NCBI GenBank assembly: GCA_022641835.1
Contig: CP048716.1
Span: 1,860,001-1,924,000 of the forward strand
Reading direction: 5' to 3'
Length of the DNA: 64,000 bases
DNA from: Petasospora fabianii
Lineage: Eukaryota; Ascomycota; Saccharomycetes; Phaffomycetales; Wickerhamomycetaceae
Under the pieces are notes generated by a model that had not been told where the DNA came from, searched no databases, and saw nothing but the letters and a program-made list of their open reading frames with translations. A program made the position numbers and the translations under genes. Shown here one piece after another: positions 1-64,000 of the stretch (positions within the stretch are counted from its first letter, which is position 1; each line of letters opens with the position of its first letter).

Positions 1-608
1 CAGCAAATGTTAACAAGTCCTCTTTGAAGACACAACTAACCATTCAGACTTCAGTTACCCCGCCACTCCCAGCACCAGAGGCACCAAAGTACTACCATCC
101 AAGTGCCCGTTCTGCGTCCACTTCGAGCATTGCCTCCTTCCAGTCTTCGCCTAACTCACCAAAAGTGTGGCAGTCGCCAACAATGGCACAGTCGCCCGTG
201 TTCCGCAATGAAAGATCTTTATCAACAACAACGATCCCCGAGGGGAAGGAAGTCCAGCAAGACTGGATGACGACCCCTACCGAGCCATTGACTATTGGCA
301 AGCCAAAGAAGAGAAACGTGAGCTGTTCTTCACTATCTGAAGTCCCTGAGAATCAGACTGTTAAGGTGAAGATCTATTACAATGATGACATCTTTGCGTT
401 GAAGTTTGAGAAGGAGCATACGGGTATCCTAGACGTTAAAAAGAGCATTGCAAAGAGATTGGAGTGTGAGATTGATGCATTGAGGTTGTATTATAAGAAC
501 CCTGTGAAGAACTACTTTTCCCCACTTGTTGATGATACGGACGTGACTTCAGCATTTGAGATGCTCAAAGCTAGTGTCAAAGTTCATATCTGGGATAATA
601 AGATATGA
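1..608 (+). CDS. BEM1: Bem1 polarity scaffold, C-terminal part (5' end outside window)
   Basis: The reading frame is open from the window edge (frame starting at base 3) to TGA at 606-608, about 201 residues. The first ~110 residues are Ser/Pro-rich linker. The last ~85 form a PB1 domain beginning near VKVKIYYNDDIFALKF and ending KASVKVHIWDNKI. The YY-DDIFAL signature is what I remember from the PB1 domain of yeast Bem1, which binds the Cdc24 exchange factor and so couples Cdc42 activation to the cortex. Full-length Bem1 carries two SH3 domains and a PX domain before this point; those would lie upstream of the window. No start codon is visible, so the gene is truncated by the window edge and not by mutation. 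Another PB1 protein is possible but less likely. Confidence 0.8.
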   Translation, partial: ANVNKSSLKTQLTIQTSVTPPLPAPEAPKYYHPSARSASTSSIASFQSSPNSPKVWQSPTMAQSPVFRNERSLSTTTIPEGKEVQQDWMTTPTEPLTIGKPKKRNVSCSSLSEVPENQTVKVKIYYNDDIFALKFEKEHTGILDVKKSIAKRLECEIDALRLYYKNPVKNYFSPLVDDTDVTSAFEMLKASVKVHIWDNKI

Positions 609-2293
609 ATGTGCCTTGGTTAGCTCTCTGATTATCAATTCTGATTAAAGACTATATATGAAACGGGGAGATGTATCAGACACACATATAGGATACGAGT
701 CGGAAGGATGTTGAGCGGTGACGATACGATTTGTTTTTATAAGTAATGTATTAATAAGGTTTGGCGTTATGATATTGGTCCATGACACGTACTATTGATT
801 GATTATACTGCATGAGCTCGATACCGCTATTTGCATAATTCATCAAACATTCAAACAGACAAGTTAAGCTCGAACGATATCTGAATCACATACCGAGGCA
901 CAACAGGGGCTCCGAAATAAGCAATTGTACTTGTATAGATATGGTTATATGTATTCTGTGAAGGCGTATCTCATTAGAAGTTAAGCAGAGACATCGGTGG
1001 CCGGTTTGTTTTTGTTTTTGTTTTTGTTTTTGTTTTCTTCTTCCAATCAGCCAATGATAGACACCAGTAGATGTTGACAACGTCTGGACATGGGGCGAAG
1101 GCGGTTTGTTTGTAGGTAGTCGTGGTCACCAGTCAAACTTCTCGCGCCTGCGGGCGCAGATGTCGGCAGATTTGTCTCAAGAGGACCGCTGATGGCCTGT
1201 CCATGAACGCGCGCGTCGGACATTTCCGGTTCGGAACGTACCATCTTCCGAAGGTCGAATTTCTTTTCTGGGAGCCTCAAATCCGTTCGTTGGTGTGTTA
1301 AAAACGTATGATGCCGCAAGTGGGCAAAATATGACTTACTAAGATGAGGTCCATATATTTTTTGTAGACATACATTGAGTATTTAACGGTCTTCTGCGTA
1401 ATTGTTCAAGTGTATTTGCTGATTCTCCTTTGATTATTTTGTATTTTGATAGACGGAGATGGGTGGGTCTCAACTCTCAGGGTGGACCGCTGGAGCGGAC
1501 ATGCGCTGCTTATCTCCCCGGGAAGTGGGCAGTGACAGGCGTTCTGTGGAAGGCTCGATCGAGATGAGGCGGCAGAACAGCAATGCCTGACATGGACAGC
1601 CTTGGGGACCTGGAAAAACACTTATTCTCCGGTAGTGAGACCGGGAGTTGGGTTTCGAGCCTCGGGATGTGCTCATAAGTGATGAGCAATCTCCGTAGTT
1701 GTTGTCTGGGAGCCGCATGAACTGCACTCTTAAATTGATATCAGGGACCCAAAGCTCAGGGCCATGAGCGGAAGCATTGTCTGGAACGCAAACATGACAA
1801 TTGATTGGAACCAGCAAAGCAGAGTATACAAGACAGCCCGGACTAGAGCCATACGGCACAGAATCACACCATCTTTAGCATTGTGTAGGGCAGTGAGCCA
1901 ATGGGGGCCGCGGCCCGTAGAGTTGAAGGACCCCTTGTCCAAATATGTAAACAAACAACCTTACGCTGCAGCCCTCGTGCCCAAGGCCGGGGAATTCGGA
2001 TCATCACACAGCTTTACCACTCTTGACAGGTCTGTGGTATATGTATGCGTCGAAAACGCCCAGAACAATTTAGAGTCTATGCATAGACTATTATACTCTA
2101 AATCCTTGCCCAAGAGTCGGCATGCTTAACTTCCAACCCATACAGAATTAACTCTATGGTTCATGAAACACAAGATAGAATTTCAAGCCGAAGAAGGAAA
2201 GAGAGAGTGAGAGTGAGTGTGTGTGAGTGTATGTCTACGCAAGCTGTGTAGTGTATATACATGCATATTTCATGGTCAAACTTTCTAGTGTTT
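609..2293. other. 1.7 kb stretch without a recognisable gene
   Basis: This gap lies between two convergent genes (BEM1 and the GPCR), so no promoter is needed here. It holds a GTTTTT repeat (1008-1036), a purine/GT-rich run near 2195-2232 and overlapping short open frames on both strands (1470-1859 minus, 1764-2129 plus) whose translations resemble no family I know. No tRNA-like T-arm was found. It may contain a non-coding RNA, a lost gene, or nothing. Confidence 0.5.
1008..1036. repeat. GTTTTT hexanucleotide microsatellite
   Basis: Almost five units of GTTTTT in a row, with G at 1008, 1014, 1020, 1026 and 1032, ending in TTTTC. It lies outside coding sequence. Confidence 0.9.
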
Positions 2294-3811
2294 TCAACGA
2301 CCTGGACCTTTGCCCAAGATCTCACCGAGGTCCATCATTTGATCATCGTCAAATGGTGTTGGTGTCCGTTCCTCTGCATCGTTTAAGGTTGGTAATGAAT
2401 GAAAGAATTGTCCCGCACTGGCCATATTGAGATTGAAATGACTTCTCATGCTCCCTCTTCTAGAGTTGGAACCATCGTGTGTCTTCGTGTTTAAACTTGT
2501 TTGTGATGAATTTCTTTGATCATGACTTAGGGAAGCATCATCGACACTTTTAGGATTTGAACCAGTCAGTTTCTCTTCATCTTCAATGGCCCTTTCCCAA
2601 TCACCACCACTGCCAAGACTAGGTCCCGAAGCTAACATCTTGGCTGTAACGGTCCATGGTTTCTCTTTCACCATGAAAATGATGGTGTCCACTGTACAAC
2701 TTAATGGCACAGTGGTTGCCATGGCCAAAGATAATCCAAAGGGTAGTAAGCCATTCCCGTTGATATAATTCCAAACCTGCATTACAGCGGCAGACGCCCA
2801 TACAACGATATATCCCAGGGGATAAACGACAAACAAGTTGACCTCTCTCCAAGCCGCCTGGTCACGATGTACATTTGCATCATTTGCCATTGCCATCAAT
2901 TCTCTTTGAAGGTTCCTCGTTATGTCACCAGTCGATTGCGATCCATTAATAGTTGGTGCTGGTGCATCGTCATACACTGATCTTTTGGATTTTTCAATGG
3001 ACATGAGTTTGAACCTTAGAGAAAGGATTATGGAACCATATACTGTAATGATGACAGCAATGTTTAAATACTTGAATGCCCAATCATTAACAATTGTTTT
3101 CCATGTTGGAGTGGGCGTCACGGAGCAGAAGTGATTGTTCTCATAATGGACACCGGGGCCAATAAATACAACTCCAGAGAGTACAAGGCCAATGATAAGA
3201 GAAAGGGTGATACTAATCCATCTTACTCTGAATAACCCACCTTCGTTTTGAGTGCTATATCGTCCATCTTTCTCAAAGACTTCTAGTCCTTTTAATGGGT
3301 TTCTCCTGAGTGTAACCACTTGCCAAAGACTGTTAAACCAGATTCTAAACGACGGTATGCGTCGATGGTATGGTCTTGTGAGTGCTGGGGCAAAAACAAC
3401 GAGTCCATTATGTATTGTGATGAGAAACATCGTATAATCTGCGAGGAAAGTCACAAGTGATAAGATGAATCCCATTCCTTGACAAAAGCGATGATCAAAG
3501 CTCGAATCATTAAGGAGATGATCCATGGTGGCAAACCGACGAGCACTGATCACAACGAGGATGAATGCCTTAAGACAGTCAAAGAGCATGAGGGATACGA
3601 GGAGTTGGAGACGAAAGATTGTACGACGTTCAGGGGCCATACGACACCATAGAAAGATTCCAATGGATCCTGTTACAAGGGATAGGAGTGATGTGGATAG
3701 TTCACAGGATTGAAGAGTACGCATTTGGGACTCTGTGTAAGGGTAACGCATGTTGATTTGTGTGGGGGAGGCCACAGTTGCGGGGGAGCTCGCTCGCTCG
3801 ACGAGTGCCAT
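2294..3811 (-). CDS. GPR1: Gpr1/Git3-family G-protein-coupled receptor
   Basis: 505 residues from the first in-frame ATG (3809-3811); the open frame upstream has no ATG. Seven hydrophobic segments are visible at about 38-57, 68-90, 112-140, 188-210, 247-268, 326-347 and 356-380. The segment VVYPLGYIVVW and the following TM7 resemble the C-terminal Gpr1 domain. Gpr1 is the plasma-membrane sugar receptor that activates Gpa2 and the cAMP/PKA pathway. The loop between TM5 and TM6 is only ~58 residues and the tail ~120 residues, so the protein is about half the length of S. cerevisiae Gpr1 (961 aa), which has a very long third loop. The tail is Ser/Asn-rich. The ligand cannot be read from sequence, and a different fungal cAMP-receptor-like GPCR is the main alternative. 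Confidence 0.75.
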   Translation of the reverse strand: MALVERASSPATVASPTQINMRYPYTESQMRTLQSCELSTSLLSLVTGSIGIFLWCRMAPERRTIFRLQLLVSLMLFDCLKAFILVVISARRFATMDHLLNDSSFDHRFCQGMGFILSLVTFLADYTMFLITIHNGLVVFAPALTRPYHRRIPSFRIWFNSLWQVVTLRRNPLKGLEVFEKDGRYSTQNEGGLFRVRWISITLSLIIGLVLSGVVFIGPGVHYENNHFCSVTPTPTWKTIVNDWAFKYLNIAVIITVYGSIILSLRFKLMSIEKSKRSVYDDAPAPTINGSQSTGDITRNLQRELMAMANDANVHRDQAAWREVNLFVVYPLGYIVVWASAAVMQVWNYINGNGLLPFGLSLAMATTVPLSCTVDTIIFMVKEKPWTVTAKMLASGPSLGSGGDWERAIEDEEKLTGSNPKSVDDASLSHDQRNSSQTSLNTKTHDGSNSRRGSMRSHFNLNMASAGQFFHSLPTLNDAEERTPTPFDDDQMMDLGEILGKGPGR

Positions 3812-5160
3812 TGAGTCGTGTATAATGGTGGTCGTACTGTGTGGATGTATGGCGTGTTGTGACAATGTTGATTTTGATATTGATATTGTCGTTGTGGGTC
3901 GAAAAGAAGCAAGCAAGAGAAGAATGAGCGATGGTTGTAGTTAATTAATATGATGATTATGAGTGGTTGCTGTCCCTTGTCAAAAGATAGTTTAAGCCGA
4001 GTCTTGCGCGTAGGGTGATGAAGGCAGCAGAGGTGAGAAGTGGACAGTGGGCAGTGGGCAGAAGTGAGTGGTTAATCAGTGCCCTCCCATGTGGAGGTTA
4101 ATGGCGAGCAGCAGCGAACGAGGAGAACGAGAGTTAAAGCTTACGAGGGCAGCAAGTGTCTTTTCTGTGGTTGATTGTTCAGTGAGGGGATGCTGTCTAG
4201 ATCTTGCGTCTTTTGTCATCGTTAATGTGAGAGGAGAGGCGTCGGCGAAAGGCGATGCACATGGCATGGCACTGCGCCTTATCAGTGACATCAAGCGCGA
4301 TGGGTTTTGGAAAAGCATTACAGAGAGTAATATTGATGGGTTACAACTTCTATATTAATCTTGTTCTTATTGGTGAATCACCACTATAAAACTACTAACA
4401 TAATCTACCAAATGGACCCAGTGACTCGGCCCCCGGTACATTACAATAGCAGCCAACCCCCTCTTCTCCCCTCTCTTTACAGCGCAGAGCTTTCGGCATA
4501 AACCTACGCAAACAGATGCTCGTATCTGCGGGCCGCTGGCTGTGAGCGAAGGCGTCGATCTCTTCTTAGAAGGTTTATATTCCATGGCATATGTATTTAA
4601 AGATACTAAGGTTCTCAACAGCCATAAAGTGATAAGGTGAGGGCCACACATAATCCATTAGTTGATGCCCCGAGTAAATCCAGGGGCGCCCGCGCCCGCG
4701 CACCCCGCGCTATTGCAAGAGATGACATATTTGCAAGACAGCAATTCAACTACTTATAAAATTGGGGAACTATTGAAACGTCATTCCTCTTGATTAAATA
4801 ATCTAATTAGGTATTCCACGGATGGCACTACTGATACCACCGGAAAATAATTCTGTATATATATATATTTTATAGACTATCGCCGTCGCTCTTGCTCTGT
4901 GCTCTAGTTGTATATATAGCTCTCATTTCATTAACTTTATGTAACGCCATTCGGGCGGCGGACTCGTCTTCCCCGCGGTGTCCGGGTGTGCGCAGAATAT
5001 TTGCGAAAGAGGTTGCCAGTTGGTGGCTTGGAGAGTGGCAGAGAAAGAGGGTGGGTGGTATGAGAGAGATAGAAAGAGAAAGACAACCACTACTTATTCA
5101 ACATATCCCTTAACTTTACATATAATACTGTAAACAGAGTTACAAACAAGAAAACCACAC
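3812..5160. other. 1.35 kb divergent upstream region of the GPCR and bZIP genes
   Basis: This is the shared promoter region between the GPCR (minus) and the bZIP gene (plus). It contains a GC-rich run of CGCG repeats near 4685-4711 and a short TA run near 4855-4870. A 96-codon open frame at 4068-4358 is unlike any known protein. I see no RNA gene. Confidence 0.5.
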
Positions 5161-6123
5161 ATGAACCACACGTACACCAACGGCACCGCCTTCCAGCCAG
5201 AGATGGCCAACCCGCAATGGAGTTCCCATTTTTACCCGGCGGACCAGCACCAACAGTTTGATATACCGGCACCACAGGAGCTCACTTCGGAGAACCTCAT
5301 GTTAAATGCTAGAGAAGAATGTGATTTGATCGAGAGTCTTAACTTGCCCCAGGGCCCCTTCGCCTCGGGCACTCCACACCCACACGCACATCCTCAGCAT
5401 ATGAATGGCGCGTCAGCGGCTGTCAAGGCTGAACAGGACATTGAGCCTGTGCCACAGGCATACAACAGTATGGGTTCATTTTCTGAAAAGTCTTCTCCAT
5501 CGACAATCTTTAACAGTCTGCCCCTCACAGCACTTGACATGCAGAAACTCAATCAGAACATTCAACATGAGGATAAGACACAGGGATTATCAGAAGAAGA
5601 ACTCACAAACAAGAGAAAAGCTCAAAACAGAGCCGCCCAGAGAGCTTTCAGAGAGCGTAAAGAGATGAAACTTAAAGAACTCGAGGTTAAACTCAAAGAG
5701 TCAGAATCAGATAAAGAAGCTCTCAGACTTCAACTCGAACAGTTGAAAAAGCAAAATATCGTCGTTACAACAGAGAACAAGTTACTCTTACAAAAGAACA
5801 ATGCAACATCGGGCTCACCACACATCGGTGCATCAACTACAGCTGTGATACCCCCTGATGGAGAATTTTCCTTCCCCGTTCACGATAAGTTTGAAAACAT
5901 GTTGTCACAATCTACGGACCAGTTGCACAATGAAGAGATTCCATATGAACACAAGAGATTAACACTGCCAGAAGTGTGGGAATATTTGAACAATATAGAA
6001 CAGACTTTTGATATCGAGGTGGTTATGAAGAAGTTACAGGGAAATGAGGTTTGTCATAAGCTTGGCCCTGCTTATCACTTGGAACTTGTTGATGAGATCG
6101 TTGCCGAGGAAAGTGCTTCATGA
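5161..6123 (+). CDS. AP-1-like bZIP transcription factor (Yap/Fcr3 type)
   Basis: 320 residues. The basic region KRKAQNRAAQRAFRERKE (about residues 150-167) is the fungal AP-1 (Pap1/Yap) signature, with the RAAQRAF segment giving the Yap-type DNA contact. A leucine zipper follows to about residue 216. The C-terminus carries a short conserved-looking block, LTLPEVWEYLNNIEQ, and has a single cysteine near the end. The paired cysteine-rich domains that make Yap1 redox-sensitive are absent, so this is more like the Yap3/Fcr3 branch than Yap1. It acts in the nucleus. The start is the ATG at 5161; the N-terminus is Gln/Pro/His-rich. Which Yap paralogue it corresponds to cannot be settled here. Confidence 0.85.
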   Translation: MNHTYTNGTAFQPEMANPQWSSHFYPADQHQQFDIPAPQELTSENLMLNAREECDLIESLNLPQGPFASGTPHPHAHPQHMNGASAAVKAEQDIEPVPQAYNSMGSFSEKSSPSTIFNSLPLTALDMQKLNQNIQHEDKTQGLSEEELTNKRKAQNRAAQRAFRERKEMKLKELEVKLKESESDKEALRLQLEQLKKQNIVVTTENKLLLQKNNATSGSPHIGASTTAVIPPDGEFSFPVHDKFENMLSQSTDQLHNEEIPYEHKRLTLPEVWEYLNNIEQTFDIEVVMKKLQGNEVCHKLGPAYHLELVDEIVAEESAS

Positions 6124-6370
6124 TTTAGGGAAACTTGATTTGTTTTTTATGGTTAAGTCGTTTGATTGCATGATCCTATGACCGGGTTTCTGACGACAGT
6201 TGGTGTTGTCTCTATTTGCTTCTTTTCTGTTTTTATTTTCTCGTTTACTTTTAATGGAGCTTGATTTTCAATGATTATGTATGCTTTTGATCTGGAGGTT
6301 AAAGCTCAGTATACGTGTACATTATGACTATTTAATTTGCACTGATAGTTGACATATGATGAATCTAACA

Positions 6371-8017
6371 TCACTCAAACCAATAGTTGTCGGTACCAAC
6401 AGCCTTGGAGATGACCTTCACCATCTTCAATACTTTCTCATCACGCATCTTGGGACCAGTGATTTGGATTGCGACAGGACCACCATGGTACAACTCTGGG
6501 TCATAACCTTTATAAACCTGTTCATCAAACTCGTTAGCCCTTGGTGTATAAGCAGTCTCCACAACATCCAAATCCTTATCAGCTCTCGTGACTGGAACAG
6601 TAGCAGTCGGCCAATCTAATCCGTTCCAGACTGATGTGTAGCCAATGTAAGCCATTGTTCCATGTGCAGCAGCAGGGAGTGGTGCTAATGGGGAAACTAT
6701 TCCATCAACTTTTCCACCAGTGGATGTCTTTTTAGAAGTCTCTAACCATTGCTTCAAGAATTTTTCATGCAACAGGATACGCTCGGTCTGTTTGACCCAT
6801 AACTCCTTGGTGCTAATTTCTGGTGTCTCACAGACAATTTTCATAAATGGGTTCTCAATAGGTTCACCAGTTTCATTGGCCAAATCAACAATCTTGGTGG
6901 TACCTCCTGAGGAGTAGAACTCTCTGACAAGTTTCTGCATTGGCTCATGTAATCCAGTAGGGTCCCATTCAATAACTTCATGACCCGCAGCTTTTAGCTT
7001 CTCCACGACAGTCTTGATACCTCTCTGCACTGGAGGAGTTGGATGAACGACACCATCATCGTAACAGACGGCGAAACACAACTTCTCTTTCACTTCAGCC
7101 TGTTCATCCCATTTGATTCCTAGCATCTTCGGGTCCTTATACTCTAAATCCAACTTTGCAATTTCACGACCGTACAACTCCAACAGCTCGACACAAGTAG
7201 CGATAGGTCCGTTAACACTTGGGACACTCTCACAACCGCTCAAGATACTTCTACCACCCCAAATGGGCCACCTTCCACTAGTAGTCTTGATGGTGTACAG
7301 ATTCTGGAATCCACCAGGACATCTCAAACTACCACCAAGATCACCACCAAGACCCATGGCACTTCCCCTCATCGCCACGAGACAGCCTTCACCACCACTC
7401 GAGCCACCACAGGTCAAATCACGGTTGAACGGGTTCATTGTGGTTCCCCACAAGAAATTCTGAGATTCGAGCATCATCATGGCCGTTGGAAGATTTGTCT
7501 TGACGTAGAATACGGCACCCATGTCGCGTATGGTAGACACGATGAGACCATCAGAAGTTGGGATGGAATCAGCAAGGGAAGTGTAACCCATTGAGGTCGC
7601 AATTCCCTTGACCGGTTGATTGTCCTTGAGAGAAACTGGAAGACCATGGAAGGGTCCCTTGAGCTTCCCCGTGGTGGCATAGTATTCATCGAGCTCTTGA
7701 GCTGTCTTTAGCCCTTCGTCAAAGAACACCTCGGTGAGACAGTTGGTGAGTTGATGAGCGATGGTGGCACGATGGGCAAAGGCCCTGTACACCTCGACAG
7801 CTGTCCACTTCTTTGAAGCAATGTTGGAAAGGATCACGAGTGGATTGGTGCTGGTGATCTCAATTTCGGAGGCTGAAAGATAGCCGGAGGAGACGGGCCA
7901 GAGATGCACGTCCTTGATCTCTGGACCGGGGAGCTTATCCTCTGGAACAAGCCATTCAGGATTGAACTTTGCATCACGCTCTGCCTTCTTGCGAGCGGAA
8001 ATCTCCTTATAACTCAT
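6371..8017 (-). CDS. Amidase-signature hydrolase (Amd2/acetamidase type)
   Basis: 548 residues, matching the ~549 aa of yeast Amd2-type amidases. The amidase-signature triad is visible: Lys131 in PVSLKDNQP, cis-Ser206 in GGSSGGE, and nucleophile Ser230 in GGDLGGSLRCPG. The Ser-Ser spacing of 24 equals that of FAAH. It should hydrolyse a small carboxamide to acid and ammonia, allowing the amide to serve as a nitrogen source. There is no signal peptide or membrane segment, so it is probably cytosolic. It is divergent from a carboxylate/amide permease gene with 1 kb between the starts, a layout that suggests co-regulation. The substrate is not determined by sequence. Confidence 0.88.
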   Translation of the reverse strand: MSYKEISARKKAERDAKFNPEWLVPEDKLPGPEIKDVHLWPVSSGYLSASEIEITSTNPLVILSNIASKKWTAVEVYRAFAHRATIAHQLTNCLTEVFFDEGLKTAQELDEYYATTGKLKGPFHGLPVSLKDNQPVKGIATSMGYTSLADSIPTSDGLIVSTIRDMGAVFYVKTNLPTAMMMLESQNFLWGTTMNPFNRDLTCGGSSGGEGCLVAMRGSAMGLGGDLGGSLRCPGGFQNLYTIKTTSGRWPIWGGRSILSGCESVPSVNGPIATCVELLELYGREIAKLDLEYKDPKMLGIKWDEQAEVKEKLCFAVCYDDGVVHPTPPVQRGIKTVVEKLKAAGHEVIEWDPTGLHEPMQKLVREFYSSGGTTKIVDLANETGEPIENPFMKIVCETPEISTKELWVKQTERILLHEKFLKQWLETSKKTSTGGKVDGIVSPLAPLPAAAHGTMAYIGYTSVWNGLDWPTATVPVTRADKDLDVVETAYTPRANEFDEQVYKGYDPELYHGGPVAIQITGPKMRDEKVLKMVKVISKAVGTDNYWFE

Positions 8018-9021
8018 AGTTGATGGTGGTAATGATGTTGATCGGGATTAATAGCTGGATGAACAAGGTGGGCCTGCCGTCAGTTTAAGTATACCCACAG
8101 AGAAGTGATCGACCGCTGATACCTGCGTTCGGTCGAGGCTCATAAGCACACCCAGCGGTGATACACCCCATTTGTATAGCTGGCGGCTGTAAAAGAAGGA
8201 TCAGATAGCATTCTCCCTTCGATAGGAGTTTAAACTGCTGTAGGAAATTGGAGAAGGGAAGGTAAGATCAAAGGGAAATGCATCAAGTGCGTTCGGTGTG
8301 AGTTACGTCGCGGGGTGTCTACTCGTTTCGGCAACCGCGGGCGACCCCACACTCTTGATAAGAGATCTCTGTTATGATGCAGTCGTAACTGAACTCTCGA
8401 GAGTCAAAGAGTCAGAGAGTCAGAGATCACAGGTCCGTGGTCAGCATTAGATGATTCGTATCCGAGTTGATTGCAACAGCTTAACTGAAGGTGTGTGTTG
8501 GAGATGGAAAAGTAATTTTTCAGTCAGGTTTGGTGTTCCTCGGTAGGGGCTTGCTTTGAAATGCGTACCATAAGGCGAGCCTATACCCCTCAAAGAGATT
8601 CCACCTCCCAGTGATTCGACTAACTTTTGGATAAATCCTGCTCAGGGTGGGCGCACCAGAATGGTGTTAATGGTCTTGGGATCAAGTCGGCGATGGCATC
8701 AGATGCGGCAGAACAATAGTGTCGCTGTAGGATCCCACTTTGGTACATTTGCGCCAGCACTGACTAGTCATTTGATGCTCCATATAGTGAGTACTCGCCA
8801 TTTGTTTGATTGCCCATGGAAGTTAGAACCCAATGGGTTGTTCCCACGACAGCCCATCAAAACTGCTATCCCCCTACCAACTAGGCCACTGAGCGTGGCC
8901 CCACCACAAATTTTTTGGCTCTTCAAGAGATGGGGTGCATAGTACAGCTCATCGTCTCGTTTAAAGAAGGCTCGAACCCCATCCTCTGCTTCAGGAGAGG
9001 AGCAGACAACGACAGACCAAG
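8018..9021. promoter_or_regulatory. Divergent promoter region of amidase and permease, with a GATA site
   Basis: One kilobase between two start codons. It contains GATAAG at 8357-8362, the core site of Gln3/Gat1-type nitrogen-regulated GATA factors, within the palindrome CTCTTGATAAGAG. Further GATA cores lie near 8202 and 8221. One CCG/CGG-rich stretch lies near 8310-8345. No RNA gene was recognised; a weak T-arm-like sequence near 8945-8960 (minus strand) is not part of a cloverleaf. Confidence 0.4.
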
Positions 9022-10488
9022 ATGAACAAGCTCAGGTCTTTCCTATGGGGTACTCCTCCATCGGATCCGAAGGAGGCTCGTCTTCTCTTCAAGATTGATT
9101 GGTTTGTTCTGTCATACGTCTGCTCACTTTATTGGGTAAATTATCTCGACAGAACTAACGTTGCCAACGCGTACGTCAGTGGTATGAAAGAAGATCTCGA
9201 GATGGAAGGAAATGAGTTTAACGTCATCAATACAGTCTTCACCGTTGGATACATTGTTGGTATGATACCAAACAACCTCATCCTTCTCAAGGTACGGCCA
9301 AAGTTTTGGCTTTCATTCTGCTGTTTCGGTTGGGGAATGCTCACCCTAGCACTGTACAAAGTAACCAACTATAAACAGATCTGTGTTATCAGATTCTTTC
9401 AAGCACTCTTCGAATCAACCACCTTTTCTGGATCCCACCTGATTCTTGGAAGCTGGTACAACTCTGAAGATATTGTTGACCCAGACACTGGTCGTGTGCA
9501 ATCATCGGAGCTTACAAAGCGTACCGCCATCTTCACTGCGTCTGGTTTACTCGGGTCAATCTTCTCATCATTTATGCAAGCCGCAATTTATACCAATATG
9601 GATGGTTTAAATGGTATTGCTGGCTGGAGATGGCTCTTTATCATTGATGCTGTCATCACGATCCCGATTTCCATCTATGGATTTATCTTCTTTCCAGATA
9701 CCCCAGAGACATGCACGGCTTTCTACTTCTCACAAGAGGAAATAAACCTTGCTATTGAAAGAGTGCAAAATCCACATATGGATCAAAAGTTTGATTGGTC
9801 CCTTTTGGGACGTGTTCTTGGTCGATGGCACTGGTGGGGGTTCTCAATTCTGTGGATCCTTGGTGGTGAAAATGAGTCCTTCTGCACTAATTCCCTGTTT
9901 GCCATCTGGCTGAAGAACAGGGGTTACTCCGTACAAGACGCTAACCGCTTACCAATGGGCGTTTATGCAGTGGGTATTATCTCGACATTCATATGTGCCC
10001 TGTATGTTGATCATACAGGTGGAAGATATCACTGGCATGTTGCGATTTTCATATCTGTGTGTCTGCTTGTGTCTGGTATCATGGTCTTGGTTAACCCTTT
10101 GCATGCCCCAGTGCAGTTCTTTGCTCAATATTTGTCTGGTGTATCATATGCAGGTCAGGCATCGTTCTTTGCTTGGGCCAATGTCGTCACTAGACATGAC
10201 CTACAAGAAAGAGCCATGGTATTAGCGTCGATGAATATGTTCAGTAGTAGTGTGAATGCTTGGTACTCTCTGCTACTCTATAGAGCTACAACTGCACCCG
10301 AGTTCAGACCTGGTGCTATTGCTTTGCTGTGTACGGCAGTATTGTCTGCTGCTGTTGCTGGTAGCATAAGGATGTTGCAGCTCAGAGATGAAAAGAATGT
10401 GGAGGAAACAGTTAGTGAAGAGAAAGTTAACAAAAGCGAGGAAACTGACGACAAAAAGTTGTTATCACCCGAACCAACATCCATCTAA
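9022..10488 (+). CDS. MFS permease, Dal5/Fen2/Liz1 anion:cation symporter family
   Basis: 488 residues with about 12 hydrophobic segments. The N-terminal DRTNVANAYVSGMKEDL segment is the hallmark of the allantoate/pantothenate (ACS) family, and IFFPDTPETC at the end of TM6 resembles Fen2, Liz1 and Seo1. These plasma-membrane carriers import carboxylates, vitamins or small amide and sulfonate compounds with protons. The C-terminal tail is charged and Lys/Glu-rich. The divergent amidase neighbour suggests that the imported compound may be the amidase substrate or a related nitrogen source; that is inference. Pantothenate uptake (Fen2) is the main alternative function. Confidence 0.85.
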   Translation: MNKLRSFLWGTPPSDPKEARLLFKIDWFVLSYVCSLYWVNYLDRTNVANAYVSGMKEDLEMEGNEFNVINTVFTVGYIVGMIPNNLILLKVRPKFWLSFCCFGWGMLTLALYKVTNYKQICVIRFFQALFESTTFSGSHLILGSWYNSEDIVDPDTGRVQSSELTKRTAIFTASGLLGSIFSSFMQAAIYTNMDGLNGIAGWRWLFIIDAVITIPISIYGFIFFPDTPETCTAFYFSQEEINLAIERVQNPHMDQKFDWSLLGRVLGRWHWWGFSILWILGGENESFCTNSLFAIWLKNRGYSVQDANRLPMGVYAVGIISTFICALYVDHTGGRYHWHVAIFISVCLLVSGIMVLVNPLHAPVQFFAQYLSGVSYAGQASFFAWANVVTRHDLQERAMVLASMNMFSSSVNAWYSLLLYRATTAPEFRPGAIALLCTAVLSAAVAGSIRMLQLRDEKNVEETVSEEKVNKSEETDDKKLLSPEPTSI

Positions 10489-10551
10489 TTTGATATAACT
10501 ATATATATTCGTAACTTCATCACATTAAAGAGAGTTAAATACCTGTTGACA

Positions 10552-12900
10552 TTACTCATTATCAGGGAACGCGTTCTCCAAACGGGTAACCAAGATCAAA
10601 AATTCTGTAGTCTCAAGCTCACCATAGTATCTCAAACCCTCCATAAACCCACTGAGATGCTGACCAAATCCATCCAGATACTCATTCAAGTACAAGTTTA
10701 ATCTCTCCAGTCGCTCCAAATTCTTGTTGTAGTCGTACTCCTGGTCTTTCAATCTGTCATTATATTTCTCAAACAACTCATAGTTCAAGAGTATCAAAAC
10801 TTTTCTCAATGATAATAAGAAGGTGCAGTATGCATTGATTATCTGGAACAACCTGCTGAAAATTTTAATTAGCTTCTCGGTGGTCAAGATGGAGCCCTTA
10901 AGCACCGAGTTCAAGAAAGACTGCAATGCCTGTGCCAGTTGCTCAAAGTCACCGGCCTCATATAAACTTTGCATTAAGTCGGACCAGCTCTTATCAATAA
11001 TATCGTTCACCAAGAAGTCGAAGTAGATTCTCACGAAGTCCTTCATACGATCATGCAATGATCTGGCTCGAGCAATCCATTTCGGAATTGGCTTGTCAAA
11101 ATGACGGAATTTCCATATCTTATTCTTGTTGATCTCAAGCCATGTTTCACTGAGCTGCTTATCAGTATAGTGCAAGACTAAGAGATGCCTGAACATTAGC
11201 TGGTACTGGATGATTACCGTTCTTGACACAACCAAGTTCAATGGGAAAGGCAAAATTATCTCCAAATTGAAGTAGTTGATGGATCTCATCAGCTCTGGGG
11301 AGGTTGGATCACGGGATGTGTCCTTTTCAATGTCCAGTGTTTGGGAGATCAGATTCTTTAGAGCGTCAAAATTGTTGGATTTTAGTGCTTGTTCGGCATC
11401 GATGGCTTCCACTTTCAATATCTCCAGGAGATAGCTGTAGATAGATTCCTTCTCTAAAGTTACGTTCAGAAGCTGGTATATGAGATCCTTTTTGCCGGCA
11501 AACGTCGTCTCAAAGCTCCTCTTGAATCTAGAAACTGGCACTTGGTCATGTGGCCTCTTGAAGTCCCCAGCACATAGACTCATAAATTCCACGATATTGG
11601 AGGCATTTTGAAGTAAAAAATACCCTTCAAGATCGTTCACAAGCTCCTTGAAGTGATAGCCATTGAGGAAAAGGTCCATGATGAACTTATTAGCAACAGC
11701 ATACGCGCGTTCGAGCACAAGAAGTAAGTTGCTTCCATTGAGATCATCGATTCTCTCATCACTGAACGAGTCCAAGGTCACCCCACATTCCTTTAAGACA
11801 TTCAAGTATTTTCCTGTGTGTAGCACTTTGAGCTGAAGGTCCTTATCAGCGAACTGTCTGGGTAGCCCATCCTTCTTTATTACATACTTCGAGTCCCAGT
11901 ATTGCTCTGAGTTGAGGCTGTTGACTTTGAAATCTCTTGCGAGATTCGTTGTGATAAAAAACTCTCCATGAGGGTCGTTCAGGTCACCCTTAGTGATCCA
12001 ATCATTGAGCATGCTGACGTAGCTCCTGCTGATGTTCTTGAAGAGCACATCCAAGAACTCCTTCGACTTGATGTCTCCACTGTTACTGAGGATCTTCTCG
12101 TGAACAATATTGAGCACCAGTCCACCTTTGACTTGATGCAGATTCGTTGTATCTGAGAGGAGGTCGATTGAACCTGTTTGTTGAAGATCTTGTCTTATGT
12201 TGTTGATGAAGTTGTTGAATGCCGAGGATTGATCCTCCTTGCGTCGTATGGCGGCTAGCTCGTAAATACTCGACACAATATCGTAGAGGTGTTTCATCTT
12301 GTATGTAACATTTGATTTCATCTCCTGCTCAAATTGTCGGAGGGAGAAAGATCTGCTCTGTCTGAACTGTTGCTCCATTTGATCAAGAAACATTAAGTAC
12401 ACTTTCAAGAACTCACGAACCTGGGAGACTAGGGCCTGTACCACACGTCCGGAATCGAGATAATTGTAGTTCTCAGTGAATGTCGTTAAAAGCACAAACA
12501 TCTTCGAAACCAGGACCATTCGCTTCGTCACATCTTTTAAACTGGCATCCAAGTGCTTGTTGATTTTATAGTCTGGTCCACGCGCTCTGCCACTTGGCAA
12601 ATGGGGATCGTACTTCTCGGAATAACGGATATAAGATCCCTCAAGCCCCACGAGCACAAAAAGGAGATCCTTCATGATCAGTGCCTCCTGCACACGTACA
12701 TCACGGATATCATTTAGAGAGTACGGCTTAATCTTCTGGTGTTGGGCATAGGAAGGATGGACATTGACCAAACGCGGGCCGATGCTGTAGTCGGCGTCCT
12801 GCCATTGGTCGTCGATGAAGACAACGGAATCCTGCAGAGTGTTAGCTTTGGGTCAATGAAGGAGATATAACAGGCTAGTACTCACATGAAACTCGCTCAT
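10552..12900 (-). CDS. SPC97: Gamma-tubulin complex component GCP2 (Spc97), one intron
   Basis: Coding parts are 12886-12900 (ATG, five codons MSEFH) and 10552-12831. The 54 nt intron 12832-12885 has GTGAGT, branch site GCTAAC and acceptor CTGCAG. The product is 764 aa. Matching blocks to Spc97/GCP2 include RVQEALIMKDLL near residue 50, GGLVLNIVHEKIL with LNDPHGEFFI in the middle, and IIQYQLMFRHLLVLHY in the C-terminal gamma-tubulin-binding half. Spc97, Spc98 and Tub4 form the small complex that nucleates microtubules at the spindle pole body. An in-frame ATG further up at 13066-13068 would add 56 residues, but the distance from the start to RVQEAL in S. cerevisiae Spc97 fits the short form. 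It shares a 251 bp promoter with PUP2. Confidence 0.9.
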
Positions 12901-13151
12901 CCGCCACGTCTTGTCTGTTGTGAGTCGAATGGAGAATGCAATGCCGCCAGAGAACGCGTCCTTTGTTTTGATTTTAGGTACAAACAACACGACTTCCCAC
13001 ACACAACATGTTCGCGGATTCGCGAAATCTAGGACCTGGACCATGGGCGCGGTTGGAGAGTTTGCCACTGGCGCCTTTAACTAACCTGAGTTTTTGTTGA
13101 AGACAGTACGCCAGCAGGTTTCTGGAACACCAAATTGCACTTACCAGACCA
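12901..13151. promoter_or_regulatory. SPC97/PUP2 bidirectional promoter with PACE-like and MluI-box sites
   Basis: TTTGCCACT at 13061-13069 reads AGTGGCAAA on the minus strand, one base from the Rpn4-bound proteasome element GGTGGCAAA, about 83 bp from the PUP2 start. ACGCGT at 12954-12959 is an MBF-type cell-cycle box 54 bp before the SPC97 start. Each motif suits the gene it lies near. The motifs are seen directly; factor binding is inferred. Confidence 0.5.
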
Positions 13152-13977
13152 ATGTTCTTGACAAGAAGTGAATACGATCGTGGTGTTTCCACTTTCTCCC
13201 CAGAGGGCCGTCTCTTCCAAGTGGAGTACTCTCTCGAAGCGATCAAGGTGAGTCCCCTACATTGTAATCATTCCCTCCTAATCTTCCTACTAACGCATCA
13301 ATTAGCTCGGTTCTACAGCAATTGGTATTGCAACCTCTGAAGGTGTAGTATTGGGTGTTGAAAAGAGGGTTACATCTTCATTACTTGAGTCTTCATCCAT
13401 TGAGAAGATTGTGGAGATTGACACACACATCGGTTGTGCCATGTCAGGTTTGACGGCCGATGCCAGATCCATGATTGATCATGCTAGAGTGTCCTCAGTG
13501 AACCACTCTTTGTACTATGATGAGGCCATTGGTGTTGAATCTCTCACACAAGCCGTGGCAGATCTGGCTCTTAGATTCGGTGAAGGTGCCTCGGGTGAAG
13601 AACGTCTCATGTCCAGACCATTTGGTGTTGCCTTGTTGATTGCCGGTATTGACAAGGAAAAGGGACCACAGTTATACCATACAGAGCCATCAGGAACTTT
13701 TTACAGATACGATGCTAAGGCAATTGGATCAGGATCCGAAGGTGCCCAGGCCGAATTACAGCAGGAGTATCACAGCTCGCTTACATTGAAGGAGGCTGAG
13801 CTTCTTATCTTGAAGATTCTAAAACAGGTCATGGAAGAGAAACTTGATGAGAGTAATGTTCAACTCAGTGCTGTTACCCAAGAGAAGGGTTTCCATATCT
13901 ATAGTAATGAGACCACAGCAGAGATTATCAAGGTGTTGAAAGAGCAGGGAACAGATGAGCCAATGGAGGATGCCTAA
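13152..13977 (+). CDS. PUP2: 20S proteasome alpha-5 subunit (Pup2), one intron
   Basis: Exons are 13152-13247 and 13306-13977. The 58 nt intron 13248-13305 has GTGAGT, TACTAAC at 13288-13294 and acceptor TTAG. The protein is 255 aa. It opens [20 protein letters not shown] and continues [13 protein letters not shown], joining directly to LGSTAIGIA across the splice. The proteasome alpha signature and the block [18 protein letters not shown] are almost identical to yeast Pup2. It is a structural, non-catalytic subunit of the alpha ring that gates the 20S core. The C-terminal tail is short and acidic. The 3' end converges on GCN5, with 140 bp between stops. Confidence 0.97.
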
Positions 13978-14117
13978 AAGCTACTTATCTTTCTCTTTTA
14001 AATGCAAAACATGTACATTATCACTCCGATCATTGTTTTTATCTTCTAAAACATATCTAGGCCGTAGAACATTTTCGTCACTGAACTTCAACCTTTATAA
14101 CGCGCCACCTGCGATTA

Positions 14118-16492
<2,375 letters not shown>

Positions 16493-19400
16493 ATGGCCGA
16501 CCCATACGAGTCGGACTCCTCCACCCCCTCACAGGAAGAGATCCCACCAAATTACGAGGGATTCAACGCTTCGGTGCATGACAACATCCAAAGAATTGCC
16601 AGACAGGTCACCAATAGCTCCCAGATCAGTGATAACTTCAGACCAGTTGCAGGTGAGACTTACGAAGATGCCCTCTCACGTGTCTCCACCATTGCTCCAG
16701 GTGTCAATCCAATGGGCGAAGATGCAGAGCTCGACCCTCGCCTTGACCCAAATAGCGATGAGTTTAACTCAACCTACTGGATCAAAAATTTTAGAGCATT
16801 GATGGATAAGGACCCTGATCATTACCAGAACTACGCTTTAGGTGTGACTTTTAAGAATCTTAGGGCCTACGGTAACGCTGCTGATGCCGACTACCAGACC
16901 ACTGCACTCAATGCTCCTCTTAAGTACTCTGCAATGGCTGCCAAGTGGCTTTTCTCCTCAAAGGCCGCCAAGGTTAAAAATCAATTCGATATTCTCAAAC
17001 CAATGGATGGTGTTGTTCGCCCGGGTGAGGTTGTTGTTGTGCTCGGAAGACCAGGTTCTGGTTGTACCACACTTCTTAAATCTCTCGCTTCTTCTACTCA
17101 TGGTTTCCATATTGCAGACGACACTGTCATCTCATACGAGGGGCTAACTCCAAGAGAGATTAAAAAGCAATTCAGAGGTGAAGTTATTTACAGTGCTGAG
17201 ACTGATGTTCACTTCCCACACTTGACTGTTGGTGAGACGCTGGGTACCGCTGCCAAGTTCAGGGTCCCGGAGAGACGTATTCCTGGTATATCTCGTGAAG
17301 ATTATGCTGAAGCCTTGACGGATGTCTTTATGGCCACATATGGTGTTCTGCACACTAAGAACACAAAGGTTGGTTCCTCTCTTGTCCGCGGTGTTTCTGG
17401 TGGTGAGAGAAAAAGAGTCTCCATCGCTGAGGTGTCCCTTGCTGGTGCTAGATTGCAGTGTTGGGATAACGCTACTAGAGGTCTTGACTCTGCTACAGCT
17501 TTGGAGTTTATCAGAGCTTTGAGAGTTTCTGCCGATATCTTGGACACCAGTGCCTTGATTGCCATCTACCAATGCTCTCAGGATGCTTATGACTTGTTCG
17601 ACAAGGTCTGTGTTCTCTATGAGGGTTACCAGATTTTCTATGGTCCTGCTACCACTGCCAAGGAGTACTTCATCAAGATGGGATGGGATTGTCCACCACG
17701 TCAGACTACAGCTGATTTCTTGACCTCCGTCACTTCTGCCAGGGAGAGAGTTCCTTTGAAGGGCTACGAGAATAAGGTCCCAAGAACACCAGCTGAATTT
17801 TATGAGTACTGGCGCAACTCTCCTGAGTACAAGGAGCTGGTTGCTGATGTTGACGCCTCCATTAGCGAGAATGACAAGAAGCAGAAAGTTAATCAGATTT
17901 ATTCTGCCAAAAGATCCAGACAGGCCAAGGGCACTCGTAAGTCTTCTCCATACACAGTATCTTTTGCTCTACAGGTCAAGTACCTGCTTCGTCGTGAAGT
18001 TGCCAGAATCAGAAATGACTGGGGGTTCCACCTCTTCAGTACTCTGTCCAATGCTTTGATTTCTCTTGTGTTTGCATCCATCTTTTACAACTTGCCTTTC
18101 AGCACTGGTTCGTTCCAGAATAGAGGTGCTGCTATGTTCCTTGCTTGTCTTTACAATGCTCTTCAGTCCTTCATGGAAATCTTGTCCCTCTTCGAGTCCA
18201 GACCAGTTGTTGAGAAGCACAAGGGCTATGCTCTATATCATCCAGCTGCTGATGCACTAGCGTCCATCATTGCGCAACTTCCAACAAAGCTCTTCTCCTC
18301 CCTGTTCTTCAACTTGATCTTCTACTTCATGGTGAACTTCCGTCGTTCCCCTGGTCACTTCTTCTTTTACCTTCTTGCTAGTATCACGGCCACCTTTGCC
18401 ATGTCTCACTTCTTCCGTGTCATTGGCTCCCTGGCCAAGTCGCTCCAGGGTGCTGTTGTCCCAGCCCACGTTATTATGCTTTGTCTGATGATGTTTGTTG
18501 GTTTTACCACTCCAGTGACATACATGCTTGGGTGGTGCAGATGGATCAACTATCTTGATCCGTTGGCTTACACTTTTGAGGCCTTGATGGTAAATGAGTT
18601 CTCAGGTCGTGAGTTCCCATGTAGCCAGTTTGTTCCAGATAATCCAGACAACCACCCATCGTGGCCATCTTCGGCTTGGATCTGCAGTGTTAAGGGTTCT
18701 GTGGCTGGAGAGAGAACTGTGAGTGGTGATGACTACCTCGAAGTCGCCTACTCGTACAGAAACTCTCACAAGTGGAGAAACTGGGGTATCAGTGTTGCCT
18801 TCATGATGTTCCTGCTTGGTCTTTACATGCTGTGCGCAGAGTTTAATGAAAGTGCTAAGCAGAAGGGTGAGATTTTGTTGTTCCAGAGAAGTACCTTGAA
18901 AAAGATCAAGAAACAGTCTTCTAATGTCATGAACGATTTGGAGTCTGGTAATGAGAGATCTATCAGTGAACAGGACTCACCAATGAGTGAAAAGAAGGAG
19001 GAAAACCTGCAATTGATTAAGGCTGGTGAGGACATCTTCCACTGGAGAGATGTCAAGTATTCTGTCAAGACCAAGACTGGCTATAGAGAGATTCTTGGTG
19101 GTGTAGATGGGTGGGTCAAGCCAGGGACTCTGACGGCTTTAATGGGTGCTTCTGGTGCTGGTAAGACCACGCTTCTCGATGTCCTGGCCAACAGAGTTAC
19201 CATGGGTGTTGTCACTGGTTCTATGTTTGTCAATGGTCATTTGAGAGATTCTTCCTTCCAGAGATCTACGGGTTACGTCCAGCAACAAGATTTACACTTA
19301 GATACAGCCACTGTGCGTGAAGCCATGAGATTTTCGGCCTACCTCAGACAGCCATCCAATGTATCTAGAGAAGAGAAGAATGAATACGTCGAGGAGTGTA

Positions 19401-21142
19401 TCAGAATCCTGGACATGGAGAAGTATGCTGATGCCGTTGTTGGTGTTGCAGGTGAAGGCTTGAACGTTGAGCAGAGAAAGAGACTTACCATTGGTGTTGA
19501 GCTGGCTGCCAGACCAAAGCTGTTGTTGTTCTTTGATGAGCCAACTTCTGGTCTTGATTCTCAAACTGCTTGGTCTATTTGTCAGTTGATGAGAAAGCTG
19601 ACCAAGCTCGGTCAGGCCGTTCTTTGTACGATTCATCAACCTTCTTCATTGCTCATGCAGGAGTTTGACAGGCTTTTGTTCTTGGCCCGTGGTGGCCGTC
19701 CAGTTTACTTCGGTGATCTTGGTGAGGGTTGTCAGACAATGATTAACTACTTTGAGTCCCATGGTGCTCCACCTTGTCCACCAGATGCCAATCCAGCTGA
19801 GTGGATGCTTCAAGTTATTGGTGCCGCCCCAGGTTCCCATGCCAACCAGGACTACGCTCTTGTTTGGAAAGAATCACAGGAACACAGAGATGTCTTGAGG
19901 GAACTTGAGCGGATGGAGACTGAACTCGTTCATAAGCCTGTTGATCCGAACGTTGATCATGGTACATTCGCTGCTCCTTACCTTACCCAGCTAACTGTTG
20001 TCACACACAGAGTTTTCCAGCAGTTCTGGAGAACACCATCTTACATCTGGTCCAAGATTTGGCTTGGTGCCGTCTCGTCTCTTTTAATTGGTTTTGTCTA
20101 CTTCAAGGCCGGTACATCGATTCAGGGTCTCCAGAATCAGATGTTTGCCATCTTCATGTTTTTCTCTGTGCTCAATCCATTCGTTGATCAAAACCTGCCG
20201 ATGTTTGCCTCTACCAGAGATCTTTACGAGTCTCGTGAACGTCCAGCCAAAACCTTTTCTTGGCATGTCTTCTTGCTGTCTGAGATCATTGCTGATATTC
20301 CATGGAACGTGTTCGTTGGTACTTTGGCCTTCCTTACCTTTTATTACCCAACAGGTTTCTACAGAAACGCTGAACCATACCATGAGGTGAGTGAGAGAGG
20401 TGCATATGGCTGGCTCTTCACTTGTTTGTTCTTCATTTTCATTGGTACTTTAGGCCAATTTTGTGTTGCCGCCTTTGATCTCATCGATACTGCCGGTTTC
20501 ATTGCGTCGCTTTTGTTCATCTTCAGTTTGAGTTTCTGTGGTATCCTTGTGACTAAGGAAGCGTTGCCAGGATTTTGGATCTTTATGTATCGTGTATCAC
20601 CATTCACATACTTTGCGTCTGGATTTTTGACCAATTCTGTTGCTCACAACGCTGTGATTTGCACTGAGAGTGAGTTTGTCGTTGTTACCCCGCCTGGTGG
20701 ACTGACTTGCAATGCTTACTTGGGGCAGTTCATTGGAAGCTACAGTACTGGTTATATCGAGGACCCATCTTCTACGACGAAGTGTGCTTTCTGTGCCATG
20801 AGCTTCACTGATGACTTCCTTGCAAGTGTTGGTCTGGACTACAACACCAGATGGAGAGATCTTGGTATCTTTATCGCTTACATCTTCATCAACATTGCCG
20901 GTGCTGCTCTGTTCTATTGGTTGTTCAGAGTACCTAAGAAGTCTTCCAGAGTCGAGTTGAAGCAGCCAGAGGGAGCAGTGAACCTTGGCGCTATTGCGTA
21001 TGATGAAGAAGGTCTCTCAAGACACCAGACTGGTCGCAGCGGCAATACTGCAGGCCATATCTCAAGGCGCCAGACTAATAACACAACCAACACTGGTCGT
21101 TTCTCGAGATCTCAGAACAAGATAGAGACAGAGGGTCATTGA
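16493..21142 (+). CDS. PDR5: Full-size ABCG multidrug transporter (Pdr5/Cdr1 family)
   Basis: 1549 residues arranged NBD1-TMD1-NBD2-TMD2. NBD1 has the deviant Walker A GRPGSGCTT (from residue 185), signature VSGGERKRVS (301-310) and QCWDNATRGLDS, with Asn where the catalytic Glu would be. NBD2 near residue 885 has canonical GASGAGKTT and LLLFFDEPTSGLDS, but its signature is degenerate (NVEQRKR). This asymmetry, with one competent ATP site, is typical of the PDR family. The wording after Walker B (DSATALEFIRALRVSADI, YQCSQDAYDLFDKVCVL) matches Pdr5/Cdr1 rather than Snq2. It acts at the plasma membrane, exporting hydrophobic drugs and lipids. The promoter has a PDRE-like site and a TATA box. 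It is orthologous to the group, not necessarily to Pdr5 alone. Confidence 0.95.
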   Translation: MADPYESDSSTPSQEEIPPNYEGFNASVHDNIQRIARQVTNSSQISDNFRPVAGETYEDALSRVSTIAPGVNPMGEDAELDPRLDPNSDEFNSTYWIKNFRALMDKDPDHYQNYALGVTFKNLRAYGNAADADYQTTALNAPLKYSAMAAKWLFSSKAAKVKNQFDILKPMDGVVRPGEVVVVLGRPGSGCTTLLKSLASSTHGFHIADDTVISYEGLTPREIKKQFRGEVIYSAETDVHFPHLTVGETLGTAAKFRVPERRIPGISREDYAEALTDVFMATYGVLHTKNTKVGSSLVRGVSGGERKRVSIAEVSLAGARLQCWDNATRGLDSATALEFIRALRVSADILDTSALIAIYQCSQDAYDLFDKVCVLYEGYQIFYGPATTAKEYFIKMGWDCPPRQTTADFLTSVTSARERVPLKGYENKVPRTPAEFYEYWRNSPEYKELVADVDASISENDKKQKVNQIYSAKRSRQAKGTRKSSPYTVSFALQVKYLLRREVARIRNDWGFHLFSTLSNALISLVFASIFYNLPFSTGSFQNRGAAMFLACLYNALQSFMEILSLFESRPVVEKHKGYALYHPAADALASIIAQLPTKLFSSLFFNLIFYFMVNFRRSPGHFFFYLLASITATFAMSHFFRVIGSLAKSLQGAVVPAHVIMLCLMMFVGFTTPVTYMLGWCRWINYLDPLAYTFEALMVNEFSGREFPCSQFVPDNPDNHPSWPSSAWICSVKGSVAGERTVSGDDYLEVAYSYRNSHKWRNWGISVAFMMFLLGLYMLCAEFNESAKQKGEILLFQRSTLKKIKKQSSNVMNDLESGNERSISEQDSPMSEKKEENLQLIKAGEDIFHWRDVKYSVKTKTGYREILGGVDGWVKPGTLTALMGASGAGKTTLLDVLANRVTMGVVTGSMFVNGHLRDSSFQRSTGYVQQQDLHLDTATVREAMRFSAYLRQPSNVSREEKNEYVEECIRILDMEKYADAVVGVAGEGLNVEQRKRLTIGVELAARPKLLLFFDEPTSGLDSQTAWSICQLMRKLTKLGQAVLCTIHQPSSLLMQEFDRLLFLARGGRPVYFGDLGEGCQTMINYFESHGAPPCPPDANPAEWMLQVIGAAPGSHANQDYALVWKESQEHRDVLRELERMETELVHKPVDPNVDHGTFAAPYLTQLTVVTHRVFQQFWRTPSYIWSKIWLGAVSSLLIGFVYFKAGTSIQGLQNQMFAIFMFFSVLNPFVDQNLPMFASTRDLYESRERPAKTFSWHVFLLSEIIADIPWNVFVGTLAFLTFYYPTGFYRNAEPYHEVSERGAYGWLFTCLFFIFIGTLGQFCVAAFDLIDTAGFIASLLFIFSLSFCGILVTKEALPGFWIFMYRVSPFTYFASGFLTNSVAHNAVICTESEFVVVTPPGGLTCNAYLGQFIGSYSTGYIEDPSSTTKCAFCAMSFTDDFLASVGLDYNTRWRDLGIFIAYIFINIAGAALFYWLFRVPKKSSRVELKQPEGAVNLGAIAYDEEGLSRHQTGRSGNTAGHISRRQTNNTTNTGRFSRSQNKIETEGH

Positions 21143-21270
21143 TTTATATAAATTACATTAGTGATAAGAATACTACATTGGTTTGTAAATAGCAATTAAG
21201 CTTTCCTGTGTAGCTCCGGGATGCACATTCAAAATATGTTTCATGCACTGGTGCCATGGATGAGCATGTT

Positions 21271-23188
21271 TCAGTTCCAGTCATCATCACTGAAGCCATC
21301 CTCGAACTCAGCCATAGCAACTTCCGCTTTGGCCTGCACTTCAGCCAAGCCACTCACCTCAGCCAAGTATGTAGGATCATTAAGAGCATTCGTCACAAAC
21401 TCCCAGCTTTCCTCCTCATACCCTTTAATGATGTTCTTTGAACAGGCTGAGCAGAAGTCATAGGCTGGTGCCTGCAGTTTCATAGTTTCGTGTCTGTCAA
21501 GGAAACCTCTCAACTGATGTGGTAGCTTACCAAGGATCGTGGATTCATCGGCAGCTGCGTAGTGCTTCTTCGGATGCTGTAGAAGGGAGACCAAAAGCTC
21601 GACGCCCAAAGAGGAGGCCATCAGTGCGACACCGGGACGTGTTACGGTACACATCTGATCCAAGGTTCTATCAGTCAAGCTGTCTGTAGGAGCAACCACG
21701 TCATTACAGAAATAGCAACCGAGGTTTCCCTCCACACCGTGCCTCATCACCAAGTAACTGTCAAAGCCCAAGGCACAATTGATGACGATCTTCTTCTTAG
21801 CATTACCAATCACTGTGGGCAGCCACCTCGTCTCCCTGGAGTCCGTTAACAAAAAGATAGCATCATGTTCCTCAATCAGCTGTTCCAATTTTTCATAATC
21901 AGCCCTCTGCTTCTCTTCATTTGTAATAGGATGGCCAGCCATCGGTATCTCCAGTTCATGCCCTTCCGCATTAACAAGTGGGAAGATCTTTTTCAAGGCC
22001 TCAGCAGCGGTCTTCGCCTTCAACTCCCCTACATCCTCAAAATTAAAAAGCGGTTGTCTCACTGGATTTGAGAATGAAACTTTACCATTGTCCACAAATG
22101 TGATGTGACGAACACCCCAACCTAGTAAAGCCCTTGAAACGTAGCTTCCTAATGTACCAGAACCGAGAAGTAACACTTTGGTGTCCTTGACAACATCAAG
22201 ATCAAGTTCAGGTGCGACTCTCCATTTCATCAATTTGAGATTGAGGTCAACAGACTGCTCGCTGAGTTTGACCGGGTCGATCAGCGCACCGAGGTCAGCA
22301 AGCTTTGGGCCGAGCTTGCCCTGGGATGTGCGTTCCCAGCCTGTGATTTTGGTGTGGTCGGTGGAGGGGTCCGATAGTTGGAGGGTGTAGCTCTGTCCTG
22401 ACAGGCGGTAGATTGAGAGTGTGACTGTTGTGAATCCGTAAATGGAGAGAGCTGCAAGGAAATTCTGAAGTAGCTTGGATGGTTTATCGGGTATCAGACA
22501 AGAGTCGATGAAGCCAACGTGAACAGAGGTGCTGCTTGTTGATAGTGTTGAGAGTAGCTGAGGCCTACTGTCTTGGTCAATAACAAAGTATGGCTTCTGG
22601 GAGAGAGACGCCGTGTTAATCCAGTCAACCATTGCTTCAGGGAACTCCGTTATCGTGGATTGTGATGTGATGGTCCATTGTGAGGAGAGGGACGGGAAGG
22701 AGACCCAGTAGAAGAACTTGAACTTCTTGAGATCTGCAAAGCTGATGATTTCAAATTTGTTCAAAAGGGATGGCTCCTCAAGAACCTTCTTGGTAATGAT
22801 GTCGTTGTAGATCTGTGATCCAGCATCCTTGATAAATGTTGACTTGTCGAGTTTCTTGAATTCCTCAATAGTGTTGAAATTGGTGATGTACCCCGGAAGA
22901 GAAAGAATAGAGCCTGGCGGACTAGGGAGGAGTTAGTAACAGTCCCGAAGAAGCATGGATGGGGTACACTTACTAGAGAGACGGATCGATGGGACCAAAA
23001 CTGGCATCATTGAGAGACACAGCTGTTCCCTCCCTCTGGGATACGCTCTTGATACCAACGGTGGCGGAGATGGGCTTCTTGGTCTCGTCAAGTCGAAACT
23101 CGTCCAACTTCAAGGTTGAAAGCTTCTGGAAAAAGGACGCATCCACGAAGGACTGGACACTGGAAAATTTGAGCTTCGTATCGGCCAT
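21271..23188 (-). CDS. ATG7: Autophagy E1-like enzyme Atg7, one intron
   Basis: Exon 1 is 22974-23188, starting with ATG MADTKLKFSS; exon 2 is 21271-22921. The 52 nt intron 22922-22973 has GTAAGT, TTACTAAC and acceptor CCTAG, and joins Tyr (TA+T) in frame to PPGSILSLPGY. The protein is 621 aa. The N-terminal domain carries EIISFADLKKFKFFYW, as in yeast Atg7. The adenylation domain has the nucleotide loop GSGTLG (about 325-330) and DNGKVSFSNPVRQ. The catalytic cysteine is Cys496 in DQMCTVTRPG. The C-terminus ends in an acidic tail, as expected for binding Atg8/Atg3. It activates Atg8 and Atg12 in the cytosol for autophagosome formation. Confidence 0.96.
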
Positions 23189-23350
23189 CTTGCAAAGCTT
23201 ACAAACGGTCGTAGAGGGCCTATTGAATGTCTGTTTTGTGAGGGGCAGTGGCAAAGTGTCTATTAAACGCGATCTACTTTCGCGGGGAACGCGTTTGATA
23301 AGCGGAATCCCGTACATTAAACAGCCTGAAACATACAACAATGCATTAAA

Positions 23351-24877
23351 CTAGTGTTCCTCCAATGTCATGTCATCCAACTCGTCGAGCAGCTCGTCGA
23401 TATCCACCTCTGGGGCGTCCTCGTCGATGTCCTCGTCCTCCATAGCGTTCTCGTCCACTGGTGGCGCCACGGCGTTGGTGTCCTTATACAAGTTGATAGC
23501 CTGTCTGAGCTCGGCGTCCTCCTCGAGCTCTTGGAGGAAGATTTCGTAGTCCTTCTCGGCACGCTCTGCCTCCTGTCTGGCTGCACGCGACTCCTCGTTG
23601 GCTACAATATCGTTGTGCTCCTTGGCCATTCTCTTAAGCTTCCAGTTTCTGAACTTTCTCTTCTTCTGGTAGTGCTTCTTGATCAGCACAACATCCGGCA
23701 CGTTGCTCGAATCAAGGTCGTCCCACAAGTCCGAGTTGTAGTTAGAGTTAACGGTGTAGTAACCCATCACGGAGTCACCTGGGTGCAAGATACCTCCAAG
23801 GTGGGATCTGACAAAGAATTCACGGTCATTAACACCCATGTCGGCGGCACGGGCCACTGTCACGTCGGCGAGGACATGCTTACCCTTCACCTCTCCCGTA
23901 GGCTCAACGTCGAGAACAATGAACTCAACGAGCTGCGTTGCCTCCGCCAGTGTAGGGAATGGCTTCTTCCAGAAGACTGTAGCCGAGAGATCGGCTGTTT
24001 GGAGCGTGTTTACATCCATGAACTGGATAGTGTTGGTAACCTTTGAGCAAATCACCACACGGCTGATGTTACCGAGCGAGTGAGCAATCTTCTTTGGCAA
24101 AATCACGAGATCATCTCTGCAAATGGGCACAATCTCCACAGAGAATGTAAACTTGTACGAGTTGTTACCAGTGTGTGTATCTTGCGAAATGAGCTCCTCA
24201 GACTTTTTATACTTAATTGGGGCCACGGAGTTGAGGAAATCAATCATCTTGAGAGCGTGGGATCTAGAGGCGTAGAAAAAGTCAAGACCATCCTTAGATT
24301 CCTGGATAGAAATTGTGTCAACGTGGGCATTGTGCTTCAAAATAAGCTGCTCAAGGAACAAGAATGTTCTCTTGTGGGCAACCTTCTGTCTGATCTGAAC
24401 GGCAGCTCTCCATGTGTTCACAGTGTAGGATTTGGCACAGTCTGGACACTGCATGGCCATAACAACGTACTCAACTTCGAAACTCTGCTGGATAATGGTA
24501 TTGGTCATGGCCTCACCCTGGACTGTGAGCTTGACCTTGATACGACGGGAATGCGGCTCTGTCCAGATGAAAGATGCATCGATAAGTCTCACCTTGTTCA
24601 GACCTTTCAATCTTCTCAAACACAAAGCTAAGAGCTCTCTAGACTCCAACTCAGCTCTGATCCACTGACCTGGTGGCTGCAAGAATCTCTCACAGTTTCT
24701 GCAAAAGGAAACGTTCGCCTCACGTGGAATACCATCAGTAATATCAACAGTAAGCTTGATACAGTCGTAACACATCACAAGACCTCCTGAACCATCCATA
24801 GGGACACCACAGTTGCAACAGAGCACTGTGGCAGCAACCTGCTGGTTCGGATCAACCTGAAGGGGCTGGTAAGACAT
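23351..24877 (-). CDS. NMD3: 60S subunit nuclear export adaptor Nmd3
   Basis: 508 residues (518 in S. cerevisiae). The N-terminus holds the zinc-binding cysteines of the family: CCNCG near residue 20, CYDC at 36-39 and CRNC at 59-62, plus CPDC near residue 141. The centre carries the beta-rich export-factor domains. The C-terminus has a basic helix (YQKKRKFRNWKLKRMAKEH), then an acidic, Leu/Ile-rich tail (VDIDELLDELDDM) that fits the Crm1-type export signal. Nmd3 binds the subunit-joining face of pre-60S particles and takes them through the nuclear pore. PAC and RRPE-like promoter motifs lie upstream, as expected for a ribosome-assembly gene. Confidence 0.96.
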   Translation of the reverse strand: MSYQPLQVDPNQQVAATVLCCNCGVPMDGSGGLVMCYDCIKLTVDITDGIPREANVSFCRNCERFLQPPGQWIRAELESRELLALCLRRLKGLNKVRLIDASFIWTEPHSRRIKVKLTVQGEAMTNTIIQQSFEVEYVVMAMQCPDCAKSYTVNTWRAAVQIRQKVAHKRTFLFLEQLILKHNAHVDTISIQESKDGLDFFYASRSHALKMIDFLNSVAPIKYKKSEELISQDTHTGNNSYKFTFSVEIVPICRDDLVILPKKIAHSLGNISRVVICSKVTNTIQFMDVNTLQTADLSATVFWKKPFPTLAEATQLVEFIVLDVEPTGEVKGKHVLADVTVARAADMGVNDREFFVRSHLGGILHPGDSVMGYYTVNSNYNSDLWDDLDSSNVPDVVLIKKHYQKKRKFRNWKLKRMAKEHNDIVANEESRAARQEAERAEKDYEIFLQELEEDAELRQAINLYKDTNAVAPPVDENAMEDEDIDEDAPEVDIDELLDELDDMTLEEH

Positions 24878-24952
24878 CTTTGACAGTGGAAAATGTTTGT
24901 TCTCTACTCTGAAGGGTGGCGGAAGGAGCGTTCTTTTGTCTTAGTAAAGCTC

Positions 24953-25005
24953 AAAATTTTTGACATAGGCCCCACAGGCAAGGAAAAAAAAAATTGCGAT
25001 GAGAT
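24953..25005. promoter_or_regulatory. PAC and RRPE-like ribosome-biogenesis elements before NMD3
   Basis: GCGATGAGAT at 24996-25005 is the PAC element, bound in yeast by Dot6/Tod6. AAAATTTTTGA at 24953-24963 is close to the RRPE element bound by Stb3. Both lie 75 to 130 bp upstream of the NMD3 ATG, in the 287 bp gap shared with PET100. The pairing is a hallmark of ribosome-assembly genes. Confidence 0.6.
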
Positions 25006-25164
25006 GACATAAGCGTGCGCCACTGGCTTACATCAGCCATAGATTTTATTTCGCGAACAGCAGAAGCTGCAGAGGTGGTCCTATCAACGCTTCGATTTCT
25101 TTTAGCTGGTCAGCCGCTTTGTGTCTTTCTCATTGCAGGTTAAAGACACGCCAAGAGAGCCAAT

Positions 25165-25576
25165 ATGATTTCCTTCTTGTCTAGGGCATTCCCAAAGCTG
25201 AGCAGATCGCAACTTGAGCTCTTTAGAGTACGTTTCCCTCTCTTGAAACCTTCCGTCAAACCCCGAGTTGGACCTATACATATCCATCAAAGATTAAAGT
25301 ACTAACACCTTCAAACAGTTCACATTTTACCTAATGACCCCGATCGGTGTCATGTACTACGTTGGTATCAACCCAGATCAGAAGTTCAACGTTCCTGGAT
25401 TTTGGCCAGATCCTGAGACAACAAATAAGATCCCAAAGGAGCCTCATGAAATCAAGGCTGAGTTGGCTAGAATGAAGAAGGAGTCCCTTGAAAAGAGAAA
25501 GAGACTCGAGGAGAAGTTGAGAGAGGAGTATGGTATCGACGTTGAAGCAGAGAGAGAAAAGTTGCACTCAAAGTGA
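25165..25576 (+). CDS. PET100: Cytochrome c oxidase assembly factor Pet100, one intron
   Basis: Exon 1, 25165-25227, encodes MISFLSRAFPKLSRSQLELF and one more Arg. The 91 nt intron 25228-25318 has GTACGT, TACTAAC and acceptor ACAG. Exon 2, 25319-25576, begins FTFYLMTPIGVMYYVG. The product is 106 aa. The block NVPGFWPDP followed by IPKEPHEIKAELARMKKE is almost the yeast Pet100 sequence. One membrane segment (about 20-37) follows a short basic N-terminus, and the rest is a charged helix. It acts in the mitochondrial inner membrane as a chaperone for complex IV assembly. The first exon is too short to be found by open-frame length alone. Confidence 0.93.
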
Positions 25577-25699
25577 AGTGATCATACGTGAAGAATTCTA
25601 CAAAACTTAAATAGGTCATACGATCATGTGTACATAGGTATTAACGACAACTAATGAGATTCAAAATATTAACATGTAGTTGTTATGCAACGAAATATT

Positions 25700-27613
25700 T
25701 CAGGTTGGAGTGTTGGTGTAGGGTATCTGCCCAATGAGGGAGTTGTATAGGGCTGTGATGTCTCTTATAGTTTGATCCGAGACTGCACAGTCGGGATCAT
25801 TCTGGATTAAATTCATGAAGTTCATGACAACAGACAGCTTGTCATTTGGATCAGTGGCAACTGGCTGTTGGTTGAGAATCGTGTTAATACCAGTCGGTGT
25901 CGGGTATCCCATCTGTGGGAAACCGATACCCGTGCTGGCAACAGATGATGTCGGTGTCGATTGATATCCCGTTGGAACATTCATACCTTGAGCGTAGAGT
26001 GACGGAACAAGCTCAGACATTGGTTGGAGCTGAGTAATGATGTTGGCAGTGTTGGAATCGATGTCGAAGTCAGCCATGTCTGAGTACAGCTGAAAGTTGT
26101 CGAAGTCAAACAGGTCATCCGTACCATCGATGTCCATCTTCATATCATTATCTGGGGATAGCACAAGACCGGCGGCCCTCTGTAATTCACCTAGACGCTT
26201 CAATTGCTGGAACTCCTGTCCTAGTGTATGTGAGAACGGAGCACGTCTTGGCTGACCGGTACTGTGATCGAAATCGTCATAATTGTCAACGATACAACTT
26301 TGAACGATCTCTTCGTTGGACAAGAAGGTCTTATTATTTCTCTGCTCCACGGTCAGGTCCAATAGTGATGCTACGTCCCACGCTTCGTTAACTTTCAGTT
26401 GACCAGCCAAACCAATCAGTTGTTTCTCCAAGCTATCATCGAACATCTTCCGCCTCTGGTAGTTCACGGTTACAGCATCGGGCAAGACACCGGACTGTTT
26501 CCATGCCGACTTGATTCTCTCAATAGGGACACTGTTCCATGCATGTTTGATCAGGTCAAATGTCTCACACATGTTGAAGGTTTGCTCATCTTTCGTCAAT
26601 AGCTTGTCTTTCATTAAAACCTGCTTCTGCAAGAGCTTCTCATATTGCTTGATTCTGTAATTAAGTCTGATATCGCCTTCAATACCCCAGTTCGTCGGCA
26701 GAAAGTTCGAGTTGCTCGATGTATACAACAAACGAATTCTCTGGAGTTTGATATTCACCACACGATGTGATGCAGAATCATCTAGCACAATGATAATGTC
26801 CCTGTCCTGCAAGGCAAGTCTCTTGTCCAACACTGACAACCAGTCGTAGAACATGGTCGAAGTCAACCATTTCATTCGATTGCTATGATACGCGACACCA
26901 TGCTTATTAGCAGCCTTTGCAGATGATCTTCCTTCAAAGTATGGATAGTTCTCATACCGTCCAACAATGAGCGGATCAAGCTTCTCCGAACCATCCGCGT
27001 TAACACATAGCATGCACGTGATGAAGTCCGATGAGTCATTATAGAATGCTTTGTCGAGAGGAAGATCATGACTGAGAAAGATCTCTCCGAGCGTAAAGAT
27101 CTTCTTTGGATCAACTCCCTGGAGGAGGTTTTTGAGTTCATCTCTTTCTTCAAATGTCCATACTTTGAGCCTGTTGGAGTAAAGGTCTTTCTCGATAGTA
27201 GCAAGGTTGATGTTGACTTTCGCAAGGAATTGGGAGCACCACCGGAAAGAGAATTCTCCACTGCCGTCCCTCATATTTGGTGGACATTGCTTCCAAAAGT
27301 TGTTGGCCGAACTGATGATGATAGGTGCTGTGATGGGGATGTTGCTCCAGACACATTGTGTGATCCACTCCGTCAGGACTTTTCGGAGTAGTGGATTCGT
27401 TGATCTTCTTCTTCTGATGAGTTTAAACTCATGCTCCTTCAAGGCAATAAGCTCATCCTTCCGGGCAAGAATGCGGGATATCGTAGTCTGCGATGGTGGC
27501 TTGGGCGTGTTGAATCTTTTGTATGCCCAGACTGCGAGATCTGTCTGCGTCATCTCCGGGTTGGCCTCTGCCATGAGGCAGACGTCGATCTTCTGTTTGA
27601 TCGAGAAACCCAT
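25700..27613 (-). CDS. PDC2: Pdc2-type transcription factor derived from a pogo/CENP-B transposase
   Basis: 637 residues. The N-terminus (about 1-55, with SQTTISRILARKDEL) is a CENP-B/Psq-type helix-turn-helix, followed by a second HTH (about 70-150, LRKVLTEWITQCVW) and a DDE-like domain (about 165-360). Wording such as KVWTFEERDELK and LLYTSSNSNFLPTNWG matches S. cerevisiae Pdc2 closely. Pdc2 activates pyruvate decarboxylase and thiamine genes in the nucleus. Of the three catalytic acidic positions only the middle one (Asp278 in VLDDSASH) seems kept; Gly176 and Asn308 occupy the others, so the protein is very unlikely to transpose. The C-terminal ~200 residues are Gln/Asn/Thr-rich with a final conserved helix. 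At 925 aa the S. cerevisiae protein is longer, mostly through low-complexity sequence. Confidence 0.92.
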   Translation of the reverse strand: MGFSIKQKIDVCLMAEANPEMTQTDLAVWAYKRFNTPKPPSQTTISRILARKDELIALKEHEFKLIRRRRSTNPLLRKVLTEWITQCVWSNIPITAPIIISSANNFWKQCPPNMRDGSGEFSFRWCSQFLAKVNINLATIEKDLYSNRLKVWTFEERDELKNLLQGVDPKKIFTLGEIFLSHDLPLDKAFYNDSSDFITCMLCVNADGSEKLDPLIVGRYENYPYFEGRSSAKAANKHGVAYHSNRMKWLTSTMFYDWLSVLDKRLALQDRDIIIVLDDSASHRVVNIKLQRIRLLYTSSNSNFLPTNWGIEGDIRLNYRIKQYEKLLQKQVLMKDKLLTKDEQTFNMCETFDLIKHAWNSVPIERIKSAWKQSGVLPDAVTVNYQRRKMFDDSLEKQLIGLAGQLKVNEAWDVASLLDLTVEQRNNKTFLSNEEIVQSCIVDNYDDFDHSTGQPRRAPFSHTLGQEFQQLKRLGELQRAAGLVLSPDNDMKMDIDGTDDLFDFDNFQLYSDMADFDIDSNTANIITQLQPMSELVPSLYAQGMNVPTGYQSTPTSSVASTGIGFPQMGYPTPTGINTILNQQPVATDPNDKLSVVMNFMNLIQNDPDCAVSDQTIRDITALYNSLIGQIPYTNTPT

Positions 27614-27876
27614 CTTTCCCTCTAGACCCTTGCAGAGTGAATGTATTACTTAGTTAGTAGCAGATGGTCCCAAAAAACTTTTAAATAAACTCGATGGAGG
27701 ACAATGGACCGTGGGGGTGGATAGCTGCAACATCTCGTGCCTCCACATCCGCACACCACTGGGTTTCGCGAGCACACCTGGACACCTCAAGTAACAGCAC
27801 TTGAACTTTAGATGAGTAGGTGGCATTATCGGAGAGTATATAGGTTTCTTGAAACCACGAATCAACTACTGATAAT

Positions 27877-28673
27877 ATGGTATGTTGAGTACCAGTCCAC
27901 CATGATACATACATTGAGATGAACTAACATTACGAATCAGTCAGAAACAACCGCAATTTCAGGCCCACCCCCTGAGGGGAGAACACTCTTCCAGAGGCTA
28001 TCAGAATCTTCCCACCCTGTTGCTCTGATATTCTTTCTTGGATTAAGATTTGGTATGTCTTCCCTTCCTATGCCCCTTGAATACAACTTGGATACTAATC
28101 AAGACAATCAGGCTCCCTCTTCGCATACCTATTTGGATTGCTTTTCACCGATAACTTGTACGTATCTCCACACATGTCACAAGAGTTAACATCATCGCTT
28201 GTCATCAAAGAATATCAACGCACTAACGCCGTCTCCACAGCATTCTCGAGTTTATTACAGTTATACTTCTCCTAGCAGCCGACTTTTGGAACGTGAAGAA
28301 CATCAGTGGGCGTCTTCTTGTTGGTCTCCGCTGGTGGAACGAAACTGATGATAACGGCGAGAGTATATGGGTGTTTGAAACAGCAAACCCAGATAGAGTG
28401 ATCAATCCAATTGACTCAAAGGTGTTCTGGATCATGCTTTACTCCACTCCAGCACTCTGGATCGCCCTCGGTATACTAGCTTTCCTGAAATTCCAGTTCT
28501 TGTCATTAATTCTGGTCTTTATCGCCATTGCATTGACTATGACCAACACATTGGCATTCACAAGATGTGACAAGTTTGGTAAGGCTAATGATTTGGCATC
28601 CAACGTGTTTGGTACGGTTTCTGGCGGTATGTTGAGCAGATTCACTCCATCATTCTTTGGTGGCAGATCTTAA
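27877..28673 (+). CDS. TVP23: Golgi membrane protein Tvp23, four exons
   Basis: Exons: 27877-27879 (the ATG alone), 27941-28052, 28112-28157 and 28241-28673. Introns are 61, 59 and 83 nt: GTATGT with AACTAAC and ATCAG; GTATGT with TACTAAT and ATCAG; GTACGT with CACTAAC and CACAG. The product is 197 aa (199 in S. cerevisiae), reading MSETTAISGPPPEGRTLFQR, then HPVALIFFLG. The RKxVxLRWW-type motif appears as GRLLVGLRWWNE, followed by PIDSKVFWIMLYSTP. Four hydrophobic segments are present. Tvp23 is a conserved late-Golgi vesicle membrane protein of unclear mechanism. The first exon is set by an in-frame stop just upstream of exon 2 and the lack of any other in-frame ATG. It is divergent from PDC2. 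Confidence 0.9.
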
Positions 28674-28966
28674 AGGGTGATGGAGGACCGACGAGACTGC
28701 CCTACAGTGAGCTAATGATATAGTGTCAACGACAATTTATGACTACAGGCCACCAAATTGTAGCATTACCAACTGTAGCAGTAGCAGTAGCAAATGAAAA
28801 AACAATAAACACGTATCACAAAAGGATAACTATCTATACGTGCTTATGAGTTCAGCGCTCTTGACTGTCATCCCATAAGTGCCAATAAGCGCGACACCAG
28901 ATTCAAAGCTGGCACTGAAGGCAAACACTTGCGTCTGCTTCAACAGCGTTTGGAACGGTAAAAACA

Positions 28967-29300
28967 ATGCCGAGAGCTATCAAGGGTGTGTGAAGGTTAC
29001 CATTAAGTCTCAGGAATATTACTAACACCAAAAATTTAGGCGTTATGGTCGAGTGCGACCCGTCTATTAGGGCACTCATTGTGAAGATTGATACTGACCG
29101 TCATGACATTGTGATCCAAGTAAGTCACCAGTTAAGGCATATATATGGGTTAACATAAGATTAACAGTTTTATACAGGAACTCGATGATACCCATCTTCT
29201 TATCGATGGCTCTAAAGTTGACTTCATCAAGGCCGAACTCAACAGAATCCTTGCAGAGAACACATACAATCCTCTCGATGAGGAGGAAGAAGTGGCGTAA
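28967..29300 (+). CDS. TFB5: TFIIH subunit Tfb5, three exons
   Basis: Exons: 28967-28985, 29040-29119 and 29178-29300. Introns are 54 nt (GTGTGT, TACTAAC, TTTAG) and 58 nt (GTAAGT, ATTAAC, TACAG). The product is 73 aa (72 in S. cerevisiae): MPRAIKGVMVECDPSIRALI, then IDTDRHDIVIQELDDTHLLI and a tail NRILAENTYNPLDEEEE. It stabilises TFIIH by pairing with the C-terminal domain of Tfb2 and is needed for efficient nucleotide excision repair. No single exon is longer than 41 codons, so the gene is easily missed. The next gene, COG3, is convergent 69 bp away. Confidence 0.93.
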
Positions 29301-29369
29301 GCTGCTCAAACAAGCATCATTTAAAATTTACGACGTTACGACCAAATATAAAATTGTGCATTTTATTAA

Positions 29370-31837
29370 TCATTCAGGCTTTATCGGACTAGATTCCAAT
29401 GACAGCTCCGCCATCTTTTCCACAGGTGATTTCTGTCTATCATCTTCAACGGGCTCATACATCTTGCCGACAATTTCACCAATGAAGGCAATCATAGTGT
29501 CAACCTCAACAACATTGACAGACTTGGTGACTTTGTGACCAGTTTCATCGTAATATTTCTCATAACTTTGGATAACAAGCTCCTGGATACCATCAATCAA
29601 GGCGTTGACAACTTGAGGGTCATTGATGAACATCTGTGCCTGATTCTTAACCCTTGGCAATGCTTCCTCGATATTCTGCTGCAGCTGTTGAGTATCTGAA
29701 TCAGCTGTCTCAACAGTACTCTTCTGTAAAGGCTCAACGATCTGCTTGACAACATCCTCTGTGAATGAGTGCACCACATTTCTGAGCTCAGTCTGCAATT
29801 CCATTCTAGCATCAATCATATTCTTAACAACCTTTGGGACACTTTCTTTAACCAATCCAAGAATACCATCGTCATTGAGCACAGAGTCGCCATTGCGGAT
29901 CTTCGAAATGATATCACCTACACCACTAAAGTCCAAAAATGTCTCAGAACTCACATACTCAATATCAAAGTTCTGCACCTGATTTCTAAGCATGAGTAGG
30001 TTCTTCAACAAGAAGAGATCAGCGTCAATATTGCCGGTGGTAGTTTTCGCCACGCGGTACGCCTCACGTAGGGAGATGATACAATCATGAACAATGTTAT
30101 GAGCCAGGTCATCAAAGACACCACTGCTGACGAGTTGGTAGATCTTAGAGAGGAGCGCAACACCTTTACTTAGAGGTGGATACCATCCCTCTGACTTAGC
30201 AGTAGCTGCAGCACTTGACTCCATGATGAGAGATGTGTCATCATCCAGTGGTGTAGATGGAGAATCGGATGCTGTAGATGCAACAGAAGCATTGCGGGTG
30301 ATGCTTCGTCTATGAGAGATTTGGAAATCTCGAGGTGTTGGGACGTATTTGACGATCTTCTCCTGGGCGTATGCCTGGGCACGGAAGACGAGACGGGATT
30401 GAACGTCCTGAAGAATTGGTTCGAATACTGTGCCAAGGTCGATCTGAGTAAAGTCAGGATGAGGCGTCGATGTGGATGCAGTGTTAAGGATTGCATCGTG
30501 TTCAAATGCATTTTCTTCATCATACTCGTAGTACTTGTCAAGGAGAGTAGCGAGCTCGCAAAGTGAGTTAAGAGACTGTTCACGAAGGATGGAGTTACGC
30601 AGCGTATCGTAGAGTGGTTCGGAGAGTTGTTGGAACCATGTCGAGAGCGCTTGTTCGTGGTCTGTTTTGAAAAACTTGAAGAAGAGTTCGTGCTCATCTT
30701 TGTAGATCTTGGTAAAGAATGAGATATTGCTCTGGGAAAATGTAACCAATGACTTCTTTTCAGATGTGGAAGTGTTGATGTGTTCGGTAATCTTTGGCTG
30801 GAGAAGACGTTGACGAATGCCAAAGTAGAAATTGTAGCAGTCGTTCAACAAACCAGAATATTCCTCAGAATCTGGAGCGCGTTTGCACAATTCAGCAGAG
30901 ACATCTAGCAGGAAGTCACCATCCGATGCGAATCTGGTATATATGAGAGCATCCTCAGTAACTGAATTTGGTTTGGTGTTGGCAGTTTTGGCGGAGATCT
31001 CGTCTCTGATTGTCTTGAGGTGATTCATGACATAGTTTCTGACCAATGTCAAAGCTCTCGTCAGACATTGCTTGAATCTTCTCATAAAGGTGTCATGATC
31101 CTTGTGGTCCTTATGATCATCACAGAATTGGATACACTCGTCCAACTGTTCGAGTAAACGTCTGAAGGATTCTCTTCTGACAATGTTCGGACTTGGATTG
31201 TTAAGTTTGCGAGTGATGGTAGTGAGAAGCTCATAGTAGTGGAGATTGCTCTTAAGATCTTCATTTAGACTGATATAAGAGTTGTACTGTTCCATCAATG
31301 CATCGGACTGGGACTGGAACTCGAATGTCTCCGTGGTGACTGCATTGTATTTCACGGTTAGATCTGTTAGCTCATCAATAATGGCCGTGGCATGCCCAGC
31401 GAGCTCTGTGTAGTTATGTTCCCTGAATTGACAGGATTCTAGGAAGCGCGTGTACTTGGAATTCTGCTGGTCATCCATTAGTTTCAGTTCCTCAGCGGAG
31501 GGAAGAACGTTGTAGTCAAAGGAGTCGATGTATCGAGTGATCATGGCGTCCTTCTCGGCATCGGAGTAGGGGAATTGCAGTGCTTGCGGATAATTGAGAG
31601 ATTTATCGCTGACAGTCTTGATATCTCCTGATGAGTGTGTTCTTCTGAGGGTTTGGCGTGATACATGATGCGGCAGAAGGTCATTCTGAGGGTGTGTTAG
31701 TGAATGTGTACGTTGGTGTTGATGTGGCCGGTACTCACGATAGCCAATTGAGGGATGTTGACGGCGATCCGCTGCACCACAGAGTTTCTGCGAGCGCGAC
31801 TGGTCCGACGAGGACGTGTACCGTTCTCCACTGTCAT
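29370..31837 (-). CDS. COG3: Conserved oligomeric Golgi complex subunit 3 (Cog3/Sec34), one intron
   Basis: Exon 1 is 31739-31837 (33 codons, MTVENGTRPRRTSRARRNSV then VQRIAVNIPQLAI). Exon 2 is 29370-31685. The 53 nt intron 31686-31738 has GTGAGT, CACTAAC and CCTCAG. The product is 804 aa (801 in S. cerevisiae). The block NEDLKSNLHYYELLTTITRK followed by RFKQCLTRALTLVRNYVMNH is the Sec34 family core (about 200-300), which contains coiled coil. The remainder is a helical CATCHR-type tether. It works in the eight-subunit COG complex, tethering retrograde vesicles at the Golgi. The intron contains no stop in the exon 2 frame, so an unspliced open frame of 875 codons exists with a different N-terminus that looks unnatural. 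Confidence 0.88.
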
Positions 31838-32056
31838 GACAAATGGTCAAGGTTCCTCTAAATGTCTGAGAGAAGTGCACTTGAGGAGATTCAAACAGGT
31901 TGAGCTCAGCTTCGATCGCGCTCGGGTCCCCGGCTTCGAGTCGTTGTAGTGGTGTACGGGTTTTCTCAATTGTGGGGACTCTTTTATATGAGTACAATAT
32001 AGACTGATGAAGTCATCCCTACTAGCCTTCATTCATAAAATTCATAGCACATTCAT

Positions 32057-32605
32057 TCAGATCTTCTGTAGGTATCCCTGCTGTATCAGCCTCTCCACAT
32101 CGGCTTTACGCACGAAGAACTGCGAGTCCTTCGTGAGGTTGAACACACCGTACTCCGTCTGGATCTCACCGGCATCCTTAAGCACTCTAACGTCGAGGAA
32201 CACATCTTTTGGAGGCTCCAGAGACCCGGATAAGTCTATCTCTGGGAATGCACTTTTGTACTGAATCAGCACATCAGAGTAGTTGCGGAAGTACTCCTGT
32301 TCCGTATGATTTGGGATCTCGGGCTCCTGGTTCTCCCACGCTAGCTGGTCCAAACGGGCAGCTCGTAGCCTTTCATAAGCAAGTAAACATCTCTTATTCC
32401 GACGCATAGCCAGATGGGCCACAAAGGTGTGGCACTGTGAGAGATGGTCGTCCTCCTGTGGGTTCTGGAGCTCTGTAGAACGAGATAGCTCTTTGGTTTC
32501 TCGCACGACGGAGCGCACAAGTTCGTCCTGAAAAGTTGACAGGTGGTCCAAATTTTGAGTACGCTTGGCCTCTACCACGAGCTTGTTGGCAGCATCACCG
32601 TACAT
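32057..32605 (-). CDS. PSF1: GINS complex subunit Psf1
   Basis: 182 residues from ATG MYGDAANKLVVEAKRTQNL, the same start as S. cerevisiae Psf1 (MYGDLGNKLVLEAKRT). RNKRCLLAYERLR sits at mid-protein and the last 45 residues are almost invariant: DVRVLKDAGEIQTEYGVFNL, and SQFFVRKADVERLIQQGYLQ. The open frame upstream of this ATG covers promoter sequence and overlaps the start of RAD61, so it was not used. GINS (Sld5, Psf1-3) joins Mcm2-7 and Cdc45 to form the replicative helicase. The Psf1 C-terminal B domain contacts Cdc45. The promoter with two MluI boxes is shared with RAD61. Confidence 0.96.
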   Translation of the reverse strand: MYGDAANKLVVEAKRTQNLDHLSTFQDELVRSVVRETKELSRSTELQNPQEDDHLSQCHTFVAHLAMRRNKRCLLAYERLRAARLDQLAWENQEPEIPNHTEQEYFRNYSDVLIQYKSAFPEIDLSGSLEPPKDVFLDVRVLKDAGEIQTEYGVFNLTKDSQFFVRKADVERLIQQGYLQKI

Positions 32606-32799
32606 CGTGGGCAGCAGGAATTGGAGTCTGTGGCGGGTAAGCTGTCGTTGTGGATAGAGAGAGAGAGAGAAAGAGAAGCGACGCGTTTGTTGTGTACGCG
32701 TTTTTCTATGCGCGCGCGCTTCATCTTGGTCTTTCCAGGCACCTCTCACACTCATCGCCATTGCAATCTGGGCCCATCGCCGACAGACTAGCGCCTGGA
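32606..32799. promoter_or_regulatory. PSF1/RAD61 bidirectional promoter with two MluI cell-cycle boxes
   Basis: Only 194 bp separate the two start codons. ACGCGT occurs at 32681-32686 and 32696-32701, 15 bp apart, the classic paired arrangement bound by MBF (Mbp1-Swi6) at the G1/S transition. A purine AG repeat lies at 32656-32677, next to them. Both genes act in S phase (replication helicase, cohesin release), which fits. Confidence 0.7.
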
Positions 32800-35145
32800 A
32801 TGCCTCCATCGTCATATGGTTCGAGGCCGTCATGGACTCTACGTAACCAGAGTGTCCAATTGTCGCCCACACAGCATAGGACAGGCACCGGCGATGTCTC
32901 CTCCTCAACCACCTCCTCAATGGAACCCCTTCTTTCTCCAGCTACCCCCATTGCCCCATCACTAGAGGCTCTTGATTCACCAACGACGCCAAGCCGAAAA
33001 TTACGATCAAAGACCACATCGAATGGAACCCCAGTGCTGGGATGGCAGACTTCCCAGCAGTCACCTATCCGTCAACAATCTCCAAATGGAACGGAGGAAC
33101 CCCGCAAGAAGGGAGATATCTGTTCCTCTATGACGACACTACAGGATGCAGCACCAATTGTGGAGAATATGAAGGCAACAAGCAGGCCACAAAAGTTAAA
33201 GGTTGCAAAGGTAGGAGAAACGGCAACTGCTGTTCGAAGATCGCCTCGTCATCAGAAGAAAGATTCAACTGTTACGGAGATCAATGATGTCTGGGACCTC
33301 ATCCCCTCACCAGGTTGTACAAGATCATCAAAGAGGGCTAAGCAAGAGCAGACCACTACGATACCCAATGACCCTGTGACTGTCAAGAAGACCCAGAAGA
33401 TCAGGAAGGAGGAGAAAGGGGCCACACCCGAACCCCTAGGGCCTTCAAATATACCACTGTCCCCCATCACCAAGGTATCTCCAAAGGCTACAAGGTCTCC
33501 AGTACTCAGCAGCTTTTTCGTTGAGTCCAAGTCCAAGCCTTCATGGTCACCCACTTCTACCCCAAAGTCTAAGACTACATCACCCGTTTACATCTCCAAA
33601 CCATCCCATCAGAACCAAGAAATCCACAGCAGCAAGATCACCAAACTCACAGACCGTCTTCAACAATTGTCTAGCCCTAAACCATCACACCAAGAGGCGC
33701 TCAAGACATGGGACTTACTGGAGAACCTTGATGATGACACTGTAAAGCCACGAACTACTTTACGCAAGAAGATCACACTTCGTTCGCCGAAGAAGGAGAA
33801 GGAACCAGAGGATCGTCGGGCCATTCTTCGATTCTTCGAATCCGATACATTCAAACCACAAGAAGAAAAATCTCCATCTCCTTCTCCTGTAATACAAGAC
33901 GAGTCATCGGAAAAGCCAATCATCAGGTCACAGCGTCTGATGAATCGCACATCCCGTACTTATGGAAACCAAAGAAGTTATCTCGCGGATCGGGAGATGT
34001 CAACCAAACCCGACAATGAAACTACATCACATTCGTTCCACGGCCAAAACACAACTATTAACAATGAAGACACACAGGAAGATGATAATTTGACATCCAT
34101 AACACATCTTCGCGCCCAGGGGTCCTATGCCCAGTTTCTTGATGAGTTGAACTTCATCCTTGGGGGAATCGAATCCTATCCATCACTCTCGTCGTTCTTG
34201 GAGCTCGCAATGAGGCTGCTTGATGACGAATTCCTAGGTTTTGTGAAGAATAGGGGACTTCCTGTGATGCCAATCGACTTGAAACTCATCGATGAACCCA
34301 CCATCTCCTTTGTTGTTGGATTCATCTGGTGCAAGGTTGCAGACAGTACAGGCATTGATGAGCAGAGAAAGAAGGTCATCAAGACGCTGTTGAGCAGTAC
34401 AACTGAATTGTCCATTCCAAGGGGAAGTAAAAATCTTCAGGTGCTGTATAGAGAGTTTCAAAAGAGCTTGAAAGATGAGTATAATCCGGTCTTTGTTGGA
34501 ATTACCTTGCTTGTCCAAAATGGCTTATACTTGGATGAGGAACTGCTGCCGATCCTGTCTGATGTGATTATTGACTTTAATACCGGTACCCAAATTGGTG
34601 TCCAGCAGCTCAATATGGTGCTAATGTTGTTAGAAGCATATCTGAGTAAACTTGATGCAGCGCCTGTTGAATTTGAAAAGGTTTACTCGTTCCTTTCAAA
34701 ACATCGTACGGCTGATTCTCGTACAGATATGTTGAAATTGAAGCTATATATCGTACTTGCCATTAAAAAGTTCGAGAGAGTCTTTGACCCACTGTTGATC
34801 TCAAGATCACTGAAAGCTGCTCTATCATCAAGTAACTCAGAGCTGCAACTTCTTCACATAGGTCTCATGATCAGTCTGGTTGAAAACCAGTCCTGTCTCG
34901 CATCATTGAAGAAAATTGAAAACATCAAGAGGCTCCACCAACTTTACATGGAGGTCTCTGAAGAGTCGATCCCTTACTTCTCTCTCCTTCTTGGCATGCT
35001 GTACGCTGAGTCACCACTCCAGGTGCGCAAACATTTCCATTCAACTGAGATTGAGAGGGTTGTCTTGGAGCTTCATCGTTTGGAAAAAGGCGACACCGTT
35101 ATAAGCGATCAGGTACGCTCTATTCTTGCTGATATCGAAAAGTAA
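32800..35145 (+). CDS. RAD61: Cohesin release factor Rad61/Wpl1 (WAPL family)
   Basis: 781 residues from the ATG at 32800 (MPPSSYGSRPSW). The first ~380 residues are disordered, Ser/Pro/Lys-rich, with many SP sites. The short motif SRTYGNQRSYLADRE (about 384-398) precedes the globular WAPL C-terminal domain (about 430-780, starting LTSITHLRAQGSYAQFLDEL). Such a TYG-x-x-R-S/T-x-L block just before the helical domain is what I recall from fungal Wapl proteins. Wapl with Pds5 opens the Smc3-Scc1 gate and releases cohesin. Identity is by motif and layout, since the family is poorly conserved. The 3' end converges on the first HAP1-like gene, 72 bp away. Confidence 0.75.
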   Translation: MPPSSYGSRPSWTLRNQSVQLSPTQHRTGTGDVSSSTTSSMEPLLSPATPIAPSLEALDSPTTPSRKLRSKTTSNGTPVLGWQTSQQSPIRQQSPNGTEEPRKKGDICSSMTTLQDAAPIVENMKATSRPQKLKVAKVGETATAVRRSPRHQKKDSTVTEINDVWDLIPSPGCTRSSKRAKQEQTTTIPNDPVTVKKTQKIRKEEKGATPEPLGPSNIPLSPITKVSPKATRSPVLSSFFVESKSKPSWSPTSTPKSKTTSPVYISKPSHQNQEIHSSKITKLTDRLQQLSSPKPSHQEALKTWDLLENLDDDTVKPRTTLRKKITLRSPKKEKEPEDRRAILRFFESDTFKPQEEKSPSPSPVIQDESSEKPIIRSQRLMNRTSRTYGNQRSYLADREMSTKPDNETTSHSFHGQNTTINNEDTQEDDNLTSITHLRAQGSYAQFLDELNFILGGIESYPSLSSFLELAMRLLDDEFLGFVKNRGLPVMPIDLKLIDEPTISFVVGFIWCKVADSTGIDEQRKKVIKTLLSSTTELSIPRGSKNLQVLYREFQKSLKDEYNPVFVGITLLVQNGLYLDEELLPILSDVIIDFNTGTQIGVQQLNMVLMLLEAYLSKLDAAPVEFEKVYSFLSKHRTADSRTDMLKLKLYIVLAIKKFERVFDPLLISRSLKAALSSSNSELQLLHIGLMISLVENQSCLASLKKIENIKRLHQLYMEVSEESIPYFSLLLGMLYAESPLQVRKHFHSTEIERVVLELHRLEKGDTVISDQVRSILADIEK

Positions 35146-35217
35146 TGAACACCGCATATTCGTAAACACATAACATAGTCATAGTTGTAGTAGTGAGGAG
35201 CAATACTAGAGTCCATC

Positions 35218-38004
35218 TCAACCAGACTCCAAATCTGGACGTCTATTAGCAGAATTAGCCTCCGCGCCAATAGCATCATCAAAGATACCGAACAACTCTG
35301 TCAAGTCCTCAGAACTAAACCATGTTTTTGTATCAACACTAACTGCACCTTGATTAAGCAGCTGCTCTAAACCAGAAGAACCAACCTGTTCAAACAAGCC
35401 ACCATTGGTAGGATCGTTACCGCCACGAAATTGCTGCAGGAACTGTGGTGTAGTATTGGTAGTAGGGATTGCCTCAGAATACGACACTGGGCCGGCCGAT
35501 CCAACATGCTCATTCTCTGAAGGATTCAGGCCGTCCAGTTTCTCACCATATGCACCATTTATTTCACCGAGCTGCGTCGTTATACTCTCACCGAAAATAC
35601 CAGTGATTTGTCTGCGTGTGGCCATCTGATGATTCATGCGAAAAGCCAGACTTTCCTTAACTTTCATCTGTGCAGTCTCGTAGTCCTTTCTTGATGGAGT
35701 AGGAACTGGGCTGCCAAAGTGATACACATTGCGTGGAGTTGCAGGGGGGAAGAGCATGGCTCCTTCATGCAGAGGACGTGATGGGCCACCAACGGGTTGA
35801 AGAAGCGTTGTCAGTGGGGTCGTGCTCATAAAATTCTTCAAGGTGTCTATCTCTGAGGAGGTTAACGTTCCAAGAAATGTTCCAGCCTTAAGGGAGAGTG
35901 GAAGCGCATGGTCAGGGAGACTTGATTGGACTTCTTCAACAGCCTGCGAGTAACTGAAATGTGGATCTTTGACGACGTGTAGGAAGAGTGTTGTACCGAG
36001 AGTCATGCGCTGGGCGTTGTAGTAGCCGGTATTGATGGACTGGAAAAATTGAACTATGGAGTCCATGCTGCAAAGAAGATTAGTTTGAAGCTCCTTGAGA
36101 CTCTTGTATTGTGCTTCTGGAGTGTTTGGAACAAGGAATTGATGAAGACATGTACAATAGAGGTCAGCAATGACTACCATGGAGCGGCTCACGGCACTGA
36201 AGAGAGCAGGACGGATGTAGAAAAGATACTTGGTGCCAAAATACTCTGAACCGTTGTAGTGAATGTTCAGCGCAGAGTTGAAGACTTGAACAGCAAGCCT
36301 GAGTGTGTTCTGATACATCTCCGCATGCATCTTTGGATTGTCATTGTGATGGAAGTGGAGAAGTAGGCGATAGCGGAGTATTAGCTCTAATGCATGAAGC
36401 TCAAACAAGTAAGCAATCTTTTTGACCTTGACATAGGGCACTGGGTTACTTGAGAGGATAAACGACAATGTACCAACCTCCATGGCAACAAATGAGGCAA
36501 CATCCTCTATTACTGAAAACATCTGAGCAACTGTTGGCTTCTTACCTCTCAAGAACACAACCTGGCACACTTTCCGGAAAAGAGCAGTCTTCTTATCCAT
36601 GAAAATGTAATCATTAAGGACAAATGTTTCTGGATCATCCGTTCCTGCAGCATTAGCTGGAAGCTCACAATCATAGGACTCATCATCAAGGAACCTTGGA
36701 ACAAACCCATTATTTGCTGATACTGATGCATCCATCTCAACAATCTTGTGCCACATCTTTCTACAGATCCTGGCTCTGTTCTCTGGCTTACCCAGGTATG
36801 CTGCCATCTCGGAGGGATCACAATGGAGACCGGCTGCCATTGAGTTTGAAATTATAGCGTCCAGAAAGATTCTCGAAGAGGCAAACTCAGAGGAGGTATC
36901 GTCTTCTGGACAGAACTGACGGTAAAAATGAATGTACAACATTAGTAAGACGACTTTTGCTCCGTATGATTTGGCCAAGAAGTTGTAGTGACTAAGGCAA
37001 TGGTTGGCGATACCGGGGAATATAGCGGTACAGACCCCCTTGAGATAGGTCAGGTCCTTGTTTATATCAAAGTCAGCCTGCTCAAGAGACAAGACAGTGA
37101 TGGCCATGATTATGAAAAGGAGACCAAGTGTGGCATAGTCGTACTTCTCAGTAATGTATAGACGTGGAATTGGTTCATTGACGTTGGACCAGCCACCGAT
37201 GAGTCGGCTGAGGGTGTCGGTGAAGAAAACGCCTTCTTCGAGGAGAGGCATGAGAGGGTATATATATTTGAAAAACATCATACAGAGCCTAAGAATCACT
37301 CTGCGGGGTGGAAGATGGTCCAGGATCATGGATTCGAGATCACCATTGTAATTGTCAAGCTCTTTAATACGGCCCTTCAGTGCTGTTTTTTCCCTCTTGA
37401 GTTCGAGGAATCGCATCAGCATGATGTTTAGATGTCCGTCGTTGAGAACGGTGGGTAGTCCATGCTTAAGCGCAGCTTCTCGTGATATCATTGTTTTCTC
37501 CATGAACCGCCACATATGGATCCAAACAGCACGTAGATCCTCAGAGGACTGAATAGATACAAGCGGTGAGGTGGCACCATGATATTCGAGCCTCATCTTC
37601 CTCGTTGCAAGTGCCATGACAAAAGGAACAGTCGATTGGAGCGAGACCAGCTCGTCGGGATCGTACTGATGCTTCTTGAAGTGAATTGAAGGCAATTCTG
37701 ACGAGCTTTGTGACTGTGCCAGATCAGACTCGAGCTTCTTGATTCTAGCCAGGAGTTGATGCAAAGGTGCCCCGCCATTGTGTTCATCCTTGGTGGAGGA
37801 ACCTTCAACGGTTGCCGCGGCCCCCGCCTGCTCGAGAGCCTCTTTCATCCAGGCAGGGTCCTTGTAAGAGCAGAGATGAGCCACGCCTCGACGACCACAT
37901 TGTTCACACGATGGACGTGCCTTGTCACATCGGATTCGTCTCTTTCGGCAGAGAATGCACGAGTTGGGGATACGAGCCCGTCGCACCGACTCCTCATTGG
38001 ACAT
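35218..38004 (-). CDS. HAP1-like zinc-cluster transcription factor, paralogue 1
   Basis: 928 residues. The Zn2Cys6 cluster, Cys16 to Cys45 (CILCRKRRIRCDKARPSC plus EQCGRRGVAHLC), is followed by SYKDPAW, similar to the HLCHY-x-W ending in Hap1. A short coiled coil (about 80-100) should mediate dimerisation. The Hap1-type block (YHGATSPLVSIQSSEDLRAV then WIHMW, about 141-165) and the fungal transcription factor middle-homology region with FCPEDDTSSEF follow. The C-terminus has SSEDLTELFGIFDD (897-910), an acidic/aromatic motif shared with three neighbours. No CPV heme motif is present. It is uninterrupted by introns. DNA target and inducer are unknown. Confidence 0.9.
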   Translation of the reverse strand: MSNEESVRRARIPNSCILCRKRRIRCDKARPSCEQCGRRGVAHLCSYKDPAWMKEALEQAGAAATVEGSSTKDEHNGGAPLHQLLARIKKLESDLAQSQSSSELPSIHFKKHQYDPDELVSLQSTVPFVMALATRKMRLEYHGATSPLVSIQSSEDLRAVWIHMWRFMEKTMISREAALKHGLPTVLNDGHLNIMLMRFLELKREKTALKGRIKELDNYNGDLESMILDHLPPRRVILRLCMMFFKYIYPLMPLLEEGVFFTDTLSRLIGGWSNVNEPIPRLYITEKYDYATLGLLFIIMAITVLSLEQADFDINKDLTYLKGVCTAIFPGIANHCLSHYNFLAKSYGAKVVLLMLYIHFYRQFCPEDDTSSEFASSRIFLDAIISNSMAAGLHCDPSEMAAYLGKPENRARICRKMWHKIVEMDASVSANNGFVPRFLDDESYDCELPANAAGTDDPETFVLNDYIFMDKKTALFRKVCQVVFLRGKKPTVAQMFSVIEDVASFVAMEVGTLSFILSSNPVPYVKVKKIAYLFELHALELILRYRLLLHFHHNDNPKMHAEMYQNTLRLAVQVFNSALNIHYNGSEYFGTKYLFYIRPALFSAVSRSMVVIADLYCTCLHQFLVPNTPEAQYKSLKELQTNLLCSMDSIVQFFQSINTGYYNAQRMTLGTTLFLHVVKDPHFSYSQAVEEVQSSLPDHALPLSLKAGTFLGTLTSSEIDTLKNFMSTTPLTTLLQPVGGPSRPLHEGAMLFPPATPRNVYHFGSPVPTPSRKDYETAQMKVKESLAFRMNHQMATRRQITGIFGESITTQLGEINGAYGEKLDGLNPSENEHVGSAGPVSYSEAIPTTNTTPQFLQQFRGGNDPTNGGLFEQVGSSGLEQLLNQGAVSVDTKTWFSSEDLTELFGIFDDAIGAEANSANRRPDLESG

Positions 38005-38345
38005 TGCGAGGGAAGCTTAGGATTGTAGTCGGTGCCGATGAAAGCAAAAACACACGTATGAAGTGACTGTTGGTGCCTTAGCATGGAGTGGCGAGGCTAT
38101 GGAGAAGAACTACTTTTGGGACACAACTGGAATATGTCACAGGATATGGCATGTCCCAACTGGAAAGTCGACTCGCTGTAGACTATGTGTCGAGTTCGGA
38201 TATAACGCGGCTATCACGCTATTCTCGGGGATGCTAACATACTTTATATATATATATATATATATAAATACATATATCAGATCTGTTCACTTTTATAGTG
38301 TTCTATTGTTGGAATATATACATTCAACTGTTATTTATTTGGCAC
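38005..38345. other. Intergenic region between HAP1-like paralogues 1 and 2
   Basis: This 341 bp stretch is the upstream region of paralogue 1. It contains an AT-rich zone with an 11-unit TA repeat. No gene was recognised. Confidence 0.7.
38245..38266. repeat. TA dinucleotide microsatellite
   Basis: Eleven TA units, flanked by further A/T-rich sequence (AATACATATAT). It is likely to vary in length between strains. Confidence 0.95.
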
Positions 38346-41216
38346 TCAAAGTCCACGGATAGTGTCAAATCCCTGCATTTCCTGTGTTGAGAGCCAGTTG
38401 TACTCGTCGAAAAGCCCAAACACCTCAGTGTACTCTTCACTGGTCAAACTCACTGGAGCCACATCACCTGGGCCACAAGCAGACGTTGGTGTTGTCCCAC
38501 TCATATTGTTGAGCGACAGGGGAGCCTCCGCAGTATTCGCAACATAAGGCGGCGCTCCACCAAAAACAGGAGGTGCGGTTACCTCTGATCTGTTCTCTGG
38601 GCCAAAGATACCATTCATCATCTCGTGGTCCTTTTGCTCAATGTAGCGAGAGCTAATAGATTTCCGAACATCATCGACCGACGGATCATTACCGTCAGTT
38701 TGGAGTGGGTTCAGTACAGTGTTACCCACAGTCTTTCTTCCTGGTACAACACCGAAGTGGTGCATCGTCTCAAGTGGCTTCAATGGAAGAGGAAACACCG
38801 ATGTGAATGAGCGAAGAGGAAGACGAGCACCGACAAGTGGTTGGAGGGCCTCTCTGATATCAGTCTTGGCTGTATTAATCAAAGAATTGATCTCTGGATC
38901 AGGCATGCTCATGATGAAGTTTGTTTTTGGAAGCTCGTCAGTGGCGACACCATGCAAATCATGTGCACGGGTGTGACCCTCTGGGATTGGACGGGAGGAC
39001 ACCTCACGACAAGCCTTAGAATAGTCAAATGATGGATCCTTAAGCATGCGGAAAAAGAAAGAAAACGCAAGACTCATACGCTGAGCATTGTAAAAGCCAT
39101 GATTCGTTGCCGTCAACAGCTCAATGCAACATTGCATGTTGCTCAAGAGCGTACTCATAAGGTCCTTGATACAGCTTGAACGACCATGGTTTGTAATTGG
39201 TGTGACACTGACCGCTTGGATACAGCGAGCAAGTAGAGCAGAGTGTACGACAAACACTCGGGAAGCAGCATGATATACATATGGCCGAATATAAAATGCG
39301 TAGAAGTGGCCGAAGTAGCGATCAGTGTTATGGTAAACATTCAACGCAGAGTTCATCAACTTCACAGCAAAAGCAAGGGCAGACTTATATGACTCGCAGC
39401 ACGTCGTGATGTTATCCTTTTGGTGGAAATAAATGGCAAGTCTGACCTTCAATACCAACTGTAGCACACTCAACTCTAGCAAAAGAGCAACCTTCTTCAC
39501 ACGAACGTATGGAAGTGGATTACTGGCAAGTATGGACCGAAGAGAGCCGATATTAGTTCTGGTAAACGTCTCAATTTCACGAATACATTCCTGCATCTGT
39601 CCCACAGTTGGAGGCGTAGTCCGTAGGAACAGCTTGTATGCGATATCCCTGTAAAACTTGACTTTCTTCTCGGCAAAGGCAAAGTCACTTACCACAAATG
39701 CCTCGAGTGGATCCATACCTGGTTCTGGCTCCGGAAGCTTGACATCATACGATTCATCATCCAGGAAGTGCGGTGGAATACCAAGCCATATGCCATTCGT
39801 AGCATCCATATCCGTAATCTTGTGCCAGATTTTTCTAAGACAAGTGGCATGAGACGGTGACTTTCCCATACTGTGAATTATATCGGCTGGATCACAGCCA
39901 AGTCCCATAGCTGTAGCCTCGGAAATAATACCCCTAAGACCGATACCACCCATTGAGAAGTCTGAATTGGTGTCATCCTCTGGACAGAACTCATAATAGA
40001 ATTTGACAAGAAGCCTGAGCGCAATCAATTTTGGGATGTATGACTTTCTTGTGAAGTTGTAATGACGGAGACACAAAGTGGCCATGTTGATGAACATGGC
40101 GGTTGAAGTGCCCTTCAAATGTTTGAAGTCGTAGTCAGTCTCAAGCTCAGTGGTGGAGATAGTCAAAGAGGCAATAGCCATCACGGCAAAGAGGAGACCC
40201 ATGAGTGCGATATCGTACTTGGTGGAGATCTCAAGCTTAGTTGGCTTCTCATTCATATTCAACCAAGTTCCCAGGATTCTCTGTAAATCATCATTGATAA
40301 ACGGATGCTCGTCAAAGACTGGGATCAAGGGATAAACGTTACGGAAGAACCTTACTGACAGAGCCAAGATAACTCTTCTGATTGGCAAATACTTCAAGAT
40401 GAGGTTCTCCACGGTCTCCGAGGAGTTTTTAAGAATGCAAACTTCTTCCTTGTGGGCAACTTTCTGACGACGCAGTTCAAGGAATTGCACCAAGACAGCG
40501 TTGAGGGCTCCACTGTTAAGGTCATTCCCCGTTGATGGTTGCATCCCACTGTTTCGTGCCATCATAGCCTCTTCCAAGTACGCCCACATGTGCAACCATA
40601 TTACCTTGAGATGTACATCGCGCTTGATGATTTGTATAGGAGACAAGGCACCATGGAACTCAACTCTTGACTTTCTCATCACGTGTGGGATCAGGAAGGG
40701 AAGAGCTTCATGTAAGACGAGGGTCTCATTTGGATCATACAACAGAGATTTCTTGAGTATGTTTGAGGATTTGGGTTGTATGACTTGCCCACTAGACCAC
40801 TCCGTGAGACTTACTGCGGCCTCAACATGCTTCAACCGCGTCATAAGTTCCTCAAGATTACCCTTTACATCTTGCTCCGCTTCAGCTGGCCGCACGGCAG
40901 GTGACAGGACCGAGACAGTCTGGTTACCATGTGGAGGGTGGGATGTATGGGTAGACGGAGTAGTATTCATCCATACCGGGTCATCGTAATGGCAAAGATG
41001 TGATACACCACGTTTCACACACTCTTCACAGGCTGGTCTTCCCTTGTTACATTTGATCTTTCGCCGTCTGCAAACGACACAAGAGTTCGGGACGCGGAGA
41101 CGCTTCTTTGCTGGGCCGGGGCTATCGCCTGACGTTGTGCCCTGGGTCACGGGTGAGACGCCTGGAAGCGAGGAGACCGACGAGGGAGATGGCTTGGTGG
41201 AAAAGGGTTCACTCAT
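38346..41216 (-). CDS. HAP1-like zinc-cluster transcription factor, paralogue 2
   Basis: 956 residues from ATG MSEPFSTKPSP (41214-41216); 16 further open codons upstream lack an ATG. The cluster CVVCRRRKIKCNKGRPAC then EECVKRGVSHLC ends HYDDPVW. A helix around the MTRLKHVEAAV segment may dimerise. The block SPIQIIKRDVHLKVIWLHMW and the motif FCPEDDTNSDF match paralogue 1 in position. Near the C-terminus LPKTNFIM, an LQPL segment and SEEYTEVFGLFDEYNWL (926-942) are shared with paralogue 4, and both end in RGL, making these two the closest pair by eye. No CPV heme motifs and no intron. It is probably a nuclear DNA-binding dimer; its targets are unknown. Confidence 0.9.
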   Translation of the reverse strand: MSEPFSTKPSPSSVSSLPGVSPVTQGTTSGDSPGPAKKRLRVPNSCVVCRRRKIKCNKGRPACEECVKRGVSHLCHYDDPVWMNTTPSTHTSHPPHGNQTVSVLSPAVRPAEAEQDVKGNLEELMTRLKHVEAAVSLTEWSSGQVIQPKSSNILKKSLLYDPNETLVLHEALPFLIPHVMRKSRVEFHGALSPIQIIKRDVHLKVIWLHMWAYLEEAMMARNSGMQPSTGNDLNSGALNAVLVQFLELRRQKVAHKEEVCILKNSSETVENLILKYLPIRRVILALSVRFFRNVYPLIPVFDEHPFINDDLQRILGTWLNMNEKPTKLEISTKYDIALMGLLFAVMAIASLTISTTELETDYDFKHLKGTSTAMFINMATLCLRHYNFTRKSYIPKLIALRLLVKFYYEFCPEDDTNSDFSMGGIGLRGIISEATAMGLGCDPADIIHSMGKSPSHATCLRKIWHKITDMDATNGIWLGIPPHFLDDESYDVKLPEPEPGMDPLEAFVVSDFAFAEKKVKFYRDIAYKLFLRTTPPTVGQMQECIREIETFTRTNIGSLRSILASNPLPYVRVKKVALLLELSVLQLVLKVRLAIYFHQKDNITTCCESYKSALAFAVKLMNSALNVYHNTDRYFGHFYAFYIRPYVYHAASRVFVVHSALLARCIQAVSVTPITNHGRSSCIKDLMSTLLSNMQCCIELLTATNHGFYNAQRMSLAFSFFFRMLKDPSFDYSKACREVSSRPIPEGHTRAHDLHGVATDELPKTNFIMSMPDPEINSLINTAKTDIREALQPLVGARLPLRSFTSVFPLPLKPLETMHHFGVVPGRKTVGNTVLNPLQTDGNDPSVDDVRKSISSRYIEQKDHEMMNGIFGPENRSEVTAPPVFGGAPPYVANTAEAPLSLNNMSGTTPTSACGPGDVAPVSLTSEEYTEVFGLFDEYNWLSTQEMQGFDTIRGL

Positions 41217-41412
41217 GGCTGGCGAAGAATGTTGTCTCTGCCGGCTATACAAAGTGATGCTCACATTGACTCTCTTGTTTTTGTCCAGGCTCGGACTTTC
41301 CGGTAAAATCGCACTTGAATCCCCTTGAGGCAGAAGTGGGGGTCACCCGGCTGTGTTTGGCAATACACTTTAGCTACGCGCAGTTAAGGTTACTCATAAT
41401 GTCATTAAAGTC

Positions 41413-44127
41413 TTAGCTAAGCTCTGTCTCGTAGTGCATGTGCATGTCAGCACCTGCCTGGTTGTCCAGCCAATCGAGATCATCGTTGAATAGGCCAAGA
41501 ATATCATCCGTGGTGAACGTAGCTGGGTCAACAGGGATAGCACCATTACTAACTAAACCCTGTGCTTCGTGAATGCCAGACTTGTCAGCACTACGAGGGA
41601 TGAGGTCCCTGATCCAGTATGGATTGTTACCTTCAAAAAGACTTTGGAGGTCTGGCTGAACCACTGGTGATGCTGGATCAAAAGTTGCAGAGACTGGCGC
41701 AATCTGTGGTGGTGTGTTGCTGAGAGGTGGACTTGGTGCATGGTACTTCTGCTGCGCGTATCCCAGTGAGGGATTGGCGATTGGTATGGTCGAGGCAGTT
41801 GATACTTCTGAAGCTGGTGATTTGATCGATGTAATCACCTCTTGAATATCGGTTTGCATGATCGCTGTTAAGTGCTCAATCTCATGATCGAGAAGACCCA
41901 TCAAAAAGTTATTCTGTGCCTCACTCTCTGAGGAGATGTAGTTGACACCCTGTGGTGCTTGCTTCGACATCTCCGTAGCCTTCTTGAAATTGAATGACGG
42001 ATCTTTCATAATCTCGAGGAAATAGGTCATACCAACAACATGTCTAGCAGAGTTGTAGTAACCCTCATTCACCAACTTTGTAACATGAACACCTCTTTCA
42101 ATCTGAATTAGGACTGTATCATATAGGTCCTGAAGTATTCTTACTGTCTTGAGCCCAGCAGATGTCATCCCTACACTTTGAAATGTTGTGAAGAGGTGCG
42201 ACGCCTTTCCTAGGAGGGACCCGAGCAGGGCCAACGAACGAGACATGACAGGGAATACCAATGATCTGAGGAAAATGGAGCACATGTTAGAGAAATATGT
42301 GTTGATGTTGTAACAGATGTTAAGAACCATATCAATCATTGTGACTGAAACCTTCAAACCGTCTGCGCATGTGGTGTACACCATGCGTGTGTCGTTCTTC
42401 TTTTGGAAATGACCCATCAATCTTGACTGAAGACCCAACAGCAAAGAGTAAACACTGAAGAGATCATTGAGGCCCTTCATCTTCCAGCAAATAGAGTATG
42501 GGGACATTACAATATCCTCAATGGATGGGATTGTCTCCAAGTAGTGCTTCAACTCAGTAATAACATTGAACATATCGCTCACAAGTGGTGGATCACCTTT
42601 AGCAAAACAAATCAAGCAAATCTTCCTAAATAACTTCACCAGTCTGTCTGAGGATATATAGCTCTCGTCAATCATTTTCTCAACTTCACTCTCTGTAGAA
42701 TTTCCCGGGTTTGGCAAATCCGTATTGTAAATATCCTCACTTTGACACAATGGCAACGCTCCAACTGTGGCGGCAGTCATAGCATCCATATGCAAGATAT
42801 GATGCCAAATACGTCTGGCAAGACGCTCATACACAGGGAAGTGGCTACCACTACCCCATGTCAGTGCTGTAGTTGCAGGATCAATATGAAGACCCATTGT
42901 CATGGCAAGCGAGTAGATCGTACCCATGAGGATACGACCTTCACTTTGATCAGAGACATCGTCATCCTCGGGACAAAAATGGTTATAGTATTTGAGCAAG
43001 ACGAGTAGCTGGATGAGACAAAGTGAGTATGGTTTTCTGGTCATGTTGTAGTTGTTATCGATGCATCTCTTGGCGATGGCCTGGAATATTCCTGTGTTGT
43101 AGTTCCTCATTAGTTTGAGATGTGGTACGGATTCGTATTGATCCTGTTGAATGCACATGTTTGTGAGCCCGACGACGACAAGCAGTTCGCACAGAACTAT
43201 GTCCGGGTATGCAAGTGGAGTATTGGATTTTGCTGGAGGAATGATAACTTGAATTTGATCAGGACCGTCCCATGGACCGATGAGGTGAGGCAGTTGGTTC
43301 TCCATGAACATCTTGCGATCAAGGATTGGACAAATGGCATGCATCCGATCGAAGTATATATTGCAGAGCTCCTTGACTGCCCAACGTGGTGGTAAGAGTG
43401 GGGTGACCAGTTCAGCCAGTGATGCCTTGGTGTCCTTGATTGTCCGGCATTCGATCTTCTGTGTGGCCTTCTTTTGCCTCATGAATCTGTACTGCGAAAG
43501 AAGAATGGAGAGATCCTTGGAAACGTGTTGACCTGAGCTTTCTGATGGCTGATTTGAAATAGCAGAGGAACTAGCAATGAATCCCGTGTAGTTGCCCATG
43601 TTCTTCTCGAAACTGCTCCATGTGTACAGCCAGAGTATGCGGAGATGTGGGTCTTGCTTGATGGAATACGCCGGTGAAAGGGCCCCGTAATGCTCGATAC
43701 GACACTTCCGGAGGATGAAGGGCACAATGAAGGGCATGTAATCATAGATCTGGACCTGTTCCGATGGGTTATAAGGACGAGTAAGTGACCTGGATGGCCT
43801 TGTAGAGTCGCCCAGCGTGGTAAAGAGAGAAGTATCGCTTCCCTTGAGAGCCGTCTCAATATTCCGTAGACTGCTCACGATCTTCATGAGCTCCTGCCTG
43901 GAAACATCAGGCACGGCCTCCTGGGAGAGAACTCTCCATGGAAACTCCTCGTAGGTGCATGTGTCCACCGTATTGCGCTTGGTGCACTGGCCACATGCCG
44001 GCTTAGCCTTGTCACATTTGACCTTTCTCTTGCGACAGACGGTACACGAGTTGGGCACACGGGCCCGCTTGCGCATCTCCTCGTCCAGGGATAAGTGGAC
44101 TGCGCCCGTGGAGCTATCGATGCCCAT
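41413..44127 (-). CDS. HAP1-like zinc-cluster transcription factor, paralogue 3
   Basis: 904 residues. The cluster reads CTVCRKRKVKCDKAKPAC then GQCTKRNTVDTC; it is the only member in which the residues before the last Cys (HL in the others) are DT. The block SPAYSIKQDPHLRILWLYTW and HFCPEDDDVSDQSEGRI follow in the same order as its neighbours. The C-terminus has TTDDILGLFNDDLDWL (872-887), a variant of the shared acidic/aromatic motif, preceded by Pro/Ser/Gln-rich linker. No intron and no CPV heme motifs. Its 208 bp upstream gap ends at the PDX3 stop, so its promoter is very short or overlaps PDX3. Confidence 0.9.
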   Translation of the reverse strand: MGIDSSTGAVHLSLDEEMRKRARVPNSCTVCRKRKVKCDKAKPACGQCTKRNTVDTCTYEEFPWRVLSQEAVPDVSRQELMKIVSSLRNIETALKGSDTSLFTTLGDSTRPSRSLTRPYNPSEQVQIYDYMPFIVPFILRKCRIEHYGALSPAYSIKQDPHLRILWLYTWSSFEKNMGNYTGFIASSSAISNQPSESSGQHVSKDLSILLSQYRFMRQKKATQKIECRTIKDTKASLAELVTPLLPPRWAVKELCNIYFDRMHAICPILDRKMFMENQLPHLIGPWDGPDQIQVIIPPAKSNTPLAYPDIVLCELLVVVGLTNMCIQQDQYESVPHLKLMRNYNTGIFQAIAKRCIDNNYNMTRKPYSLCLIQLLVLLKYYNHFCPEDDDVSDQSEGRILMGTIYSLAMTMGLHIDPATTALTWGSGSHFPVYERLARRIWHHILHMDAMTAATVGALPLCQSEDIYNTDLPNPGNSTESEVEKMIDESYISSDRLVKLFRKICLICFAKGDPPLVSDMFNVITELKHYLETIPSIEDIVMSPYSICWKMKGLNDLFSVYSLLLGLQSRLMGHFQKKNDTRMVYTTCADGLKVSVTMIDMVLNICYNINTYFSNMCSIFLRSLVFPVMSRSLALLGSLLGKASHLFTTFQSVGMTSAGLKTVRILQDLYDTVLIQIERGVHVTKLVNEGYYNSARHVVGMTYFLEIMKDPSFNFKKATEMSKQAPQGVNYISSESEAQNNFLMGLLDHEIEHLTAIMQTDIQEVITSIKSPASEVSTASTIPIANPSLGYAQQKYHAPSPPLSNTPPQIAPVSATFDPASPVVQPDLQSLFEGNNPYWIRDLIPRSADKSGIHEAQGLVSNGAIPVDPATFTTDDILGLFNDDLDWLDNQAGADMHMHYETELS

Positions 44128-44335
44128 TTGACACCTGGATTCTCGGTGTGTTGAGATAGAGTGATGTGAGTCGATGTGCTGACAGAATGAAGCTGAATCT
44201 TTTGACTTTTTGGCCTTCGGATTTCGGGGCGTCGGCCGCGGGTGGTCTGTTTAAGTGCCGGATGCTCACAGACACGTTAAAGACGACGTAATAAACTACG
44301 TAAGGATACAAAGCACGTATATATGTTCATTCGGA

Positions 44336-45054
44336 TCATGGGGCAATTCTCACTTTCTGCCACTCGGCGTCCTCGTTCTCACGTCTGAACACCACACGGT
44401 CGTGGAGACGAGAAGCTCCTCCCTGCCAGAACTCAATCTCGAGTGGCACGATTCTCAGTCCACCCCAGTACTCAGGACAAGGAACCTTTTCCTGGCCCTC
44501 AAACTGCTTCTCACGCTGCTTGTAAATGTCCTCCAGCTCCTGGCGGTCCTTGATCACCGAGGACTGGGGACTCGACCATGCTCCAATCTGGGAACCCCTT
44601 GGACGGGTCGAAAAGTATCTCTCGGAGGTCTCCCTGTCAACAAACTCCGTCTTTCCCTCAACACGCACCTGTCTCTGAAGGTTCTTCCAGAACCAGGTCA
44701 GGGCAGCCTGTGGATTTGACTTGATATCGCGGGCTTTCTTGCTCTTGTCCCAGTTGGAGTACACGATGAACCCACGGTGATCGAGCTCCTTCAGGAGCAC
44801 CACACGGGACGACACGCGGCCAGAGGGCAGTTCAGCCGTGGCAAAGTTGACAGATTCTGGAATCTGCTCGACCTTGAAGGCCTCATCGAACCAAGCTTTG
44901 AACTGGACGATTGGGTCCTCGTCTACCTGTGAGGTGTCGAGTGAGCCCTTCTCGTACTGATAAGTTGGTGGGGCGACTGCGCGAGGGTATTAGTACTGCT
45001 TAACAATCATCTCCAAAATGGACACATACAGACTAGGGGTTTCTCGTCTGGCAT
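44336..45054 (-). CDS. PDX3: Pyridoxamine 5'-phosphate oxidase Pdx3, one intron
   Basis: Exon 1 is 45030-45054 (MPDEKPLV plus one base); exon 2 is 44336-44976. The 53 nt intron 44977-45029 has GTATGT, TACTAAT and GCGCAG. The spliced protein is 221 aa (228 in S. cerevisiae) and reads PLVFAPPTYQYEK across the junction, matching PIIFAPETYQYDK. FMN/PLP-binding blocks are intact: PSGRVSSRVVLLKELDHRGF, FFWKNL-type NLQRQVRVEG, TRPRGSQIGAWSS, and the end EYWGGLRIVPLEIEFWQGG. It oxidises PNP and PMP to pyridoxal phosphate in the cytosol. It is the only unrelated gene inside the HAP1-family array. PLP is also the cofactor of Hem1 (heme synthesis), a loose thematic link only. Confidence 0.96.
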
Positions 45055-45277
45055 TTTGAATGGTTTCTTCTTCACAGAGCTGAATGAACGGACAAACGTT
45101 CTGCGGAGCATTGACGATTCCCAGGAAAAGTCTCGTGGTTTTATAGTGATGCTTTGAGTCATGAGCTGCCCCCAATTCCCCAGCCCAAGCTTCCGCGACT
45201 TCCGTTTTGGGTCATCACCGCGCCACTTAGCTGCACTACAAAGGAATTCATTTTAATACTGTCCTTTCCTATATGAA

Positions 45278-48131
45278 TCACAGTCCTCTAAGATCCTTCT
45301 TATCCAGATTCAGCAAGTTGTAGTCCTCGAAGAATCCAAACAGGCTGGCATACTCATCGTCCGACAACGACGTTGGATCATACTGCATCGCACTGTGCAC
45401 TGGCGCCGAAGTTGATCCTCTGGTGTTACTAAAGATCTCATTCATGTTCACAGGCACATCATTTAGTGTAGATCTTGGCAATGGCGACTTTGCTGTCACA
45501 GAGTCCACCGTTGGGTCGTAGAACTGTCCATTACCAGCACCGCTAGGATTCGAAGTTGGCGGTCTTCCACTGCCCGTTGCTGTTAATGGCTGCAATACCT
45601 CATTCAAATTGTGCTCGGTCTTGGCCTTGAGATAAGCCAGCTCAGAATCCATTAATAACATAATGAAGTTACTCTTCGGAATGTCATCAGCGGTTATCAC
45701 ATGTATCTCATGCGACATGTTACCATTGGCTGGCATTTTGTCACGAGCAGTCGATTGAGCAGCCTGCTTAGCAGCCTTGTCAAAGTCGAATAATGGATCA
45801 CTCACCTGGTCAAAGAACATCTTCATAGCCAGTAAGATTTTCTGAGAGTTGTAATAGCCCGTGCTGACAGTGCTCATGAGCTGGATTGAACCGTTCATGT
45901 TGGACAACAGCGAGTAAAAGAGATCGTTGATACAGTTCATTCTTGTCACGTCAGTCGGGGAGATCAACTTACGACACTGCGACAACTTGGCAAGAACACC
46001 ACCGATCAAAAGTATAGCCTTCTCAATGGCGAGGTAAGCAACTGGTCTCAGCATCACTTTGTGACCACGGTCAAAATAGAGGTCCATGTTGTAGTACATG
46101 TTCAAAGAGGAGTTCAAGATCTTCATCGTCAATGTCAACGATTCATCAAAGTACTCAAACACCTTCTTCGTGTTACCAGTGGAGAAAAAGTGGTTCAAAA
46201 GACGTGACTTCAGAGCCAGAAGCAATGAGTTCATCTCATAGAGATAAGACACCTTCTTAGCCTTGACATATGACTTCACGTTGGAATCACCCAAAATACT
46301 CTTCAAACTTCCAAAGTTAACAGACATAAAGTTTTCAATCTCCCTCACCAAGTGAACCATTTGCAACACAGTTGGTTTTCTGCGTATGTTGAAACACGTA
46401 TTGGCAATCTTTCTGTACAATGCCGTCTTCTTATCTACCAGCTTGAAGTCCTCAACCACGTATGAATCAACATCATCCATGAATTCCTCCGCTTCTGGTA
46501 ACTTGGTATCGTAGATGGCTTCATTTGTACAGTTAGGAGCAACACCAAGCGAGACAGCCTGAGTGGCATCCAACTCCAAGATCTTATGCCACATTTTTCT
46601 CCACAACTGACCATACGATTGAGTCTTTGGAGATTTGATTAAGCTCACCAGCTCATTTGGATCCGTCTGTAGTCCCAATGATAAAGCCACAGAGTAAATC
46701 GTACCCATCATGATTCTACCTCCGGAACCATCACTGACATCATCATCCTCTGGACAGTAGCGGAAATACATCTTCAAGTACAGCAGCAATTGCAGCACTC
46801 TTAGACTGTATGACTTTCTCAAGAAGTTATACTGATCAAGACACTTACGAGCAATCATCACATGGCCAGCATTGATGTCCACGTTTTTGATACACTCAAA
46901 TTCTTGTTTGTTGTAATCCTCTGGCTCGAGTGTAATTTGTCCGAACCTCATCATCAGGAACAACAAGCCAATGGTGGCATAATCATACTTCGAGCTGATG
47001 ACAACCTTAGTTGGACGAGCTTCGATTTCATTCCAGGTATCAAAAATCGATTCAAGCTCACCGAAGAAGGAATTTTCATTGACAAACGGCAAAATTGGAT
47101 ATACAACTTTGAAAAATCTGAAACAGAGTGTCATGATACACTTACGACTTGGTAATGAACGAATGATAATGTCATTCAGACTCACATCGGAGTTCAAGAG
47201 ATCCTCAGTGCTCTTCTTCACAATCTGTTTCTGCTTTTTCAACTCAAGGAATTCAAGGAAACTCTGATGATCTAGAGACACTTGCTTGGCAGGACTTTCC
47301 GGGTATCCATCATTTCGAGCACCACGCATCTTACTCTGTAGGCTGATGTCAAAATTCTTCCAAAGATGTGCCCAGACAATCTTGAGGTGTGGATCTTTCT
47401 TGATGATGGTCTTTGGGTCAAGACCTCCGTGATATTCTAGTCTAGACTTCTTGATAACGAATGGGATGTAGCCAAAGATTTCAATAGTTTCATCTGGGTT
47501 GAAATCGTATTGTGGAGCAGCAGCACGCTGTGGGCTTCCAAGGAAGTCAGCCCCTCCGGAGAAGCCGTATGGCCCAGCAGCAGCATGAGAGTGGTTAGTT
47601 GATTGTGGTGGTTCTTGGTAGGTGCTTCCAGATCTGGCAAGATCGGAGACAGCAATGGAGGCTTCAATGTGTTTGACACGAGCAGCGAGTTCATCAAAGA
47701 CTTGTTTAGATGACGCTTGGTCCGATGGGGTGGAGTTCACAGCACCGGAGATGGATGGCTGTCTGGTCGGGTCGACAGATGGAGGGCTCGTAGGCTTGGG
47801 CCCACGCCAGAGATCCTTGGAGTTCACCCAGAGAGGTTCTTCAAAATGACAAAGATGAGGGACATTGCTTTTTGCACAACTGCCACAAGTTGGACGAATC
47901 TTGTCACACTTTGGTTATCGGTGTTAGTGTCTCAGGGAAGGTAAAAATGAGAGCGGAAAGAGGGAGAAAACATACCTTAATTTTACGCTTTCGGCAGACG
48001 GAGCACGAGGTTGGAACCCTCATACGTCTGCGGTGCATCTTGTCATTATCAGGGGGAGAGCTGTCGCTGCTGTCCTTGTTGGTGCTATCCATTGTGGCTG
48101 CGACTTGGGTGGGACGATTCTCCTCGGCCAT
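45278..48131 (-). CDS. HAP1-like zinc-cluster transcription factor, paralogue 4, one intron
   Basis: Exon 1 is 47976-48131 (52 codons, MAEENRPTQVAATMDST onward); exon 2 is 45278-47908. The 67 nt intron 47909-47975 has GTATGT, CACTAAC and an unusual AAAG acceptor. The product is 928 aa. Splicing completes the cluster CSVCRKRKIK | CDKIRPTCGSC and NVPHLCHF, with the junction exactly before the third Cys; without it no zinc cluster exists. The block DPKTIIKKDPHLKIVWAHLW, the motif RYCPEDDDVSDGSGGRI and the C-terminal SDDEYASLFGFFEDYNLL (901-918) are shared with paralogues 1 to 3. It ends LRGL like paralogue 2. No CPV motifs. Confidence 0.9.
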
Positions 48132-48532
48132 AGCGGTGTAGCGGAGTAGGGGCTCGGACTTGAGTAAAAGAAGCGTTCACAGCGAGTTCCAGGGTGACTT
48201 TAGGTCTATACAGGAGCTCAGAGTCGAAGTCGAACTTCTGGTGGCAACTGGCAATGGGTGAATAATTCTGGCAAGAGTTTATAGCAGATGGGAAGGAGAA
48301 TACTAGCCGACTCGTCTTTAGGCAAACGGATTTTCCTCCGAGTTGGCCGGACGAAATCAAACTTTCGCGGAAAATTAAGCCGTTGCTATGGTGATATATC
48401 GGGGCTTACGGATTTTAAACGCAGGGTATCACCGATGCCACCCGGTCAATCACCGGGCCACTGGGTAGTCCTCTACAGAGGGTTTATCCTATATTTCTTC
48501 GTCAAATTAGCACCTGTGTAAGGACAAGAAGA
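48132..48532. other. Intergenic region between paralogue 4 and HAP1
   Basis: This 401 bp is the upstream region of paralogue 4 and the downstream region of HAP1. It holds CGG/CCG-containing short repeats (for example CCCGGTCAATCACCGGG near 48442-48458) that could bind zinc-cluster factors. No gene was recognised. Confidence 0.5.
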
Positions 48533-51500
48533 TCAAGAGAACCAGTTGCCGTTAATCATCGCGTTGAAGTCCATTGGAGGAATGCCCATCTCGCTTGGGT
48601 CAAGGTTCATGTTGGCCATCTCTGAAATGAAGCCACCGGCACCTGCTGGATTACCGGCATTCAAATTCACACCAAACATGTCTCCGAGAGATCTGTCTGC
48701 GACGTCGTTCAAGTCAGCGAGAGCTTCAGGTGGAGCCATGGCTGGAAGATCCGAACCATCAATCTCAGAAAGCCCCGTTGCGCTTCCAGCGTTCATGAAT
48801 GGGAATGGAGATGTAGCCGATGCAGTTCTATGGCCATACTCTGGCGTCGGAACACTAAATATGCCGAAACCAGGAGATGATGCAGTTGGCGGGAGGTCCT
48901 GTACCATCTGCTGTGTGGGTGGTTGAAGAGGTGGTTCCTGCTGGTGGGCCTGGAGGCGCTGCTGCATGTGTGGTGGCGCCTGAGACATCTGCTCGATATG
49001 GTGCTTGTGATGCTTGTGTGGACACTGCTCAGTGGCAAGCAGTGTGCCTGCTGCACGATTGTTAGCTGTCGATCTTGTAGCACTCTCCTCAGCACGCATG
49101 AATACTGGACACTTTCTCAACTCCTCCTCATCGGCGGAAAGAACTAATGGAACCGAGTTCAAAAGAGTGGACACCTCACCAGTATTGTTTTCAACACGCT
49201 TAACATTCTCCGTCTTCACAATAGATTTGACAGAGTTGGTGGGTTTCTTTAGCAAAGTAATAAAGAAGTACACAGCCTTCGCCATTCTCCAGCTATAGGG
49301 GTATTTCTTACCAAGTTTCTCAGATAACACCTCAAACTTCACCATATGGTCCAACAAAATCGTAGCCAGCATCTCACCAGAATTCACATCCACATCGAAA
49401 ATAGAAGAAGCCGAGTCATCCTTAATCTCAATGTTGTCAAGGTCATGGTTGGTGTTATCAATTTCGTGCACACCATTACCATCAATATTCTTCTGTGTAT
49501 TTGATGGAGAGATAGAGCCATTTCCAGTATTTTTCTCTGTTGTATTTTGAACCACAGTAGCCCTCATGTATGGCCCACATCTGGATCTCAAAATTAACGA
49601 AACCATAAACTGCATCGAACGGTGACCAACAAGAAGTAATAGAGGAGAAAGGATCAGATCAGCACCAGGACCGAAGTATTCTAAGCCGCAATCGAAGAAA
49701 AGTGTGCAGTTCCTGTATCCTTCAAGTGCACAGTTGAGAGCCTTCTGAGCGTAGTTCTTGGCAATAACGGCAATCTCAGCATCCTGTGCGCCTCTTGGTT
49801 CGAAGTGCACGTACAAGATGTAGTTCAACAAGTAGATCAGCATGTTCACCATAACGTGTGCTCTGAATTGGATGGCTCTCGTACCTGACGAAAACAATGG
49901 TTCACTCTTGGCTCTGTGAACTAGGATCTTTCCAAGCTGAGGGAGGGCGAATTCATCCTGAGTAACACCGAATCCACTGATACTGTGTTGAAGCTCTTTG
50001 ATGAGAGCATCCACCTGTGTTCTCTTTGCTGGAGAATTGACATTGAGCAACACTTTCATCGTTTTTGAGATCAGGGTGTCAAGCTTGGCCTGAGTATGGA
50101 TATTCTTGATGACACTTAACTCTCTCATATCATCCTTGAATTCCTCAAGATCAAGTCCATCCTTCTGTGCTCCTGGAACCATGGTATCTGAGAACTCATC
50201 ATGTCCCTGCAGGCCCCTCGGACAGCCAAGATTAACACTCTGACTGACATCAAGCGACACCAAGGCAAACCAGATCTTTCTCCATAGATGTCTCTGTCTT
50301 TCATTACCGAAATTTTCAAAGTTCTTTGGATCACGGTGCAAGCCGATACTGATGGCCATCTGGATGATCATACCAAGGAAGATCTGGGAGTCACCACCAT
50401 CGGCTCCATCACCATCTTCTGGAGAGTACATGAAGTAGAATCTCATATAGAGAGCACATTGAACAATTTTCAAACTGGACTTTCTCATCAGCTTCAAGTT
50501 AGAGAAGCAATGCTTGACACACTCCACAAGTTCCAATGGGATCTCGTTCTCTGGTTTTTGCAAAATAGCGAGGGCTTCCTGATCCTCTGGATAAGTTTTG
50601 GTGTTGATAGATTTACCCAGGATTTTGTTCGAGTTGTTGATTGGCAAAGTGTTCCAAACAAGTCTAAGAATGATACAGACAGTACCAACGAGGGCAAAGT
50701 CAATACCCGATCTGATGTTCATGGTGATATTCTGATCCTTGTCATCTGCACTTCCCATGATCCTCTTGACATCTTCCTTGAACGTCTCCTCGTCAACGTA
50801 TGGCAAGTAGACGTATAACACTTCAAAGAATCTCTCAATGAACAACCAAAGTACTTTTTTCGTAGGCAAGTACTTTTTCATCATGTCGACTGGATTAGCC
50901 TTGAAATCATCTGGAGACACTTTTCTTCCAGCGCTCTTGGTGCTGTCACTCGAGTTACTGCGTACCGTTTTCTTCTTCTTGTGAGGATTATCAAGTGGTA
51001 CACCGAAGTTCATACCACTTTCATCAGCTTGGAATCCACCCAAAAATCTATTATCACCAATCATAAGTGGACAGACACGATCATCCTCTTCAGTGGCTGG
51101 TGTCTCCTTGTTCTCTGAGGAAGATCTGTCATCATCGCCATCCTCAGTGTCATCCTCACGAGCTCTCTTAGAAGATGGTATCGAAACCGGCGCTTCATCG
51201 TTCTCCTCGAGGTCATGGGAAACTGGGCACTTGCCCATACCTTGAGCCTTACCCGAGACTGGGCATGTTTGATGTGGTTGTACTTTGGACTGTACCGGTG
51301 ATCTTTGTTTCTGCGTCGTTGTATTCTTGAAGATTTCTGTGTGAGCAACGGGGCACTTACCTATTGAGGTGCCTTGACTGGTATCACCTGATTGACGGGG
51401 TTGGGATACAGTAGTACCGGCTGAGGGAATGATTGTGTTCTGTGATGGCTTTGGTCTGGCATGTTTTCTGAATTTAAACTCTTCAACCTGTTTTCGCATC

Positions 51501-52075
51501 TTAAAGATGTGGGCCCAGAGGACTCGTAAATATGGATCACCTTTCATGATGGCGAGCCAGGACGTAGCACCTAAATGTACTGTAGTGGTTGACTTAATGT
51601 GGAGCATATCAAATTTCTTACCAAGGTTTAAGCTGTCGTTTTCATTCTCTTCTGAGCTTGAGTCTCCTGAGAGCTCTTGCGGTGATAATGGAACATCATG
51701 GTGATGGCTGTGCTGTAGTTGCTGTTCGAGCTGTGCAATCTTCTCTTTGAGTCTCTCAACTTCGTTGTCGGCCGTCTCACCATTGGTGAGTTCTTCGTTG
51801 GAAAGAGGCTGTGCCCACGGTGGATCGATGTAGTGACAGAGATGGGCAACTCCAGTCCTCTCACATGCAGCACAAACGGGTCTTCTCTTGTCACATTTAA
51901 CCTTCCTTCTTCTGCAAATGGTACATGAAATGGGTACTCTGTTCCGCTTTTTGTTGTTTTTAGTATCTTTGTCCTTGTCCTTTTTAGATGACTTGGTTGT
52001 CTTAATCTCCTTTTGTTCGTGAACTTCGAATTCGAAGTCGCTCATTTCAGAAGGACGCTCCTTCTTTGGTGCCAT
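48533..52075 (-). CDS. HAP1: Heme-responsive zinc-cluster activator Hap1
   Basis: 1180 residues. The cluster (Cys51 to Cys80) sits in RNRVPISCTICRRRKVKC and ends GVAHLCHYIDPPW, nearly as in S. cerevisiae Hap1. A coiled coil follows (about 103-122). The block FDMLHIKSTTTVHLGATSWL then IMKGDPYLRVLWAHIF (about 156-191) matches Hap1 FDLLHIKSNGTIHLGATHWL. Heme motifs with the CP core: GKCPVAH (Cys241), QTCPVSG (271), GKCPVSH (283) and RVCPLMI (335). A further RKCPVFM at Cys989 lies where Hap1 has its C-terminal HRM7 (KCPVY). Hap1 activates respiration and sterol genes when heme, and so oxygen, is available. The DNA-contact arm upstream is very Lys-rich. No intron. The C-terminus is Gln/Pro/Met-rich and differs from the neighbours. 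Confidence 0.93.
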   Translation of the reverse strand: MAPKKERPSEMSDFEFEVHEQKEIKTTKSSKKDKDKDTKNNKKRNRVPISCTICRRRKVKCDKRRPVCAACERTGVAHLCHYIDPPWAQPLSNEELTNGETADNEVERLKEKIAQLEQQLQHSHHHDVPLSPQELSGDSSSEENENDSLNLGKKFDMLHIKSTTTVHLGATSWLAIMKGDPYLRVLWAHIFKMRKQVEEFKFRKHARPKPSQNTIIPSAGTTVSQPRQSGDTSQGTSIGKCPVAHTEIFKNTTTQKQRSPVQSKVQPHQTCPVSGKAQGMGKCPVSHDLEENDEAPVSIPSSKRAREDDTEDGDDDRSSSENKETPATEEDDRVCPLMIGDNRFLGGFQADESGMNFGVPLDNPHKKKKTVRSNSSDSTKSAGRKVSPDDFKANPVDMMKKYLPTKKVLWLFIERFFEVLYVYLPYVDEETFKEDVKRIMGSADDKDQNITMNIRSGIDFALVGTVCIILRLVWNTLPINNSNKILGKSINTKTYPEDQEALAILQKPENEIPLELVECVKHCFSNLKLMRKSSLKIVQCALYMRFYFMYSPEDGDGADGGDSQIFLGMIIQMAISIGLHRDPKNFENFGNERQRHLWRKIWFALVSLDVSQSVNLGCPRGLQGHDEFSDTMVPGAQKDGLDLEEFKDDMRELSVIKNIHTQAKLDTLISKTMKVLLNVNSPAKRTQVDALIKELQHSISGFGVTQDEFALPQLGKILVHRAKSEPLFSSGTRAIQFRAHVMVNMLIYLLNYILYVHFEPRGAQDAEIAVIAKNYAQKALNCALEGYRNCTLFFDCGLEYFGPGADLILSPLLLLVGHRSMQFMVSLILRSRCGPYMRATVVQNTTEKNTGNGSISPSNTQKNIDGNGVHEIDNTNHDLDNIEIKDDSASSIFDVDVNSGEMLATILLDHMVKFEVLSEKLGKKYPYSWRMAKAVYFFITLLKKPTNSVKSIVKTENVKRVENNTGEVSTLLNSVPLVLSADEEELRKCPVFMRAEESATRSTANNRAAGTLLATEQCPHKHHKHHIEQMSQAPPHMQQRLQAHQQEPPLQPPTQQMVQDLPPTASSPGFGIFSVPTPEYGHRTASATSPFPFMNAGSATGLSEIDGSDLPAMAPPEALADLNDVADRSLGDMFGVNLNAGNPAGAGGFISEMANMNLDPSEMGIPPMDFNAMINGNWFS

Positions 52076-53714
52076 GGTTAGAGGTTATCCCGTACCAAGT
52101 GGGGGTAGGAACTATAGAATCGAGATGAGTTCGATGGCGTAGGTGTATAACTTCGCAACAGACAGAAGAAAGAGCAGCAAGTAATGTATTATTAATACCG
52201 CTGGTGCGATGGGTGTAGGCTGTAGTGAGCTCGTGTTAAGTGAATGTCACCCGAATCTGAGAGTTAACAATGGTGGTGTAGGTCGATGAGCTTGTAAGGC
52301 GCCAGCACGTTGTAGTTCAGGTTGAGGTTCTTGTAATGAACGCTTGTGATGAAGCCTTCTATGGCTATTGGTTCTGGTGTGTGTCCTATCACTAGGCCCT
52401 ATGGGTGTGAGAAGGTATGTGTTGGTGTCTGGATATTACAAATGAATAGACGAATTCATGCGCTGTTAGATGTTTACGGAGACGCAGATGTGAAGCTGTA
52501 CATCAGCGGATCGAGTTCCGAGGGCAGCTTGGCACCTTTTTTTTTAACTCCCTTACCTTAAGTTGGCGCGGAGAAGGCGCGCATAGCTTCAACTTTAAAC
52601 AGTGTTTGAGGTGGAAGAACCCCCGCTCTTTTCTCGGGAATTGCCATTACTAAAGAATCTGCCGTGCGGTGTGATGACGTGAGCTAAAGTAAAAAGCTTT
52701 GTATATACTTCTTTGGTGGCAGTGGGACAAGTGTGGCATGAAAGACACCCGATATCACCGGAGCAATAATTTGGGCTAATGAGAGTACACACACCACGCG
52801 TAAAAATTTAGTGTCTGTCGCCAACTACTGTGCAGGCGGCGGGCAAACTGTCATTTGCAAGAGTATGAGTTTCTTTTCCTTGGCGTTCATTTTGGCATTA
52901 CTCCAGTGATATTTCCAGTCTAGTGTACATAGCTTTAAGCTTCTTTTTACATAACTTGTTTTGCTCCAGTGAGATCTGTCGAATAGGCTATAACACTAAT
53001 TTATTTAGCCAACTCCGCCCTCCTCCGACAAACGCAGGCAGATCTCCACGATTTTGATGATTTCCGAGGGTGCTCAATGGCGGAAAAATCCGTCACCGAA
53101 ATCTCCATCGTTGCCATCAAAAAGGAGGTTTACCCTTCGGGTGGAACTCCCCATCGGGTATAACACTCTCTTTAGGCGCCCACATAGATCCATATAATAT
53201 TATCATTTTGTATTGTCCTCTTGGTTTTGGCAATAGACGCCTAATCATTTCAGTTAGCACCCTTTAGACCAAACGTGAACACTCTTCCGACGGGGTTTTT
53301 GTTTTCAATGAGACTAGTTGCTGCGCATTAAAACATGCCATGTAGTCAATATTGGCCGTTTTATTGTTATTTTGAAGCCGTATGGTTAAACCTCCATCCC
53401 GATAGTCCCGTACTAGTGTAGACTACCCACTACTACACTGCATATTCGCTAACACTACATACACCATTCATACAATTCATCATTATTGTGATAGTGGACA
53501 AACCAAGCCATTACATAATGGCTCACTCACGCCACTTTTGACTGAGCCATCCTCCATAGACTATATACAAGCTTACCCTGCTGGAGCATCAAACAAGACA
53601 AATCAAGGAAAGAAAAAAAAAGGTCCAATATAAAAACAAGAACACCGGAAACCAGTTAACACACACATCACTTCGTTATCGTTTCTCCACAAACACATTG
53701 ACTAACCAAACTCT
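52076..53714. other. 1.6 kb upstream region of HAP1
   Basis: This is the largest gap inside the array. It contains a T9 run near 52538-52546, an A-rich run near 53607-53620 and many short inverted GCGC and CGG words (for example 52564-52581). I found no convincing open frame, no tRNA and no transposon ends. Long 5' regulatory regions are plausible for an oxygen-responsive regulator. Confidence 0.5.
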
Positions 53715-56442
53715 CTACAATCCCATGGAGTTCTGAGTACTATACTGATACATGAACTCGTCAAAATTCGAAGCACCAGCTGCACCAACAGCAGCTGAAG
53801 CAGGTGTCGAAGGTGGGAACTGCAAATTACCCAACGGTACTTGAGTCTGTGGGCGAGATAGTAAACCGGTATCAGTTGGTATCGTTGAAATGCTAGCACC
53901 ACTCTCAGAATTAGCAGAGATAGACCCACCATTAGACAACTCTCCATTCGAGGAATCACCAATGTTCTCATTCATGATTGTATCCCATGCATTCATGTCG
54001 GCATTGGTAAAATTAAAGCTTCCATCGAATGGGAACTGTGCATCAATCGAAGTCGATTGAGTCGACATGTCCTGAATGATCTGTTCTAACCAATGCTTAT
54101 CCTTTTCACTTAACATGTCCGTGTTGGCGGGAGACTCCTGTTGCGATTGCAGTTCATCAATGCTGTGAACACCATCAAGTGCATTCAAAATGGATTGGAA
54201 GTCATCTTTCGAAAACATGAAAATCGACTCATCTTTGAACATCTCCTTCTTCAACGTGGCAATAAACTGGACATCAGTGGTAGTGATTATCCCAAGTGGT
54301 CCCTTCTCCATCTTCAAGACCTTGTCTGTGATGAAAGTATGACACTTACTTACCACCCAAGCGTGGTAGTAGTAATCTGAAATCTTGTCAAACCCTCTGA
54401 TAACATGCTTCATTGATCCGGTGGCATTTTGAGCAATTTGATCAATGAGAGCAAAAATAGAGTCTTCGCCGTTCTTAACCATGGTCTTGTACGCCTTCAT
54501 ACGACTGGCGAGGGTGAACATGATCTGAATGATTCTATGAAGCGCAAGTTCAATCTTCTGGATCACAGCCACTGCACATCCAAAGTGCTTGTTCAGGTCA
54601 AACTCCTTGTTCGCTGGGTCAAAGAACTGAATTGCTGGGTAGATACTAGCACAATTCTTCAGCATGCTGGTCATGTAAAACATAGACAGCTCAATGTTCT
54701 TCTTTGAGTTATAATGGAGGAAGAAATGGTAGTAGATCATGTTCAAGAAGGAGACAACATCGACAAGCAGATGGAAGTATCTGATTTTCTGAGACCTTTG
54801 AATAACTGTGTCACTTGGCTTCGCCATAATGACCTCAATAGAAGGTAATGTTCTTTGGAACTCCTCAATAGGACCAAGATATTTCTTCACCTGGGTCACA
54901 GTTGGAGCTTCTCTAACATTCAAGATCAAATCAAGGAATGGACGACAGATATCGTAAAGCTTTTGACGATCAGCAAATGTCTTATCAATTTGGTAGTCGA
55001 ATGGTGTCTCACTTTCATCCAAGTGTGGGAATTCAGTATCGTAACAGTTTTGACTAATGATTGAAGGAGCACCACAAATCATGAGCTGATAAAAATCAAG
55101 ATGAACAACGGAGTACCAGAGTCTTCTTATAAGATTTCTCGTCTTCAATGGAACACCAGTTTTACTTGGATCTCTGTTGGCACTATTTTGCAAGGCCATC
55201 TGGAACATTTGACCAAGTCTGTCAGTAGTAGTAGCAGTTGAACAGTCACATTCTTCTGGGGCATAAAACTCATAATGTCTCATCATGAGGCAGAACTGGA
55301 AAATATCAAGTTTAATGTGTCTAAATGACTGAATCTCCCTGTAACACTTCTCAGCAATCCTCATAATTGATTCCGAAACTGGGTGCTCTAGGATATACTT
55401 GTCCTCAGCGGTAAGCTCTCTCTGAATAGCCTTCCCAGCATTGTACAGCGACAACGATGCCAAACGCATGATGATGATCAAGATACCAATGGTGGTGTAC
55501 TGAACCTTCTTCGTCAAGCTCCACTTCAAACCGGTTTCAGAATCTCTGCGGCCAATTACTCCTGTCAACTGCTTGCAGAACTCGGCTCTCTCAAGGATTG
55601 GCATGATGAAGTACAACTCCGAGTCAAAGAATCTGTCAACGAGCAACCAAATAAGTTTCTGATCCACAAGTGTTTCCTTGATGTGCTCAGATAGTGGCTT
55701 ATTCTTGTCAATGTGCTTGCACTGTTCTTGTAGTTTAGCGTTCAAGTCAGTCTGGTTAGTAAATTTGTTCTTGAAAGCCATGTCCTTGGTGTCCTTCTTC
55801 TGCACTTGACTCATAATACGGTTACGATTCTTCACAGATACATGAATACAATTCAAATAGACATCTTTTCTCAAGAGCGACACCCAGGAAAGAGATCCCT
55901 GAGTAGGCATTCCATGCACTTCATAGTGGTTTTTCTGAAAGTTCATGATCTCATAATCATCGGCAGAGGGCGGATGTGGGTAGTATGTGGCACTTCCAGA
56001 TGATGTGCTTGTCTGGGGAGAAATTGGTGAGCCTTTCTGGTGAAGAGCAGCTTCGAGTGATCTAATTCTCTCGTTGAGAGCCTGCAACTCCGAATTATAT
56101 GGGGCCCTATGTGGAAGAGAAGAGCCATTGCTTGGACTACCCACGAGGGTCTCGTTATTGTTACCAAGATGAACGCTCCATTGTGCTTCCTCATAGTGAC
56201 ACATATGTGGGTCTTTACGCTTTCTGCATGCGCCACATATGGGCTTGATCTGGTCACACTGGCTTAGTGTTAGTTGACTTTCTTGAGAAGAACGTGGTAA
56301 CCACCTCTCTGCCTCTCTGGGTATGTCATCATCCATGTGCAGCACTTACTTTGGTTTTCTTCTGGCGACAAACTAGACAGGACTTGAGAGCCCTCACGCG
56401 CTTTTTGTCAGGGCCCTCGTCTGAATCCATGGTGGTATTCAT
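53715..56442 (-). CDS. HAP1-like zinc-cluster transcription factor, paralogue 5, one intron
   Basis: Exon 1 is 56350-56442 (MNTTMDSDEGPDKKRVRALK onward); exon 2 is 53715-56258. The 91 nt intron 56259-56349 has GTAAGT, AACTAAC and GCCAG. The product is 878 aa; a second in-frame ATG four codons down is also possible. Splicing yields CLVCRQKKTK | CDQIKPICGAC with KDPHMCHYEEAQW, the intron again exactly before the third Cys. A coiled coil (ELQALNERIRSLEAALHQ) and the block GSLSWVSLLRKDVYLNCIHV follow. In place of CPEDD it has APEECD. It lacks the LFGxF motif of paralogues 1 to 4, and its tail is Ser/Ala/Thr-rich. It is the most diverged member, and is divergent from FEX1. Confidence 0.88.
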
Positions 56443-56862
56443 GGCTGATCTCTGACCGAGTTCCCTTCTGGTCTTTGGTTAGTGTGAAGGAAGTCTTCCT
56501 GATACATCCTTAACTCTGTGCCTTAGTGTCTGTGACCCCGGAACAGACACCTCGAAGGCAAACTATTTCGCGAAATAACCTCTGTTGTCGTGGCAACGAA
56601 CCACTTCCGGCCATTCAAGCCGCTTTGGGAAGTGAGGCCCGGGTGAGAGAATGATATACACCCGTACACCATATCCCTGTCATCGGGGCTAAGCGGAGTT
56701 ACACAGGTCTGGCGGTTGGGGCCAAGGGGCTTGGCGTGGTTTGTGTTCTTTGTGCTTTGTGAGTTGACTCAACCTGTCATCTCACATAACCGTACTGCTA
56801 TATATTCCCACTTCGGCTCCTGCGTGTGCCCTATCGACGAAGGGTCAACAGCTTTCTTGGCT
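56443..56862. other. Divergent promoter region of paralogue 5 and FEX1
   Basis: 420 bp between the two inferred starts. The frame of FEX1 is open for 49 codons upstream, but that part is not family-like. It includes TTTCGCGAAA near 56569-56578, a palindrome with a CGCGAAA cell-cycle-box core. Nothing else was recognised. Confidence 0.4.
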
Positions 56863-57897
56863 ATGACTTCCTCAACCCAAGATCCTGACCACGAGACTCT
56901 CGAACTCTATGATTCTATTCCAGAAGAGTCATCAACGCGACCCTCCACGAGGTTCAATGAGGTCCGTCTGCTGTGCATCTTGTCATTTTTCGCTATTGTT
57001 GGAGTTCTTGCACGTAAGGGAATCACTGTGCTGACCACGTACGATGGATCATTCCTCGGTGGTGTCATATGGGCTAACTTTGCCGCTTGTGTTGTGATGG
57101 GTTTAGCTACACAATCATCTGAGTTTTGGAAGGACGAACCCGTACCTAAGGCTAAAATTCAACTCTACACCGGCATCACAACAGGGTTCTGTGGTACATT
57201 CTCTTCATTCAGTTCACTCATCCTTGAGGCATTCATCAAGTCTGCTGATATTCAAATTGGGCATTACTATCATTACAGGAATGGAGCTTATGGCATCATG
57301 GAGTGTGCATCGGTTATGATCTCCCATATCTGTATCTCCATCGCTGGTCTTCATTTTGGCAAGCACTTGATGAAGTTTCACGATCGAAAGACTCCACTGA
57401 ATATTGGAATTCTTGAAAATGTTGTCGCTGTAGCTGGTATTGCATCTTGGATTGCAGTGATCGTACTGATTGTTATAAAAAGCTGGAGGTCTTGGACTTT
57501 TGCATGCATCGTCTCACCGATTGCCTGTTGGACAAGATTCTACGTGTCTAAATGGCTCAATCCAAAGGTTTCCGGTTTCCCTATGGGTACTTTCACGGTG
57601 AATGTCGCTGCCAGTGTTATTCTGGCTATTTTGAATCTTCTCAACAGAGGAAAAACATCTCATGATGGACGTTTGGTAAACTCAATTCTGTCATGTCATA
57701 TGATTCAGGGCCTTGAGGACGGTTTTTGCGGTACTTTGTCTACTGTGAGTACATTTGTTGCGGAACTTTACACATTGAAGTCTCCACGAAGCTACAGGTA
57801 TGGTTTTGTGAGCTTGGCGGTGTCATATATCCTCATGTTACTGATTCTTGGCTCGTATAATTGGACCATCGGTCTCACTGACCCACTTTGCTCTTGA
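56863..57897 (+). CDS. FEX1: Fluoride exporter Fex1 (fused double CrcB/Fluc)
   Basis: 344 residues from ATG MTSSTQDPDHETLELYD; an upstream in-frame ATG (56716) would add 49 unusual residues. Two Fluc repeats are visible: the first with IWANFAACVVMG and TTGFCGTFSSFSSL, the second with MGTFTVNVAASVILAILNLL and EDGFCGTLSTVSTF. The Asn in the NFAA/NVAA motifs and the GFCGT-S/T-F-S/T-S turns are the fluoride-path residues of the family. Nine hydrophobic segments are expected, as in eukaryotic FEX. It exports fluoride at the plasma membrane, constitutively in S. cerevisiae. Nothing looks broken. Confidence 0.95.
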   Translation: MTSSTQDPDHETLELYDSIPEESSTRPSTRFNEVRLLCILSFFAIVGVLARKGITVLTTYDGSFLGGVIWANFAACVVMGLATQSSEFWKDEPVPKAKIQLYTGITTGFCGTFSSFSSLILEAFIKSADIQIGHYYHYRNGAYGIMECASVMISHICISIAGLHFGKHLMKFHDRKTPLNIGILENVVAVAGIASWIAVIVLIVIKSWRSWTFACIVSPIACWTRFYVSKWLNPKVSGFPMGTFTVNVAASVILAILNLLNRGKTSHDGRLVNSILSCHMIQGLEDGFCGTLSTVSTFVAELYTLKSPRSYRYGFVSLAVSYILMLLILGSYNWTIGLTDPLCS

Positions 57898-58499
57898 AAT
57901 GAAGTGACGCTATTGTTAGTTGTTGTTAATAAAAACGGGGATAGACAGAAGAAACTAACGTATTAATAGAGAGAGAACAATCCACCTGGGTTGAGATGCC
58001 GCCTTTGGAGGTAATGTCAGAGCTGTGCCTCCGATTCACCCTTCTGATGACAGTGATAAACCATTTGAGTATCGTCCGGTCAAACATCTCTGTCCGAATC
58101 CGATGCATGATCTAAAAGATTCATACTGGTCAAAGTCCTTGGTAGCGGATGCCCTTCAGGGTACCGGTCGCTGACTGAGCCCTTCATCAAAGAGGAGAAT
58201 GGTGAGCAGATGAGACTCAGTAGAACATCTGTGTCATTGATCGGTTGGTCGGGGCCCGCGAGATATGATGCATGCAGTAAGCACTGACAAAAGACCGCCA
58301 GAGTCGACATAGTAGAACAACACACACATACAGACACCCATTGAGGCAAAACCATAGACTCGTATCACATACCGTGCGCAATCCTTGTGTTAACACCTCT
58401 TGAAATGACTTTCAGGGTTTGATTCTTTGAAATAATGGCAGAAGAACATACACCTGTGAAAAAAGAAGCCCCCACATGGTGAGTTATTGGGATTGATAG

Positions 58500-59040
58500 A
58501 CCCTGATGATCGGTACACAGTCCGTTTGGAGTACTACAAGAGGCTGTATCCTTCTTCCAAGGTTGTCATTGGCCCAAACACAGAAATGATCCCGAGACTT
58601 TAATATCCAAATGATGCTGCCGGGATGCGATACTCAAACCATGGAGACGAGGCAACAATGCAACGCAATGCCAAGAAGGCTCAGCGTCGCATTGGCTCTT
58701 TAGAAGGGTTTATTTTGTAAGAGCATATCCTAGATCACCGGTTAACCAAGTTTTCCGAGAGAAGAACTGGGCATGCTGGGGTCAAATCGAGTTAGGAACA
58801 AGATGGCATTCCTCATCAGGATTACAAACCTTCAAAGCAGCCGTCCTGTGTGATCTTTCTTAAGAGGGTGTTCGGGTGTTGTTAATGGAGTCGAGATTGG
58901 TGCATGTAGTACTGATTACAATGGTAGATCTGTGAAGTCATCATTTGATGTGCCCTTGTGGTGCTGTATGTTGTCTTCGGTATCCTCTTGTCGATTCCCA
59001 TGCGTAACACTGCTGCAACATTTATCTGCCAGCAGCTCTG
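58500..59040 (+). pseudogene. Possible decayed protein-coding gene
   Basis: One frame from about 58485 reads protein-like residues, LIDPDDRYTVRLEYYKRLYP then SSKVVIGPNTEMIPRL, a TAA near 58600, then YPNDAAGMRYSNHGDEATMQ and RNAKKAQRRIGSLEGF before another stop near 58720. Further on, about 58950-59037, a hydrophobic membrane-like segment ALVVLYVVFGILLSIPMRN appears. Codon choice and amino-acid balance look coding, but stops interrupt it and no splice sites were found that would bridge them. The family is not recognised; a membrane transporter is only a guess. It may also be chance. Confidence 0.25.
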
Positions 59041-59194
59041 ACTTCGCCATGGTTGTATCAATTCCCCGTGCAAGGTGGATCGCTAAGGAAAAGAACCAAG
59101 AAGTCCTGAGGATCTTGATTTTAAGAAGATGAAGATGAGATGTATATTATTGAGTCGAGCACCAGCGCGCCTAGCGCACGGCCAAGCTGACACA

Positions 59195-59217
59195 ACGCGT
59201 TTTGGCAGCTGACGCGT
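59195..59217. promoter_or_regulatory. Paired MluI cell-cycle boxes upstream of the acidic protein gene
   Basis: ACGCGT occurs at 59195-59200 and 59212-59217, followed by TTTCGCGT (59217-59224), which contains an SCB-like CGCGAAA on the minus strand. The start codon of the next gene is about 135 bp downstream. This mirrors the PSF1/RAD61 promoter and predicts G1/S expression. Confidence 0.65.
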
Positions 59218-59350
59218 TTCGCGTCTCTCCGGTCTAAGACTTCACTGCATCAAGAGGTAAACATTAAAGCACTGTCTTCTTCTTCTTCTCTCTGTCAAGG
59301 ATTCACTGTTACTTTCTCACGAACAGCTTATACTCGATGCTCATTGAGTC

Positions 59351-60514
59351 ATGGACAGCTTCCATTGTGATGTTGATCATGCTGCACTTCGGCGTCCAGT
59401 TGATCATGGGGTGGGACAGAGATTAGCCGCCAACGACGACACTTTGTCTGACCACAGTTCTGACATTTCGCTTATCGACTGTGAGATCAATGATAGTGAG
59501 GATGATGATTTGTGGTCCAACAATCCGTTTCGAGAGTTCAACAGAAGGAGACCTGCCTCAGCACCTGTAAATTTACATGCCGCGCAAGCCAAGGTCCTCA
59601 TCAGGCCAGTCACTGATCCAGGCGTACGGACAATCCCTAAAACGTCACACCGGAAAAAACCATCAGAAGATGATGCTGACATAGTTATGGAAACACATGA
59701 TGGCCTCAAGGTTCTCCAGCTACCGACTTGCATCAGACAACCTTGCCCAACTTCTGAGATGGGCCTGGCAACCGCAACGAAAGCATACAAAGAAGACAAT
59801 ACCGATGAAGATACAGATCAAGAACCGCCTCACAATACCCAACATGCTGATAGCTACCATAAGTCTCACTCTGCCATACCAGAGTATGACTCTGAAAGTG
59901 ACTGTGACATCGATGACTACGAGACACCTGTCGTTTTGGGTATTGAGTACATCGATGAGCATGAAATCAGCACCCATGAAAGCGACACGGAACTACACAA
60001 CACTCTACTCAAAATTGATGTTCCAGACAGCACAATCTCCGGAAGGTCGAGTCACTCAGATGATCAGCAGGAACCGTCTCAATTCCCCAATGAGACACAA
60101 AGCAGTACTAAGCTGCTGATTGCTAACACCAAAGCGCACGCTGATCTTGAGTTGGATGCAAAAGATGATATATCGGGTATTGATGTCGCTGATGAAGATG
60201 TCAATTCATTAGCTAATCCTACATCTGGTGACTTCCCAGACTCTGCCGCTGAAGAAGAAACTATTCATGTCAAACAACGTACATCATCTAATGGTGGTAC
60301 GTTCCCCGCCCATCCACAATCTAACAAAATGAAACGTTGGTCCTCTGCAGGCAAGGTGAGAGTGCCTGCAAACTCCATTACACGTCGTTCAGCTAAACGA
60401 AAGACTACGACCTTGAGCCAACTTTGCTCAAAGACTACCGCAATCCCCTACAGAGTCGGTCTCTCCAGAAGGGCGAATGTTTCCCACTTACACAAAGATC
60501 TCCAAAGGAGATGA
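59351..60514 (+). CDS. Acidic protein with C-terminal RAD51AP1-like motif, otherwise unknown
   Basis: 387 residues with no known globular domain. Residues 30-330 are acidic, Asp/Ser/Glu-rich and probably disordered, with clusters such as LIDCEINDSEDDDLW. The last 60 residues are basic (MKRWSSAGKVRVPANSITRR). They end in YRVGLSRRANVSHLH at 367-381. From memory, the RAD51-binding C-terminus of vertebrate RAD51AP1 contains GLSRL-A-R-V-K-P-L-H with Leu319 and His329 essential; here Leu371 and His381 have the same 10-residue spacing, and GLSR, Ala, Val and LH are all kept. Two MluI boxes upstream suggest G1/S expression. A role in recombination is inference from one motif. I do not recognise an orthologue by name. 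Confidence 0.8.
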   Translation: MDSFHCDVDHAALRRPVDHGVGQRLAANDDTLSDHSSDISLIDCEINDSEDDDLWSNNPFREFNRRRPASAPVNLHAAQAKVLIRPVTDPGVRTIPKTSHRKKPSEDDADIVMETHDGLKVLQLPTCIRQPCPTSEMGLATATKAYKEDNTDEDTDQEPPHNTQHADSYHKSHSAIPEYDSESDCDIDDYETPVVLGIEYIDEHEISTHESDTELHNTLLKIDVPDSTISGRSSHSDDQQEPSQFPNETQSSTKLLIANTKAHADLELDAKDDISGIDVADEDVNSLANPTSGDFPDSAAEEETIHVKQRTSSNGGTFPAHPQSNKMKRWSSAGKVRVPANSITRRSAKRKTTTLSQLCSKTTAIPYRVGLSRRANVSHLHKDLQRR

Positions 60515-60777
60515 GAACAAATACCTCTCTCGACTACTACGAAGCTTACGAATAATGACTACCACTATCATGACCTTTTTAATGAATCAAGATCAACTAG
60601 AAAGCTGTAGTTACAACACATGGTGGTGTGCGGGTTTTTTGAGAAGTCAACAGTCGTGGCCGCCTAGCAGTTCATCGAACCGAACTCTCAACGCACATGC
60701 AACCCTATCATTCAACATTTATCCAGTTTCATCAATTATCCTCTTGTACAGCACACACTAAGTGTCTAACCATAAAC

Positions 60778-61314
60778 ATGTCATTCGAAAGTGATATTAC
60801 CTACGTTCCACCACTCAATTTTGCACTAGTGGAGGACAGCATCTATCGCTCTGGCCATCCAGTGCCAATCAACTTTCCATTCCTTCGCACACTCAACCTA
60901 AGAACAGTGATATACATCGGCGATAAAGAGGACAACTATGACTACTATGAGTTTCTCAAGGAGGAGAATATCGAGTTTAAGTACATAAAGATGAAGTCAT
61001 CGAGTGAGCCGTTCATCATGAATGACCCAGCGGCGATTATCGAGGCATTGAAGGTAATCGTGAATACGGACAACTATCCAATTCTCATACACTCGAATAA
61101 GGGAAAACACAGAATAGGCGTCCTAGTGGGAATCATGAGAAAGCTATTACAAGGGTGGAGTATAACTGGAATCTTTAACGAATACGACAAGTACGCAGGT
61201 GGTAAAGGTGAGAGTGATATGGAGTTCATTGAGAGTTTCGAAAGTGATCTGATGGTAGATGCATCGAAGCTACCGAAGTTTGTGAGGGTCAATGATACTG
61301 AGGAGGAGCACTGA
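60778..61314 (+). CDS. OCA2: Atypical phosphatase-like protein Oca2
   Basis: 178 residues from ATG MSFESDITYVPPLNFALVED. The Siw14/Oca dual-specificity phosphatase fold is clear: PPLNF, IYRSGHP, then VIYIGDKEDN. The P-loop is HSNKGKHRIG (105-114), where Ser106 stands in place of the catalytic Cys and Arg112 is kept. As I recall, S. cerevisiae Oca2 has the same HSNKGKHR, and the following IMRKLLQGWSITGIFNEY also matches it. It is probably a non-catalytic partner of Oca1 and other members of the inositol-pyrophosphate/oxidant-response complex. It is cytoplasmic; no signal is seen. The start was chosen over an in-frame ATG 27 codons upstream because PPLNF lies near the N-terminus in the family. 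Confidence 0.9.
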   Translation: MSFESDITYVPPLNFALVEDSIYRSGHPVPINFPFLRTLNLRTVIYIGDKEDNYDYYEFLKEENIEFKYIKMKSSSEPFIMNDPAAIIEALKVIVNTDNYPILIHSNKGKHRIGVLVGIMRKLLQGWSITGIFNEYDKYAGGKGESDMEFIESFESDLMVDASKLPKFVRVNDTEEEH

Positions 61315-61441
61315 CATGGCCATTACCCCTCCATTTTGCTTCTCTCGTATATATAGCCATTTGGTTTGGGGCCTGTTGCTGCTATCCAGCTTACACTGCA
61401 AGATGATCATATTTATCATTAAAAGAGGTCGTACGAAATAG

Positions 61442-62293
61442 TTAGTGGCTTGTAGCAGTCACCTTGCTTTGAAGAACCTTGAGCCATCCCATCTCCTCCT
61501 CTGTGAACCCTACCCCGCTCGGAAGAATGAGGTCCTTCCCTGTGATAACAATGTGATTAGTCAATACGTCAGCAGAGTCTCCAGCACAGGCCTCAGCCGT
61601 CTGGGTCTTTTCGGTATCTGATGGAGTGACACGTTTCTCCTCGTCCTGTATCGGTTCTGGTTCTGGTTTGGTGTACGCTGTCCACCAGTGGGTTGGGTAC
61701 TTCCTCAGTACGTTGTTCGTGATACAAGCCACAGCAATCATCAGCACTGAACTCACTAGATGAGCTGGAAGATACCACCATCCCATTTTACGAATTTCGG
61801 CATCAACAACTGGTATTAGGGCAGATGCACCAGATGGCGGATGGACGGTGTTGGTTATGAGCATCGCAACACTTGAAAGGCCCACTGCGAGTGCACCACC
61901 GACATAGAAATGCTCACGACCAGGCTCGGATAGAGCGAAGAGTTTTTGAAGACATACACCGATCAATGCAGAAATAAAGTGGCCAAAAAGTATGTTTCTT
62001 GGTTGTGCAAGCGGAACACCATTGCAGTTGAACGCAAGGACTGCGGAGGCTCCGTATGAAGCAATGATGATTGGGGCATGATGGTTCTCGAAAATCGGGA
62101 CGTGCATGAACAGCCCTTCAATAAGCAATATCGAGCAGAATGATCCTATAAGTATATCAAGCCATAGTATGTAGTCAGGGATGGGGCATGGCTTGTGTTG
62201 ACCCAGCCAACGACCAATGAATGGGGGCAGGCGGGGAACAATAGAACAAGGAATATATGGATTGAGGACTTTATCCACTGTGAAAGTGAACAT
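61442..62293 (-). CDS. HPP-family integral membrane protein
   Basis: 283 residues. Five hydrophobic segments are visible (about 41-63, 72-90, 103-122, 130-150 and 168-190), and the family-naming motif HPPSGASAL follows ITNTV, with ASYGASAVLAF in the second segment. The C-terminal ~80 residues are cytosolic and charged, with no known domain. HPP proteins occur in bacteria, plants and fungi; some cyanobacterial and plastid members have been linked to nitrite transport, but the fungal role is unknown. No fused CBS domain is present. It converges with OCA2, 127 bp between stops. Confidence 0.88.
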   Translation of the reverse strand: MFTFTVDKVLNPYIPCSIVPRLPPFIGRWLGQHKPCPIPDYILWLDILIGSFCSILLIEGLFMHVPIFENHHAPIIIASYGASAVLAFNCNGVPLAQPRNILFGHFISALIGVCLQKLFALSEPGREHFYVGGALAVGLSSVAMLITNTVHPPSGASALIPVVDAEIRKMGWWYLPAHLVSSVLMIAVACITNNVLRKYPTHWWTAYTKPEPEPIQDEEKRVTPSDTEKTQTAEACAGDSADVLTNHIVITGKDLILPSGVGFTEEEMGWLKVLQSKVTATSH

Positions 62294-62816
62294 TATGAAG
62301 CGGTGTTGGAGTATCAGTTTGTAGTTACTGTGATTCTCCAGCTATTACAGGTATGCTATGACAAGACGGACGGATTCGGTGGGATTTTATAACATCACTG
62401 GTGAAAGAGCTGCGGTTTTCGGAGGTATGTGGGGAAATGCCGTGATTGGTTGTGGCAAGGCATCAGTGTTCGTTGTGTGCCCTCACGTCGCCTATTCGCA
62501 TGCTCATCTCTGGTAACTCCTGTGATTAGACTCAGTTATAAGGAAGAAGGGTTTCTTGGACTATTCAGAAGACCAAAAAAAGTGACTCGGTTACCTGGTA
62601 GGGACTCTGTCTCGACTCTGCCCAGCCCTTCTGAGGGCGACTATCACAAAGGAAACCCATCCACGACAAGTTCGCGTAAATATCGCGAAATCATCGCCGG
62701 ATCGCTCAACCTCCCCGGTTGACTCACCGGCACCGGCAGCTTCTCTCCAGGTTAAAGCTTCTTGGTTGTGACTCTTGGTCTCTTAGTTACATTTCACACT
62801 GGACACCATCAACACA
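62294..62816. promoter_or_regulatory. HPP gene / HIS5 divergent region with Gcn4 sites
   Basis: TGACTC occurs at 62583-62588, 62720-62726 (as the full TGACTCA) and 62769-62774. These are Gcn4 half or full sites 43 to 235 bp before the HIS5 ATG, as expected for an amino-acid biosynthetic gene under general control. No gene was recognised; the open frame at 62429-62722 looks spurious. Confidence 0.65.
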
Positions 62817-64000
62817 ATGTCTTCGTTTAACCTCGACACACTTGTGAGACCAAACATCCTCTCGCTCGAGCCATACCGCTGTGCAAGAGAGTAAGTCTGC
62901 CCTTATCATGAACCTCATCGTCCCCTTCATGAACTAACCGTATTCTCAGCGACTTCAAGGAAGGTGTTCTTCTCGATGCCAATGAGAATGCTTATGGTCC
63001 TGCACTGGCGGAAATTGACACCGAAGAAGAATCTCAGGAGCTGAACCGTTATCCTGATCCGCACCAGATCAAGCTGAAGGAGCTAGTTTGCAAGTTCAGA
63101 AATAGTGAAAACAAGTTTGACATAACTCCAGAGGAGGTCATTACTCCTGAGAACATCTGCCTTGGTGTTGGTTCCGATGAATCCATTGATGGCTTGATCA
63201 GAACACTCTGTCGTCCAGGTAAGGATAAGCTTTTGACATGTCCACCAACGTATGGCATGTACTCTATCTGTGCTACTGTTAACGACATCGATATTGTGAA
63301 GGTCCCACTTGACTTTGAAACATTCCAGATCCAGCCAGCACTGATCAATAAAGCCATCGATGCTGATCCATCAATCAACATTGTTTACATCACCAGCCCA
63401 GGTAACCCAACAGGTACACTCATTCCGTTCGAATCCTTTAAGCAGATCCTCGATAACCCAAACTTTAACGGTGTCGTGGTTGCTGATGAGGCATACATCG
63501 ATTTTGCTCCAATTGGGTCTTCCCTTGCCACATTGGTCAACAAGTACCCAAACCTCGTGGTTATGCAAACAGTCTCCAAGTCTTTTGGCCTTGCTGCTAT
63601 TAGACTTGGTATGACATTTGCCTGTAAGAGACTTGCCGGGATCTTGAATGCTCTCAAGGCACCATACAACATCTCCACACTCACATCACAGGTTGCCGAG
63701 AGAACTTTCTCTGACGCTGGTGTCAAGCTCATGAGGGACCGTGTCGAAATTCTCAATGACCAGAGAAGTCTTCTCATCAAGGAGTTGCTGAAAATTGATA
63801 GAGTAAGCAAGCTCATTGGCGGTGAAGCCTCTAACTTCATCTTGATGCAAATTGTTGACTCTGAAGGAGTTCCATCGAGTCCTCTTGCTAAACAGATTTA
63901 CGAGAAGCTTGCCACTACCAAGGGTGTCGTGGTTAGATTCAGAGGTACTGAACCGGGCTGCCCGGGTGCCCTCAGAATCACTGTTGGTACCAAGGAGGAG
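62817..64000 (+). CDS. HIS5: Histidinol-phosphate aminotransferase His5, one intron, 3' end outside window
   Basis: Exon 1, 62817-62890, encodes MSSFNLDTLVRPNILSLEPY and RCAR plus two bases. The 59 nt intron 62891-62949 has GTAAGT, AACTAAC and TCTCAG. Exon 2 runs from 62950 past the window end; 375 codons are present and about 10 to 25 should be missing. Class I/II aminotransferase signatures are present: DANENAYGP (near 34-42), NRYPDPHQ, the TSPGNPTG turn, VADEAYIDF, and the PLP lysine Lys235 in VSKSFGLAAIRLG. It converts imidazole-acetol phosphate and glutamate to histidinol phosphate, step 7 of histidine synthesis. Gcn4 sites lie upstream. Confidence 0.96.

What the first reader, a model, noticed from the sequence alone, without database searches (positions are those of the whole stretch)
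35218..56442. Six-gene tandem array of Hap1-family zinc-cluster regulators
Six minus-strand genes share the Hap1-type cluster, the block ending in D-x-x-L-x-x-(L/I/V)-W just after the linker, and a PED-centred middle-homology motif. They occupy 21 kb and only PDX3 interrupts them. S. cerevisiae has a single HAP1. This looks like a lineage-specific expansion by tandem duplication that may have split oxygen/heme control, or turned copies to new inputs.
Basis: partly seen in the sequence, partly recalled or inferred. Interest (0 to 1): 0.8.

Follow-up and report, generated by a model that had tools for sequence, protein, structure and literature searches.

The report
HAP1 and five heme-blind neighbour regulators
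In the yeast Cyberlindnera fabianii the oxygen/heme regulator gene HAP1 sits in a row with five related regulator genes that lack its heme-sensing motifs; the row mixes three old lineages, and only four of the genes come from one later tandem expansion.

Summary
Real: six open, head-to-tail Zn2Cys6 regulator genes fill 35218-56442 of a Cyberlindnera fabianii window; PDX3 is the only other gene recognised between them. Two (g4, g6) have an intron at the same codon boundary inside the zinc cluster. The reading "tandem expansion of HAP1" is only partly right. g5 alone is HAP1: it groups with S. cerevisiae and K. lactis Hap1 and has five CP[VIL] heme motifs. g1-g4 form a separate clade with a Wickerhamomyces protein; g1-g3 arose by tandem duplication beside a g4-like gene. 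g6 is a third lineage with its own orthologues. In the trees the nearest genomic relatives of g5 and g6 are dispersed genes (C6:399k, C3:1572k). An AU test rejects the six as a clade; it does not reject the array lineages plus those two. Equal contig lengths suggest that HAP1 lay near g6- and g4-type genes before Cyberlindnera and Wickerhamomyces split. The other five lack a heme-motif cluster and probably read non-heme signals; g1-g4 share a C-terminal acidic/aromatic motif resembling an activation domain. Two exact Hap1 sites upstream of g5 suggest autoregulation, but five expected Hap1 targets had none. An old mixed regulator array at the HAP1 locus, not a new kind of system.

The parts
35218..38004 (-). 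g1: Hap1-like Zn2Cys6 regulator, 928 aa, no intron; member of the g1-g4 clade
   Evidence: ORF; PF00172 and PF04082; 37% to g2; trees
38346..41216 (-). g2: Hap1-like Zn2Cys6 regulator, 956 aa, no intron; sister of g1
41413..44127 (-). g3: Hap1-like Zn2Cys6 regulator, 904 aa, no intron; longest branch of the g1-g4 clade
44336..45111 (-). PDX3-like pyridoxamine-phosphate oxidase, two exons (45111-45030, 44976-44336); not part of the family, interrupts it
   Evidence: PF01243 and PF10590 on exon 2; exon limits read by eye
45278..48131 (-). g4: Hap1-like Zn2Cys6 regulator, 928 aa; exons 48131-47976 and 47908-45278, phase-0 intron before the CD of the zinc cluster
   Evidence: public model CYFA0S01e14730g1_1 (P0110) joins the cluster the same way, with a later start
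48533..52075 (-). g5: HAP1 orthologue, 1180 aa, CP[VIL] motifs with the C at residues 241, 271, 283, 335, 989
52749..52760 (-). exact match to Hap1 site CGGNNNTANCGG, about 0.67 kb upstream of the g5 start
53399..53410 (-). second exact match to CGGNNNTANCGG, about 1.3 kb upstream of g5 and 0.3 kb downstream of g6
48125..48136 (+). third exact match to CGGNNNTANCGG, overlapping the proposed g4 start codon
53715..56442 (-). g6: Hap1-like Zn2Cys6 regulator, 878 aa; exons 56442-56350 and 56258-53715, intron at the same cluster position as g4

Best explanation
The array is the HAP1 locus of C. fabianii, holding three old Hap1-family lineages head to tail: g6, HAP1 (g5) and the g4 lineage. The g4 lineage then expanded by tandem duplication to g3, g2 and g1; the common ancestor of g1-g3 lost the cluster intron. 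Two dispersed genes (C6:399k near HAP1, C3:1572k near g6) are probably old copies that left the locus (inferred; the direction of movement is not shown). Shown: gene anatomy, the g1-g4, g5 and g6 clades, shared intron sites, a heme-motif cluster in g5 only. Inferred: each protein dimerises through the coiled coil after the cluster, binds paired CGG triplets, and activates transcription through its C terminus. g5 switches with heme through its CP motifs and probably regulates its own promoter. g1-g4 and g6, without such motifs, follow other inputs, most likely sensed by the large helical middle-homology domain.
For: Trees (middle-homology region only): g1-g4+P0111+P0112 100 in each; g1-g3 98-100; g6 with orthologues 99-100, and with C3:1572k 100; HAP1 clade 98/98 with C6:399k as sister 92/93, 91/87 and 100/98. 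AU: six with orthologues rejected, array plus the two dispersed genes not rejected. Heme motifs: 22 of 23 HAP1-clade proteins have two or more CP[VIL], 0 of 28 other Hap1-like proteins do; 4 of 4 in a further long-branched group (P0104, P0105, P0107, P0109) do. Equal contig lengths for HAP1 and g6-type hits (13,357; 55,569; 2,451,740; 2,514,465) and for HAP1 and the W. ciferrii g4-type hit (32,781). Intron at one codon boundary in g4, g6, C2:1156k and C2:816k. C-terminal acidic/aromatic motif in 6 of 6 of the g1-g4 clade, degenerate in g3 (the pattern was written after seeing the ends). Model of g4 exon 2 (mean pLDDT 72): helix after the cluster, helical domain; the only Foldseek match with E under 0.001 is 6fe8_B of the CBF3 core complex. 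Two exact Hap1 sites between g6 and g5; 0 of 5000 Markov sequences of that stretch had two.
Against: Deep branch order among the lineages is unresolved (bootstraps 35-67), and in the 55-row quick tree the Pichiaceae HAP1 proteins and C6:399k were not firmly joined to the other HAP1 proteins. One ancestor at this locus is allowed, not shown; g4 clade + HAP1 without C6:399k is weakly rejected (p 0.024), with it not rejected (p 0.46). Synteny rests on equal contig lengths, not coordinates; 7 of 11 g6-type and 2 of 3 g4-type relatives shared no contig length with a HAP1 hit. The five expected Hap1 target regions (named from their Pfam families: heme oxygenase, cytochrome c, cytochrome c1, catalase, FMN dehydrogenase) had no exact site, so the consensus may not be decisive in this yeast. 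1 of 23 HAP1-clade proteins (P0096) has no CP[VIL]. No expression or binding data.
Confidence: 0.78

Rival explanations
1. One reading: all six are daughters of one HAP1 by lineage-specific tandem duplication.
For: Adjacency, same strand, shared domains, all pairs similar; clustering beyond chance.
Against: Six with orthologues as one clade rejected, p 0.0002; g6 and g4 have their own orthologues in other species; dispersed genes are closer to g5 and g6 than the array neighbours are, and five dispersed genes gave g5 a better match than any array neighbour.
Confidence: 0.07
2. Gathering: three lineages born elsewhere were brought together by rearrangement, perhaps because co-location helps co-regulation.
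For: Deep order unresolved, lineages not shown to be sisters; dispersed members exist.
Against: Same orientation and adjacency of rare family members, and the random-placement test, favour tandem birth; g1-g4 are a clade of neighbours.
Confidence: 0.15
3. Some copies (g3 above all) are decaying genes with no regulatory role.
For: g3 has the longest end branch in its clade, 1.41.
Against: All six frames are open over 878-1180 aa with all six cluster cysteines kept; g1-g4 keep the C-terminal motif, degenerate in g3.
Confidence: 0.06

Closest known systems
Saccharomyces cerevisiae Hap1 and orthologues (K. lactis Hap1p, C. jadinii FST3)
   Same: g5: same cluster, linker, DPYLRVLW-type block and heme-motif layout (group after the coiled coil plus one near the C terminus, as in P0040 and P0014); same clade
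   Different: g1-g4 and g6 lack the heme-motif cluster and lie in other clades; I recall no such neighbours at S. cerevisiae HAP1 (not checked here)
Candida glabrata HAP1A/HAP1B ohnologues (PMC11580460, passages seen)
   Same: Hap1 paralogues with divided roles in one yeast
   Different: Those came from whole-genome duplication and both keep heme motifs (five and six, per the paper); here the neighbours are tandem and without the motif cluster
HRM-less Hap1 relatives such as C. albicans Mrr1 (PMC9491583, passages seen)
   Same: That paper separates Hap1-like proteins with and without K/RCPV/I motifs; g1-g4 and g6 fall on the 'without' side
   Different: Mrr1 itself was not placed in my trees; the g1-g4 clade has a C-terminal motif of its own
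Yeast tandem gene arrays (PMC2822764, passages seen)
   Same: Head-to-tail paralogues with one spacer gene
   Different: The paper reports tandem paralogues to be less divergent than dispersed ones; these share about 22-37% identity and no direct repeat of 24 bases or more was found

Membership tests
HAP1 (orthologue) | Falls in the HAP1 clade with S. cerevisiae and K. lactis Hap1 | tested here: met
   g5 only; g1-g4 and g6 not met
HAP1 (orthologue) | Several CP[VI]-type heme-responsive motifs | tested here: met
   g5 five CP[VIL] (mean 0.25, largest 5, in 5000 shuffles of its residues); g3 one; g1, g2, g4, g6 none: not met for those five
HAP1 (orthologue) | Heme-switched activation or repression | not testable with these tools
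   needs reporter or expression data
HAP1 (orthologue) | Binds CGGNNNTANCGG | tested here: inconclusive
   2 exact sites upstream of g5, 1 at the g4 start; 0 in five expected target regions; binding itself not testable
Fungal Zn2Cys6 regulator with middle-homology region | Six-cysteine cluster plus PF04082 | tested here: met
   6 of 6, g4 and g6 after splicing
Tandem expansion of g1-g4 | The four form a clade with their orthologues, to the exclusion of the dispersed genes modelled | tested here: met
   100/100
Tandem expansion of all six from HAP1 | The six form a clade to the exclusion of dispersed genes | tested here: not met
   p-AU 0.0002; not rejected once C6:399k and C3:1572k are allowed in, p 0.14

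The most novel reading that the evidence does not exclude
The HAP1 locus is the birthplace of much of the yeast Hap1-like regulator family: tandem copies arose beside HAP1, some moved away, and in Phaffomycetales the remaining heme-blind neighbours work as a linked module with HAP1, sharing CGG-type sites and wired to it through Hap1 sites in the g5 and g4 promoters.
Probability: 0.2. Interest if true: 0.6.

Novelty: new variant of a known kind. Interest (0 to 1): 0.42.

Why it matters
It shows where heme-blind relatives of HAP1 may come from and gives one locus in which a heme-sensing regulator and its heme-blind neighbours can be compared directly. If the neighbours share target sites with HAP1, the locus becomes a natural test of how oxygen/heme control is divided among paralogues.

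Tried and rejected
Six-daughters-of-HAP1 was tested and rejected, then re-tested with the two dispersed genes allowed in, because the first test was unfair to an escape scenario. Hap1 sites were looked for in five expected target regions as a control and not found; a second, weaker FMN-dehydrogenase hit was not looked at. Three further exact sites turned up in 125,925 bases of other loci, those five regions included, one about 0.12 kb upstream of the Hap1-like gene at C3:1022k. Rfam gave nothing at its gathering scores. Recent duplication was looked for as DNA repeats: none of 24 bases or more. The fold search of the g4 model gave one match with E under 0.001, a chain of the CBF3 core complex, and no lead on a ligand. 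A model of g5 was asked for and had not finished at the last look, so it is not used. The public protein search with g4 scored only the 7993 candidates sharing most words, so missing relatives mean little. No public protein search was made with g1, g2 or g3 (g2 was used in the window's own genome).

Rows left out: of 125 proteins found, 39 went into the first tree (55 rows), 19 into the second (31 rows) and 16 into the third (27 rows). Of 96 zinc-cluster loci counted in the genome, six are the array; 20 stretches holding 21 of the others were fetched. Ten proteins from nine of these stretches, chosen for similarity to the six beyond the zinc cluster, entered the first tree, six the second, five the third. 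L028, L029, L031 and L033-L040 were left out; of these, L035 and L037 had weak matches outside the cluster (E 5e-6 to 2e-5). The other 69 loci were not fetched. The very long C2:816k branch (3.29) was dropped after the first tree. One search compared contig lengths against 14 typed of the 109 HAP1 hits; by eye no other length matched.

Full report
What is there. The window comes from Cyberlindnera fabianii (g4 matches CYFA0S01e14730g1_1 at a rounded 100%) and is G000:C2:1860001-1924000. NCBI now lists the species as Petasospora fabianii, order Phaffomycetales, the order that also holds W. ciferrii. Six minus-strand genes span 35218-56442. I call them g1 to g6 from low to high coordinate. g4 and g6 look truncated as ORFs because an intron of 67 and 91 bases splits the zinc cluster between the K and the CD; splicing restores it. 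A public model of g4 joins the same residues (P0110). PDX3 is the only other gene recognised inside.

Chance. All pairs align by BLASTP: g1, g2 and g4 at 32-37% identity, g3 at 27-28% to each of them over most of their length; pairs with g5 and g6 are weaker and, for g5, cover separate parts. Random placement of 96 zinc-cluster genes put six within 21.3 kb in 1 of 20,000 draws (96 = 92 family hits plus four with split clusters, a lower bound).

Three lineages, not one. A search of the genome with g5 found five dispersed genes with a better match than any array neighbour. A quick tree of 55 proteins, a careful tree of 31 and a middle-homology-only tree of 27 agree on the three groups. g1-g4 form a clade with P0111 and with P0112 of W. 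ciferrii, in which g1-g3 are sister to g4+P0111. g6 groups with proteins of C. jadinii and unnamed relatives, and then with the dispersed gene at C3:1572k. g5 lies with HAP1 of C. jadinii, Wickerhamomyces, K. lactis and S. cerevisiae; the Ogataea, Kuraishia and Pachysolen HAP1 proteins join them (98/98; 91/87), that joint is unresolved. The dispersed gene at C6:399k is nearest to HAP1 (92/93; 100/98); its place is unresolved. AU tests reject the six with their orthologues as a clade (p 0.0002), g6+HAP1 (p 0.001), g4 clade+HAP1 (p 0.024) and g4 clade+g6 (p 0.04). With C6:399k and C3:1572k included, the array is not rejected as a clade (p 0.14), g6+C3:1572k+HAP1+C6:399k is not rejected (p 0.12), and g4 clade+HAP1+C6:399k is not rejected (p 0.46); with C3:1572k alone added to the six it is (p 0.006). 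These groups were partly chosen after seeing the tree, and the long branches call for caution.

Intron. The same phase-0 site is split in g4, g6, C2:1156k and C2:816k, 4 of the 16 genes of this genome modelled for the trees. An Ogataea angusta relative (P0122) carries 11 extra residues at that place that read like an unspliced intron (inference). The intron is therefore probably old in the family, and one loss fits the g1-g3 clade; the fewest changes on the tree are three for the 11 genes scored.

Age of the neighbourhood. Contig lengths reported for hits coincide: HAP1 and g6-type on contigs of 13,357 and 55,569 bases and on a 2.45-Mb C. jadinii chromosome, HAP1 and g4-type on a 32,781-base W. 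ciferrii contig. Pachysolen HAP1 and a g6-like protein share a 2.5-Mb contig, which is weak. In all, 4 of 11 g6-type and 1 of 3 g4-type relatives share a length with a HAP1 hit. These are equal lengths, not coordinates; a missing match says little, since even C. fabianii's own g5 and g6 entries (P0001, P0114) list different contigs. No direct repeat of 24 bases or more remains in the array, which fits old duplications.

How it works. g5 has five CP[VIL] motifs, four between residues 241 and 335 and one at 989, the layout of Hap1. Two or more occur in 22 of 23 HAP1-clade proteins, in 0 of 28 other Hap1-like proteins, and in 4 of 4 of a further long-branched group that may be the C. albicans Zcf20 type (that label is my guess). 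The paper on C. albicans Hap1 uses the same feature to separate Hap1 from its relatives (PMC9491583, passages seen). The six proteins of the g1-g4 clade share a C-terminal acidic/aromatic motif (degenerate in g3), likely an activation domain (function inferred). The g4 model (exon 2 only) has a helix after the cluster (residues 64-93) and a large helical domain, whose only Foldseek match with E under 0.001 was 6fe8_B of the CBF3 core complex. By sequence, a profile of 16 relatives finds the solved DNA-binding parts of Hap1 first, then Rsc3, Cep3, Rsc30, Gal4 and Put3. Three exact Hap1 consensus sites occur in the window, all in the array: two upstream of g5 and one at the g4 start; the shuffle mean for the window was 0.36 and 1 of 100 shuffles reached three. 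C. albicans HAP1 also has one at -878 (PMC9491583). Against this, none was found in five expected Hap1 target regions (that these are Hap1 targets is recalled, apart from heme oxygenase, which is in PMC9491583).

Print. A search for Cyberlindnera with HAP1 and transcription factor found 0 papers. In the listings (20 of 30 shown; 15 of 71; 15 of 719; 12 of 52) no title or abstract start named such an array. The library holds few papers of subscription journals.

Noticed in passing
C6:421500-430500 (L026) and C1:1410500-1415500 (L027): Three paralogues of another zinc-cluster group, two of them neighbours; the C6:427k and C1:1413k copies are very close by branch length.
   Followed up: partly
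window 25700-27613 (-): Protein with DDE_1 and Tc5-type DNA-binding domains; resembles S. cerevisiae Pdc2 (recalled), a transposase-derived regulator.
   Followed up: no
window 56863-57897 (+): CrcB-like protein (PF02537), likely fluoride exporter, divergent neighbour of g6.
   Followed up: no
C3:1020500-1026500 (L024): Exact Hap1-type site about 0.12 kb upstream of a dispersed Hap1-like gene.
   Followed up: no
window 61442-62293 (-): HPP transmembrane protein (PF04982), role unknown here.
   Followed up: no
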